DNA of 64,000 nt from Epinephelus fuscoguttatus (Eukaryota > Chordata > Actinopteri > Perciformes > Serranidae), in assembly GCF_011397635.1 (NCBI RefSeq), contig NC_064754.1, forward strand, positions 28,996,543-29,060,542, written 5' to 3'. Made by a program: the position numbers and the translations under genes. Shown piece after piece: positions 1-64,000 of the stretch; within the stretch, counting starts at the first letter, position 1; every line of letters begins with the position of its first letter. A model generated the notes under the pieces. The model was not told the origin of the DNA. It searched no databases and saw nothing but the letters and a program-made list of their open reading frames with translations.

Positions 1-2915
1 GCAACTAAAATAAGTTTGTGTTATGTAACCCAACAGATTGGTTAAGGCTGGGTATCCAAACAAGTAAGCTGCCTGTTTTAGTCATGAGTTCCCTTTGCTG
101 TTGCGTTTGATTGTGATGGCTTAAAAAAGTAAAGGTGCTGATATGAGAGTGGGCTTACTTATGCTATACACCATATTATGTTGGATGTCAAGGGCAGATA
201 GAAACAGATCCCACAAGACCTCTCTGTGGTGTACCTGGTGGAGCTTCATTGTGGTTAGCTGAGCCTTTTATTGGCGGCACTCGAGGTTAACGACATTTAA
301 ACTCTGGGTTTGTGTTCCTCTAAGTGTTGCGCCTCTTCTTTGAATGATGATCTCCTTTGAATAAAACCAACCACACAATGGACACAAAGCCTTAAATGGC
401 ACAGAGTCTCAGCGGCTAACAAATCGCAATAGAAAAACACAAGCGCTGCTAATGGAGTTAGTGGGCCCTGGTGGTATTAAGTCAACCACTATTATTGCTC
501 CACCATGTACAGTTTAAGAAACCTTGGAACAACCAGTCATCGTGTGCAGCTCGCTGGTCAGAACACAGAGCACAACAAGCTTTTTCTTTGGACATTTTAT
601 TCCTGCTCTGGCTCTTAAAATAGACACTGTAATAAAAACTATTCTCCATATTAATGTCAGACAGGGCACAAAATTACACCTAAGAGCAAACAGGGCCAAT
701 TTCAAGAACCCTTAAAGATAGTGTTGAATAATTTGAATATTTTGACCCCGAGTCCACACAGATGCAAGAGGGCTGTCGTCTGAGGGCCCTCGGGATGGGA
801 AAACCCAAAGATATTACTGAGTTACTGTAGAGGTTCTTCTGAGATGGTCTGTAACTACATTTTTAGTGGTAATCATTTTTACTTTGATCCAGGGCATTCA
901 AGTAGGAAACATAAATAACTGCTTCTCTTCAAATAAAACATTTATCATTTTATCATCACAGGCTACAGTTACAAAAAACACTAGTACCCATGTGTTTATT
1001 CTAATTAAAGGGGCACTGACTTAGAGGTCCAGTGTGTAGGATTAAGGGGGCTTTACTGGCAGAGATGGAATATAATATAACAAGTATTTTTTCTCTATTG
1101 TATAATCGCCTGATAATAAGAATTGTTGTGTTTTCATTTTCTAAGAATGAGCCATTTATATTTACAAAGGGAGCAGGTCCTTGTCAACGGAGTCCGCCAT
1201 GTTGCACTGCCATGTTTCTACAGTAACCCAGAATGGACAAACCAAACACTGGCTCTAGAAAGGGCCCTTTGCATTTTTGCATTTCCGCATCAGCCACCGT
1301 AGTTAACAGCCCCTCCACACTGAGCTGATCATCACTGGGAAAACATGGATTTTTAAAATGATGCTGCTTTATCCAGTATTTTTACTGGTTTGGGTCACCT
1401 GGAGAGGAGGTGATGCAGATAATTCAGCTCCTGGTAAAAACCTCCTGAACAATGAAATCTGAAGGAATCCTAACCAGGAGTTCACGCTTGGCAAACAGGA
1501 GAGGTTGCAGCTGGTTGAAATCTGTAATCCTCAGTGCTAGATGCCAGTATAAATACTAGAGGCCTTTTCACACCAAATGGGAAATTTTTGTGTGAATAAA
1601 TCACATGTTAATTTAATATTTGATCCAATCTTCCTCTATGAGCCCATCTACATGGAATCCATAAATTCTCATTTCTCGCAGTGCAGGGTTTTTTTCTCAA
1701 CAGTTGTTCTGATTTCTGCAAATTTCAGATGCTAATATGAAAACAAGCTAACTAAAAAAAAAAATAATGACTGATGCGATTATTAGATTTTTGTGGATGT
1801 CAGTGTCATAATTCTCTTCATACTGTCTCACACAACAATTGGGATATTGATCTCACAAAATAGTGCCCTCTTTGACCAATAAAAAAAGACTACAGAGACA
1901 ATGAAGATAAGGAGGACATACAGGGGCAACAAAAGTGGGGTAGACATACTTCACTGTCAAGGCAACAAAGGCATCACCCGTCATTTCCAAGTGCATTAGC
2001 TTACGTTATGATGTGGACATTAAACACATCAGAAATAACATGTAGCTGTTGTGAAAGATATACTATATAACCTGACCATATAGGATAAACAATAGTGTTA
2101 CATTGCTCCCTTTTACTATTACATTTACTAGCAATGAAAGCATATGAGCTTTCCTTGAGAAATCCACGAGCCCCGGAGCCACTCTATTATCAGCTGACCA
2201 TTGTAAACTGACCATCAAGGCTTTTATTAAAGGTCATGTATCACAAACATGCATATGATTAACACATTTGGACTCAGTTCAGTCCAGTCCAGAATGAACC
2301 AGTGCAATGAAGCTCAACATTTATACCTGTTACAATAATATGGCATCACCCACAGGAACTGCAACCACACCGGGTTATTGTAAACTTGGAATAATGAACC
2401 CATCTCTAGTGTGTAGAGCTGAGTGGTCATTAAACAACAATAAATTGATGATTGTGTGACGGTGAGAATTTTTCAGTGGAATGCACGGAATATGAATATT
2501 TGTGTCGGCTGGGTGTGAAAGGTTTGAATACGAAAAATTGACAAAGAATATTTTGTATTTTCATTTCGTCCCAGATGTGAAAAGGCCTTAAAGCTTGTAT
2601 GTGCACAGAGGTTGCTCGTTTATGTTTGTGTTGTGGTTTCTTTTATACTTGTCTGTAGTAAATTCATGTTGGTTTTCACTCATGTTTCAAACTCACTTCC
2701 CGACAGAAGTCGAATCAACCGAACAACTTGCTTGACGGCTACCCATAACATCCTTCTCTGTGTAGCTCTGCCGAGATGTTTACGTGTATATGTGGAGAAG
2801 TAGAATTAATAGTTAGCTTGTACTTGGGCACAGTGGTGCTGTGAGCTAAATGCTAACATTTCATGCTAACATGCTGATGTTTCGCAGCAGCCTGTTCTGA
2901 TTCCCACGTCATCAT
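1..2915. other. Gene-free stretch
   Basis: Short open frames here have no recognisable domain, no coding-like composition and no convincing splice sites. The DNA is AT-rich and of moderate complexity. I see no tRNA, no long repeat and no conserved-looking core. A 19-base segment beginning near 741 recurs near 4564. Confidence 0.5.
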
Positions 2916-3403
2916 ATACTGACACTTTGTCTCGCCTCCTCAGCACATAATACCAATAACAAAGGCACCCACTGGCTCTATGAGACAGGGGACAAGTGAT
3001 GGATGGGTCAAACAATCACAGACTTTTACCCAGGCCAACACTGTTTGAGTCCTGTGTGAATGAGTCAACATTCTTTTAACATTACCTTAACTAACTTTTA
3101 TAGATACATCTCATGTGAAACCTAACATTATGTAGCTTGTGTAGATACATGACGTCCTCATGTCTCTCACGTAATGTATTTACATCATGCTATATATGTA
3201 TTTTAACCTAAAACATGATGTTTTTCTTTCTAAACCTAACCAAGCAGTTTTGTTATCTACACCTTACCGTGACTGTTTGACAAACTTAACCATTTGTTAT
3301 GTGGGTTTCACTCAGACGAAAGCTGTGTGTCACATTTAGATGCTGAAGAACGCCTTGCATATTGGTATGACACACTGAGGAGGCGAGACGAGCGTTGGTA
3401 TTT
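2916..3403. mobile_element. Inverted-repeat (MITE-like) element
   Basis: The ends form an imperfect inverted repeat of about 30-40 bases. The left end holds CTCGCCTCCTCAG (2931-2943) followed by ATACCAAT, and the right end (3361-3390) carries their reverse complements. There is no transposase frame, so this is a non-autonomous element. Its interior holds a CTAAACCTAACCAAGCAG-type segment near 3227, related in sequence to the 27-bp units of the minisatellite at 36.6 kb, and a segment near 3000-3030 resembling 15190-15225. Confidence 0.55.
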
Positions 3404-4204
3404 AACCACCTAGGAATGAGAACGTATTGATTATGCCTACCATTAGTGGGTTGCTAATTAGCACTTAACACAGATTACACAGCAGAAAATGTCATTAATT
3501 TTGCAGGTATTAGGTGATTGGGTGGATTAAAAATTTGACCTGATGATGGTGCTATGAAGTCAGGGGATCACCAAAATTAATATAGTTCATCTAGTTTTTG
3601 AAATATATTACTCAAAACCACAAAAGTCAACATGGTGACGCTAAAGGAGAAGCAGGGAGGAAGTCATCAGAATTCATCCTCTGGGTCTTGACAAAGATGT
3701 GCCAACTGGCTGACGTTGATATCCCTGGAGCTACGCTGCTGGTGTGGCTAAAAACCGAACCAGAGAATTCATAATGCCATAAAAATGACAAAGTGAAATT
3801 AAAATACGTTTAAGCTTTAATTTCAAACAACGGACACTGCATTTTCCAATTACCAAAAAAAGCCATTTTAGCAAACCTGTAGAAAATTTGAACAATATCT
3901 GGTGTCTGTCTGCTGAAGGTAAAAAAACAAAAAAAAAACAAAAAAAAGAGGGAGAGAGATTACCGCAATTAAAATTTCAAGTTATCCCATCGAGTTAAGG
4001 GTCTTGTCTAATGCAGGGGAAATGGTGCTCGAATTGAAGTGTGCATTGGAAAATGAAAGGTTTTTGAAATTTACAATCATGGCACAGGCCAGGAGCAACT
4101 GGGTGTCCGGGTGGACATCTCTGGTGAAGCGATGGAGGGAGGGAGGGAGGGAGGGAGGGAGAGAGAGAGAAAGATTATACATATAAATTGTAAACGGTGT
4201 CGCA
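3404..4204. other. No gene; GA-rich simple repeat near its end
   Basis: No supported coding sequence. A purine-rich simple repeat of GGGA and GA units occupies about 4134-4171. The open frames that overlap it on both strands are products of low complexity. Confidence 0.45.
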
Positions 4205-4625
4205 GGGGCCAAATCTTGCCCGAGGCGGTGACTGCTTCATTTTGTGTTAAATTTCTTGACAGAAAGCCACCCGCGTGCTGGTGAATACTGAATGGTAATC
4301 AGAGCTGGTTGAATAAGTGCCTCCCCCTCCCTCTTCCATTACTGTGAATTAATTCGACTTTATTTATCCAATTTCTGGAGCTGACAGAATGTTAATTTGA
4401 GTTGAGATTTCTCTCTGCTGTTCTGCCTGTGACCCGTAGCCCTGGGATTGGCGTGTTGTAATAACCTGAATCTTTCACCAGAAGCTCCGATAATTGTTAC
4501 CTTATTAGCATGTAAATTGTTTAATTAATATTATTATGAAGAACCATATAATCCCTCCGTTACTTGACCCCGAGTCCACACACGAGCAGGCTTTCTGCAT
4601 TTCAATGTCTAGTTTTTAAATGGAC
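4205..4625. promoter_or_regulatory. Candidate conserved non-coding element
   Basis: This is complex, repeat-free sequence with many TAAT/ATTA homeodomain-type cores (for example TTTAATTAATATTATTATG near 4520) and no open frame of note. The texture, AT-rich but not simple, resembles vertebrate developmental enhancers. No alignment was possible, so this is inference from composition only. Confidence 0.3.
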
Positions 4626-5754
4626 TCTTTAATGTTGGCTGGTCGTCAGGCTGTTATAAACCCCCTTTCCCCAATCTCAGTGCAACTTTGAACGGCTTGA
4701 GAGGCGCTTTTGATGTCACCCCGTCTCTATCTCTCTCTTCCGCTCTCTCCATTCCCTTTTTATTTCTTTGCTGCTCTTTCTGATGTGTATTTATTTTCCT
4801 GCTGCCATTTTTGAACATCAAAATCCGACGCCTTCTTGTCATTTCCTTATAAAAGCTCTTTTTTTTAAAAAAAAGCCCCTCCTTCCCTCCACTTTCCCGT
4901 GGCTGTGCGAGCCAAACACATGCAGTGTTCGATGAAAAGCAGCCCTTGACATGAGGTCCTAAGAGACCGCAGCATTTAAATTCGCTTTTCTTCCTTCCTC
5001 CTCCTTTTTTTGCTGGGCACGAGTGACATTGTCAGATGCTAGCTTTAATTAATTTGATAATAAGATGGGCGACTCACACACAAGCCAGGGTTCGGCTTGC
5101 CTTGCCTCCAGCCTTCTTCCCCTCTCTCATCTCTCTGTGCAGACAACACAACCAAACCCACACTTAAGGGAAAATACACTGCGTGTGTAATGTCTGGCCC
5201 AGCTTTATGTTCACAATACCTCAGCACAGACTAATGCAGCAAACCCCTGTGCTGTGTATATATATCCAGTGGTCCTCTTGGTGTAATATATACAATATAT
5301 CCGTGATCAAAGCAACCTGAAGGGGGCGCTCCTGTTACAAAATTTGCATTTGGACATGCTAGACTGGCTGCAGCTTATCACAAAGATGTTAAATGTTTGA
5401 ATAGCTGCTTTGATCTTGTGATACTTTGACAAGTGGGGATTGGAAAGGGACAGGATTGCAGCTGTGAGCTTCACTTTATCCTTATTTGACCATCCAGGGC
5501 ATGCAGTGACCTGTGACCATATGCTGCGTTTAAAGAGCTCCCTTTATAGGAAGGCCTACAAAACACATGCTGTTTATTTGATTCCATATATTTTGGTGAT
5601 TTGCCAGCACAAACACAAACTGTTCCAGTGTGATCCCAGTTCCCACAGTTTAACTGTCCCTTCACTTGCTCGATCATTTTTAGATTTGAGTGAACATCTT
5701 GCAATGAGATCACTCTAGCCATGATACATTGATCCGCAACCTAAAATAAGTGTG
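4626..5754. other. No gene seen
   Basis: The first half is pyrimidine-rich (TCTC and TTCC runs between 4700 and 5130). The short frames on both strands look accidental. No splice-competent coding exon, RNA gene or strong repeat was recognised. Confidence 0.4.
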
Positions 5755-5945
5755 GGCCAGGGGTGTAAAGTAGCGGGGCAATGGCGCCTTCCCAACTTTC
5801 TATCCACTCTACTTTCAGCTTCCTTGCTTGGACAACACCTATCTCTAAACTTGGCCTTCATTAGGATCTCACCTACAGACCTGTAAGGTTTATGAGCCAG
5901 AGGCCTAAAGTAGGGGGTCCAATGGCGCCCTCCCTATTAACAGCT
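5755..5945 (+). repeat. Local direct duplication
   Basis: Two copies of a roughly 30-base segment with the shape 'TAAAGTAG-GGGG-CAATGGCGCC' lie at about 5766-5791 and 5906-5931, about 140 bases apart. The intervening sequence has no coding features. Confidence 0.45.
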
Positions 5946-5989
5946 ACATCCTTGATTCTGCCAATTCCAACCATACATGTGCAGTGTTG

Positions 5990-6480
5990 AAAACCACTGA
6001 CTGTTTCAAAATAATGGACATAGCCACTGCAACATCATCCACTGGTTTGTAGACTCCCATTTTGATACCTCGAGTTTGGCATTTAGACCATCGCCATCTT
6101 GTATTTTTGGAGCCAGGAGTGACTATATTTGGATGAGAGGCTGGAGCTATGGATGAGCGAGGGGTGGATCTGACTCCTAGACTGTAGCAACGCCTTGCAG
6201 ACAGCCTGTCACTAAAAGCAGACATGTCCTTAACAATGCATAACTTTAAGCCGTGATAAAATGTAAACGTGTGAGTTATATGAATATTCACCTCCTGTAC
6301 AGTTGTCATGAATGTTAAAATTAGCTATAGAAACCAAAACAGTTTTTTGCACCAGACTGTAAACATTTTTTATTGCTGCTGTAAAGTTTTGATTGATTAG
6401 CTTTTGGAGCCAGCCTCAACTGGCCATCTGACAAAGTGCGTTTTTTGGCACTTCCGTGTTGGCTTGATTTTTCAATCCTA
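5990..6480 (+). repeat. Dispersed repeat family, copy 1
   Basis: This stretch is homologous in the same orientation to 28365-28880. Both carry, in order, an ACTGGTTTGTAGA/ATTGGTTTGTGGA block, the shared word TCAAGTTTGGCATTT (here TCGAGTTTGGCATTT), a GCCATCTTG block, a GAGGGGT block and a final ACCAGACTGTAA/ACCAGGCTGTAA block. No protein is encoded. It is probably a non-autonomous DNA transposon. Confidence 0.6.
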
Positions 6481-8959
6481 GAGATTAATGCTTGGTTGAG
6501 ACAGGGTCAGAATTGTCATAGCACCAGAGGTCATTTTCTCTAGTGTAACCACAAGTCCGAAATTCACTTTTGGTTTACACCAAATATTTTGCATTTGGTG
6601 CAAATTAGTTTTACATCATGATGTTAGCATTGCCTCACAGAGCCTCTACCAAGGCTGTAGACTGTTGACAGATGATCTACAGTGCCAGCTATCAGTCATT
6701 TACCAGTAGTGGCCTACATCAGGATGGGCCCAGACATCACAGTTTGCTGGTGTGCACAGGCTGTGCAGTACAACAACAGTCTCACACTGCTGACCACTGA
6801 GCAGCTCCACAAAACAAGTTTGGGGCTTTACTCTTTGCTCAGAAGCGTTGAGCTTTGGGTAGTGAGGAAGTGGTGAGTTTTAGTCTTTTACTTTCTCAAC
6901 TGTTTTTCCTGCCAGTCCAGAAATATTCCAGTCAAAACCCCAGCTCCCTTATATTTATAGACCACCGCTGCCGCCAGACTCCATATATATGTTTTACATA
7001 TAGAATCAAAGAATCAAAGCTGCGCTCGTGACCGCACATTAGCAAATAAGCTCCCAAAATAAAACTATTTTAAATTTATGCAATTCAGCTAATTTTTAAC
7101 CAAGGCTGATCTGAGGCAAGGCTTGTGAATATTTAAGGTTTGGATTAGAGTTTATTTGATCACGATGTTGATTTTTAAGATCACTTCAGACTACTGCTGG
7201 CTGCTGGTCCCTCTTGTTTTTGCCAATGTTATTATTTTCATTATTATTCCTACCATAAAATCAGCCTTTCCATTCATAAAGATAAACAACATTTTTGCAC
7301 ATAGGTCTATTCCTTTGCCCAGGTTCCTCACGTTTTTGGATAATGGTGACACTACAGTGTCTAAAGTTAAAAAAAAAATGTAAAACTCATAGCAGAACAC
7401 TTGTACGTGCTACAACTTTGTGACTTTCATGAAAATATAGCCCCAGCTGAGCTTTGACCTGGCAGGGATTATGTAGTCCATTAGTCTGTCCTTCTCAAAA
7501 ACTGTAAAACTAATCAAACATCCTGCATCTTTGACTCAACTGACACCAAACTCACTCCCCTGCATCTTCTGACTGTCCTCCATTAAGGATCCTGCCAGAC
7601 TTCTGAAACAGCCAAATCCAAATCTCCACTGTTCATAAAAAGGTTAACATTTCCATGACTTTTTAGAGGCAGTGTGGTAAATTTCATAATTATATCTCAA
7701 AAACTGAATTTGCTGCAGTCAATGGAAATAAGAGCAACTTTAAACATCAGTTTGTTACTTACAGAGCAACCAATCTTTGTGAAAATAATTTACAGAAATA
7801 CAAGTACAAAAAAATGCTTATTGTTGTCATGTTATTGCGCCAGAACTGGGGCGAAAATTAGTGCGTCCATCTGGATATCATGTTTCCATCACTGCTGATC
7901 GGAGCCAATCAGAGCTGGAGCTGATAAATACCAGTGACTACTGTGGTGTCATTTGTCTTGGGAATGAATAGCAATTGTAACCTGTCCTATTTTTGTCCAG
8001 TGGAAGAGGAGCTACAGTGAGCAAGCATGCAGGAAACAAGGGTGCTGAAATCAAAGCAGCTAAATGGAATTCAGCCATCATTAAATGTATTATTCACACC
8101 TGTGTTTTTTCTGCTGTGACATGTTAAAATGTCTTCTGTGAAAAAGGCCTATTGCACCGTGTGGATTTGAGACGAGATTTCCAAGATCATTTCAATTTAA
8201 AAGTTTTATTCAGTTATGGTACAGTCAGCTTTGACCCTCCTGTATTTCTAATTCTACTTCCTCCTCTATCATTTTTCATCTTCCTCCTCTTCCTCCTCAA
8301 AATGCAGCTATAATTTAAGCTCTGTACTTGAGCCAAAGTATGTTTGTGTCCACTACACTGTACTTCACCTGAGGTTACCTGTCCTGTGGGGATACATGCC
8401 CTAAACAATCTAATGTAGGTCAGTTACATTCGCATTGCTATAAGGACATTGAAATATTATTACTGAACATTTACAGGAAGCTGCCCTGGTGCCAAGAAAC
8501 CTCTTTTTTAGAGGAAAACAATAAATGTGTGACCATGTAGGTTACTACACAGAAGAATAAAAATCTCCTTTGAGCCACAAAACCCTCAATATGCCTCTTG
8601 AGAGGAGGAATCAAGTCATATTTACTTTTTAATTAGTAAACTAAGGTGAAGCAGTGGAGAGTTAATTACTCAATTACTGCATACAAGTTAATTTTTAACT
8701 ATCTGAAATGAAGTCAGTCATTATTTAGGCGATTGGTTGATAATTAAGAGTCTAATCTAAATGAATTGTTGGGAGGCGTTTTTTGATCCTGCAGTGTGCT
8801 TTGTGCAGCCTAAAACCAGGAGAGGATGCCATTGCAATTAAAAGTGAAGGGATTTAATGTATTGATGTTGTTTTTTTTCCCCACAAATCTTTTTCCTGAC
8901 ACATAATGGAAGCTTTGATCATTTAGAAAAGGAAAGAACCCATTTCCAGGCGAGTGTGT
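6481..8959. other. No gene seen
   Basis: Only short open frames lacking splice-compatible partners occur. The sequence is AT-rich with scattered A- and T-runs. From about 8600 the texture becomes cleaner and TAAT-rich, grading into the candidate regulatory cluster that follows. Confidence 0.4.
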
Positions 8960-9140
8960 TTTAGCTCCCTCTCTCTATGCAATTATGACTTTTGCTCCAT
9001 CTAATTATGAGCGTAATTGTGCCTCTGACAGAATATTGGGAGGAAATGCAAATTGTGATTGATTTAAAGTTATTTGCTTTAATTCACCTCTTGTTTGATA
9101 GATTAAACGTGAAGCTTTGAAATCACAAGTCTCCCTGTGC

Positions 9141-9150
<10 letters not shown>

Positions 9151-9189
<39 letters not shown>
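9151..9189. repeat. (TA)n microsatellite
   Basis: An uninterrupted TA tract preceded directly by a short GT tract (9140-9152). Confidence 0.95.
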
Positions 9190-9191
<2 letters not shown>

Positions 9192-9657
9192 AAATGAGTG
9201 TGAACAAAAGCCAAACTTCCTCTGGAGCCATAATTCCATTTCAATTAAAAGTAACTTATCACCTTTTCCTAAAACGTGCTTAATATGCCAAAAATGTTCT
9301 ATGCTTGAAAGAGTCCAAAATGCCATTTTAATTGTTATCGGCGAGTCAGATCTCCCCCCCTTCTCTCTCCCTCTTTCCCTCTTTCTTCTGCCCACCCCCA
9401 CCCCCCTTTCTTCCTTGGCTGTCTTGGCACAAGCCGCACGGAAATAGACCTAATTAACCCCCCTAGCCCACAGGGAAATCCGCTATGCAAATTAACATTT
9501 TCAAAATATAGTAATGATATAATTTGAGAAATGGTGACGCCAATTTTTCATGCACTGGCTCGGAGTAGTTGCATATACATTTTAGCAGCCCAGTCAATAA
9601 TTTTCTTCTCATCTCTTAATCATCTGGAAAGTGTGCGTGCACGTGAGTGTGTGTGGG

Positions 9658-9661
<4 letters not shown>

Positions 9662-9697
<36 letters not shown>
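9662..9697. repeat. (GT)n microsatellite
   Basis: An uninterrupted GT dinucleotide tract of about 18 units inside the candidate regulatory cluster. Confidence 0.95.
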
Positions 9698-9698
<1 letters not shown>

Positions 9699-9990
9699 AG
9701 GGGGGTTGTTAAAACAAATGCTCCGATCTGATGGGCACAGAGGAAGAATGGATCAGCCTATTCGGCCACTGGCTGGCTACTGGAGCCCAACAAAACCATC
9801 TGCCGGGAGTGAAGCGGTGGAGGGGTGGAAGGAAGGAGGAGAAAAGAGCTCAGCTTAAAGCCGCACTGTAAACGAGGAAAGATGTTTTAATTAGGAAGCA
9901 AGTTCACGCGCGTCTCATTTAAATCACTTTAATGAAAAGCTCAGTCAGAGTGGCCTGTGTGCACTGCAATGAAAGGACTAATGCTGTTTG

Positions 9991-11460
9991 AGACAAAGGT
10001 GTTTTCTTTGGTCCACGTTTTGTTTTCTCAACTAACCTCATGTCCTCTCACCCTTGTAATTCCAACTTATAGTACAAGAACCGCCTCAGTTGACTTAGTA
10101 TTCAAAGATATTTAATCTAATACAAATACTGATGTTTCTATTGGGTTTCAAGTGTGTCACAGGAATATTTGAACACCCAATTTAGTATAACAATGACATG
10201 TATTAAGAGGCAACAACAGTGGGTTCAGGTACAGAATGTAAATGTTTGACGCAAGTACAAAATTCCAGCCCAGATACAACTACAAAATACAGAGGTAGTG
10301 TGTACATTGTACTCATTCAGGGAAAGAGATGATATTTTCATCACTGTAAAACAAACACTGTGACTTGTATTTATGACTTGAGTCAGATAACGGAAGGTTG
10401 TTTTGACTCAAATGGACCCTCTTAGATGACCAGCTCACACATTTTCATGGCATATCAAGGGAGAAGGTTTCATTTTGACAGTGGGGCGACAGTTTGGGGC
10501 CCTCTGCCAGAAAATTTTGATCATGATTTTCTGCATTCTGGTTCATTTGCATGCACCAATTTGTGTATTTTCTGTACCCATTTATGGCGTAAATGTCTTT
10601 AAATTTTGCCAAAATAAAAGTCATCTGCTACTTTTGTGCTTTTATTGGACGGAGGGAGGGGAGGGAGGACTGGGACATGTTGTCATCCCCTGCATCCCAC
10701 CCAAGATCTACGCCTACGACCCATTATGTAACTTTGGGCCCTCCTGCATCCCTGCTTTGCTGAAAAAATTTACATACTACTCCCCCAAAATTCTATGCCT
10801 ATGGCTACAAGAGCCCATTAAATTTAGATATTTTCTTAAATCCTAGATTAAAACTGATTGATATAGGTGTTCACATTTTCTTCTGAAATTTATTCTTTAA
10901 AATCCTGTCAATATTTTACATTATCCACCATCAACTGATGCTTATGTCCATGTTGCAATATTCACTGACATACGTGCAGGTGTGCATTCAGTTAAACATC
11001 ACATTGTCACCATACAGTAGGCTATACAAGTTACGGATTAAAGACAGACTAAAAACACATAATGAAACTGAGCCACTTAACTGTGGATAATCACTTAAAC
11101 TATAACTTGTTCATCAATATTGTGTTTGCATGATTATCAGAATGATCCTGGAATTAATACACTTTCTCCTTTACACTATAGTTTAAGTTCAGGGCTCTTT
11201 ATTTGTCAAACAGCCACTTTTAGAGCCATTTTTCTTGCAGCATGTTTCTGTATTAGTCATGACAGCATGCAGTCGATGGCACGCAGCCAAAATGACAGGA
11301 CAGTTTAAGCAATTAATGCTCAAAGATATCAGCCTGTGAGTGAAATAATTTCAGATAAACTGCCAGTCCACCAAGCACAGCCTGACGATACCCTCTGGAA
11401 TATCCCATCCTAACATATGCCTAATTGTTTACCACTGCTTGTTTACATAAATACAAAATG
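9991..11460. other. No gene seen
   Basis: A 123-codon open frame at 10475-10846 has unusual composition (Cys, Pro, Phe and Leu rich), no domain that I recognise and no convincing start context, so I do not call it a gene. The rest is AT-rich with no clear repeat. Confidence 0.4.
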
Positions 11461-11526
11461 TTGCAGGGGAGGAGGGGAGAGGGGGGAGAGGGTGGTGGGT
11501 GGTGGGTGGGTGGGTGGGTGGGGGGG
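11461..11526 (+). repeat. G-rich tract with quadruplex potential
   Basis: Runs of GGGG, GGGTGG and GGTGGGTGGG repeat across the tract and end in seven consecutive Gs. Four or more G-runs separated by one to three bases meet the usual G-quadruplex pattern on the plus strand. It lies just upstream of a candidate regulatory block. Confidence 0.7.
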
Positions 11527-11544
11527 ACGAGGAGAGTCAGTACA

Positions 11545-11690
11545 CTATAAGACAGAGCCGGAGAATTAATAACAATTTGTGGCAGATAATTACTTATCAA
11601 TTAAAGCTGTTATCCTGCCTAATTAGGCAACGTTCATTAAATTCAGCCAATTTAAACCTTAATCAAAGTTAGCAGGGCCTGACAGCAGAG
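11545..11690. promoter_or_regulatory. Candidate conserved non-coding element
   Basis: About 145 bases of complex, TAAT-rich sequence (AATTAATAACAATTTG, CCTAATTAGGCAACG and AATTTAAACC words) with no coding capacity. It lies between a G-rich tract and a coding-free stretch. The palindromic CTAATTAG core suits homeodomain dimers. Not tested by alignment. Confidence 0.35.
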
Positions 11691-13040
11691 CGAGGATCAG
11701 TGGAGGAGCGCCCCCCAGTGGAAGAGAGGGAAAGGAGGAGGCCCTCAGGGTGTGTATGTGTGCATGTGTGAGTTTCTTTCTTTTTTTTTTTGTGCATTAT
11801 TTTGTATTGCTCTGAGAATGAATAGAATAATATATGAATTATTACTCTATTGTTGTGTAAGCAGAAAGGATTACTCATCTAAATAAATGTATACATTTAA
11901 AATGTACAATATCTCCGTTAAGTATTTTAATCAAATGGAAATACTAAGGTGCTAACCTGCAAGGAGGCAAAAACTGAGCTGCTTGGCGCACATCAACCCC
12001 CCATTCTTTCTCTATTTGTGCAGTATTTCTATGTTGGAACATTACATGGCCCAGGGTTTTCTGAGGGGCAATCTGACTTAACATAAACTTATTAATCAGG
12101 AAACTGTGCCTCTGTATCAGCTGAAATAATAAACTTCTGCAAATTAGATTTTGATCCAGACATGGCCTAAAGGTCAGGTGATAAAGTAGGACCCACATGA
12201 ATCATATCGGCTGATATTTTGATTTGGTAATGCATACTGTACACAAACATAAACTGTAAACATCAAAGTCACACAAAAAAACAAGTTCAAATGTTCTGTT
12301 TCACTTTGAAACCATCTCAGGAGCAGGCAAAGGTGTAGGGAAACAACAGTAAATAAACACCAGGTGTGTGTCAGCTGAGGTTGATGATGTCACAGGCCTA
12401 AATTTTTAGTATGATAAGCAACAAATATGAAGACACTAAACTCTGGATGTTGATGTGTTGATGCTAAAGTGTGTAACTGTTCTGTAGTTTTTTTTTAGAG
12501 AGTTACTGTAAAATTACAAAACAAACAAAAAAGCCAAACAAAACCAGGGGCTTTTAGGGGCCCCATGGGGTCTGGGGTCCTGTAGCAGTTGTCCCCTTTG
12601 TCTGGCTCCAGCCTCAAATGCCTCAAAAATTAAACTGATGTAATGCGTAAATGCAGTAAGTTACTTTCCACGAATGATGATGAAGATAATTCTTATCATT
12701 ATTTTCATGCAATAGTGTAAGAGATACTCAAGCAGTAATATCACAATGATAACAAAAATTGCTGTTGCATTCGAAATGTTATTTAAGTAAAAGTACAACA
12801 GTAAAATGCAGGTCTATTATTATTATTAATATCTCAGTCCCCAGAGTGGTGTGTAAATTTAGCTGTCAAGTAAACAGAAATGTAGCTTCACAGAGTAGAA
12901 GTAGAAAACTGGGGATACTCAAATGAGGAGGGCCTACCTCGAATTTGTACTTAGAAGGAAGCAAGCAAATAAAAAGTTACTTTCTTCCAGTGGTTATTAT
13001 TTATTAATTTTACAAAAGCCCTAGTAACAATCTGCCCTCG
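11691..13040. other. No gene seen
   Basis: Short open frames only. The stretch is AT-rich with A-runs near 12270 and 12520, and the GGGGCCCCATGGGG-type word near 12560 looks like part of an old repeat. Confidence 0.4.
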
Positions 13041-13119
13041 TGCACACAGTGGCTGGAGGTGTTCACCCTGTGGCCCCGTCAGCTCTGGTTGTTAAAGCCT
13101 TCACTTCCAAGAACTGTTG

Positions 13120-13351
13120 TGGCCAATTGACAACAAAGCACGCGCTTCTCGGGGCGCCTCGGCACGAGGAACGAGTTAATTAATATTGGCTCTTGTTTGG
13201 TCTAGTTAATGAATGAGTGAATTATGCACCTCTGGGACACCGCCTTCCCAATCGCTTTAAATTATCCCCCGCACCCCCTCTCCCGACATTGTCCTCCAAT
13301 TTCCCCACTCTGATCCTGCACTGATGGGGTCCCTGTCACCAACCACACCAC

Positions 13352-13389
<38 letters not shown>

Positions 13390-13765
13390 GACTGAGGCTA
13401 CCCCTGCCGTCTCCATCTGTCTGTCTTTGTCCTGCTCGGGTGTATTTTAGCTCTTTGTCTCCAGCACATTTATTGACGCCCTTTTTTTTTTTTTTTTTTA
13501 AATGAACGACTCTGTTCGACCTCGCATCGTCAGCTCAGGGTGGCAAATAACTTCCATCCCATTAACTCGTTTGAGAGGGCAGGCTAGTCAAACAAAGCTT
13601 GGCTGCAATCTGATCCTCTCTCTGTCTCTCTCTCCCTCACACACACACACACACTGGTCAGAGAGGGAGGTAAAAGGAGATCCATATTATTTGCATTAAA
13701 AGCCCCGCACCGTGAAATTCATTTATAATTACAAAGCGGGGTATACAGTGTGTGTTATGCAGATC
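13120..13765. promoter_or_regulatory. Candidate non-coding regulatory blocks
   Basis: Two TAAT-rich complex blocks, about 13150-13275 (GAGTTAATTAATATTGGC and similar) and 13690-13760 (AAATTCATTTATAATTAC). They flank a CA microsatellite (13352-13386), a T-run (13482-13499) and a second short CA tract. No exon was recognised. The pattern matches the other candidate enhancer islands upstream of ubn1. Confidence 0.35.
13352..13386. repeat. (AC)n microsatellite
   Basis: An uninterrupted CA/AC dinucleotide tract. Confidence 0.95.
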
Positions 13766-14461
13766 AGGGACATGTGTGTGTCTGTGTGTATGTGTGTGGA
13801 CACTGCATGCCTCGGATTGGTTATTTTGTGATATGCTAACACTGAATGTATGGTGACAGATTGCAATTATCCCGTTATTGTAATTGTCAAAGTCAATTCA
13901 CTGCAGGCCGGGTGCAGGCTGCATGAGAAAGACTTGGGATTTACACACGACTCAGATTTGGCTGCTGCTTGACCCTTCTCTTGTTTTTCAATCCAGACAC
14001 ACTGCTGTCAGGCCATCACCTCAGGTTACACCATGACAGGATGAAAGCTGTTTATTACCTGGCCTATACATGTCGATTTCATCTGTTATGAAACACATGT
14101 TATTTCAGCATCTGGTGAAAGTATTTTTTGTCATATTAATTCTGCAAAACAGTTGTAAAGAATACTTTTCCACCTTCAGGGAGTTTATTACATGGGTCAA
14201 ATGTCCAAAGTGCCATAACGGACCTGCAGTGATGATTACAAGACTTACATTTCTCTGATGTAATATTTCTTTTTCATTGACAAACAAAACATGGGCCTTC
14301 CGAGCTTCCTCTGTGTGTGTGATGAAGTGTTCATAGTGGATCCAAATTAAACGGCCCCTGAAATATCCCAGCTTTTTCACCCACAGTAAACCCCTCATCC
14401 TCATGGACCTCCAGCGCCCCCGTGTGGTAAAGGAAAGAAGCATCTCTGTGTACATCAAGAG

Positions 14462-14464
<3 letters not shown>

Positions 14465-14492
<28 letters not shown>

Positions 14493-14506
14493 GCTACTAC
14501 TACTAA
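14465..14506. repeat. (ACT)n trinucleotide repeat
   Basis: ACT units with one GCT interruption, running into an AAT-rich tail. The poly-Ser open frame on the minus strand at this position is a by-product of the repeat. Confidence 0.9.
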
Positions 14507-14789
14507 TAATAATAATGATAATATAAAATTTTTGCCATCCTTTCACCATCAGTTCTCATTTATAAACAAAAAATAAAAGACTTTAAATAAGGGATACATT
14601 TTCACTCCAGGGTAGAAAAAGAGATCAGTGACATCAGCTTACCTCAGAGGCACATCAAGGTGTGCACTTGCATATTATGCTGTGCAAAGTGTGTTGTAGA
14701 CAGTACTTCAATCATGTCCTCATTATCATATTCATAAAATAAATATTTTTGTTTTGACTCGATGTGTGTGTTGTCTACTTGTTTCTATG

Positions 14790-14850
14790 TTGTTTTGAGA
14801 ACTACTAGCTGTGGAACTAATTGCCCCTTGGGGATAATAAAGATTCTTTA
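14790..14850 (+). mobile_element. LINE 3' tail remnant
   Basis: The words AATTGCCCCTTGGGGATAAT and AAAGATTCTTTAA match the typical 3' terminus of fish L2/Rex-type non-LTR elements, a short hairpin followed by AATAAAG-type repeats. No reverse-transcriptase frame remains upstream, so this is a very short, 5'-truncated copy. Confidence 0.5.
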
Positions 14851-14984
14851 ACTTTTACTAAAATATATGAAAAATAAGATTAACTGATACAAAAAGGGGA
14901 GGAGGCACCGTGGGATGGCTAGTTAGCTAATTCTTGTCTCATTTATGGTCTGAGAAAAGGGGAGAGACAGCAGAGCAAGGAGGG

Positions 14985-15400
14985 GCCAACACGGTCTCGT
15001 TCCAAACCTGTTGAATACTGGCGCTTAGGCAGTGACTCCTGCGTCAGACACCAACAAAAAAAGCCGTCCTTCCACATCAGCATGATACACGGCCGTGTGC
15101 CATCAGTGTGTAACAGAGCCCGAGGGCTTCAGGGAGAAACGTGGCAGGACAACAACGTAAGTAAAGGGGCCGAAAAGTGGAAAAAGGGTGGATGGGCCCA
15201 ACAATCACTGACTTTCACCCAGGAGGCTGGTGTTTGTTTCCCATATGAATGTAAAGCCAAACCCTGTTATTTTTCTAAACCCAAACACATACTTTAGTTG
15301 CCTTAACGTAACCATGTGCGTTCCTTGTTAAAGGGAAAGAGTGTCAATTTACAGTTTTGTCCCGACCTAGTGCATTTATTTTGAAAGAGACGATGTGCAA
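14985..15400 (+). repeat. Dispersed repeat related to the 2.9-3.4 kb element
   Basis: Shared words with the 2916-3403 element include GATGG-CAACAATCACTGACTTT (here near 15191), ACCCAGG and a CTAAACCCAAACACATACTTT-type segment near 15275 that corresponds to the CTAAACCTAACC segment at 3227. No protein-coding capacity. It is a second, diverged copy of the sequence family that seems to have seeded the 36.6-kb minisatellite. Confidence 0.45.
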
Positions 15401-15536
15401 ACTGTCCGTTTCCTGTGAAAATGGAAGTCTATTTTGAAAAGACACAATGCACGTAATAGGCTGAGGCTGACCCCAGCTTTAACACAAAATATAAAAGGAC
15501 TAATAAATTCTGATGTTTTATTATAGGTAGCTACCA

Positions 15537-16115
15537 TAGACTGTATAAAGATGGCCAACGGGTTCACTTACCCCACCACACAAAAATGAAGCCAAACTAT
15601 CCCAGACATGGCCACTGCCATCTTGTGCTGATGATGTCATGTGGAGCCAAAGTCTGCGCAGTAGGGATTTCCAGAGTCTCCAAACCCTGCTTTAAATGGT
15701 TTATAAGGAGTATGGCACTTTAATAGAAGATGTGAAGAATAAAAAAAGCTATAAGACTTTCATATTTTAAAGGATGTACATTTATTTTAAACTCGTTGAT
15801 AATGAGCACACCAACTGACACACTAAGCTGTCAATCATGCTCTCAATACGCCTTTTTAACATCAAATTACTAGACAGAACCACATTTATTTGAAAAACAA
15901 ACACTTGAACACACATCAGCGTGATAAGAACCACCTAAATATGACAGAGACCATCTTTGGGAAAAATGTTATTTGACATGTACTTTGAGTTTTTAGTTTG
16001 GCCCATGTCCCATCCACTAATGACCTATAATGCAGCCAGCCACTAGAGGGAGATCCATTTGTTTGGCCTCACTTTTGAGGAGCTGTCATGTTGTCCATCT
16101 TTATAATACAGTCTA
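15537..16115. mobile_element. Inverted-repeat (MITE-like) element
   Basis: The terminal inverted repeats are TAGACTGTATAAAGATGGCC at the left (15537) and its near-perfect reverse complement ending CATCTTTATAATACAGTCTA at the right (16095-16115). The interior is non-coding. The Tc1-like remnant that follows begins at the TA of the right terminus. Confidence 0.65.
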
Positions 16116-16565
16116 CACTCACTGACCACTTTATTAGGTACATCTGTTAAACTGGTCGTTAACGCAAATAGTATTGTTGCTGACGGTGTCCATCCCTTTA
16201 TGACCACAGTGTACCCATCTTCTGATGGCTACTAGCAGCAGGATAACGCACCATGTCACAAAGCTCAAATCATCTCAAACTGGTTTCTTGAACATGACAA
16301 TGAGTTCGTTGTACTCCAATGGCCTCCACAGTCACCAGATCTCAATCCAGTAGAGCACCTTTGGGATGTGGTGGAACGGGAGATTTGCATCATGGATGTG
16401 CAGCTGACAAATCTGCAGCAACTGTGTGATGCTATCATGTCAATATGGACCAAAATCTCTGAGGAATGTTTCCAACACATTGTTGAATCTATGCCACCAA
16501 GAATTAAGGCATTAGCACTAGGTACTAGCAAGGTGTAGCCTACCTAATAAAGTGGCCTGTGAGTG
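16116..16565 (+). mobile_element. Internally deleted Tc1-like DNA transposon
   Basis: The terminal inverted repeats are CACTCACTGACCACTTTATT at the left and AATAAAGTGGCCTGTGAGTG at the right, flanked by TA on each side, the target duplication of Tc1/mariner elements. The left terminus jumps directly to the C-terminal third of the transposase at about 16170, so most of the enzyme is deleted. This copy cannot move without outside transposase. Confidence 0.85.
16170..16538 (+). pseudogene. Tc1-like transposase C-terminal fragment
   Basis: The reading frame resembles the last third of a Tc1-like DDE transposase. It includes the QQDNAPCH block with the second catalytic Asp and the SPDLNPVEHLWD block with the catalytic Glu. 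A TAG stop at 16233-16235 interrupts it just before QQDNAPCH, and the N-terminal DNA-binding region is absent. The frame ends at TAG 16536-16538, just inside the right terminal repeat. Confidence 0.85.
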
Positions 16566-16899
16566 TATATTAGCTACCTATCAGTAAGTAACTAGCTCCA
16601 CCTTTACCAGCTTCAACATTAAAGTAGTAACCATACTGTTCAAGACCAACACATAATTAAACTCTGTGGGTTTTTTTTTTAGCAAAACATCAGCACACTT
16701 TCAGCAGTGGCTGTGGAGTCAAATTGGTAGGCCTACTTTAAACTAAAATAGTGTTTAATTAATCTTAACTATGTGAGTTTTAGGCCTAAACATCACCACA
16801 CATTAAGCTCAACGTCGTGTAAAACATATCCGCTACATAGCCTATGAAAGCTGCTAAAAGTTATTGCCTGGCTTTGCGCAATGTTAACTTCTACTCTGG
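16566..16899. other. No gene seen; distal 5' flank of ubn1
   Basis: AT-rich DNA with a T-run near 16671. No coding or repeat assignment. Confidence 0.4.
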
Positions 16900-17194
16900 C
16901 TCTCTGAGCAGTTGCCAGGCAACCAGCCGAAACTCCCGGAAGTTGCTGCTCCAAGATTAAAATTCCGATTAAAAAAGATTTTTTTCTATTTTTCTACAAC
17001 AATTTTTATACGGATTTCACAAACGACAAGTAACGACGAGTTTTATATGTTTAATTAGTGAGGTTTTGGTCGGGTTTTGTTACTGTCAGGTGGGGCAGCT
17101 GTGACGTAAGCTCCCTACGGCACACCTGTGTGTATTTCTACTTAATGAAGTCCTTCATACCTTTGTCAGAGACACACCGTTTGAGTTGTCAGTT
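16900..17194 (+). promoter_or_regulatory. ubn1 promoter region and 5' UTR
   Basis: About 300 bases upstream of the ubn1 start contain, in order, a near-perfect RFX X-box palindrome GTTGCCAGGCAACC (16911-16924), an ETS-type CCCGGAAGTTG (16935 onward) and a CRE/ATF-type TGACGTAA (17102-17109). There is no TATA box. This mix is typical of a broadly expressed housekeeping-type vertebrate promoter. The transcription start cannot be placed from sequence alone. Confidence 0.55.
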
Positions 17195-20100
17195 ATGATG
17201 GCTGAATCTCGGAGAGTTCAGTTGACCACGTTGCCCTGTAACGTACCTCCATCCTCTGTCAGGCCGGCCTACACCCAAAAGTCTCCGTCAGATTTTGAAC
17301 AGGGGAAAGAAAACGGGTCAGACCGGCCCGCTGACACCAACACGGTCCGGCTGGTGCTCACATTGTTTGAGCCGGATGAGAGGAGCTTTCCGGAGTTCAG
17401 CTACAGCCAGCTGGTTGAAAACAAGGTGAGATTTTCCCTGACTTATACTGGGAAAAAAAACAACTTAAAATACTATCTTCCCATTTTTTTTTAGAAAGTA
17501 ATTTTTAAGTATAATTTAGCAAACACCTGCTGCTTACAACTTTAAAAATGCAAAGACACACTTGGTTTTCTCCTTATACACATGTCACATCAATAATCTG
17601 ACTGGGTTTACCTCTTTTATTTAACCAAACCTTTTTTTAAAATAAAGAAATGGTGATTTTAGCTAATCTTGTCAGGTGTTTCACTACTTCATAATTCTAT
17701 TCAGATTGAATTTTTTGTGTGAAATATATTTTTTCACATCAACAGTTTTATTTTAATGCATTAAAATGCTGAGAATCATATTGTAATCACTACTTTTTTG
17801 TTAAAAAAACCAGCAACAATCAATCTACTGATATCAGAATTACTGAAGGTTCTGAGTCAATAATGGGTATGCATGGAGGTCCTATGACAAACTGACAGCC
17901 TGGCCATGCTGCTGTTTGCTGCACACTGCATAGTGCATGCTAACAGTGAGCTAAATGTGTGACTTTAGGACACTCAAGTCCCACTGAGCAGATTTGAAGA
18001 GGAAGAAAAGCGAGAACACGATGAGGTCGCTGCTATTTCAAGGAAGTTGGAGGAAAAATATGTGAGTAGGTTTTTTTTTTTTCTCAAAACTGAATTATTG
18101 GTAAGTCTGACAAGAATTCTTTAGGTAAATGAAGACCAGTTTACTCCATTTTAGAATTGTAAAATCAGTCGAGTTGTACTAGATTTTTCTTTTTTTAAAC
18201 TGACATTTTCAGATGGCAAATGGCACATCAGTATTTTGCATCCTCTTGTTGCAGGGTGACAAACCCAAGAAAAAGAAGGACCGCATTCAGGACTTGATTG
18301 ATATTGGATACGGTTATGATGAAGAGGATTCTTTCATTGACAACTCTGAGGCTGTGAGTCAGTGTCAAGTAACATAAGCTAGTTCTTATATCAGCATCTT
18401 GGAAGATCTGAGGCCTGTACTACGAAGCAGGATTTGGAGTTAGCAAGGTAACTTCAAGGTTAACTCTGGGTTTTCAGTACTATGAATCTGGTTCTCTTTT
18501 TACTAGGATAAATCACGGTGGTAAGTTATGTTGAACAGCTAACCTACTCCTGAGCAGCGTATTGGATCACAACCTGTCAACACCTTGACCTCTGACCAGT
18601 AAGATCACTGAAGAAAGAGGCATCCACGGACAATAGTCCGGAGGGTCAGGTAAAAAAAAGAGGAGCCTCTGCCTCTAAACAGAGAGAGAGTTTACAACAC
18701 TAAACATGTAATTTTAGCAGGATTTTAACTTATGCAAAGTTTATTTTAGTCCGCAGTGATAGTGTTGCGATTTTTATACTCTGATTCCATCACTGTAGCT
18801 CAGAATAACATGAGACATCTGTGTGACGAGAACTTGGGGAAAAAAAAGATAATAATTTATAAGAAAAATAATCCACACACTGTTAATTAACTACAGTTAT
18901 TATAAATGCAACATTCTGTCAGATAGACCTCATCAGTCATTAACTAGGCTACACTTCCATCCTTTATCTTAGGACTAGAAACAGTCTGGCATTACCTTGA
19001 AGTGTTTCATGTGACATATTCATCATCATCCAACTAAATAGCAAAAAATACTCTATACTAATGTCACATAATATAGCTTAGTGATACCTACATGTAATTT
19101 GAGTCTTGGCTGACGTTGAATTTTTGGATGATATTATCAATATTTCTAGTGTCAGTTATATCCCACGCTACTGACATAATTTTGTCTCGTAGTAGCAGAC
19201 ATTTTCATCTCATATGTTGTAGCTTCATTCATGGTTTTGATGGTGTCACTCGTAATTAGCACACCCGCCTCTTTAACATGAACTCGCTCTTGGCTGGATA
19301 GGAAAACCCAGAGTTGACTGAACTAGTCGATAACCAGCTTTGTAGTACCGATTATCTAGACGGCCATTGTTAGGGTTAGTCACGCCAGATAATAAAGGGA
19401 TTCTGGTTAAGTTGAACAGGCTTGGTGGTACAGGCCTCTGTTGTGTTGCAGAAAGATACAGTTTTTATTCACGATACACTGACATTACTCAACACTGACC
19501 AGATATCCCCTCAGTGAGTCTTTGCAAGGCCCGCTCACTTTGGTCCACACTGACATTTCGAGGCCCATCACTTCAACATTTTCTTCTGGCTTATCGCCAA
19601 TATTTCTCTTATTGATAAAATCTATTTTAATCAAGTTACAATACTGTTTCTGGCTGGTCTCTGTAGTATGATGAATTTGTGCCGGCCTCCATCACAACCA
19701 AATTTGGTGGGTTCTATATAAATTCGGGCGTGCTGCAGTTCCGCCAGGCTTCTGAGACCGAGGACCTCACAACAGAGGAGCCCTCAAAAGTAAGTTGTGC
19801 ATCTAAGAAACATGCAAAGCATTGCTATGATGTTTTTGTTATCTCCGGGAGTATGTTTCAAGCTAAGAAGACATTTTTCAATCCTGTTTTGTATGCGATT
19901 GAATGTTAAAACTGTTCTTTGAACCACAGTCTTAAACACCTTCTCTTTTTTTTTTTTTTTTTTTATAGAAACGTAAAGTCAATGGCAGACAGGATAAGAC
20001 AAAAAAGAAGCGCTGCAGAGAAGGTGAAGAGATGATGAGCAGTGTGGATCCTAAGTCAAGGTGAGTCTGACCAAAGAAATTTTACCTTTTTGTTTAGAGC

Positions 20101-23100
20101 ATTTCTCATTTGAGTGAATAAAATTCTCAGAATAATTCTCTCATAAGCATGACATGTTTATCTTGTAGCACTGTGCCTGAAATTGGACCTGAAGATGAGG
20201 TGATGAAGAAGACAAAGAAGAAAAAGGCAGTTGGCACATTAAGTGTCACCAGCATGTTGAAAAAGTTTCAAAGAGAGAAGGAGAAGGAGCGACAGAAGAT
20301 GGAGAAAGCCAATCAGAAGCCAGCTGCTATCATGGGCGGAGTCACAATCCCTCTGTGCCCGGCGGATGCAGCTGGCGGTGGAGGTACAGGACTGACTGAC
20401 CCTCTCCTCAGTTTAATTGGATCAACCAATGACCACGCTCTTATCCAAGCAGCCAACACAGTGGATTTTGATATCGACTTAGACTCTTTATTAGACGTCA
20501 GTGAAGGGACTTCATCACCAAAGATGGTTCCTCAACCTGCAGCAGAGCTTTTCAGACCCAAAACAGATGATCCGGCCCAGATCAGTCCCAGTCTGACCCA
20601 GTCTGATGCTCCTCCAGTCCAGCCTCCAAATGCAAAGACTAACTTGCAGCTCAGGCCTCAATCAGAGCCAATCCAGCTCCTGTCACAAACCAGTTCTACC
20701 TCACCTCACCAGTGTGTCCTGCTGCCAGAGGGACTTCCCCCACAACTGGAGGACAGTATTCGGAAACTCATGGTGGTAAGATAAAATTTTATTAAGATGT
20801 CACTGTGTCCATGTGTTGACAGATTAAAGCCACAGTTAACTTTTTGTCATATTTCCTGAAACTGTCACAACATCCAAAACAACCAATCAGAGCTGACAAT
20901 CACTTTAACTGCAGTCAAACTAGGCAGCGCTGATCAAATACAAACCAAGCTTCTGTTACTGCGTTGCTTATTTCTCACCTCAAATGTTTTCAGAAACATT
21001 TAAGTCCATGTTTAGCTGAAAATTACAGGGAGGTGCTGACTATAAACACCATCAAGTCAAACAGTTTTCTGACAGTTTCCAGCAGACCTCAGTCTGCACA
21101 GGAAGTCACACACACTCCCATCCTGTCAGATCCAATCCGATTTATTAAAATGTTATCTGAGCCGTGTATCCGTTTGTCTGCAGCCTCCAATTGTTTTAGT
21201 TATGACAGAGTAGCCTATTAAAATGCTTTACACGCAATCTGTAATTTCTGTTCATGGCTCAACCTCCATTTTACATGAATTCTCACGTAAACCAGCATCA
21301 CATCAGTTTGCTGCTGTTTATTAACAATCTGATCAAATCCTCGCATTACTCTAATCAGAAGTCTTTTTGTGTTGCCACATACTTCAGTAGTTAAAACAGT
21401 CCAATGTAAATATAGAATAGATGATGTATAGTTTATGATCTGTGCTATGAATGTACTTAGTCTCTCTGATAACTAACCATCAGGCACACAACATCTATTC
21501 CGTTAACAGAATAAACCCTCAAATCACACAAATAAAATCAAAATCTCTCCAGTTCTACAAAAATGAAAACGTATCAGGTGAGAGCAACGCGTATCCCATC
21601 GCTCACTGTAGAGAACTACAGCACCTGGCTCTGAAAACTGTACAGCAGCCTCGATCTCCTGAGATTATTGTTGTCCACTTCTGCGTGATCTCAGAGGAAG
21701 TCAAGATTAAGTCGGACACAAATCTAACCGGCGTGCATTGTGAGGTGATCGGTGGCGAACAATTCTGCGCAGCCATGGCTCATGTCAAACAAACCTTATC
21801 TGTCTCCTGTAAAAAGTTACCAAGTTAGTTACCAGCTGCAGCTTTGAGAACTTGTGAATTGCAAAGATTGTTGATGGCCGATTTTTTTTTTTTTTTTTTC
21901 TCTTTGTTTGTTTTCAGGTTGCCAAGACCTCAGAGGGAGAGTCGAAACTCAAGTTCTTCACTCCAGAAATCAATTCAATCCTGCTGGAGTGAGTTATCCA
22001 ACAACACAGACAAAGCAGAGTTTTGTTGCATTGGACATTATATGCTGGAAGCACTTCTTTTAAACTCTGAGGAGCTGCAAAATGAGCAGGCAACTTCTTG
22101 AATGTTGTAGATTGCACTTGTGAGAAAGCACATGCTGTTCTGAGTTGGGTCGTTTTCTTGAAACCAGGTACCCTGTGGAGTTTTCTTTTAAACAAAGAGT
22201 AACATTTACGTTCAGTGTTTCTCAACAAATCGCTCTGTGTGGATTCTGAAATAAAACAGGGACATAAAAACTGACGACCCCTGACTAAGTGAGATATATC
22301 ATGGATATTTCATATTGTATTCAATGTATTAGCAATAGCAGCACAGAACAACTGATATTGTACAATGAGCCCAAATAGCAATAACTGCAGGAAGTTTGTG
22401 TACGATGAGCGATTTTGATGAATTTTGAGCAGATTACTTCCTTCAAATATTGCAGAGATGAGTTTTAGGGAGATTTTTCGTAACTTTTTCTAGACTTGTC
22501 TGGTGTTATATGGGTGGATGCGTGGCAACTCGATACTGGGGGTTGCTACTGTACAGACTCTGGCTCCAAATTATGTCACCAGTGCAAGATGGCAGCAGCT
22601 GTATTTGGGATATTTTGGCTTCAGTTTTGTATAGTTGAAGGAAGTGGAGATGCATCGTGCCTCTTTACATGCAGTCATTGGGTCAGTCTGGTGTGAGGCT
22701 CAGTTGGTAGACAAACTTCAAATACCACTTGCAGATGATGTGTGCACACTCTATGGTAGCCCGCCATATATTTTTTGCAGACCGATGGGGATTCTCCACA
22801 ATCATGAAAATGAGTCCTCATTGTAAATGGACTGCATGTATAGTGCCTGTAACATTACCCAGGTGCTCACTGGTCATTAGGAGCAGTTTTGGTGTTCACT
22901 GTCTTTCTTAAGGTCACTTTCACAAGCAGTCAGGAGTCCTGTTATATCTGGACAACCTTTTCTCAGCTACTGAACTTGTCACACACAAATCTGACCATAT
23001 TTGTTGTACAATCTGACTTTAAATCACGAAGCAACGTGTTCTGTCTTTCGTTGTCCGTTGTGATATTGAACCTAGTTTTTAAGTGTGTAGTTCAGCGCTC

Positions 23101-25904
23101 TGACTGTGTCTTAATCCAGTGTTGAGTTGCAGTGTCGGGAACAGAGTGGCCAGGTGCGCTCCAAGGTGTACACACACCTGTCGTCTTTCCTGCCCTGCAG
23201 CAGAGACACACTCCTCAAACGCGTGAAGAAACTGTTACTCACACACATGGTGAGGGTGTTTTAACGTTTGAGTTGATCACAGGTCATATGGGTTGTTCAA
23301 GTTATACATTTGCATGCAACTCACTTGTTGAATTTGACGCTGACAAACAGGAAGCCCCTAATGTGGGGGATCCCATGCAGAAACTCAAGGAGGCCATCGG
23401 TAAAGCTATGCCCGAACAGATTGCACGTTTCCATGAAAACTGCCAAGCATACGATCAAGCCAAGACTTTAAAGTAAGTTCATCAGCATATTCTTTCATAA
23501 TCATAGTGTAACTTGATCAAAATGCGTAAGCCTATTCTTTTCTGTTGATTGACATGACATTAAAGATATAAAAAAATGCTAACTTGAATTGAGGTGGCTA
23601 AAAACACATGGACTGGAATCCACCGGAGAATCCTCAGAACAACCACTCTTCCTAAGAGATTTCCTCATTTGGCTTTTTGATGATTGTGATGGAGAGTCTA
23701 ACAAGTCAGTCCAAAATCTCCTACAGGTGTTCATTTGGACTGAGATCTAGATGACAGTAGCGAATGATTAGAAGTTATTAGCCTGGGTTATTATTTGCTA
23801 AAATCACTGAACTCCACAGGCCTATATCTGGGACAGGTGTCAATATGGAAGAGGCCTTTAGTACCTTTCACACAAAAATGCTGCTCAGCAAAGATTGGGA
23901 AATACAACCAAATAATGAATCATTCATTCGATCTAGCTCCGAGAGAGAGCGCTTTATGACATTCTTTTACAGCACCCTGCACATCGATACAACATCACTT
24001 TATCCTGTTAAACAGTGCTCACAACTTAGATTAATGCTTATGAACAACCCTTTTGAGTCTTTTGATTGGTGGACCCTTGCAGACTAAAGGATTATGAATA
24101 ACTTACAGGTCAATCAAGGACACACAATTTGACTTTGACAGCTTCAGAGGTACGCAGTCACCACCTTTTTTTTTTTTTCATCTCGTTTACCAAATCTGTA
24201 TGCATTATTTTTTGGTGCTTTTGGTTTTAATAAAATGAATTGAACAGTTGAATCACACAGAATCTAATTGAGCTAACAATGTGTAGCATCTCCATACTGA
24301 CAAACGTTTAAACATTTATGCACAAACTAAACAGCTAACTAATATTAGCTCAAGTGGGTAGTGAACAATCTGGTTTTATATATCCAAATAACTTCTATAA
24401 AAAGAATGAACTGCTTGGTAACCAGACCAGGCCTCTAATTGAGACAGGCCTTTATTTGTCAAAATGTGTAGCCACACCAGGTTAATAAAAGGGATTAGGC
24501 GTTTACTTGGGACTAGGCTTTTAATTGAAGTTTAATGGTACATCATTTTCATTCTCATCAAACCATTCAGTGAACCCTCCTTCCTCATTTATTTCACTTT
24601 TTCCTTTTTAAATTTGTCACCTGTCTGTATCTTTCTCCCTCTCATCTTGATCTCTGCTTCTGCCCATGCCAGGGAGGAGGAGAAAGACGGCAAAGAGAAG
24701 GTGAATGCTGGCCCAGAGGACAATGTGGAGGAGAAAGCTGGGAAAAGAGGAGGCCCAAAGAAGTTGTTCCAATGGAATGACGAGATCAGGTCAGATGTAA
24801 CTAAGATCGCTTGATTATTTGAAATGTTAGTTAACCTGCTTTTATTTATTCTTCCATTTTTACTAAGTGTACAAATATTCTCTTGTGCAGGGAGAGTTTG
24901 TGTCAGGTGTTACAGGTGAAAATGGAGAGATATAAAAAGGAAAGGAAAGGGAGCCAGGAGGTGGAGGAGCACCTGAAGACCTTATTGGAGAATGAGGTCA
25001 AACCTCTTTGGCCAAAAGGGTGGATGCAGTCTAGGTTTGTGACACTGGTGCAAATGAGTTTTGTACTTCTAAAAGTATTATTTACCAGATTGTGTATGCA
25101 GACATGCTCTTTCTTATCATTTGTTGTTTCAGGGTGCTGATAAGGGAGAGCAGGAAAATGTTGAGCCCGTTTACGTCATTACCGTGAGTACAACGAAGAA
25201 CTGAGCTCCCCGTAACAGATTTGATCAAAAGTTTATTTTTTTCTTCTTTGATCAAGGCATGTCTAAATACAAATTAACTTGATGTCTCACATGTTCTCAG
25301 AGTAAAGAGGGCCAGGCCTGAGAAGAAGCAGTCATCTATCGTTGACCCTCCAGCTTCATCAGATGGCTGCACTGTTCCCCTGGGGTCTCTGCCACTGAAA
25401 GGACTCCCCCAAGAAGCAGATGATGTCTTTATCGTGAGCTCAAATATTTCCAATTCTGTGTCACTTGGTACTGAGAAAAAGGAAGCTGCTGTCTTGAAAA
25501 AAGTGGATGGTAAAACAGGAGAAGGGGCGGCAGCGGATGCTGGTTCCTTTACACCTGCAGGAGCAGACAAACCTCTGGTCACCAGGTCCACTCCGACTCA
25601 CTCCCTCCTGGATCTCCTTGCTGATCAAGCACTGGCTCAAGAGCAACCTCTCTCAGTTTCCGAGGAGCTCCTAGCAGCAGCTGTTGCAAAATACAAACGT
25701 TCAGTTCAGCGCTGGAGCTTTGGGATGGACACCAAAAGTCCCCCTCTTCCTCCTCCACCTCCTCAGTCCAGCCCAGTCGGTTTCCCACTGAGTGGGGTGT
25801 GTCATGTTTTGCCCCAGCTGCTGCAGGCTCAAGATTTTCCCAGACACGTGGATGATCATGTGCAAATCATCTCTGACGATGATGATGACGTTATTATACA
25901 GTGA
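17195..25904 (+). CDS. Ubinuclein-1-like histone chaperone subunit
   Basis: Ubinuclein is the subunit of the HIRA complex (HIRA, UBN1, CABIN1, ASF1) that binds histone H3.3-H4 for replication-independent nucleosome assembly in the nucleus. Thirteen coding exons join in frame to 827 aa: 17195-17425, 17969-18061, 18255-18353, 19667-19789, 19969-20060, 20169-20775, 21918-21988, 23120-23249, 23351-23472, 24673-24789, 24891-25034, 25133-25183, 25301-25904. All introns are GT-AG. Residues about 50-77 form the HIRA-binding N-terminal part ([14 protein letters not shown]). Residues about 110-170 are the Hpc2-related domain ([30 protein letters not shown]). Residues about 400-625 are the ubinuclein middle domain, ending with [13 protein letters not shown]. 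The C-terminus is short and ends in an acidic DDDDD stretch; human UBN1, from memory, is about 1130 aa. The start is the first of two adjacent ATGs. The [13 protein letters not shown] start and LFEPD motif fit UBN1 better than UBN2. Confidence 0.92.
18411..19437. mobile_element. Inverted-repeat DNA transposon in ubn1 intron 3
   Basis: The element begins AGGCCTGTACTACGAAGC and ends GTGGTACAGGCCT. A second inverted match (GCTTTGTAGTACC near 19339) lies just inside the right end, and CTG flanks both ends as a possible 3-bp target duplication. It has no transposase frame and about 1.03 kb of non-coding interior. This terminus is widespread in fish genomes. The superfamily is uncertain, with Harbinger- and hAT-like both possible. 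Confidence 0.65.
20776..21917 (+). other. ubn1 intron 6
   Basis: An intron of about 1.1 kb. It includes a segment near 20840 (TTTTTGTCATATTTCCTGAAA) that recurs near 36342, so it is an old dispersed repeat. The 125-codon open frame at 21451-21828 is not part of the ubinuclein protein and has no domain that I recognise. A long T-run precedes the acceptor. Confidence 0.5.
21989..23119 (+). other. ubn1 intron 7 with dispersed-repeat sequence
   Basis: The portion at about 22495-22710 (ACTCTGGCTCCAAATTATGT and neighbouring GCAAGATGGCAGCAGC words) has the look of a common fish MITE family related to the other 'GCCATCTTG' repeats in this window. No additional exon is needed, because the flanking exons join in phase (GA|T gives Asp in the ILLD motif). 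Confidence 0.45.
23473..24672 (+). other. ubn1 intron 9
   Basis: About 1.2 kb with no coding exon. The segment at 24420-24535 (GCCTCTAATTGAGACAGGCC and related words) looks like an old inverted-repeat element. The 80-codon open frame at 23845-24087 is not supported as an exon. Confidence 0.45.
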
Positions 25905-27995
25905 CAGCTCTAAATGCAGATTTACAAAGAGTAAGTTTTATTTATTTTCAGTTGTTAAAACGTTGGCTGACCTAACAGTTATTTACTCTTGATTTTGGGA
26001 GAACGTTTAAAATGGGTGATTTACTGTTGAACAGATTATAAAATGAATCCTTCAAAATAAAAGCAGCAGATATCCTGACTTTTAGTCTCTACTGTGGATC
26101 AACCAATAACCTACATTTCCCATTATGCATCTAATAGCTGTTTTGTCAGACCCTTCTTGTCTGTAAAAGGCCCTCGTCTTTCAAATTCCACAAACTCACT
26201 TACTAGTCTCACAAAGCCAGACCCATCTCACACTGCGCCAGCACCAGAGAAAGCCCTGGCTGAATCCGTCATAATACCACAGTAAGGTTAAAAAAAAAAA
26301 AAAAAAAAATCTCTAGATTGTTTGTTTGTGTTTCTTTAAACCAAACACAATCGTTTTGGGTGATGCTAAGCCCAACATGCAGTGATAGTGCCCTTGCAAA
26401 ATAGTGTTGATGGAAGGGAACTTGTTTTGGTGGAACATTTGCACATGGCTTGGTGAGCCCTGCCATGGAAATATTAAATCCCTGCAAAAGAAAATGCCAC
26501 ATGAAACATTAAAAAGACATTTTAGCATGTAGGCTGCTAGCTTGGAGGGTGTTATTGTTTCATGCACAGCGCTAAAACAAGGTGTAGAAATGAGTCTGGC
26601 TACATGAGACTATTTTCATGTAGCAACAGGGATTTTGAAAATGGTAACGTACAAGAAGCGTGTTGCCGAGGGCTGTCCCAAATAGCAGTTTTTGGGAACT
26701 GAAGCTTGAGATATATTCATGACTAATCAACACATGGGGGACAGAGGGGGTAGATGAGAGATGAGGACATCAGCCGATGCATCTAAAATAACGTGACAAT
26801 CAGCAACTTTGTTACCACACAGGTGGCACATTAGCCATGATAGCTAGAAAAGAATAATTTGCAAGATGGCTGAGCTTTTAATTGCAGTTTTCCAGTGATT
26901 GCCAAGCTTGTGGATTTGTGGCATACCAGTTTCCTTTGGAGTATCTGGCGTTTGACTTTTGGGGGTCATCTTCGCAAATTTATGAACTAACTATTCAATA
27001 GCTTGATGGGTTTTTTTTTTATTATTTTTTTTTATATCTTGCTAGCATATCTGTAAGTCTGGCATAGGGTCATATTGTCCCTTTTTTTTGTAGTGCTGGA
27101 CTGCTAACGACTGATAGTCAATGAGAGTAAGTAAGTTTAAATGTTCATGTCTGACAATAACTAAAAGTATTTCTTAATTATTGGCGATTTTTGGGGTAAT
27201 GCATACATATATTAAAATTTTTTTTGAAAACTGACAGTTGCTGCGGCAACAATCAAAGCTCCGAAGCATTTGGATCTGCCCTAGTGTTGACGTTTATCTC
27301 AGCAGTTGATTATAGGCTTATACCCACAGTCTACATCCTGTGAGCCAGATGATTTAGTAGCTTTCCAGCTACATCTGATAACAGACCATGAGATTAGTTG
27401 AAAGCTCAGGAAAAAGCTAATCAGTGGATCTTAAATAACTATTTATTTATTTTTTTGGTCAGACTTCTATTTCTAATATTACTCAGCAGTTGTGTCGGCC
27501 TAATAGAAGCATGCATCTGAAGAGCAGCTACACCAATAGTCCCTTTTTAAGATGAGACAATGCAACAACCAACACACATAGTGAAGCATACAATTTTTTG
27601 CCTAAGGACGACGCAGGCTTTGAACATGTTTATAGTTTCACATTTTATTATTTAGCTGTCAAAAAAATAGTCAACATTTGGTGACCTGATGTCTGCCTAC
27701 TATAAATGAAATGCTGCAAAATACCTTGTAGATTTTGATAATTTACAATTTACCTAAGTGCCGGTAACACATGTTTAACGTTCAGTGACACATTGTAAAG
27801 TCAATAGAAAATAAGTCTTCTGTCTTTTCTTTCTAGATGGGAGCAGTCTCCCTGCAGATGGACTGGACACATGATGGGAATCTACTCAGAGAGTCACCTG
27901 TGAAGATGACCCTTTAACTGACTTGTATTTGAAAGGCTTTGTTTAAAATGTGAATGATTTAGTTTGGATTAATAAATAATAAAGTGCTTACATGT
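25905..27995 (+). other. ubn1 3' UTR with a probable intron and poly(A) signal
   Basis: Twenty-six bases after the stop there is a good donor (AAAGA|GTAAGT, 25931). A good acceptor (TTTCTTTCTAG) precedes 27837, and the following 140 bases end with AATAAA at 27971-27976. A 3' UTR intron of about 1.9 kb is the simplest reading. The stop lies less than 50 bases before the junction, so nonsense-mediated decay would not be triggered. An alternative poly(A) signal (AATAAAAG, 26057) would give a short unspliced UTR. Confidence 0.5.
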
Positions 27996-28364
27996 TGTGT
28001 AGTCATTTGTTTTTAAAGTGTAATTATGCGAACACAAGGTACAGTAACTGAAGCAATTCCAAGTCTTGAGTTTTAGTTTTGAGCTACTACACTCAGGGGA
28101 TTCATTTTTAAAAATGTGTTTTTCACATTTAACCACAGCAGTGCACAGTCATGGTGGCTTGACTGCCTTTTCAAACAAAACGCTTAAAGGCTTTGTGACT
28201 GCCATGTTTGTCCACCTATTATTCTCTACTACTGAAGCATTTTCTGTATCAGGGATGTGTTTTGGTTTTGGTGTGACCTTGAGCCAGCAGAACTGAAGTT
28301 CCAGTCACAGTTGTTACCAGTATTTAACATCTTTATATAATCAAATTGTTTGCCACTCTGTTCA

Positions 28365-28900
28365 GCACATAGACTGCATAAAATAATGGCTATAGCTACC
28401 ATGATATCAACCATTGGTTTGTGGAGTGCTGTTTTGAAGCCTCAAGTTTGGCATTTCTGCCGTTGCCATCTTGGTTTTTTTGGGGCCAGAAGTGACCGTA
28501 TTTGAACGAGAGGGTAGAGCTGTGAAGGAGTGAGGGGTAGTCTGACTCAGACTGATGACACCTCAAGCAGCCTGTCCCTTAAAGAGACTGCACCCTTAAT
28601 TATGTGTCATTTTAAGCCAAATGTAAACAGATGAGTTATATAAAAGCTCTCCCCCTGAGCAGTAAAATTAGCTGTAGAGACCAGAGCCATTTTTGTATAC
28701 CAGGCTGTAATCATGTTAATTGATGTTGTAAAGTTGGGCATTTTAACATGGGGGTCTGTTTGGATTGACACATCTGGAGCCAGCTTTAAGATCTTCAAGT
28801 GTCCTTTCGATGAACTGCAGTTTTGGCACATGTGTGTTGGCTTTATTTTTCAGGTTGTCGCCTGGTTTGGCCTCACATCAGTGATTGACCTGCATTTACT
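28365..28900 (+). repeat. Dispersed repeat family, copy 2
   Basis: Homologous in the same orientation to 5990-6480; see the order of shared blocks in that entry. Non-coding. Confidence 0.6.
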
Positions 28901-29578
28901 TTCATTTTGACCATACTTTGTTACTGAATGAGCAAGGCAGTTCAAATCTAAAGCAATACAGTACTGCTGTTGGATACAAGATAGTTCAGCATTTTAATGC
29001 GCAGCAGACCGGCTGTAACCTCAGTGAAAGAAGACCCGGTGCTTTGCAATGTTAAAAGTGTAGACACCACACTTTGGTAGCTCTTCATATTACAGACGGA
29101 TGAGCACATGTACACAAGATGGACCTCGAAACACTTATTGGCAAAGAGTTAAGACAGTTCATAAACATCCTCTGTAAAGAAACAGGCATGGGAGAAAGCA
29201 AACCACAGTCACAGACCTATATCGCTGTTGATTATTACAATTTACAAGACTATGAATTTATTTCTAGAGCAGCTTTCAGTCTTGAAGATATGAAAGTTAG
29301 CTTTTTTTGCATATTACACAGACCAGCTTAATAACACACTGTAAGAAAATGTACCTGGGCAGAAGCTCTCTAAGAGAGAGCCATATTTGCTGCGAGTGAG
29401 ACCCCCCTGTTTTTTGGAGTGCTGACGCTGTACAATCAGACACTAACGCGAAAGTGATCAATTTAAACAAAAGAGAGACAAAACAAGTTTTTTCTCCTGA
29501 CAAAGCCCAGCAGGAGCCGTTCATCCAGACAGCATGGGAAGAAGAAACACGCATCGTGTTGGGTTCTTTGAGTAGGTT
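28901..29578. other. 3' flank of the Ig-domain gene
   Basis: No supported gene. On the minus strand TTTATT-type words near 29257 would read AATAAA and could be the poly(A) signal of the immunoglobulin-domain gene. A 70-codon plus-strand open frame (29119-29331) has no recognised domain. Confidence 0.35.
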
Positions 29579-32500
29579 TTACAGCCAGCTGATCATCTGA
29601 ATAAGTAAGATGGCCAACAGGAAATGTCTATTACAGCTGTTTGTAGTTCCTAGGAAGAGAAAGAGACAAATTAAATCCACCAATACAGGATTCCTTTTAC
29701 CTCAGTTGGTTTTTTTTTGTTTGTTTGTTTGTTTGTTTTTGCTGTAATGAAAGAACAGAGCAATATTTCTCAGAAATTTGGAAAGGATGACAGGTTTAAA
29801 CATTTTTAATTAGAACTCCTCATATAAAAAGTCTGTGGTTTGCAGGTCTCATGGTTGGACTGATTTCTATTTGTTTGAAATTCAGTGCGGAAATGCAATG
29901 ACATTCGTTTTATAATAATGCCAAAAACATAAACCTACCACTGTTGGGAAGGACCTCTACCTCCACTGTAAAGTTTGTATGTCCCAGTGGTCCTTGTGCA
30001 GAGACTATGTATTTGCCAGCATGTTGTCTGCTTGAGTTAGTGGGCAGGGCAACCACCTGCCCATCTCTGAACCAGGTGACCAACGGTTGGGGGTTTCCTT
30101 TCACCTCACAGCTGAGGCTCTCTCCCTCTCTCACCTGCAGCTTTGTAGCACAAACCAGCTGTGGACCAACTGAGAGGAAAGAGAAGTCAGAGTGAGGAAG
30201 AGGAGGAAAAAACACGAGGTGTACATGTTTTTTTTAATCAGGAAAGATGTTAAGACACTCAAGAGAGAGGTAGAGAGGTTGTAAATAAAAATTCTTACTG
30301 GTAAAAACTATACACCTTAAACATACTAAAAATGTTAGCAGTTTCACTCACAGAGAACACTGGCAGTGATACTTTGTGACATCACCACTGGAGGGGGCTG
30401 TGGTCCTTCAGGTCCCAGTTCCAGCTTTGCTTCACACCAGTACTGGGCTCCATCATCTTCTTTACTGGGGGTGATGTCTAAAGTGAATGTCTCATTCACT
30501 GGTTTCTTCTCTGTGATGTTTTCAGAATGAAGTTGACCTAGTGCTGTTTGTCCTTTATAAAAAGTCACAGTGAGGTTTTCAATAGGAGCGACTTCCTCCA
30601 CTGTACACTGCAGAGTGTACTGGTGACCCTCCAACATTGGCCCAGTGTGATTATCAAAGCTGATGGACACATTGTCTGGAGGCTCTGTGGAGACAGATAG
30701 TTGGATAAACCACACAGAAAAAGATGTTCTAACATGTCAGACAGACAGAAATATGAACTCACTGTAGACTGTTAGAGGGAGATCAATGTGGCACTGCCCT
30801 CCCAGTTCAGACAATGCATAGCACTGAGGCTTGATGCTCCACTCCGTCATCCTGTCCACACTCCAGACCAGAAAACGATCCATAGTGACATCAGGAGGTT
30901 CCTAGAGTTACAAAAGGTCACAGATCACAAATTAAGATTAATACAATATTATCATATACATATCACTAACAGTAATCCTGCAGTAAATCCTAAATTTGTG
31001 AAGCTTATAATGTTCCGTTTTTGTTGACACTGTCCGTGCCTATGTGCCAAGTTTGTGTTCAGAGTATCGAGCCTTCTTGGAGTCTCTGGGTGTGGTCTAG
31101 AAGAGCACACCACCTTCATACTACATAGTTTTGCTGCAGTTTTGTACATTTAACACGCATGCATCCAATGTGGAGAGATGCACGAACGATGGGTCGCCAC
31201 AGCACAATGCCCCAAGCAGTTAGGGGTTCTGTGCCTTGCTTAAGGGCACCTCAGGAGTGCCTAGGAGGTGAATCGGCACCTCTCCAGCTACCAGTCCACA
31301 CGTCGTACTTGGTCCCTGCGGGGACTTAAACCGCCAACCTTCCGGTTCCCAAGCCAACTCCCCATGGACTGATTTACTGCTGTCCCAGTAACGCATTTAA
31401 ATGGTCATGGACAATGATGGGAAAACCTGAAGGGCATGACTGTGAGAAACAGTCTGCCTGAACTGAGTTTGAATGCTGCACTTTTATTGGACTTCTGTGT
31501 TAGTCATTAATTGTCTACAACAGACCAGGTTATTCCTAAAATCTGCACCATAGGGTCTAGAACACTTTGGTGAAGAGAGGAACTGTCAGCTGATCACCAT
31601 GTGGTGGTGCGTTGGATCAGTGACGGGGAGGCCGCCACAAAGTCTCTGTAAATCAAAACATATAGTGAGAGTGAACTAGAAACATCTGGCTGAGGTCCCT
31701 GTCCACATCCTTCTGCCTCCAGCGGACCTTTTTTCTGTACCCTTGCAGAGTCCTGGACCATGGCCACAATCAAAGCCTCCATTTTAGAGGTAACTAATTA
31801 CATCAACTTGTTGGGCACCTTTTAGCTGGAGAAGGGATTATTTTGAGCTTGGCCAGCCCAGGAGACTTCTTAAGTAGCACTGAGGTATCAGGAGGCCAGA
31901 CAGACTGCACCATCTGTGAGCATGAAAGCAAAATCCTGAAAGAGATTCTGGCAAACAATCCAGGAAGGCAAGTTCTCCTCCAGCCTGTTCTCAGCAGGGC
32001 AGGAGACCTTCTGACTTAGAGTGTGGATATTGTTGGACAATGGAATAAACATTTCTGACAGTGACAGTTTTTGTGGGCTGGCAGACAGAGGTGGTGGTTT
32101 TGTAATTTGTTCTTAAACATGGTCTCTTGCCATTTCTTTAAGCTGTCGACGATTTTGGCTCCGGGCCTTACCAATAGAAGTCGCAGAATCTTGCCATCTC
32201 TCCAGTTAGAAATTACCCTTTTTCTCCACCTTGGGATGTTAATCAAATGTCATCAACACAACCACTAGCTCACTGTGAATTCTCTGGACAATTACCTGCT
32301 TGATTCACCCATGGGCATAGTCAGACACTACACAAACTTCATACTAGAGAGCTGGCAAGATAAAGTCTGTTTAGTACCTGATCCAAATGATTTGGACAGT
32401 TGGGTTCTGACATGCAGCTCTCCTGGGTAATGTCCAGATAATTTCAGGTTTGCAGTGCATGTGTCAAAGGGGCCTTAAATTCAGGAGGAATGATGCAGAT

Positions 32501-35500
32501 TTCATTCTGGTTGTGGAACAGTGGACCAGTTCTTTACACATTTAGGAATCCTGCAGCCTACATATGCTTTGTGGAGAAGGCTTACAACCATGCCACCCTG
32601 GATGTCTCATGGGAAATGTCACAGAAACATGGGGTGCAGTGGCTGTTTTTATGTGCCATTCTGTCCTTGTATAACTAGAAGGAACGCTGTGTCTGAACAA
32701 AAAGTCCAGCACATCCTCTGTGGGGTTGGGCTTCTCTCTGATTCTGTTTGTGACACTCATAGACAGAACTCAAGGTGCAGCTGAGAGGTTGCAGGTTGCA
32801 GCTCTGCTGGCTTCATTAAGCCATTACCGCCCAGTTTGCATTGGAACAGTTTGGGTCGGTCTGAAGTGGTGCAGTTCAGAGTCAACACCTCTAAGTCTGA
32901 AGTCATTGCACTCTGCTAAACAACAGCAGATTGCTCCCATTAGGAGTGAGTTGCTGCAACAAATGTGGAGGAGTTAAAGTATCTTAGAGTCTTGTTCCCA
33001 AGTGGGACACTGATAGGTAGGGGAGATAAGGGAGTCTCAAGTTATGATAACAGGGTGTTCAAGCTATATATTAGACAGTATTCCCCTACCAGTGAGACTT
33101 CCCAACCAAGAGCGGAAAATTGCTGAATCGTCGATACAGAGCAGTTCGCTGAAACTGGATCTTCATACCTGTGACAGGAGAGTTTACACACTATTAGTTG
33201 TCAGTCATTGGCACAGAAACATCAAAGAAGTATGCTTCTCAAACATGTCACACAGAAACGAAGAGGGAAGGCCTTTTTGTGTGTGTTTACTTGACTTTTA
33301 GTGCCTGCATCTGCACATAAATTGGTAAAATTCCTCTCATTCTTCTGCACTGTACGACTTCCCTCCTTTTCCTTTGATAATTTAAAGGCATCAGCTGCTA
33401 AACAAGTGCAGATTACTGTCAGAGTAGAAGCTGGTTGGTATAAAGGGACAGCGGGAAAAGGTGAACCAGATACCTAAGCTTATCAATCGACAGTCCAGTG
33501 CTCTCAGAGTGGCATGTTTAAATCACCCTTTGCCCAGTGTTACTCAATACACAAGAGCACTTTGGTGCAAACACTGTATCTCATGTCTGTACACGAGGGT
33601 CAATCTCCACTCCAAAGATTCTTTTGAAATGAAGAAAAGGAAAGACACATGAGGAAATGTTATTTGGAATTTGACTGAGCAGACCCTTTAATCACTGAGC
33701 CACCGCACCACCCGAAAAATAACCACCAGCTATTTTTGACATACCTGACCACCAGAGTGGAGGGTGACATCGTCAAGGGGCAGTGGACTTCCTCTGTTGA
33801 CTCACCAGAGTTGCTGATGAAGGGTGGGGTACTGAGAGAAGGAGACTGATGAGATGGGAGGATTGTTTGAGAGGGAGAGGGAGGTGAAATTTGTGATGGA
33901 AGAGGTGGAGCAGGTGTGTAAATGGAAACAGGGGATGAGGTAGCTGAGGTCACAGGGGTGGTCAGAGGGTAGGAAAGACACAATAAATCACTTGAATTTG
34001 TCGACGTATTAATAAACATATCCTGAGGGCTCCCTCCCAATCAAAAAGAAAAAAAAAAAGAAAAACACATAACATGTCATAACAATTCTCTCTTATCTTA
34101 AAGTATAAACACTGAATACAGAATAAACCCTAAAATACAAGAATTCACAATTGTATTATGCTTGCATATCTGCAGTGTCAATTCCAATCACAGAAAAGAA
34201 ATGCTGTATCTCTTCATTTGTTTGTGTTGGTGCTGTAAGCCAAATGAACCCATGAGTCATTTCCCCTGTCTTTACATAATACAGACAGGGGTCAATTGAA
34301 TTTTGCCATCTCGTGAAATAATACTCTTTTTAGCTGATCTGTTGTGAACCATTGTTTCATAGCACACTGAATACACCCAATGTGTTCCTCTGAGGAAGGA
34401 AGGACACCCTGCCCAAGTCAAAGAACTCGCTCCTCTTTTCTATGACCATTGTTCCACTGAATCCTGAGGTTGTTCTGTCGCCTATCAGATGATCTCACTC
34501 ACAGTAGCTCTCTGGTGTGTGTGTCAGCATACCCCCCCTGCCAGAGTTTATAGTTACATTTCCCACATGCCAGTCTGTAAAATGAGTAAAACAAAACAAC
34601 TGCAGGTTATGACAGTCTCGTGTATAGAGCTGAATATCATACGGATGAACGCAGTTGAAACAACTTGTTCATGATTTCACCAGCGTTCAGTGATGGAGGC
34701 AGTCCTCAGTATCACTCACTGTACAGAATGGACACTTTCAGAGGTTTACTTTGTACTGCAATGCTGGATTATTATTATTATTGATGCATCATCGCAGCAT
34801 TTTAATGCTGTAATGTTTAATCTACTTTATGAGGTCAAATTTTTATTTGTTAGCTATGGAGTCAGTTTCATGAGATGGTATATTTTGTTTCACTTTCTTT
34901 GAATATGAAAAGTAACTAGAAACTATAGCTGTCAGACGAATGTACAGTAGTAAAAATTACAATATGTCCCTCTGGAAACTAGACATAAAATAGAAATGCT
35001 CAGGTACAACACCTCAAAATCATACTTAAGTACAGTAAGTGTACTTAGTTACTTTGCACATTCATCATGACACACACATACTGTACATGTATAACAGATG
35101 AAATGTCCTCATAGTGCTGTGTTTCCCTTTGTTATGTTTCTGCCTGTGGTTCCCAGGTAGGTCCCCTCAGTGTTTCTACAATAAATCTGAGAGATCACGA
35201 GGTGATTGCAGATGATTCCAGAAGAAAATACCTTACCACTCAGCAATTTTTAAAGCTCTTTTTCATGTGAAGTCAGTTTTATTTACAAAAATATAAATTT
35301 ACCTGAGAGGGCTCTACCAATGCTACAGCATACCTGTAAGCTACTTTGCTCACAGATCCCACGGCTTTGCTAATCTCCTTGCTTGAGTCTGTTTTTTTTC
35401 TCCTAAAAAGAGTTTTATCTCTTCAGTCTTCGAAAAATGTCTAAAATTACACAATTAAAGAAGTAATTATTGATCACTGGTTGACTGCTCACACCTCTTT

Positions 35501-35711
35501 AACAGTCACAACCTGTGACGAGTGGTCACAAGTACATCCTCCAGCATAATTTACTGTGAGAGATCACAACCCCAGAAAAGCTTTACTATTTTTAAATTAC
35601 AAGTCTGTATCATCTGACTGTTTCCACATCAAGCATTCAGTTGTCACTTCACTCACCTGAGCCGAACAGGCAAAACAGCAGAAGTGAGATTGGTCGTCCA
35701 GATGCACTCAT
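29579..35711 (-). CDS. ICAM/VCAM-like Ig-domain protein, probably GPI-anchored
   Basis: Seven exons join in frame to 398 aa, read from high to low coordinates: 35711-35657, 34033-33745, 33168-33090, 30901-30763, 30684-30352, 30169-29939, 29649-29579. Exon 1 starts [18 protein letters not shown], a signal peptide. Exon 2 encodes a Ser/Thr/Pro-rich mucin-like stalk, then the start of Ig domain 1 ([15 protein letters not shown]). Exon 3 supplies [12 protein letters not shown] to GWEVSL, and exon 4 the rest of domain 1 ([12 protein letters not shown]). Domain 1 therefore has four cysteines, as in ICAM domain 1. Exon 5 is domain 2 (YTLQCTVEE to [14 protein letters not shown]). Exon 6 is domain 3, which lacks the usual second cysteine ([10 protein letters not shown]) but has an extra one in strand A (QLVCATK). 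Exon 7 ([18 protein letters not shown] and a few residues) is a hydrophobic tail with no cytoplasmic part, consistent with a GPI signal. About ten N-glycosylation sites are present. Likely a cell-surface adhesion or immune protein; ligand unknown. Confidence 0.85.
31175..31395 (-). mobile_element. tRNA-derived SINE (intronic)
   Basis: Read on the minus strand, the right part resembles a tRNA gene: a box-A-like AGTAAATCAGTCCATGGGG, then a box-B-like GGCGGTTTAAGTCCCC, followed by a non-tRNA body to about 31175. It lies in intron 3 of the Ig-domain gene, in the same orientation as that gene. Confidence 0.6.
31585..33025 (+). mobile_element. Decayed non-LTR retrotransposon (LINE) in introns of the Ig gene
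   Basis: In broken plus-strand frames I recognise reverse-transcriptase ORF blocks: [47 protein letters not shown] (the DLEKAYDRV region), [14 protein letters not shown] (the CPLSPILFIIFMDR region) and [14 protein letters not shown] residues at the end. Many stops and frameshifts interrupt it, and both ends are truncated. It lies antisense to the immunoglobulin gene and leaves the gene's splice sites intact. The family resembles the common fish LINEs with a long reverse-transcriptase ORF. Confidence 0.75.
33658..33716 (-). mobile_element. SINE head fragment
   Basis: On the minus strand, GGTGGTGCGGTGGCTCAGTG is a box-A-like tRNA-derived SINE head. It lies just downstream of the exon 2 donor of the Ig-domain gene. 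Only about 60 bases are recognisable. Confidence 0.45.
34034..35656 (-). other. Intron 1 of the Ig-domain gene
   Basis: A 1.6-kb intron between the signal-peptide exon and the mucin-like exon. The exon 2 acceptor is the GGGAG preceding 34033 after a long pyrimidine run. A CTCAG 14 bases further on would leave the frame wrong for exon 1, which is why I chose the upstream AG. No other coding sequence was seen. Confidence 0.5.
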
Positions 35712-36064
35712 CCTTCATCAGGTTCCCTGGATCAAAATATTGGCTGCTGATATGACGTCTCTCTCAAACACCAGTGACTGGCTGTGTGATGCTGGCAGAG
35801 GCACAGCTTGAGACTTCTGAGAAAACACACTGGGTACATCAGGTTTTTATGGGAGTGTGGGTGTGTATGCTTTTTTTTTAGCATGTGTGTTCTTCTTGTG
35901 TGTGTCTGAAGCTGCACTGAAGCTGATGATCAGGCGATTCCTTTGCTTGGCCTCTGAAACCCACCATGGGCGTTCTCTGTTAGTAAATCAAGACAGGAAG
36001 GAAGGGAGGGTCAAGAATGATGCAGTGTAGTGCTGCTGCACAGAGGGCAAGAATGAGTATGTGT

Positions 36065-36101
<37 letters not shown>

Positions 36102-36600
36102 GTGTGTGTGGGTGGGTGTGTGGGTGTGTGGGTTTGGGTGTGTGTGTTTTTACACAAAGATGATGCGTTGTCACAGAAAATCCAGCATGATCAATACAAT
36201 GAGCTGTTGTTGATATTTCAGTGTTTCTCACATCCACCACATTGCTACATTGCTGTCTAGTTTAAACCATGTATGTCCATATTTTTCCATTTCATATATC
36301 TCCTGAAGGCTACAGTTGATAACGTCTATGAAAAAAACTTTTTGTCATATTTGCTGAAACAGTCACTATATTCTGAAAGAAGTACACAAGACAGATAGTC
36401 TGTTAACAAAATCATGCCCCTCCTAACCCTAATCAGAGTCGAAGAGTCTCTAACTCTTTCTGATTTTCCAATTTCTTGCCTCAAATGTTTTCAGAACAGC
36501 CCATTCTCTTTCCGAAGTCGAATATTGCCTGTGTCAGTGATTTGTCATCAGGCAACGATGCCAAAAGCCACCTTGCCCAGTTGTATGATACACTACTGGG
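35712..36600. other. 5' flank of the Ig gene with GT repeat and old repeats
   Basis: Upstream of the signal-peptide exon lie a GT-rich microsatellite (about 36065-36150, partly GGGTGTGT) and, at 36320-36400, a dispersed-repeat segment (TTTTTGTCATATTTGCTGAAA) shared with ubn1 intron 6. No additional gene. Confidence 0.45.
36065..36150. repeat. GT-rich microsatellite
   Basis: A (GT)n tract followed by GGGTGGGTGTGTGT-type variants, about 350 bases upstream of the Ig-domain gene start. Confidence 0.9.
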
Positions 36601-36610
36601 CTGCGTCAGT

Positions 36611-38722
36611 TAACCCTAACCCTAACCCCAGGTTCTTTTCTTGCCGAAACCCAACCACGTGCTTTTGTTGCCTAAACCTAACCATGTGCTTTTCTTGCCT
36701 AAAACAAACCATGTGCTTTTCTTGCCTAAACCTAACCATGTGCTTTTCTTGCCTAAAACAAACCATGTGCTTTTCTTGCCTAAACCTAACCATGTGCTTT
36801 TCTTGCCTAAAACTAACCACGTCCTTTTGTTGCCTAAACCTCACCATGTGCTTTTGTTGCCTGAAACTAACCACATGCTTTTGTTGCCTAAACCTCACCA
36901 TATGCTTTTGTTGCCTGAAACTGACCACATGCTTTTGTTGCCTGAAACTAACCACGTGCTTTTGTTGCCTAAACCTCACCATGTGCTTTTGTTGCCTGAA
37001 ACTGACCACATGCTTTTGTTGCCTGAAACTAACCACGTGCTTTTGTTGCCTAAACCTCACCATGTGCTTTTGTTGCCTGAAACTAACCACATGCTTTTGT
37101 TGCCTGAAACAAACCACGTGTTTTTGTTGCCTAAACCTCACCATGGGCTTTTGTTGCCTGAAACTAACCATGTGCTGTTGTTGCCTAAACCTCACCATGT
37201 GCTTTTTGTTGCCTGAAACTAACCATGTGCTGTTGTTGCCTAAACCTCACCATGTGCTTTTGTTGCCCAAACTTAACCACATGCTTTTCTTGCCTAAACC
37301 TTAGCATGTGCTGTTGTTGTCAGAACTAAGCCACATGCTTTCTGTTGCCTGAAACTAACCACATGCTTTTGTTGCCTAAACCTCACCATGTGCTTTTGTT
37401 GCCTGAAACTGACCACATGCTTTTGTTGCCTGAAACTAACCACGTGCTTTTGTTGCCTAAACCTCACCATGTGCTTTTGTTGCCTGAAACTAACCACATG
37501 CTTTTGTTGCCTGAAACAAACCACGTGTTTTTGTTGCCTAAACCTCACCATGGGCTTTTGTTGCCTGAAACTCACCATGTGCTGTTGTTGCCTAAACCTC
37601 ACCATGTGCTTTTTGTTGCCTGAAACTAACCATGTGCTGTTGTTGCCTAAACCTCACCATGTGCTTTTTGTTGCCTGAAACTAACCATATGCTGTTGTTG
37701 CCTAAACCTAACCATGTGCTTTTGTTGCCTAAACCTCACCATGTGCTTTTGTTGCCTGAAACTAACCACATGCTTTTGTTGCCTAAACCTCACCATGTGC
37801 TTTTGTTGCCTGAAACTGACCACATGCTTTTGTTGCCTGAAACTAACCACGTGCTTTTGTTGCCTAAACCTCACCATGTGCTTTTGTTGCCTGAAACTGA
37901 CCACATGCTTTTGTTGCCTGAAACTAACCACGTGCTTTTGTTGCCTAAACCTCACCATGTGCTTTTGTTGCCTGAAACTAACCACATGCTTTTGTTGCCT
38001 GAAACAAACCACGTGTTTTTGTTGCCTAAACCTCACCATGGGCTTTTGTTGCCTGAAACTAACCATGTGCTGTTGTTGCCTAAACCTCACCATGTGCTTT
38101 TTGTTGCCTGAAACTAACCATGTGCTGTTGTTGCCTAAACCTCACCATGTGCTTTTTGTTGCCTGAAACTAACCACATGCTTTTGTTGCCTAAACCTCAC
38201 CATGTGCTTTTGTTGCCTGAAACTGACCACATGCTTTTGTTGCCTGAAACTAACCACGTGCTTTTGTTGCCTAAACCTCACCATGTGCTTTTGTTGCCTG
38301 AAACTGACCACATGCTTTTGTTGCCTGAAACTAACCACGTGCTTTTGTTGCCTAAACCTCACCATGTGCTTTTGTTGCCTGAAACTAACCACATGCTTTT
38401 GTTGCCTGAAACAAACCACGTGTTTTTGTTGCCTAAACCTCACCATGGGCTTTTGTTGCCTGAAACTCACCATGTGCTGTTGTTGCCTAAACCTCACCAT
38501 GTGCTTTTTGTTGCCTGAAACTAACCATGTGCTGTTGTTGCCTAAACCTCACCATGTGCTTTTTGTTGCCTGAAACTAACCATGTGCTGTTGTTGCCTAA
38601 ACCTAACCATGTGCTTTTGTTGCCTAAACCTCACCATGTGCTTTTGTTGTCTAAACCTAACCATGTGTTTTTGTTGCCTGAACCTAACCATGTGCTTTTG
38701 TTGCCTGAAAATTACCCATGTA
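36611..38722. repeat. 27-bp minisatellite with higher-order structure
   Basis: About 76 tandem units of the form TGCTTTTGTTGCCTRAACY plus TMACCAYR, mostly 27 bp. Because 27 is a multiple of three, long repetitive open frames appear on both strands; these are not genes. Occasional 28-bp units with five Ts (near 37201, 37609, 37664, 38097, 38152, 38504 and 38559) break frame and reveal a higher-order period of about 407 bp (15 units). The array opens with a short telomere-like run (TAACCCTAACCCTAACCCC, 36611-36629). Most units contain a CANNTG word (CATGTG, CACATG or canonical CACGTG). Confidence 0.95.
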
Positions 38723-39384
38723 CTTCTCGGCTGCAGTTAATGAGGCGTGACTGACATAAGTGACAGATGTGTTAGAAACTCCTTGGATCTGACTGGATGT
38801 TTCACATGGGGTAAGGCCATTAGAAGTGCTGCAAGGCAATAGAGGAGGCAGTGGTGGATCTTTTGGCATCCAAAAAAATAAGGGACATAAGGGAAATGGT
38901 GGAGAGGAGTCTATGTGAAGAGGGCACAGTACAAAAACAAGAGGAAGACAAAATTTGCATACTTTTATTGTTTGTCATTAATTGTTACTATTTGTTAGCT
39001 AAGGTGTTTATTTGTCCTTTGTCATCTGTCTTTAGCTTTTGTTCCTGTCAGTAATAAATAGAATAATTCGTCACTTTGAGGAGGGAGATGTGTATGATTT
39101 TTATTACCTATTCTGTGTACATGAATGACGTCACTAGCAGTAACTGATTTTCTCAGCTCTACAGAGAGTGTCGGCATCTGTTTTTAGTTGTTAGAGCTAT
39201 TGAAGAGAGAATATTAGACTCCATCAGGTGGGCACAAGCACAACTCTAAATGCTAATTTCATCACGTCTGTTGTCGTTTACTATATCAACAAAGACTTGT
39301 GGTTTATCTGAAAAGGCAATAAAATCTCTCTCGCCCACCTTTGCTCTGTTGGTTAATTTTTAACCCTAACTTGACAATTAAACG
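38723..39384. other. No gene seen between minisatellite and PYD array
   Basis: A short plus-strand frame at 38851-39054 has no recognisable domain. From about 39330 the sequence is homologous to 53440-53520, the left part of the type I PYD promoter duplicon. Confidence 0.4.
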
Positions 39385-39571
39385 GGTTTATGCCCATGTT
39401 GACTCCTACCAGGGTTTGACTGTGCTGTCGTCAATCTTCCCGTCAGATCATAAGGAAGTCTGAAGCTGAGAGTATCAATTAGGTTTAAGGTGCGCTTCAG
39501 TAAGAGTCTGGTTTCTTTGATTCTTGGGACGTTCGTGAGACATTTTGGACAGTTGAGCTGACAAACTTCAG
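39385..39571 (+). promoter_or_regulatory. Unit A promoter and non-coding 5' exon (type I)
   Basis: Homologous to 53485-53679 upstream of unit C. Shared words include GGTTTGACTGTGCTGTCGTC and CATAAGGAAGTCTGAAGCTG. The block ends in a good splice donor (CTTCAG|GTAAGT, 39572). The next exon opens at 40429, nine bases before the unit A ATG, so this is most likely a 5' UTR exon with its core promoter. No TATA box is seen. Confidence 0.6.
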
Positions 39572-40380
39572 GTAAGTTTTCAATGATGTAAATATAAATT
39601 CTGCAGTAATTTTAATGGTAACTGTTGAGCAGATCCAGACATGTATCTGCCTGATATCTGGAATGGCATCAAGGCTTGAGACAGCTGTGTTCCTGTAGGA
39701 TATTGGGTTGATCTACATGCCTCTTTTTATCTCTATATTTGACATTAAGAATTCTTGACAAATGTAAAATATTTAATCTCTGTCAAATCTTCAAATTCAG
39801 CCAAATTAATTGATTTTTATTTATTTATTTTCATTGAAAAACTATATTAAGTCTTCCTTAAATATGGAGGACCACATCTGTCATAAATAGTCACTGAGCA
39901 TTCGCTTAAATGATATCTCAATGGAATGCTGGATTTCATACAATATTTTACAAATGAAAAAATAATCCCATTGATATTTTATTAACTGATATTGAAATGG
40001 CCAATAGCAAGAACGACTGTTTTTACAAACTCAATAAAAATAGGTCAAATTAGAAAAGAGACAAAAAAGGGAAATCAAGTGTAAAAAGTAACTGTGCCCG
40101 TAAATGCCTAATTGAAATGTGTATTGTTTTTGTGAAATATTTTATTAATTCCATTTTATTGTTCAAACAGATATCACTTTTTCAGATTTTTTTCTAACTA
40201 TTTACATGATACCTGTGGTCCGGCATACGTTAAGGGTTGAGAATATGCTCTTTCTAATGCTCAGTAACCCATTTAAAAACCCACTGGATTATCTGATAAA
40301 TGTGTCATCACAAAGCTGAAAACAAAGCTGTTTTACTCACATAAGGTTGACTTCTTAGAGACGTGGTTTTGCGAGACAGT

Positions 40381-40390
40381 GAAACTGAAG
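40381..40390 (+). promoter_or_regulatory. ISRE/IRF-like motif upstream of unit A coding exon
   Basis: GAAACTGAAG fits the GAAANNGAAR interferon-regulatory-factor core. It lies 38 bases before the acceptor of the PYD exon. The aligned position in unit C reads AACGCTGAAG, so the motif is not kept there. Confidence 0.35.
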
Positions 40391-40437
40391 CTCGCTCCTA
40401 ACTAATTCCCCCTCTCCTGCCTCTTCAGTGATTAAAG

Positions 40438-41785
40438 ATGCTGGTGTCACAACTGCTCTTGAAGACTCTGGAGGACCTGAGTAGACATGACTTGAAAAGA
40501 TTCAAGTGGTATCTTGCTCTCAATAACTTGAAAAACTGTAAACGAGTTCCCCTGTGCCATCTGGTGAGCCCACACTGTCGTGACACTGTGAGTAAGATGA
40601 TAGACAGCTACGGTGAAGAAAAGGCTGTGAGCTTGACCGTTGCGATCCTGAAGAAGATGGAGCACAACAGCGCTGCAGAGGAGTTAGAGAAAACATACGC
40701 AGGTACAGTTCGTCAATGAGTTTGTAGATGCTGCTAAATTGTGTCTCTTACTGACTGTCTGTGTCCTAATCTTTATTTTCTTAGAGGGAGCAGCAGATCA
40801 GGAGAAAGTCTCTCGTGCAGATGTAACCTCCTCCTCCTCGTCTGCTTTGGAACTTCCTACTGATCAGAAAATTTCTACTGATGGAGCAGCTGGTGCCATC
40901 ACTCCTAGGGCTTCAAATGCCACTAATGACAGCATGAATATCAGTGGTAATGTTTGCAGGAATGCAGGCAGTACCGTTAGCAGTAATGATAGCATGGCTG
41001 TCAGTGGTAATGTTCACAGAAATGTTGGCAGTATTGTTACCGGTAATGCTAGCATGGCTGTCAGTGGTAATGTTCACAGAAATGTTGGCAGTATTGTTTC
41101 CGGTAATGCTAGCATGGCTGTCAGTGGTAATGTTCTCAAAAATGCTGGCTGTATTGGTGGCAGGAATGTTGGCAGTATTGATAGCATGAATTTCGTTGGT
41201 CATGTGTTCGGAAATGTTGTTTACACTGTTAACGGTGATGGTAGCGTGGTTATCAGTAATAATGCTTGCGAAAATGTTGAGGATGATATTGGCCGTGTTG
41301 CTGTCATAAACGGTGATGTGATTATCAGTGGTAATATTGTCGGTGATATTGCCGGAGATGTCAGTGATATTATTGGCAGAAATGGTAAAGTGATTATTAA
41401 TGGTAATATCCGCGGAAATGTTGGCCCTATTGTTGGCTGTAAATCTGTTTTGGTTATCAGTGGTAATGTTCGCGGTAATGTTTGGGGTAATCGTAGAGTG
41501 ATTGTCTCTGGTAATGTCAGAGGTAATATTTGGGGTACTGATACCACTGATGGTAGTCTGATCATCAGTGGTAATGTTCGCGGTAATGTTGGCGGTGATG
41601 TTGAAGATGGTATTGGGAAAGTTGTTGACAGTTTACGTAGTATGATTATCAGAGATGTTGGCCATCATGTATCACTGAGCACAAACGAAGGCAAATACCT
41701 TGGATTTAAAAACCCAATAGGCAATAAAACAGATTCGTATTCATATTCATATTCATATTCTGATTCTGATTCTGATTCTGATTGA
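40438..41785 (+). CDS. PYD protein with Gly-Asn-Val repeat domain, unit A
   Basis: Two coding exons (40438-40702 and 40785-41785; phase 1 junction giving Glu) encode 421 aa. Residues 1-88 are a fish-type pyrin domain (LLKTLEDLSRHDLKRFKWYL, DTVSKMIDSYGEEKAVSLT, LEKTYAG), a six-helix death-fold domain that self-associates in inflammasome-type signalling. A Ser/Thr-rich linker (about 89-135) leads to about 11 imperfect repeats of roughly 20 aa (136-384; core VISGNVRGNVG, also MAVSGNVHRNVGSIV). The tail ends in SYSYSYSYSDSDSDSD, derived from a short simple repeat. Neighbouring exon 2 copies carry 2 to 4 repeats. A 9-base leader after an upstream acceptor (40429) gives a 5' UTR intron. Likely cytosolic. 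The repeat resembles beta-helix or solenoid proteins in pattern only. No NACHT, CARD or caspase domain is present. Confidence 0.85.
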
Positions 41786-41905
41786 TTCGGATTCTGATTT
41801 GGATTCTGGTATTTGATCAGTTAGATAAGCCCTCCAACGGCCCCAACACTTCACCATTTTTCACCCATGCTGACTATTACTGGGGGGTTGCCTGTGCTGT
41901 CCTCA

Positions 41906-43050
41906 ATTGACCTATGGCTAAGCCACGCCCCCCTCCACTCACTTGGACAAACTATCAACATTCAGTGGCCGGCGCTATGGCAGGTGTCACAGTACAGAGC
42001 ATTTCACAGGAGGCAACTGATGATTTTTGGGGACATAACGATCAGATGTCATTGAGAAGTAACCAAAAGGGCCTAAACTATGCATTGGGGGGATATATTC
42101 ATCATTTCATTGTTGAGAAGCTCAATGAAAAGCTTAAATTACAAGCCAAAATTTACAGGTCACAGTGTAAGTTACGCTTGTGAACCGCATCTCGTTGCCG
42201 TCGCCATCAAAGACAACAAGTTAAAGTGCCACTGAAGTTAAGGTTTTTGGCTCAGAATATGAGAAAAGGATAATGGCCTTTTTACCATCTTTACCAAGAG
42301 TGTCTCTCCGTTAGTTTGGTGCTACAGTATTTACACTGAATCATTCAGCATAACGTTTGCCAACCTTTGTTATCTCTGCGATTATTACAGAAAAATTAAT
42401 GAAGCTAAGCTCCAGAAGTTAACATTAGCTTAACTAGAGCCCTATGGACAACAGCTAACAATCGTGTACGATCACCAAAGTACAAAACTAGAACAAAATA
42501 GACTAATGAACTCCCAACAAACGAGGTGACATGATGAATAACACAGCTAGGAGCTAACGTTAGGCTAACTTTAGCTAACGTTAGCTAGAGATGTTAAAGA
42601 TAACTTTGTATTTCTTTCCAGCAAAGTGACAATATGTTGCCTCAAACACAATGTTGAGTTACCTTAGAACAGATGTAGACATCATTGTTAGTCTTATTCA
42701 CATTGAGTTGATGTCGTGGTCTAACGTTACCACACAACTTTATCCAAAGGAGACACTTTTCTCGGTTGAGATGTGGTTTAGGAAAGGGTAAAAAATACAC
42801 CTCGTCGCCCAGCCTCTCAGGATACCTTGTGTCGGAGTTGCATGTACCCCATGCACACCGTTTGACCATTTTTAAACTTCAAATCTCAGAAAAGCTCTCA
42901 AAATATCCTCTCTCAAAAGCTCATAAAACTGACTTTCTGTAATGCATTTCAATGGACATCCAGGCAGAGAATGTCCGAGTGTATGGGAATGGCTATATGC
43001 ACTGTGATTGGCTCATCGCGTTTGAGGGCGGGACTTAGCCATAGGTCAAT
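41906..43050. mobile_element. THAP-type DNA transposon with inverted ends
   Basis: The termini are ATTGACCTATGGCTAAGCC (41906) and GGACTTAGCCATAGGTCAAT (ending 43050). A palindromic CAATTG at both borders may be the target duplication. The interior contains a minus-strand THAP-domain exon (separate entry). A second open frame at 41914-42183 on the plus strand starts inside the terminal repeat and is not supported. The element splits a duplicated PYD promoter, so it inserted after that duplication. Confidence 0.7.
42663..42869 (-). CDS. THAP zinc-finger exon of a transposase gene (partial)
   Basis: A single exon from ATG (42869) to a good donor (CTAAG|GTAACT) encodes 69 aa with THAP-domain spacing: MVKRCAWGTCNSD supplies the first Cys pair, KCLLWIKLCG the conserved Trp region, and VYICSK precedes the splice that would bring in the final Cys/His part. 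THAP domains bind DNA and occur in P-element/THAP9-like and Kolobok-type transposases. The remaining transposase exons are not recognisable in the 1.1-kb element, so this copy is partial but its exon is clean. Confidence 0.7.
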
Positions 43051-43539
43051 TGTGGACCATAAGGAGGTTTGAAGCTGAAAGAATTGATTAGGCTTCAGGT
43101 GCTATAAAAAGTAATCCAAGGACAGGAGAAGGGTCTGTCTACAAAACTGAAAGACAGTATTCTCAGAAATTTAAACTAAATTTCTTGTATCATATATTGA
43201 TTGTTGTTTCTTTTAATTAAGTGCAGTATCATATGAATCGCGATATGAAATGGTTCACCGAAAGGTGAAGCAGCCATCATCTCTCAAAAAGTGATGAAGA
43301 CAGCAGAACACGCAAACTCATAAAAACTTTTAGCTAATTTCCCATTACCACTTATGGATGGTCAACTTCAATAACTTCATGAGTCACAAACAATGGTAGC
43401 AAGAGTGTCCCATCTATGTTCGTCACTTTTTAGTGTCCCCTGGAAACAAATTCTATTGTCACCTTTGCTACATGAAGCATTTATTAAGATGCTTTTTAAG
43501 TTTCAGTGCTTTGAGCTCTCAGGACCACCATGTATTTTT

Positions 43540-43790
43540 TTCCCCATTCAACCATTCACGCTCACATTCACACCTACGGACAATTTAGAGTTATCAATTA
43601 ACCTAATCCCCAATTTGCATGTCTTTGGACTGTGGGAGGAAGTCGGAGTGCCCGGAGAGAACCCACGCTGACACGGGGAGAACATGCAAACTCCGCACAG
43701 AAGGGCTCCCACACCCGGGATAGAACTGGGAACCCTCTTGCTGTGAGGCGACAGTGCTAACCACCACACCACTGTGCCACCCTAGCATGT
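43540..43790 (-). mobile_element. tRNA-headed SINE, copy 1
   Basis: On the minus strand it begins GGTGGCACAGTGGTGTGGTGG (box-A-like) with a box-B-like GTTCTATCCCGGG, and the body has the ACTCCGACTTCCTCCCACAG words. It is homologous to 60395-60741. Overlapping open frames are not genes. Confidence 0.75.
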
Positions 43791-44234
43791 GATATTCTCT
43801 TCTCTATTATTTTGTAAAAATAAATAAATCAATACAATTATAAGAATAAAACAATTGTACATTCCTACTTTCTGTTATTTCATAGACTTTTGTTTTTGTT
43901 ATGTTGTTTTGTTTTGTTATATATTTTAAGCTCATTCATTATAAAATTTATTGAATTATGTTTTTTAGGGGAAAAAAATTGGGGGGATACATTTACTCAA
44001 GCTCACTTAAGTAGGCTACATGCACTTTACATTTCATACAGCTTTATACTCACACTTCTACTGGGCTAGATCTAAAAGGCAAACAGACTTGTCCGACAGC
44101 TGTAGTTACTTTTCAGTTTACAGTTTTTCCATACCGTCTCAGCCAAAACCACTTAACTCCAAATCTGATGATTTTGAATTTGTTTCTGATAAAGTGGAGC
44201 ATTAGCCCTTTGGGCCCTAGGTCTTTTTGGGGTA

Positions 44235-44448
44235 TTTTTACTGCCTTTATTTATTTATTTATTTTTTTTAAGATATTTTTTTGGGCATTTTTTGCCTTTA
44301 ATGGACTGGACAGTTAAGTGTGAAAGGGGAGAGAGAGAGAGGGGATGACATGCAGCAAAGGGCCACAGGCTGGACTCGAACCCGGGCCGCTGCGGCCACA
44401 GCCTTGTACATGGGGCGCCTGCTCTACCACTAAGCCACTGACGCCCTG
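44235..44448 (-). mobile_element. tRNA-derived SINE, second family
   Basis: On the minus strand it reads GTCAGTGGCTTAGTGGTAGA (box A), then CCCGGGTTCGAGTCC (box B), then a body ending in a GCAAAAAATGCCCAAAAAA-type tail. It differs from the SINE at 43540-43790 in head and body. Confidence 0.8.
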
Positions 44449-45831
44449 ACTGCCTTTACTTTTAAGCTCATATCTCATTATAAAGGCTACATACACATGC
44501 TATATCTTGTTATTTTTTCAGGACAATGTGTGCTATCCAGATTTGCCATCATTCCATGTCCTTCTATGTGCCTGTATTTTATATTAATTTTTATATCAAT
44601 GAAAAAAACAAATTTGTGAGCCTAAATTCTTACATATTTTACATGTATCTCACCATAGCAAGTTGGAAGTAGACATATTCTGCCATATATGAAGAGGGGA
44701 GACTCTCTGGAATCTGGCAATATAAGAACCATGATGGTGGGACATTCTGTCACTTCCAAAACATGTGGTTTGTGCCAAGCGGACATAATTGCCAGTATTT
44801 TTTCATTATTGCAAGAAACTCCATTGACTCATTCACAAGTCAAAATGTGTTTTATCTGAAAGAAACATGCAATATTTACATCTAAGAGAATAGAAAAATA
44901 GTCAACCAAGTGCAGTGATGTCCTCCAAGATAATATTTATTTTTCAGTTTCAGTTATATATTGGGGGAACATTTTGGGCATTGGTGGGGGGGCACGTGTC
45001 CCCCTCAATGTATATGGTGACTACGGCCCTGTCAGCATGCATAATTAGGTAGTCTGAGTGGGCGGAAGTTCGCTGCATAGATCAGCCTCTCATTGGGTGG
45101 AACGAGCCACCCGCTGAAGTCCTGCCCTACCACCACCAGTTGCAGTTTTCAACACGTCCTTTACTAACTTTTGTGGTGTTTGATCTTGCGGGGATGTAGC
45201 CATTTTTCTGCCATGGTTCGTGTCCTGTAGGCGATATTTTTGTGGGCGTGTTACACCAAAACCTGTTTCCCCCAGCAATATTTTTGCAAGCACACCGTTG
45301 CTGTGGCACCGCCCAGAACGATTGTGATTGGTTGAAAGAAATACAAGCAGCCTGGGCGTTTTTTTTTCTCCAATCTTAAAGTGAGAGCCGGCCCAGCCAG
45401 ACTTAAGGTCTGGTAAGCAAGACTAATAATTAGGCTGCAGTTGTCTGGGTGCGCAAAGGTGAAGTGTGCTTGTCTTGTCATACAAAGTTTGATGGAGTGT
45501 CAACTGGACTATATAGAGATATTTGCATCTTGAAAGACTACAAATGTGGATAGACAGGGAGAAACACATGCAAGCCTAAGATGTGGTAAGATACGATATT
45601 CCTCACTATATGAAGTGACTGATAACAAGATCTGTATAATGGATTGTAAAGAAATTCGTCAGGTTTTTATTTTGTAGACAATTGATCTGGATTTATAGCA
45701 TGATGGGATGACAGCACAATGATGTGTGTGGTATCCCTGGAAAACTCTGGTCCTGCTTCTTCTACTTCTTAAGCTAAATAAAGTCTTTATGGCTCTCATA
45801 GGACAGCCACACATACTTAACAGTATATTAA
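44449..45831. other. No gene seen
   Basis: AT-rich intergenic DNA between PYD units A and B. The short minus-strand frames near 45100-45480 lack recognisable domains. Confidence 0.4.
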
Positions 45832-46870
45832 AGGGATAGTGCACCCAAAAATGAAAATTCAGCCATTACTCACCCTCATGCTGAGGAAGGCTCTGGTGAA
45901 GTTTTAGAGTCCTCACATCCCTTGCGTAGATCGGCGGGGGGAGCAGCTAGCACACCTAATGGCTGACGGCCCCCCAGACTAACGTCCAAGAACACAAAAT
46001 TGAAACCACAAAATATCTCCAACATGCTCATCCGTAGTGATCCAAGTGTGCTGCAGCCCCGACATAAAAAGTTGTTTCGAAAAACATCATATGAACTCTA
46101 TTTTTAGCCTCATTGTAGCCTGTAGCTCTGACTGCTTCTCTGTGCACTGCACTCATGTGTGCGCACTCAGGGTGATCAGTGATGCACGGTCTCTGAAGAG
46201 CAGCAGTCTCGTCAGTACTGATGTCCAGATTCTCAAGTGCAGGCATCGCCAATTCCCAGTCTGAGCAGCAAAGACTTTCCTCATCCATTGGCATTGCTTT
46301 GCATTTGAAACAACTACACCACCAGGTTTCCAGTGCTCGACTCTGGTATTCTGCGGCTGGCTGAGGGTTAGGCCAAAAATACATAATTGAAACCACAAAA
46401 TATCTCCATACTGCTCGTCCGTAGTGATTGTAGCTTGTAGCTCTAATTGCCTCTCTGTGCACCACGCGCACGACCAGTGAAAGCACGTGAACACACATGA
46501 AGGCAGTGCCCATGTCTCACGGTCTCGTGCAAGCACATACACGTCAGCGCAGTGCACAGAGAGGCAGTCAGAGCTACAGGCTACAATGAGTTCAAATGAT
46601 GTTTCTCCAAACAACTTTTTATGTTGGGGCTTCAGGACACTTGGATCACCACAGATGAGCAGTATGGAGATATTTTGTGGTTTCAATTATGTGTTTTTGG
46701 ACGTTTGAATCTGGGGCGCCCAGCCTGCATTAGGTGGAGTTGTGCTGCTACTCACTCTCCCCTTGGGTCTCCGCAAGGGATGTGAGGACTCTAAAACTTC
46801 ACCAGAGCCTCCCTCGACATGAGGGTGAGTAGATAATGGCTGAATTTTCATTTTTGGGTGCACTATCCCT
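45832..46870. mobile_element. TTAA-flanked element with very long inverted arms
   Basis: The ends read AGGGATAGTGCACCCAAAAAT and its reverse complement, each bordered by TTAA, as for piggyBac-type insertion. The inverted arms run about 340 bases (45832-46180 against 46530-46870), including matching AAACTTCACCAGAGCC and GCCTGTAGCTCTGACTGC blocks. A further nested copy of part of the arm lies at about 46375-46480. No transposase. The overlapping 161- and 177-codon minus-strand open frames are by-products. Confidence 0.75.
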
Positions 46871-46879
46871 TTAAGTACA

Positions 46880-47064
46880 GAATCTCCTCCTCCACTGTTT
46901 ATGGGTGCCCTTAAAGAGAATCAGGCTGATGTTATTGTCAGTCTCCACGACTACATCATTAGTCATCTCTGCAGCGGCACACTAAAAATTTTGCCAACTT
47001 CCTGAAAGTCAAATAATAGGCACCTCTACTTGTACATTGTCTCTCTGTGGTATCTGTAGTTACG
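46880..47064 (+). promoter_or_regulatory. Unit B promoter and 5' exon (type II)
   Basis: Homologous to 50470-50644 (unit E) and, more distantly, to 61440-61622 (unit F). It ends in a donor (TACG|GTAAGT, 47065). The interferon-response-like position reads GAAAGTCAAA (from 47004), one mismatch from GAAANNGAAA. Confidence 0.5.
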
Positions 47065-48516
47065 GTAAGTCATTTTGGTTTTTTTGCTGCTTAATCAAAG
47101 GATCATTCTGGCTCTTTGGCCCCGATGTTCAGCCTGTTGGTTGTTTCACATTTTGTCAGATGAAATGATGAAAGCTACAGCAGAAGATAGGAAAACCTGA
47201 AGGTTGCTGTTGCCGTGTTGTAACGGATGTAACACTGACTGTGTTGTGTTTACTGTAGGTCTGTCTTTCTTTCAGCACTGATATTAATGGAGGTTGTTAA
47301 TTTATGTTACACATGAAGGCACGGCAGATAACAGTAGTGTTGTCACTTCAAGTAGCGACGTTAAGAATTAAACTGTATTTCTAGGTAGCGTGGTGGTGAC
47401 GTCATTATTGTCTGAGTCAAATAGCATGCATAGCATTGTAATTGACCAAGTGGTGCAGTGGCGTCCATACAAGTTACAAGCTCCTTTTCCCAAGAAAAAC
47501 TCTGGAGTGCAGCAAACTTTTTTCCAGCGGAGGTCTGGATGAAATTAAGGACAATAGAAGTGGGGATGAGTCATGCAACTGATGCCAGTGCCACATCGGG
47601 GCATTTTATTTTTTTTTTAAACTGTATTCAACAATAAAATGTACAAAAGCATCATAAAACGAACAACAGGCTACATGAGAGCTGAAACAAATTGCAATGA
47701 AAGATGAACAAATAATAAAGTAAGAAGATGACAAACAACAACAAAACAGTTAATTTCACATCATCAAATATTTTTTTGTGATATTGTAAAAATGTGTTAC
47801 ATTTCTGTTGTTCATAAGACCAAGGCAGTTCAACACTGAGTTAAATTAAATTAAAAAAAAGATGGAAAGAGGGTTGTGAACCTAAGAACTTCTGTTTATG
47901 AATAAAGAATTTCCCTGATAAAATAAAGAAGTTAACGTAAGTCAGAAACTTGTTTGTCATATCTCATAGCTCATATCATCATAGTAACAGATTATATCAT
48001 TTAGAGTAAAACAGCGAGTGATAATCGTAGTATTGAAAGCATGAAAACTTAAATCAGACCAAAATTTCATTGTTATTCTACACTGAAAAAAATAAATAAA
48101 TCAATGTTTCATCGGCATGTCCACAAAAGGACACGAGTCAGCGCTGATTATAACAAATCTATATTGATTGATTACCCATTTTCATCAGTTTACATTCATA
48201 ATAATAAAATAAGCGATATCAACAAGCTGACACTGTATGCCACAGTGAGTGTGGTGGAAAAATATATTTAAGCTTCTGTATTATACAACCTATAATATAT
48301 TTTTATTATATTTTATGCCTACATTGGCCCTTCCTATACATCAAGTAGATACCTACAGCAATAAATGACAATGGTAATGTTAGTTATTTTAAGAGCTCCT
48401 ATAGATGGTCTTTTTTAATAAGATAATTATTTGTTATTCCCATTGTGCAATTATTCCTTTAACACTGAAGGCTAATCTGGAAACTAATTCCTCCTCTTCT
48501 CGTTCAGTGAGCAGAC
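47065..48516 (+). other. Unit B 5' intron
   Basis: The stretch 47065-48010 is closely repeated at 50645-51628 (unit E). The match stops abruptly at the TTTAGAG near 48005, where unit E jumps into exon 2. No coding sequence. Confidence 0.5.
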
Positions 48517-48934
48517 ATGCTGGTTCCACAGCTGCTCCTTCAGACTCTGGAAGAGCTGCGCCAAGATGACTTTAAAAAGCTTAAATGGTTTCTCTCAATG
48601 GACATCTTGGACAGCTGCAAACCAATTCCTGTTTCCCGTCTGAAGAAGGCATCCCGGTGCGACACTGTGAGCAGGAGAGCTACGGTGAACATTTGGCTGT
48701 GAGCCTCACTGTTGAGATTCTGAAGAAGATGAGCAACAACAACGCTGCAGAGAGGTTACAGAAAACCTACACAGGTAGCTAATTTGTGTCTTTTATTGAT
48801 TATCTGTTTCTTGGTCTTTATTTCCCAGAGGGAGCAGCAGCACAGGAGAAAGTCTCTTATTCTCTTGTAACCTCCTCGTCTGCTTTGGGTCTACCAACTG
48901 CTCAGAGAATCTCTACTGATGGAGCAGCTGGTGC
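48517..48934 (+). pseudogene. PYD gene unit B (frameshifted, exon 2 interrupted)
   Basis: The PYD exon (48517-48774) begins MLVPQLLLQTLEELRQDDFK and is clearly homologous to units A, C and D. Relative to unit D, seven bases (ATGACAG) are missing after 'GTGAGCAGG' near 48676, throwing the rest of the domain (LAVSLTVEILKKMSNNNAAERLQKTY) out of frame. The donor ACAG|GTAGCT and acceptor TTTCCCAG are kept. Exon 2 (from 48829) reads EGAAAQEKVSYS to STDGAAGAM and is then cut by a LINE, so no repeat domain follows. Confidence 0.8.
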
Positions 48935-49515
48935 CATGCTATTTCTAAAACGAGATGTCCTACATCTAATACTCTGGAGTCTCCTGCCAGAAGGCAGAAG
49001 CTTAAAAAACAGAGGAAGCAGGGTGTGAGGGATCTCCCATCACCTTCTCCCCCTTTTGCTTAATGCGTGTGGCATATAAGGAGGCCACAGAAGGAAGGTC
49101 ACAGCCTACAATCTTTGATGCCGTGCATACCACTCTTTCTAGCTGTGTCTCGTTGTGCTCAGTTGTGTTTCCACACCACATCGTCACTGAAAATGTGAGA
49201 ACACACTCAACTGTCGCTCTATAGAAGCTGAGTTTCCCATCCCCGGAGACCCCAGTCGTCCTTAACTGACGCAGTGAGTGAAGCCTCTGGTGGGCCCGAC
49301 TAATAATGTTAACTGGTGTTAACTTCCCACTTTAAGTTGTCACATAGGGTTGTTCCTAGGAATTTAAAATTACTTTCTTGCTCCACCTTTTGACCATAGA
49401 TAAGCAGGGGAGGGTGAACTGCATCGCCACGCCGAAAGTCTATGATCGTTTCCTTTGTTTTGGTGATGAAAGACAGTTTACTAATTAATATCAACATATT
49501 TTCTGAGAGTGCATC
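48935..49515 (-). mobile_element. LINE reverse-transcriptase C-terminal fragment inside unit B exon 2
   Basis: On the minus strand, broken frames show RT C-terminal words typical of Rex1/L2-like fish LINEs: KTKETIIDFRRGDAVHPPLL, SNFKFLGTTLCDNLKW, RVVCTASKIVGCDLPSVASL and LLPSGRR. Stops and frameshifts are present. The insertion point follows GGTGCCAT of exon 2. Confidence 0.75.
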
Positions 49516-49531
49516 TTATTTTTTACCTCAG

Positions 49532-49648
49532 AAACAAGGACAAGAAGTTCCACATTTAGTTCATGAGTTGACAACTGAGCAAACTCCATCCACTGAGGAT
49601 GACATTGAGGTGTGGTTAAAAGCCCCAACAACAGCTAGAGGGTGTTAA
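49532..49648 (+). pseudogene. Possible third exon of PYD unit B
   Basis: Follows a TTTTTTACCTCAG acceptor and reads KQGQEVPHLVHELTTEQTPS and on to a TAA. A degraded copy of the same exon occurs at 58151, also after a CTCAG. Two copies in duplicated units argue for a genuine ancestral exon. In A and C exon 2 ends with its own stop, so this exon may belong only to the B-type genes. Confidence 0.45.
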
Positions 49649-49894
49649 GATTCTTTTTTTGTTGTTTTTTTTTTTCTTGCAAGAATAAATTGTTGTGTTT
49701 GCTCATTAGTGTCATGTATATGGTGAAAAGCTCTGATAAACTCACAGTACTAACAACAAGCCAATGAACATCCACTTTTCACTCTGGAGGTACAAAAACA
49801 GAACTAAAAGGGGAGACAATATTGGACTTACACAGTTGTGTGATGTAACTAAATACATTAACTGAAGAACTGTACTTAAATACCAAATTGAGGT
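49649..49894 (+). other. 3' flank of unit B
   Basis: A T-rich stretch with AATAAAT near 49685 that could be a poly(A) signal. No other feature. Confidence 0.4.
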
Positions 49895-50340
49895 AAAGTA
49901 GGGGAAACCGGGGATGGTTGTAACATTTTTGACGTTTCTCTCTGTATCTTTGAGTGTGCATTCAAACTGTGATACAGTAGCTGATACCTCTGTAGCACAT
50001 ATAGAAAATGCATGCTTTGGTCAAAACATAAGGAGTGAAATGTTAAAATTCAACCCATAGTCCCAGTTAGTTGTAACTAAAGACACTGAAAACTTTTCAT
50101 TCAACACTCAAATAACTTAATGTGTTGCTTGGGGTAGGTTATTATTTTTCCCATGTTGCTACATTTAATCCAGACTCTTGTAGTTGTAAACCAGCTTACC
50201 TTACAGGTAACAACTAAAACAATTGTGCTAACAACTTCCAGATATCTACATATACACATAATAAACATGATTTAAGCTTGAGTAATTTGACTACAAAGCA
50301 AAACACAATAAAACAAAAACATTATGACAGGGAATATTTT
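49895..50340 (+). mobile_element. Transposon, left copy (3'-truncated)
   Basis: Begins AAAGTAGGGGAAACCGGGGA, the inverted complement of the end at 52865-52893. Its second half (TAAACCAGCTTACCTTACA, then CATGATTTAAGCTTGAGTAA) is repeated in direct orientation at 52555-52670. The two copies bracket unit E. Confidence 0.55.
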
Positions 50341-50469
50341 ACTGAATAATCAGTACTTTCACTTTTGATAATACTGATATACTTTTACCTACATAAAAAT
50401 TATATGCATGGCTTTTACTTGTAGTGGAGTATTTTTGTAGTGTGAGTACTTTCTCTGAAGTACATGATC
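50341..50469 (+). other. Junction between transposon copy and unit E promoter
   Basis: AT-rich, no feature. The homology with the unit B upstream region begins near 50470. Confidence 0.4.
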
Positions 50470-50644
50470 TGAATACTTCCTCCACTGTTCGTGGGTACCC
50501 TTGAAGAGAATCAGACTCATGTCACTGTCAGTATTTCCTCACAATCTTAGTCACCTCTGCAGCTGCACTCTTAGTTTTTGCCAACTTCCTGAAAGTCAAA
50601 TAATAGGTGTCCCTTTATGTACATTGGTGGTATCTGTGGACACA
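50470..50644 (+). promoter_or_regulatory. Unit E promoter and 5' exon (type II)
   Basis: A close copy of 46880-47064. The donor CACA|GTAAGT is kept (50645). The interferon-response-like position is the same degenerate GAAAGTCAAA as in unit B. Confidence 0.5.
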
Positions 50645-51347
50645 GTAAGTCATTTTGGTTTTTGTTGCTTATCAAAGGATAATTTTGGCTCTTTGGCCCC
50701 GAGGTTGTTCAGCTGTTTCACATTTTGTCAAATGCAATGATGAAAGCTACAGCAGAAGCTAGGAAAACCTGAGGGCGGCTGTTGCAGCGTTGTAACAGAT
50801 GTAACACTGACTGTGTTGTTTCCTGTAGGTCTGTCTTTCTTTCAGCATTGATATTAATGTGGGTTGTTAAATAATTGCAGTGCCAAAGAGTTATGATGCT
50901 GACACTGCAGAGCGTTACACATGAAGGCACGGCAGATAACAGCAGTGAAGTGAAGCATCACTTCAAGTAGCGACATTTAGAATTTAAGTGTATTCTCAGT
51001 AGCAGGGTGGTGACGTCATTACTTTCTTAGTCAAATAGCTTTTTAATAGGGAAATTAATTCATTGACCATACAAGTTACAAGCTCCTTTTCCTAGGAAAA
51101 ACTCTGAGGGGCAGCAAACTTTTTTTCCAGCAGAGGTCTAGATGAAATTAAGGACGATAGCACTGAGGATGAGTCATGTGATTGATGCCAGCGCCACATT
51201 GGGGCATGTATTTTTTTTAAAACTGTATTCAACTAAACAATGTACTAAAACACGTCATGTATAGAACGAACAATACATGAGAGCTGAAACAAATTGCAAT
51301 GAAAGATGAACAAATAATAGATAAAGTAAGAATGATAAGATGATAAA

Positions 51348-51380
<33 letters not shown>

Positions 51381-51628
51381 AACAGTTAATTTCACATCAT
51401 CAAATAATTTTTTGTGATATTGTAAAAATGTGTTACTTTTTCTGCTGTTCATAAGACCAAGGCAGTTCAACACTGAGTTAAATTCAATCCAAAAAGATGG
51501 AAAGAGGGTTGTGAACCTAAGAACTTCTGTTTATGAATAAAGAATTTCCCTGATAAAATAAAGAAGTTAACAACAAAGGTCAGAAACGTGTTGCTCATAT
51601 CATCATAGTAACAGATTATATTATTTAG

Positions 51629-52065
51629 AGAAAGTCTCTCATTCTCTTGTAACCTCCTCGTCTGCTTTGGGTCTACCAACTGCTCAGAGAATTTCTACTG
51701 ATGGAGCAGCTGGTGCCATTGCTCCGAAGGCTCCAAATGCCCCAAATTCCTGTTACGGTGGTGTGATTGTCAGTCGTAATGTTGGAGGTAATGTTAGGGG
51801 TAATGTTGGCAGGATTGCTAGCCGTAATGTTTGGAGTGATGTTGCCCAGAATGTTGGAAGTAATGTTAGGGGTGATGTTGACATAAATGTTGGGGGTACT
51901 GTTCAGGCTAATGTTGGATCAGTTAGAGCAAGTCCTTCAACATCCCCAACAGTTAACTGTCCCCCCTACAAAATCATACGCAGAAGAACATGGAAGAATC
52001 GGTCTTTCAGGTCAAAAAGAAGGCATCTGAAAGCATTAAGTGTTGTTTCAGGAGAAATTAAGTGA
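51629..52065 (+). pseudogene. PYD gene unit E: repeat exon without PYD exon
   Basis: Sequence homologous to exon 2 of B starts abruptly at GAGAAAGTCTCT, directly joined to intron sequence that in unit B precedes the PYD exon by 500 bases. The PYD exon and the exon 2 acceptor are thus deleted (about 840 bases relative to B). The open frame continues STDGAAGAIAPKAP, then GGVIVSRNVGGNVRGNVGR and more XXNV tetrapeptide-like repeats, then a basic tail (RRRTWKNRSFRSKRRH) to TGA. Without PYD or splice acceptor it is probably a relic, although the frame is still open. Confidence 0.7.
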
Positions 52066-52489
52066 GATATCATATGAATTATGATGTGAAATAATTGAAA
52101 ATTATTCACTTATATGTACCACTGAAACAGCTGTCATCTCTCTTAATTGCCCTCGAACAAGGCACTGAACTGTACCAGCTGCTTCAGGGGCTCATGTTTC
52201 CTGTTTGTTATATACATTGAACAAAAATATATGTAATGCTGGTTACAATAACAGGCCTTCTAAAATGAGCAGTTTTATCACACAACACCACAACCAGTGG
52301 CATGGACAGGCAATATGTATCTGGGCGCACTGAGTAAGTCACCTGCATCACCAAAGTTGGACGATCTAAATGTAATGTAAATTAATAGCAGCTGGGTCCC
52401 CTTGTAGTATTGAAAAACTGACTTCAGTGCTTCCTCTGCCCCTGCATATGAGATATAAATATTCAAATGTTGCTATGTGTCTGTGTTTG
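52066..52489 (+). other. 3' flank of unit E
   Basis: The 80 bases after the stop align with the 3' UTRs of A and C (AATTATGATGTGAAATAATTG). The remainder is AT-rich without features. Confidence 0.4.
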
Positions 52490-52893
52490 TCTGTTTATGT
52501 GTTGCTTGGGGTATTATATTTTCATGTTTTTACAGTGAACCCTAACCCTGTAGTCATAAACCAGCTTACCTTACATGTACCAACTAAAACATTCACACTA
52601 ACGACTTGCATTAATGATATCTTCATAAATGCTTAAACATGATTTAAGCTTGAGTAATTTAACTACAAAGCAGCCAATACTATCACAAAAAAATAAAAAT
52701 AAAAAATAACGTTGTTTCCCTAAAATTAGTTTTTTCCTGATTAACTTGGCTGTGTCTGCCACAGGGTGCTAACTCCTAACAGGAGGAATAAGGATTAAAC
52801 TAAGTGAATCAGCTGATTCATAGCTTGTTGTTCCTAATTAAAAATTAAATGTTACATGTATCCCGTTACAACCATCCCCGGTCTCCCCTACTT
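52490..52893 (+). mobile_element. Transposon, right copy (5'-truncated)
   Basis: Shares about 180 bases in direct orientation with the left copy (49895-50340) and ends with GTTACAACCATCCCCGGTCT, the inverted match of the left copy's beginning. The pair would be explained by recombination between two copies of one element. Confidence 0.55.
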
Positions 52894-53484
52894 TTACTTG
52901 AGTTTTTCTGTTTTCTGCTACTTTATACTTTTCATTTCATTACAACTGTCTGATAACTTTGGTTACTTTGCAGATTCAGATTAATAATACAAAATATAAT
53001 CATCAAATACACTGTGATGTGTTGTCATGGATAAAGACAAAGGTAATTGATTTCTTGGTGAAATTTACAAGCTAGTTTGTAAAGTAAAAGAATATATCTC
53101 TATATTTTACTGCAGCATTTCATGTACAATGTGTCACTAATTGTAATTCAGTCATATAATATTCATTATTTTGAAATGGGCAGTTTGGTTTCTTTTTGTG
53201 TTTTAAGTAAATTGTATATGTAATACTTTTTTTACTTTGACTTAAGTAAAATTTTGAATCCAAGACTGTTGCTACTTTTACTGCAGTGAAAAATCTGTGT
53301 ACTTCTTCCTCCACCAGATCAGTTGGGCACAAACTTTGCATGTTGCATCGTAACATGTCTGCTGGATGTGTATACAAGCTGTGTGTACAGTATATATCAG
53401 TGAGGACATGTGGACCTTCAAAAAAGAGCAATAAATTCTCTGTCTCACCTTCATTCAGCCTGGTAAAGTTTAACCTTAAACTGT
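52894..53484 (+). other. No gene seen
   Basis: AT-rich. The open frames on both strands near 53120-53486 are not supported. The portion from about 53440 is homologous to 39330 onward, the beginning of the type I duplicon. Confidence 0.4.
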
Positions 53485-53679
53485 AATCAGTTTACGCCCA
53501 CTTTGACTGGTACTAGGGTTTGACTGTGCTGTCGTCAGTCTTCCCGTCAGACCATAAGGAAGTCTGAAGCTGAAGGTATCGATAAGGCTTCAGGTACGCT
53601 TCAGTTTCAGTCTGGTTTCTTTAATTGTTGGGGCTTTGGGACATCTTGGCTATTTTAGCTGACAAAACACTGACTTCAG
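53485..53679 (+). promoter_or_regulatory. Unit C promoter and non-coding 5' exon (type I)
   Basis: A close copy of the unit A block. It ends in donor CTTCAG|GTAGGT (53680). The next exon opens at 55252 after TACCTGTTCAG, nine bases before the ATG, as in unit A. Confidence 0.6.
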
Positions 53680-54394
53680 GTAGGTGCTTGATGGCGTATA
53701 CGTAATTTGTTGTGCAATGATTTTAATGGTAACTGTTGAGCAGATACAGAGGTGTCCTTGCCTGATATCTGGAATGGTTGAAAGGCTTGAAAGAGCCGTG
53801 CTCCTGTAGCATATTGGGTCCATCTGCATGCCTCTATTTATCTGTATAGTTGTAGATTTAAAAGAGTCTTTTCGGGTTATAACTTCGACAAATGTAAGAC
53901 TTTTTTTTACCGATGTCCTGTGAAAACCATCTTTTTGTGAGTTTTTTTTTAGACTAAAGTATAAATTGTTTCTGTTGTATGGAGGACCACATGTGTCACG
54001 TCAACAGCTATCACACATTTAACTGATTGATATTTAACTGATCAGTACACACCAGATTTAATACAACATTTTACAAATGAATAAATTAATCTATCAACAA
54101 AGTTTATTGGTTTTTATTTTATAATATCATTAGTTGTTGTTTATATGTTGTATTTGTTGCATTTTAAGGGTCTCTCTTGTAGAGGAGATTTTCAGTCTCA
54201 ATGTGTGTAAATATAACAACAGTAAATGAGAGACTGCAAACAGAGCAGAATGGATACATGTATCGATAAAGTATTGGCTTTTTACTGGTAAATGATTTAC
54301 AGTAACAACAAGTGTAGTTGTCATCAGTAATCTTCGAGTTATCTTCACTTTGTCTACACCGTGGCCTCTCTACTGTTGTCTGACTTTACTGTGT

Positions 54395-54450
<56 letters not shown>

Positions 54451-55251
54451 ACACGTTTGGAGGAGGTCAGCCATGCAGATAGCAGGAGAGAGAGACTGCA
54501 GCAGGATGATAAATCAAACCAAAACTTTTCAAAAGTACCAATGAAGGAACCGATAATGTCGGAGCTTGTTACTGCTGGGGTGGAGGTGGAGCTGAAAGAG
54601 CAGCAGCGGCATTGCCAGGGCAAAGGGGGAGCTGGGAAAATTTTGCAGCTGAAATAGAAAGGCAAATTGTGAGGGTGTGTTTTGTAAATGATATACTTAG
54701 AGTGACGTGTGACGTGTGTCAAGGCTGTAGCCATGGAGTCAACATTGGGGGGGACCAAATCTGCACGCCCGCACGTTTTCATCTTTTTAACCTGTTTTCG
54801 CTGCTGAGTCAGTTTTCCAATATGTTGACAGTCCTTCTTCAGTGACTACAGTTACAGTGACAGTGGGCTCCATGCTAGCTCTACAGCTTGACTGAGTAGC
54901 ACCAACTAAGGAGCAGGGCTCAGCAAAGAGTCTGTTATCCCTCTAGTTGTCACATTGTGGCATAAATTGTTAACTACCTGTGAAAAATTTTATTAATTCT
55001 ATATAACTATCCAATTAGATACCATTTGACAGAATTCTTTATAATGCTTTACATGATACTTGTGGTCCTCCAAATTTAAAGGTTGAGAATATCATAATGC
55101 TAAAAGGTATTTAAAATCCACTGGATTATCTGATAAAATATCACAAAGCTGAAAATTGAGCTGTTTTTAACAATTTATCAAAAGCTGGTTTTGCAAGACA
55201 GTAACGCTGAAGTAATTACTAACTCTAATTCCCCCTCTCCTACCTGTTCAG
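53680..55251 (+). other. Unit C 5' intron with GT microsatellite
   Basis: About 1.57 kb, partly homologous to the unit A 5' intron. It contains a GT microsatellite at 54397-54444; the poly-Val-Cys and poly-Thr-His open frames there are by-products. Confidence 0.5.
54397..54444. repeat. (GT)n microsatellite
   Basis: About 24 uninterrupted GT units in the unit C 5' intron. Unit A lacks it at the aligned place. Confidence 0.95.
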
Positions 55252-55260
55252 TGATTAGAG

Positions 55261-55922
55261 ATGCTGGTGCCACAGCTGCTCTTGGAGACTCTGGAGGACC
55301 TGAGTAAAGATGATTTCGATAAATTTAAGTGGTATCTTGGTCTCAACATCTTGAAAAACTGTGAACAAATTCCTCTGTATCAACTGGGGAGCCCATTCCG
55401 GCACAACATTGTGAGTAAGATGATCGAGAGCAACGGTGAAGAAAAGGCTGTGAACTCGACTGTTGAGATCCTGAAGATGATGAAGCACAACTACGCTGCA
55501 GAGAGGTTAAAGAAAACATACACAGGTACAGTGAATCAGTGAGTTTGTAGACGCTGGTTAACATTTGCTAAATTGTGTCTCTTACTGATTCTCTATGTCC
55601 TGGTCTTTATTTTACAGAGGGAGCAGCAGCTCAGGAGAAAGTCTCCCTTGCAGTTGGAACCTCCTCCTCATCTGCTTTGTGTCTGCCAACTGGAAGGAGA
55701 TCCTTTATTGATGGAGCAGCTGGTGCCATTGCTCCTATTCCCTCTAATGGTACCATGATTATCAGTGGTAATGTTAGGGGAAATATTGGCTATCATAGTG
55801 GTAATATGATCATCAGTGGTAATGTTCGCGGTAATATTGGCTGTAATGCTGGCAGTATTGTTGGCAATAATAATGTATTTGTTACATCCCCAGCAGTTTA
55901 CCATCACCACTATTACAATTAA
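55261..55922 (+). CDS. PYD protein with short Gly-Asn-Val repeat, unit C
   Basis: Two coding exons (55261-55525 and 55618-55922, phase 1 junction) encode 189 aa. The PYD (MLVPQLLLETLEDLSKDDFD, FKWYLGLNILKNCEQIP, AAERLKKTYTG) is full length with no stops. Exon 2 keeps the linker (EGAAAQEKVS, STDGAAGA-like FIDGAAGAIAP) but has only two core repeats (MIISGNVRGNIG twice) before an unusual HHHYYN end. AATAAA at 56029-56034 follows. Reading frame, donor, acceptor and 5' intron structure match unit A, so this is a likely functional short paralogue. Length difference in the repeat is the main divergence. Confidence 0.82.
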
Positions 55923-56364
55923 AATTAAGCAGATGTTAGGAGGGGAGTCAGTCTTACTGAAAAACTTACTGAAAGACGGTGTTCTCGGAAAATACATTAA
56001 GTTTTTTTGTCATGTGTTTAGTGTAGTTAATAAATAAAAATCAAGTGTAATATCATGACTCGTGATATGAAATTATTCACTTGAAGGTATCATTAAAGCA
56101 GCCGTCATCTCGCAAAACATGCCTACACACAGAAGCTCATGAAAATGTACTTCTTAGCCCATTTTCCAATACTACTTATGGATAGCTGACTTCAATAAAC
56201 TCATGCAAACCAAACCCTTGTATCAGGAGAACTGGATACAGATCTTGGGGCGGCCCTTCATTCATTTCTCTGAAAGTTGCCCAGTGGCACATAAAGCCAA
56301 AAAAGTTTGACTTCCTGGGATTACAATTACCAGGATCTTCTGCATTGTTTGAGCGAGGGAGCAG
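55923..56364 (+). other. 3' UTR and flank of unit C
   Basis: The 3' UTR shares CTGAAAGACGGTGTTCTCGG and the ATGACTCGTGATATGAAATT block with the 3' region of A. Poly(A) signal at 56029. From about 56280 sequence of the following inverted-repeat element begins. Confidence 0.5.
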
Positions 56365-57545
56365 CTAGTTTCTGGTTTAGCCTACTGCTAACTTGAATGG
56401 GGTTAGAGGGATTTAATTGTGAGGCTCTTCTAGACTTTCGATGTGGGGAAAAAATGGGGAAAAAGTCTTTTTGGGTGGCCTGTGGCATCATTTGATGGAC
56501 CCGGGAGTTGTAATTCAACTGTTTGGCCACTACGAAAATTGGCTTGAAAATTCAGCATATTTCCTGAGGCAAATTTCCATTTCCTAAGACAAGAAGGGCA
56601 TGTCTCTCCTTACTCTGCCTTACTTTGCTTTTGATTGGCTTACTGTGAATTCTTACCCTCACCTGAAGCAATCCCACTCCTCTTGCTTAAACCTAACCAA
56701 CCCAACCAACAATAGCAGCAAGCAGTAGTAATCAGTGGGACGGTTTGGTGCATCAGCGTCACGCCTTTGCTATCCTTTCCCCACTTTCTGCGGGCCTGCG
56801 TGCAATGGCAGATTGGTCATCGGGACGTTCGGGGGGAATCCCGATGGGATGGTCAACAAGTTGCCCCTTGTGGGCCGGTGGGGCCGGCCTGGTGGTCAAA
56901 GAAAGAAAGAAAGAAAGAAAAAAGTGAATGTCAAGCAAGTTGCTAGATGTCAGTACTGCAATGTGCGTCTCTCCCGTGTTGTTTGTTTGCTGTGAGATGT
57001 TCAGAGGGAACGAGGGTGTCAATCTTATTTTTTGATGCTTGAAGGAGGAGATAAGAGCGGCCTCTTCCAATACGAAAGAGGCCCTCGTTTTTCTTGAAAC
57101 ATGATTGGCTCAGCCGCAGTCATCAGTCATTACTCATGACAGACCAGGCTAGTTTGACCATTAGTGCTAGCTACTGAGAAAGGAGAAAGACAGAAAACAT
57201 AAAGCCGGTAAAAAAAAAAAAAAAAGGGTGGCACGAAAAAAACTCGAATAAAAAAACTTCAATCTTTACGAGAAGAGGCAGCAAAGTGCTCCAAAATAAC
57301 TGACCTGTTTGGCTGCGGAGCCGACAGTGCCATAGCAGGTGCATTAATGTGTGTGTGGGCCAATGTGTGGGCCGGTGCACCTGAATGTCCCAGGCTGAAT
57401 TTGTGTCCCAGATGGCCCCTGCCTGAGTACCCATCAGAATTTAATCCATTCAACCCAATAACATTTGGAAAGTCTAGAAGAGCCAAATCATTAAATCATT
57501 TTATCCCTATTCAAGTTAGCAGAGCACCGAACTGGAAGTAGCAGT
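56365..57545. mobile_element. Inverted-repeat DNA element
   Basis: The left arm (56370-56445) contains CTGCTAACTTGAATGGGG and GGCTCTTCTAGACTTTC. The right arm (57455-57545) carries their reverse complements, GAAAGTCTAGAAGAGCC and CTATTCAAGTTAGCAGAG. The interior is non-coding with an AAAG simple repeat (about 56898-56920). No transposase was recognised. Confidence 0.55.
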
Positions 57546-57754
57546 AGTCTCTTGTTCACCTTGGGCCCAACAGTGAGGAAGCAGCAGCATCCAGGTCATT
57601 TTATCCACAGCAGTTGAGCATTTTCTGCTTCAAGCACCACTGAGCAACTTTTATAGGAATGAACAGGATCCAGCCTCTTACACTGTATCCAGTTCTGTTA
57701 ATACATCTACGGTGATTTTTTTTTGTTATTTAATGTAAAGCACTTTGTACATTT

Positions 57755-57995
57755 GTTTTTGATATAGAATAGAAAGCCTTTATTGTCATTTTACAAATAG
57801 TATACAAGGAGATTAAGAGGGCTACATCTGATCAGGTGCCAACTAGTCATTACAACACGCAAGTAAAGAAGCAGACAACATTATTATTTATAAAATCAGA
57901 AATAAATTGTGTAAAAATAGGCTGTATCAAAGTGTTGCAAGTGTAAAATAAATAGTGTATTGCACTTAATAGAGTATAACACTAATAAGCAGTGG
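57755..57995 (-). mobile_element. LINE-type 3' terminus fragment
   Basis: The words AATAGAAAGCCTTTATTGTC and ATTTTACAAATAGTATACAA are typical of the antisense 3' end of a common fish non-LTR element. No coding portion remains. Confidence 0.4.
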
Positions 57996-58150
57996 ATTGC
58001 ACATATAGAGCAAGATCATTTATGTTTTGATCTATCAGCCTGATGACACATGACGTGTGTTTAAAGCTGTAAATAAAGTTAATTGTCATTACTGTTGTCA
58101 TAAAGTGGCTACTGTCTCCTGTTCACCTATATTGCAAACATTTGATCTCA

Positions 58151-58655
58151 GAAACAAGGACAAGAATAAAGCTGCATAACTTTTGTTCATGTGAACTGTT
58201 ACCTGAGCAAAATTCAGTCACTGAGGATGACAGTGAGAAAGCTCTTGGCAAGAAAATGTTTTGTTGGTTCTCTTTCTAGCCATACAGATATTTTTTGTAT
58301 TATTTGCCGCTTTTATTTTGAGTTATCTGAATTATTGAAATTTAATTCTTCAATACAAGGAGCACCGGAAACTAAATAACTTATTTTTAAAAATTCTTCT
58401 GCGTCCTACTTGTGTATTTTGTTGTTGTTTATTTCTATGATTTCCTTTCATTTTCTGTTTGATATGCATTTAACAGAATTATTTGAAATTAAATAAATAA
58501 AGTTGATGAAACTGTGAGATATGAGGATTGTTGTCTTTTCTTCATCCTAAAATCAAAATTATGCTCTAATGGTGACTTTTTCTGGCATTACTGTTACACA
58601 TTTATTTCTGATATCATTTGACTTTCCCAATAATAAATGCCTCCAGTCATCTAGT
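58151..58655 (+). pseudogene. Relict 3' part of a PYD unit
   Basis: After CTCAG at 58150 the sequence AAACAAGGACAAGAA matches the possible third exon at 49532 but is then out of frame. From 58495 to 58655 the flank (GTTGATGAAACTGTGAGATA, then CTGGCATTACTGTTACACAT) is repeated nearly exactly downstream of unit D at 61170-61335. An extra PYD unit therefore once lay between C and D; its PYD and repeat exons are gone. Confidence 0.55.
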
Positions 58656-58990
58656 CTCGCTACCAGACAATCAGCTCATTCTGTCAGGTAGGAAATATCT
58701 GTCAGAATGGACTATTACCTCTGAGGTAATAGTCCATTCTGACAAAATGAGCTACTCTACTTATAACCACATTTATAGAGGCAGTAGTCCATTCTGATAG
58801 ATATTTCCTACCTGACAGAATGAGCTACTCTACTTATAATTACATTTATATAGGCTGCATGTCTGCTTCTTACACATATCTGACCTGAGTAGCTACTAAA
58901 CAATGTTTTTGCCAGGTTAGGGTATTATGAGTGAGAGGCTTCATCAGACTAGTCTGACAGGATGAGCTAGCTCATCCTGAGCGGGTAGCG
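58656..58990. mobile_element. Complex palindromic element
   Basis: TTCTGTCAGGTAGGAAATATC and its inverse, and GAATGGACTATTACCTC meeting GAGGTAATAGTCCATTC directly, form a long hairpin. A partial third copy follows, and a second small palindrome (CAGGATGAGCTAGCTCATCCTG) sits near 58957. Non-coding. Probably a MITE with rearranged arms. Confidence 0.6.
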
Positions 58991-60086
58991 CGAACTTTCA
59001 GAACACCGGCAACAAAGCAACGCCTCTTGCATTTTTTTAAAGGACACGCCCTCCCGGAAATGTGCGCTCCCCCTTCTCTCATCCACAAGGACACAAACAC
59101 ACAGAGAGATTGAAAATGTATGCCGAGAGATTTAACTCCGTTTTATCAAACGTGTGCTCAGTCCACAAGATTGTGGAAATGAAGGACTTACAGCGACTTT
59201 GTTTAAAACTTTTAACACAGTCGGACTATGTTTACGAGCACAAGAGTTCAGCGAGCCACCGAAGGACTGCCCTGTGGATTAACTATTGGTTCTGCAACGT
59301 AGGGAGTTTTTTTAAACTCTGAAATTGTATCCGCCCATCTAAACACAAAATCAGGGAGAAAGACATCAGTCTTTAGTTAAGCAAAGCGTCTAAAGACTGA
59401 CTTGTGAGTCTACCAGTCAAGTTAAATGTTGCTGTTGTCCCTGGTTTTATATGAGAAGAGGGAAAGATCGCTAGTTGCTAGGCTAATTTATACAATGTAA
59501 AATGCCAAAGCCTTGCGCTAATAACATTTGCATGTTGTATTTGTGGGGAAAATGTGTCTGTGTTTGTCTGTGAATGCTGCGAGTTATAGTGAAGCTGATT
59601 TATGTACTTGTTTTTCAAATTGTCTCTATTAAGACATGTTTAATGTGTGTTTAATGTGTGTTTTGAATCAAATAAACTTTACAACACTTCACATAAACAT
59701 CTGCTGCCGACTAGTGTTTTGGAGGTGTAACTGCAGAGTGATACAGACACATCGCATAAGTAAAAATGCTCACAACACCATATGCAACGTGCGTAGGCTA
59801 CGTGCGTAGGCTCTATGCACAACCATAAATCCCCTTTTACTGTCACTGTTCTAGCTCCATACTCTTATACTGTTTTCCCTCTGGAAAAAGCCAGCTGACT
59901 GCAGAGCACCAGGACCAGAGTCAGCACATAACCCCTGTAAAACTAGGGCAGATAAAAGAGTAGCCGATTTATTCTGTCATCTAACTTTTGGCGCAAAGCA
60001 TATGGCCTATAAGTATTGTTGAATGCTTCCTTTAAATTGAAGTCTAATTAGGAAACTTATTCCTCCTCTTCCACCAGTGAGCAGAC
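58991..60086 (+). other. Upstream region of unit D
   Basis: A plus-strand open frame of 86 codons at 59062-59322 has no domain that I recognise; its start lies in GC-richer sequence than its surroundings, so it could be part of the neighbouring mobile DNA. Neither promoter type is recognisable before unit D. The last 60 bases match unit B (CCTCCTCTTC-CAG acceptor, then TGAGCAGAC before the ATG). Confidence 0.4.
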
Positions 60087-60401
60087 ATGTCTGTTCCACA
60101 GCTGCTCCTTGAGACTCTGGAAGAGCTGGGCGACGATGACTTCGAAAAATTTAAGTGGTACCTCTCCATGGACATCTTGGAGGGCTGCAAACCGATTCCT
60201 AAGTCCCGTCTGGGTAAGGCACCCCGAACAGACACTGTGAGCAGGATGACAGAGAACTACAGCAAAGAGTCGGCTGTGAAGGTCACTGTTGAGATCCTGA
60301 GGAAGATGAGAAACAACAACGCTGCTGAGAAATTAAAGAACAGATATGCAGGTGCAGTGGATGATAAGCTTCATGAACACACTTCCTCCTCATCCTCTTG
60401 A
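60087..60401 (+). CDS. PYD protein, unit D (possibly PYD-only)
   Basis: The PYD exon encodes MSVPQLLLETLEELGDDDFE, then FKWYLSMDILEGCKPIPKSR, then AAEKLKNRYAGA, with all the hydrophobic core positions of units A and C. The family donor is present as GCAG|GTGCAG (exon end 60352). If unspliced, the frame reads on through VDDKLHEHTSSSSS to a TGA at 60399-60401, giving 104 aa; the Ser run and stop come from the end of a SINE inserted just beyond the donor. If spliced to the remnant exon at 60823 in the usual phase, a stop follows after about four codons. Either way the product is essentially a lone pyrin domain. In mammals, PYD-only proteins damp inflammasome assembly; that role here is inference. 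Confidence 0.75.
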   Translation: MSVPQLLLETLEELGDDDFEKFKWYLSMDILEGCKPIPKSRLGKAPRTDTVSRMTENYSKESAVKVTVEILRKMRNNNAAEKLKNRYAGAVDDKLHEHTSSSSS

Positions 60402-60741
60402 GGGTCGCGGGGGGGCTGGAGTCTATCCCAGCTGACATTAGGCGAGAGGCAGGGTACACCCTGGACAGGTCGCCAGACTATCGCAGGGCTGACACATAGA
60501 GACAGACAACCATTCACACTCACATTCACACCTACGGACAATTTAGAGTTACCAATTAACCTAGTCCCCAATCTGCATGTCTTTGGACTGTGGGAGGAAG
60601 CCGGAGTGCCCGGAGAGAACCCACGCTGACATGGGGAGAACATGCAAACTCTGCACAGAAGGGCTCCCACGCCCGGGATCGAACAGGCAACCCTCTTGCT
60701 GTGAGGCGACAGTGCTAACCACCACACCACCGTGCCGCCCC
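60385..60741 (-). mobile_element. tRNA-headed SINE, copy 2 (in unit D)
   Basis: A full-length-looking copy on the minus strand: GGGCGGCACGGTGGTGTGG head, GCCTGTTCGATCCCGGGC box B region, and a long body ending near GACCCTCAAGAGGATGAGG. It is the same family as 43540-43790. A T-run (60757-60783) adjoins the head side. Confidence 0.8.
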
Positions 60742-60822
60742 TTAAACAAACTTAACCTTTTTTTTTTTTTTTTTTTTTTTTTTACATGTGTATGATTCTC
60801 TGCATCTGTATCTTTTTATCTG

Positions 60823-60975
60823 AAGGGGAAAATAGCTAAACCCTCTACCTCCTCCTCTGCTCTAGCACCTCCTGCAGCTCCCACCACAATGTCAGCTCAG
60901 CATGGAGGTGTGATAATCGCTCCGACAGTCTCCGGTAGCACCGCTGGGACATGGATTATAACCGTCAATAAATAA
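60823..60975 (+). pseudogene. Unit D exon 2 remnant
   Basis: An open stretch reads KGKIAKPSTSSSALAPPAAP, then MSAQHGGVIIAPTVSGSTAG and WIITVNK to a TAA. It corresponds to the TSSSAL linker and the GGVIVS start of the repeat domain in other units. The only AG at its beginning (60824-60825) leads into the wrong phase for the unit D donor. AATAAA at 60967-60972 overlaps the stop and could serve as poly(A) signal. Confidence 0.5.
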
Positions 60976-61169
60976 ACCAATGAAAAACAACCAGACTGGG
61001 ATCAGGGAACACACACTATCTTGAAATAAGTGAGGGAGCACCAAGTCTCTCACTAACTTTTTGCTGAGCCCCTTTTTGTTCGGAAATGTGGATAGACTCT
61101 CACACACAATTTTCTTTGTTTTCTTCATAGCTAGATCATGACATTTGTTATGAATTATTTGTTTGGACA

Positions 61170-61335
61170 TTAACGTTGATGAAACTGTGAGATATGAGTA
61201 TTGTTGTCTTTTCTTCATCCAAAAATCAAAATAGTGCTCTAATGGTGACTTTTTCTGGCATTACTGTTACACATTTATTTCTGATATCATTTGACTTTTC
61301 CAGTGAAATGAGCAATAATAAATGCCTCCAGTCAA
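61170..61335 (+). repeat. Duplicated 3' flank of PYD units
   Basis: About 160 bases nearly identical to 58495-58655, marking the end of unit D and of the lost unit before it. Open frames over it are not genes. Confidence 0.65.
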
Positions 61336-61439
61336 TATGTGTTGTGGGTTTGATGACCATGCACAAAAATCTACACTTTAGAGAGGACGCTGTAAATGTT
61401 TGTCTATTTATTAATCTAGTGAGAAATACTTTGTGGCTA

Positions 61440-61622
61440 TTTCTAGGTGACTTTCCAGAGAATCAAACTGATGTTGCGGTCACACTCTTCCACCACATCC
61501 TCAGTCATCGTTCCTGCTGCGCTGGCATCTTCTTGCGCAACCCTGAAACCGAAACTAGAATGTTAGCGCCATTTTCTTTACATTGTTTCTCGGGTGTACA
61601 TCTGTAGGCTGTCGGTGACACG
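61440..61622 (+). promoter_or_regulatory. Unit F promoter and 5' exon (type II) with ISRE-like motif
   Basis: Homologous to the unit B and E promoter blocks, and ends in donor CACG|GTAAGT (61623). It contains GAAACCGAAACT (61545-61556), a perfect match to the GAAANNGAAAC interferon-stimulated response element on this strand. The downstream part to about 61830 also aligns with B and E (GCTACAGCAGAAG / GTTACAGCAGAAG; TTGTAACNNATGT). No PYD exon of unit F is found before the window ends. Confidence 0.5.
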
Positions 61623-62159
61623 GTAAGTTGGGTTAAAGTGCTCATTTAAAGTTACTTTTGGCTCTCTGGTTCCGCTGTGCAGCCAGCTGCTGAGCTGGTT
61701 ACACACACTCAAATGAAGTTACAGCAGAAGTTTGTGAAACATGACGGCGCCTGTTTCCTCTTGTTGTAACCATGTTGACTGTGTCGTTACCTGCAGGTTT
61801 GTCCTTTCAGCAGTGAAGTTAATGGTTGTTGCTCATTATTGCACCGCCGAATTAGTTGTCGTCCGTTTGTCCACAGATGTTAATGACGCTGTAGATGTTT
61901 AGAGAACAAGCCGAGGTTAAAGTCATCACCAGTCACTCAGATCCAGATGTGGCTCCATTACTGTTTTTAAATTATTTCCGCTTCAGCACTTTCTCTTTAG
62001 GAACGCGTTATAAAGGGTTAGTTAACTGTAATTAATGGCTCCGTTAACGTTTATGACTTGTGTTGACTAATTCTTTAGGCTATAGATTAGTCACTGTTTG
62101 CTTTACTTAGAGTAAGTTGTGGGTTGCCAGGTTGCAGAAAATCCCCCTTTTATGCCTGC

Positions 62160-62162
<3 letters not shown>
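61623..62162 (+). other. Unit F 5' intron region
   Basis: Conserved with the unit B 5' intron to about 61840, then unique. Exons were not recognised. Confidence 0.4.

Positions 62163-62205
<43 letters not shown>
62163..62205. repeat. (AT)n microsatellite
   Basis: An uninterrupted AT tract followed by T-runs. Overlapping frames are not genes. Confidence 0.95.
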
Positions 62206-62208
<3 letters not shown>

Positions 62209-62944
62209 TTTTTTATTTTTTTTTTAAGCAGGAGTACTTTATGGGGGAACTCCACTGATTTTACACATGAAGATCAGTGTAGTCATTATCATTGGGATTT
62301 TATTATTCAAAATGAAACTTGAAAAAAATAATAACCTGGATGATGCAATCACTTGAACTTGCACTATGGGAAATGTAGGATCCACAGGTTGTGGGGTTGT
62401 AGTCATACTTTGGACTAAAAGTCAGGATATCATTCAGTTCTATCTGCTTCAGTTTTAATCTTCTTTATTTTTTTTTTAAATTAACTTTGTACGCAGGGTT
62501 TGAAATTGGCACCAGCCCAGCCAAATGCCGGTAAAATGTGCAAGTGGCTGCTAGATTTGCTTCACACACCTGCCAAAAAAACAACAACAAAATAATAATT
62601 AAAAAAAAAAATCCAAACAATAGATATCTATGGAGTGGCTGATTCATTTTGGAATCCATCAGCCATAGTGGTAGGTGCACAAAAATTGAATTCCCAACCC
62701 TGTTCTTATGCCTGTGGATATTCTCATTCATCCAGGTCATAGTTATCTCAAGGCAATTGAGACGCTTTGCCACTGAAACATTCACTTATAGCCTCTCTTT
62801 TATGGGGTGCCGTTTGTAAAGTGTCTCACGCTGAAAATAACATCAACATTTTGTCACATTTAGCTTCAAACAATGTTTAAAAAAGTATTGTGATTTTTTT
62901 AACATCACCTTTTACCACATTTACAGCAATATTTGTTAACTTAG
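62206..62944. other. No gene seen
   Basis: AT-rich with A- and T-runs and an AAC/AAT simple stretch near 62575-62610. A 106-codon minus-strand frame at 62465-62785 is not supported. Confidence 0.4.
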
Positions 62945-63180
62945 AAATATATTAAATAATATATTAAATAGTTAAATCTAAATATTAAATGTGGCACCTA
63001 AATGTTAAATGTTAAATCTAAATATTAAATCTAAATCTAAATGCTAAATCTAAATCTAAATCTAAATGTTAAATCTAAATATTAAATCTAAATGCTAAAT
63101 CTAAATCTAAATATAAATGTTAAATCTAAATATTAAATCTAAATCTAAATCTAAATCTAAATGTTAAATCTAAATGTTTT
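62945..63180. repeat. (CTAAAT)n-type simple repeat
   Basis: Hexamer CTAAAT units mixed with CTAAATGTTAAAT and CTAAATATTAAAT variants. The mixture suggests ongoing slippage. Confidence 0.9.
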
Positions 63181-63432
63181 GGGTGAAACTAAATATTTAG
63201 CTAATATGCAAATTCACACTGCCAGTCACCGGAAGTACCAAAATAAAAGCTCGAGATGGTCAGACTGTTTATAGAATCAAATAACGAATTAAAACCAACT
63301 TATTGGGGGAAATGGGCACTTGAACATACATTAGCGTGATAATAACTACCTAAAATAACAAGAAACGTGTTTGGAGAAATTTTATTTGACGTGTACTTTG
63401 AGTTGTTAGTGTCCCTTCTGAGGGATTAACAA

Positions 63433-63850
63433 CCTAAGATAAGCTAACAACCGTCAGTTCTTAGCCCCGTTAGCAGTGTCTGTAATGACTCATTAACTCT
63501 TAAACGGTCCGTGAAAAAAATATTTTCTTCCAGCGGATGTCTTAGTTCCAACATGATTGAGCTAGCAAAGCAGTTTTGTGGTGCGCTGTGTGGTAGTTTG
63601 TCAGTTTTGGGAAATCACGATGTCTCGAAAGGACCAGTGGCCGCAGCAGCACAGCAATCAGGACGCCATCTGTTAAATGTCTCCCATTGTCGGATACGAC
63701 ATTAAATTCCAGTTAGCTCAATCATGTTGTAACTAAGACATCCGCTGGAAAAATATTTTCTTCACGGACCGCTTAGAGTTAATGAGTCATTACAGACACC
63801 GCTTAACGGGCAAACAGCTAACAGTTAGCCTCGCTAATCTACGATAACCA
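63433..63850. mobile_element. Long-armed inverted repeat
   Basis: The arms at about 63470-63562 and 63711-63805 are nearly perfect inverses (TAATGACTCATTAACTCT, CGGTCCGTGAA, CCAGCGGATGTCTTAGTT, AACATGATTGAGCTA), separated by about 150 bases. Weaker inversion continues outward to about 63433 and 63850. The spacer frame (63511-63705) is not supported as a gene. It is probably a MITE of the same style as the other hairpins here. Confidence 0.6.
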
Positions 63851-64000
63851 TGTTATTAATTTCAGACCGTGATAGTAATGTTTGTTCAGTCATAGTGTTT
63901 ATAGGCTTTACAAACACCAGATTAGTCTAAACGGTGATACAGTGACGTGAAAAACGTGAGATGTGCATATATATATGTTGCTAAACTCCGCTGGTTTTCT

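Follow-up and report, generated by a model that had tools for sequence, protein, structure and literature searches.

Pyrin domains (PYDs) build inflammasomes. On a chromosome of Epinephelus fuscoguttatus, exons encoding such domains stand in a row, and some are followed by an exon of imperfect Gly-Asn-Val (GNV) repeats. What kind of protein would such a pair of exons make? The initial annotation of the window (the 64,000 nucleotides of contig NC_064754.1 analysed here, whose own numbering we use) described standalone PYD proteins with the second domain as a scaffold. In our opinion its observation is largely right and its interpretation partly right. We tentatively read the locus, from its sequence, as a tandem fish PYD family, partly with a self-associating β-type tail, which may serve as an inflammasome scaffold or regulator; we regard this as possible, though somewhat short of an even chance.

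Layout and domain content of the array

About eight PYD exons lie in tandem across 38 kb, and four of them are beyond the window. Units E, F, G and H are found 3' of it, within 15 kb; this downstream DNA was studied as two segments, L009 (with E and F) and L010 (with H). The earlier count of five units, one 3' relic and one extra promoter is thus wrong. The supposed promoter, at 61716-61851, resembles the 5' flanks of B and B' (71-73% identity to 47172-47302 and 50744-50887) and sits upstream of the out-of-window unit E. It is on the forward strand, as are all exons and flanks inside the window that are described below.

The PYD exons of A, C, D, E, F, G and H (n=7) are each 265 nt long with a GT donor, and A, C, D, E, F and H have open frames with GT-AG borders. 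For A and C, the reported intact frames with matching splice sites and 5'-UTR introns were borne out when we read the sequence. Gene A has a 5'-UTR exon at 39385-39571 (its start is that of the initial annotation), an intron from the donor GTAAGT at 39572 to a last base at 40428, and an exon at 40429-40702 with the ATG at 40438 and the PYRIN domain (265 coding nt, phase 1; E=5.3e-16). The GNV tetrapeptide-repeat exon, 40785-41785, ends at the stop and completes a protein of 421 aa; neither AATAAA nor ATTAAA occurs within 1 kb 3' of that stop. In gene C the upstream region and the end of the 5'-UTR exon occupy 53393-53679, the intron runs from the donor at 53680 to 55251, and the next exon, 55252-55525, carries the ATG at 55261 and the PYRIN domain (coding 55261-55525; E=6.4e-15). 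A short GNV exon at 55618-55922, containing two full repeats at a distance of 17 residues, brings the protein to 189 aa, and the poly(A) signal AATAAA follows at 56029, 107 nt after the stop. Upstream of the two genes, 39282-39741 and 53393-53852 are 76% identical.

Units B and B' are broken. The 5' flank of B (46888-48009) is 78% identical to the copy before B' at 50478-51633. The PYD exon of B (48517-48774) is frameshifted near 48676, which splits the PYRIN match in two (48517-48678 and 48675-48770), and of exon 2 only a truncated head is kept at 48829-48938, where 48846-48937 is 98% identical to 51628-51719. B' is a 5' flank joined to exon 2, the PYD exon being absent; its GNV exon, 51625-52065, is open for 146 codons. 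Gene D has a PYRIN exon at 60087-60351 (265 nt, phase 1; E=1.1e-22) and, with the acceptor at 60836, a second exon at 60836-60975 that encodes a linker and a single C-terminal motif, for a protein of 134 aa. The closest poly(A) signal overlaps the stop codon in each of D, E and F.

The design that was said to be shared, a PYD exon followed by a GNV exon, is therefore found in A and C as two coding exons; the second exon of D is of another kind, B is broken and B' has no PYD exon. The GNV exon is not common to the units: it is present in A, B' and C, and its head in B. A search of the genome with the GNV exon of A returned four places, all inside the cluster.

The profile search suggested for the exons put A, C and D above the curated Pfam cut-off for PYRIN, and B matched in its two frameshifted pieces. 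F and H also exceed the cut-off, and E and G do so in read-through frames. The PYD of A aligns to PDB chains of the pyrin, ASC and NLRP3 PYDs. The PYD of D gave 10 stretches in viral contigs, of which 0 were confirmed. The view of these as standalone PYD genes also stands. Only PYRIN was above cut-off in the three forward frames of window positions 39300-64000, L009 and L010 (Pfam, E up to 0.01), and NACHT, FISNA, LRR, B30.2, CARD, caspase and HIN-200 gave no match there. The reverse strand of 59100-64000 gave no Pfam match. An FHA match below cut-off lies at the far end of L010. Upstream of C, B, E and H, interferon, NF-kB and GAS sites occurred as scattered single matches; upstream of A, D and F there were none.

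The second exons: a tetrapeptide repeat and a short motif

The repeat core of A keeps a 4-residue register across 245 residues. Its autocorrelation exceeds z=3 at lags 4-28, 36, 40 and 44, in multiples of 4 (lag 32 does not; z is 12.6 at lag 20), the GN[VIA] sites fall in one phase (16 of 16), and third positions are V, I or A in 48 of 61 cases. A 12-nt minisatellite would also hold such a register, and the codons GGT AAT GTT dominate as in a young tandem repeat. The repeats of C, at their spacing of 17 residues, are outside the register. Exon 2 was open in 0/1000 dinucleotide shuffles for A (332 codons), 0/1000 for B' and 3/1000 for C, counts from a lenient control, since these shuffles break the repeat.

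The one clear profile match of A is to PHROG 430 (baseplate hub/lysozyme), with E values of 2.7e-5 for the exon and 1.5e-5 for the core; the B' exon gave 0.038. The reversed core and two shuffled cores were unmatched, a tetrapeptide-shuffled order gave 0.09, and scrambled controls reached 0.075 for an unrelated family. The other weak matches are mostly β-solenoids. The C exon matched Bactofilin (0.021), MinC (0.03) and FwdC (0.021), all under cut-off (for Bactofilin, PF04519, 15.5 bits against 27.9). There was no NCBIfam match for the A exon, no PHROG match for the C exon and no Pfam match for the B' exon, and the repeat exon found nothing among PDB sequences beyond galectin at 0.33. The differing profile matches between genes may reflect the Gly/Val composition of the repeat. 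By tblastn, exon 2 of A met 87 pattern stretches in genome contigs and 10 in viral contigs, none confirmed as an encoded relative, and its core had no match in phage genomes at E 0.01. Hence we read the PHROG match as a shared repeat pattern, and homology of the repeat to bacterial or phage proteins was set aside. The remark that the architecture matches no named family holds within Pfam, NCBIfam, PHROGs, PDB sequences and the open-access literature that we searched; among the matches listed from that literature, none describes a PYD with a GNV or short-motif tail.

Gene D, which had been credited with a GNV repeat, has instead a linker and a short motif, or else stops after 92 aa. With the acceptor at 60836 its tail is a 45-residue linker plus motif, the C-terminal motif being GGVIIAPTVSGSTAGTWIITVNK. 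This single motif of about 23 residues also ends E and F; in gene H, whose acceptor is clear, the version is similar but more diverged, and G has lost the motif. A regular expression run on 34 sequence records matched only the D, E and F copies and missed H, a looser one (L001-L007 left out) matched D, E, F and H, and a tight DNA pattern found D, E and H, besides one site on C19 whose reading frame crosses a stop codon, with F outside the pattern. As the patterns matched cluster copies and that one stop-containing site, a link of the motif with NLR genes was set aside. Exon-2 protein queries, which are short and insensitive, returned below E=1 only itself for H (next 2.99; 3 candidates scored) and only itself, F and D for E (others 2.65 and 7.06; 10 scored). 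Compared with each other, the GNV and single-motif exons gave no sequence evidence of homology: hhalign gave a null result, BLASTP E values were 0.22 and 0.30, and a motif scan of the GNV exons was equalled by shuffles in 38/5000 (A), 11/5000 (B') and 1259/5000 (C).

Scaffold, decoy or decay

The scaffold reading would work as follows. A PYD would be tethered to a C-terminal self-associating β tail in A, C and H, and likewise in D, E and F provided that splicing includes the tail. That tail would be the GNV repeat in A and C, and the ~23-residue motif in the other four genes. It would gather several PYDs, and PYDs so clustered would nucleate, extend or regulate PYD filaments on ASC or on inflammatory caspases that bear a PYD. 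According to two reports, some teleost inflammatory caspases have a PYD in place of the CARD (PMC12436146, PMC9978379), so a PYD-clustering protein could act on them directly. For the second domain as a scaffold, the register of A and the weak-to-moderate β-solenoid-type profile matches lend weak support; a β-solenoid fold, self-association, an inflammasome role and the direction of that role are our inferences.

A slightly less probable alternative is that these are decoys or regulators of the pyrin-only type, the PYD alone capping or competing on the PYDs of ASC, NLRs or caspases. The tail of D, E and F may then stay untranslated, and that of A, C and H may be a tolerated appendage. Indeed, 10 nt before the tail acceptor, D, E and F all have another AG, with a better pyrimidine tract, that would lead to a 92-aa PYD-only protein (in D, the acceptor 60826, after which the frame stops). 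Further, tails range from 45 to 332 residues whereas PYD exon length is constant, and POP2 is described as a PYD-only inhibitor (PMC5465353). On the contrary, the C-terminal motif is recognisable in open frame in D, E, F and H, the second exons of D, E and F (140, 203 and 179 nt) differ by multiples of three so that the frame is kept, and A and B' retain long open repeat frames. Because of the upstream AG in D, E and F, the tail acceptor is clear in A, C and H only, and this double acceptor, together with the broken register of C, puts less weight on the tail scaffold and more on the decoy.

We consider it unlikely that the array is a decaying branch of fish NLR PYD exons, that is, local copies without NACHT, with a chance-open 12-bp repeat and little or no function. 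Such an origin would agree with FISNA-NACHT in 6 of the 10 ORFs scanned downstream of PYDs elsewhere in the genome, and decay with the broken B and B', the motif lost in G, the codon dominance in the GNV repeat, the lack of a nearby poly(A) signal in A, and dN/dS near or above 1 in recent pairs (1.03-1.46 for A/C, D/F, E/F and F/G). However, six genes are open with GT-AG borders, and exon 2 of A is open where no shuffle was. Older comparisons point to constraint, with dN/dS of 0.40-0.63 in 14/14 between the A/C, D-G and H lineages, and in the PYD tree A and C-G cluster apart from 20 other PYDs (89/73). Finally, it is very improbable that the PYD exons are also spliced to distant exons of larger receptors, with exon 2 serving as an alternative last exon: other PYDs of the genome do lie in short ORFs apart from large downstream ORFs, but no NACHT, LRR or B30.2 turned up in the forward frames of the array that we scanned, and a stop codon closes exon 2, followed by a poly(A) signal after 38 nt in H and 107 nt in C.

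Comparison with known proteins, and meaning

ASC (PYCARD) resembles the array genes in its small adaptor-like layout, N-terminal PYD and PYD sequence, but they have no CARD (spliced A and C; forward frames scanned) and carry a GNV repeat or short motif as second module. Pyrin-only proteins are likewise short, with a PYD but neither NACHT nor caspase, the layout that D, E and F would have with the upstream acceptor, whereas A, C and H have a clear acceptor into a tail-coding exon. Fish NLR-B30.2/NLR-C genes also have the PYD in its own short ORF, with FISNA-NACHT downstream at several other PYD loci; unlike these and NLRP genes, the array has no FISNA-NACHT, LRR or B30.2 in forward frames. In the same frames, no peptidase C14 domain follows the PYD as in Caspy-type caspases, and there is no HIN-200 domain as in PYHIN (AIM2-like) proteins. 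Bactofilin, MinC and T4 gp5-type β-solenoids or β-helices share a repeat pattern, with weak to moderate profile matches, but are bacterial or phage proteins, and the resemblance is one of pattern, not established homology.

With the amyloid motifs of HET-s and RHIM the likeness would be one of working only: proteins of innate immunity or cell death in which short repeats, some 20 residues long, form β-structure. The RHIM core pattern is [IV]Q[IVLC]G, and the 245-residue core of A, the one core scored, has no Gln and hence no such tetrad. Pfam includes a HET-s model, and no such family matched. Membership of either class was set aside. HET-s/NWD2 motifs can substitute for PYDs in NLRP3-ASC signalling, as two papers state (PMC7889193, PMC4344463). 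It is quite improbable, in our opinion, that the array is a PYD fused to a β-solenoid or amyloid module for signalling, formed locally in one fish lineage, a ~23-residue homotypic motif having been amplified into a solenoid of ~60 tetrapeptides. If true, this fusion would be the natural counterpart of the laboratory HET-s/NWD2-for-PYD swap and a candidate second animal signalling amyloid beside RHIM.

Under the scaffold reading, a PYD coupled to a β tail that self-associates would make a minimal nucleator or damper lacking a sensor, and A, C and H are suited to testing as single recombinant proteins. If the tail is inert or unused, the array still represents a local PYD duplication without NLR parts, and D, E and F are candidate fish pyrin-only genes.

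Array units and their pyrin domains

The window corresponds to C3:28996543-29060542 in an assembly of 1.05 Gb in 26 contigs. A genome search shows that the family of pyrin-domain (PYD) genes continues past the window, with unit E at C3:29063683, F at 29068514, G at 29072127 and H at 29074699. The unit count of the initial annotation was wrong; about eight PYD exons are found within 38 kb. The tail, encoded by the coding exon after the PYD exon (exon 2), is clear in A, C and H, ambiguous in D, E and F, and altered in G. The PYD of B is frameshifted and broken, and in B', a second copy, the 5' flank joins exon 2 directly without a PYD.

The intact frames reported earlier for A (421 aa; PYD exon 40438-40702, repeat exon 40785-41785) and C (189 aa; exons 55261-55525 and 55618-55922) are borne out, and as read from the sequence both genes have a 5'-UTR exon first, followed by an intron whose borders are standard. 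Pfam PYRIN recognises the PYDs of A, C, D, F and H, with E between 6.4e-15 and 1.1e-22; of the exons proposed for a profile check (A, B, C and D), those of A, C and D are thus positive. The A PYD also aligns with chains of three PDB proteins, pyrin (5.9e-6), ASC and NLRP3. A Pfam scan of the three forward frames, with stops read through and E up to 0.01, covered window positions 39300-64000 and the loci holding E and F (L009) and H (L010). It returned PYRIN only, plus a below-cut-off FHA match at the far end of L010, which we take to come from a CEP170-like gene next to the array, to judge by the ORFs there. Within this scope the claim that NACHT, CARD and caspase domains are absent stands. 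The reverse strand of 59100-64000 gave zero Pfam matches.

Other features lie in the window. By their sequence, ORFs at 20122-25904 resemble ubinuclein (UBN1-like), Ig-domain-like ORFs at 29910-34040 (minus strand) are possibly an ICAM-type gene, a fragment at 16236-16538 resembles a Tc1/mariner transposase, and a minus-strand ORF between A and B (42642-42878) resembles a THAP-type zinc finger. A large minisatellite of 27/54/81-bp units occupies 36615-38725, with about 77 copies of the 27-mer and several frames open. A dispersed repeat (94% identity) is present at 43549-43782 and 60507-60740, the latter within the gene D intron, and an inverted repeat pair (81% identity; 45828-46160 and 46539-46874) is probably a mobile element remnant.

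Two kinds of tail

The A repeat exon, used as a genome query (E up to 0.001), finds four places, all within the array. Its core of 245 residues keeps a single register of four residues. Lags with an autocorrelation above z=3 run from 4 to 28 and include 36, 40 and 44, each divisible by 4, with a peak at lag 20 (z=12.6), and 16/16 GN[VIA] sites share one phase. Of the 61 tetrapeptides, 30 have Asn at position 2 and 48 have V, I or A at position 3. Third positions in B' are V or A in 13/13 over 52 residues; C is off register, with two repeats spaced 17 residues apart. The A register would suit a β-solenoid or β-helix. However, a 12-nt tandem repeat keeps the same register, and third codon positions of the Gly-Asn-Val (GNV) codons are rather uniform, so the register alone is no proof of protein-level selection.

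Profile matches differ by gene: Bactofilin (0.021), MinC (0.03) and FwdC (0.021) for the C exon, the gp5 trimerisation domain (1.8) for A, and YgjJ alone (0.23) for B'. PHROG 430, which from its description and the matched position we take to be of gp5 type and the matched part to be the gp5 β-helix, matches A (2.7e-5) and B' (0.038) and gives no match with the C exon. The A core alone matches it at 1.5e-5; the match disappears when the core is reversed and in both of two composition shuffles, and it falls to 0.09 when tetrapeptides are shuffled. Among the controls, a scrambled core matches an unrelated family at 0.075. Such matches are weakly consistent with a β-solenoid or β-helix.

D had been counted as a further GNV unit, but its exon 2 is without the repeat. 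With the acceptor at 60836 (AAATAG/CT) it encodes 134 aa, with a Ser/Ala/Pro linker and one short C-terminal motif of about 23 residues, GGVIIAPTVSGSTAGTWIITVNK. If the AG at 60824-60825, whose pyrimidine tract is better, is used instead, exon 2 starts at 60826 and a stop follows after 92 aa. The same choice exists in E (92 or 155 aa) and F (92 or 147 aa). A frame open in 3/3, tail exons (140, 203 and 179 nt in D, E and F) that differ by multiples of three, and the conserved motif would speak for use of the tail, the weaker acceptor against it. The acceptor is clear in H (153 aa), with the related motif GKSVIVAPSISGTSSGVSFNMNI, and in G (131 aa), where exon 2 terminates without the motif.

Single motif and GNV repeat share the same exon place and similar preceding Ser-rich linkers. 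The D sequence GGVIIAPTVSGSTAG also has similar counterparts, GGVIVSRNVGGNVRG in B' and GSLIISGNVRGNVGG in A. With a profile from four motifs, picked post hoc, the best site was reached by 38/5000 shuffles for A, 11/5000 for B' and 1259/5000 for C. Comparison of the motif with the GNV exon types by hhalign found nothing, and in BLASTP comparisons of C with D and with H the E values were 0.22 and 0.30. In our opinion a common origin is plausible from position, while sequence falls short of proof.

History of the pyrin domains

Nei-Gojobori dN/dS over 88 codons, noisy at such length, is 0.40-0.63 in 14/14 comparisons across the A/C, D-G and H lineages. It is 1.03-1.46 for A/C, D/F, E/F and F/G, and 0.46 (D/E), 0.47 (D/G) and 0.72 (E/G). 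This pattern fits old constraint, then recent relaxation or diversification, which it does not tell apart.

Outside the cluster there are 27 PYD matches, 20 of which were taken as 10-kb loci. At ten of these loci one long downstream ORF each was scanned: six are FISNA-NACHT (L017, L018, L020, L021, L023, L030), three carry SPRY or TRIM parts (L016, L026, L028) and one is a transposase (L015). FISNA is named as specific to fish, which marks the genome as that of a fish. At L033 (C10) the PYD lies next to an ORF that resembles two SAM domains, possibly a SAMD9-like gene. In a tree of the 20 outside PYDs and seven cluster units (B excluded), A and C-G form one group (89/73) and H pairs weakly with a long-branch PYD (69/46). 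The cluster requires two changes here, and 24% of 200 bootstrap trees recover it as one group; the tree is thus compatible with a single origin and with more than one. The best matches of H outside the cluster, L014 and L019 (C20:27.69-27.71 Mb), are PYD ORFs a few hundred bases upstream of what we take to be RING-finger-like ORFs, suggesting PYD plus TRIM-type genes.

Possible function

PYDs form helical filaments. Past the presence of the PYD itself, we infer the mechanism: this PYD would join such filaments like others, a self-associating tail would keep several PYDs together, and the clustering may lower the threshold for filament nucleation, or raise it through mis-spacing. Some teleost inflammatory caspases have PYDs (PMC12436146, PMC9978379) and other fish caspases carry CARDs (PMC6988351), and fungal β-solenoid motifs can substitute for PYDs between NLRP3 and ASC (PMC7889193, PMC4344463); thus β-solenoid and PYD modules appear functionally compatible. 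Among the open-licence papers listed in the literature searches, none described a PYD with such a tail, and it is quite possible that the family was annotated earlier under a different name. We read the array as a PYD family bearing an unusual tail; on a bolder and less probable reading, it would be a signalling β-solenoid fused to a PYD.
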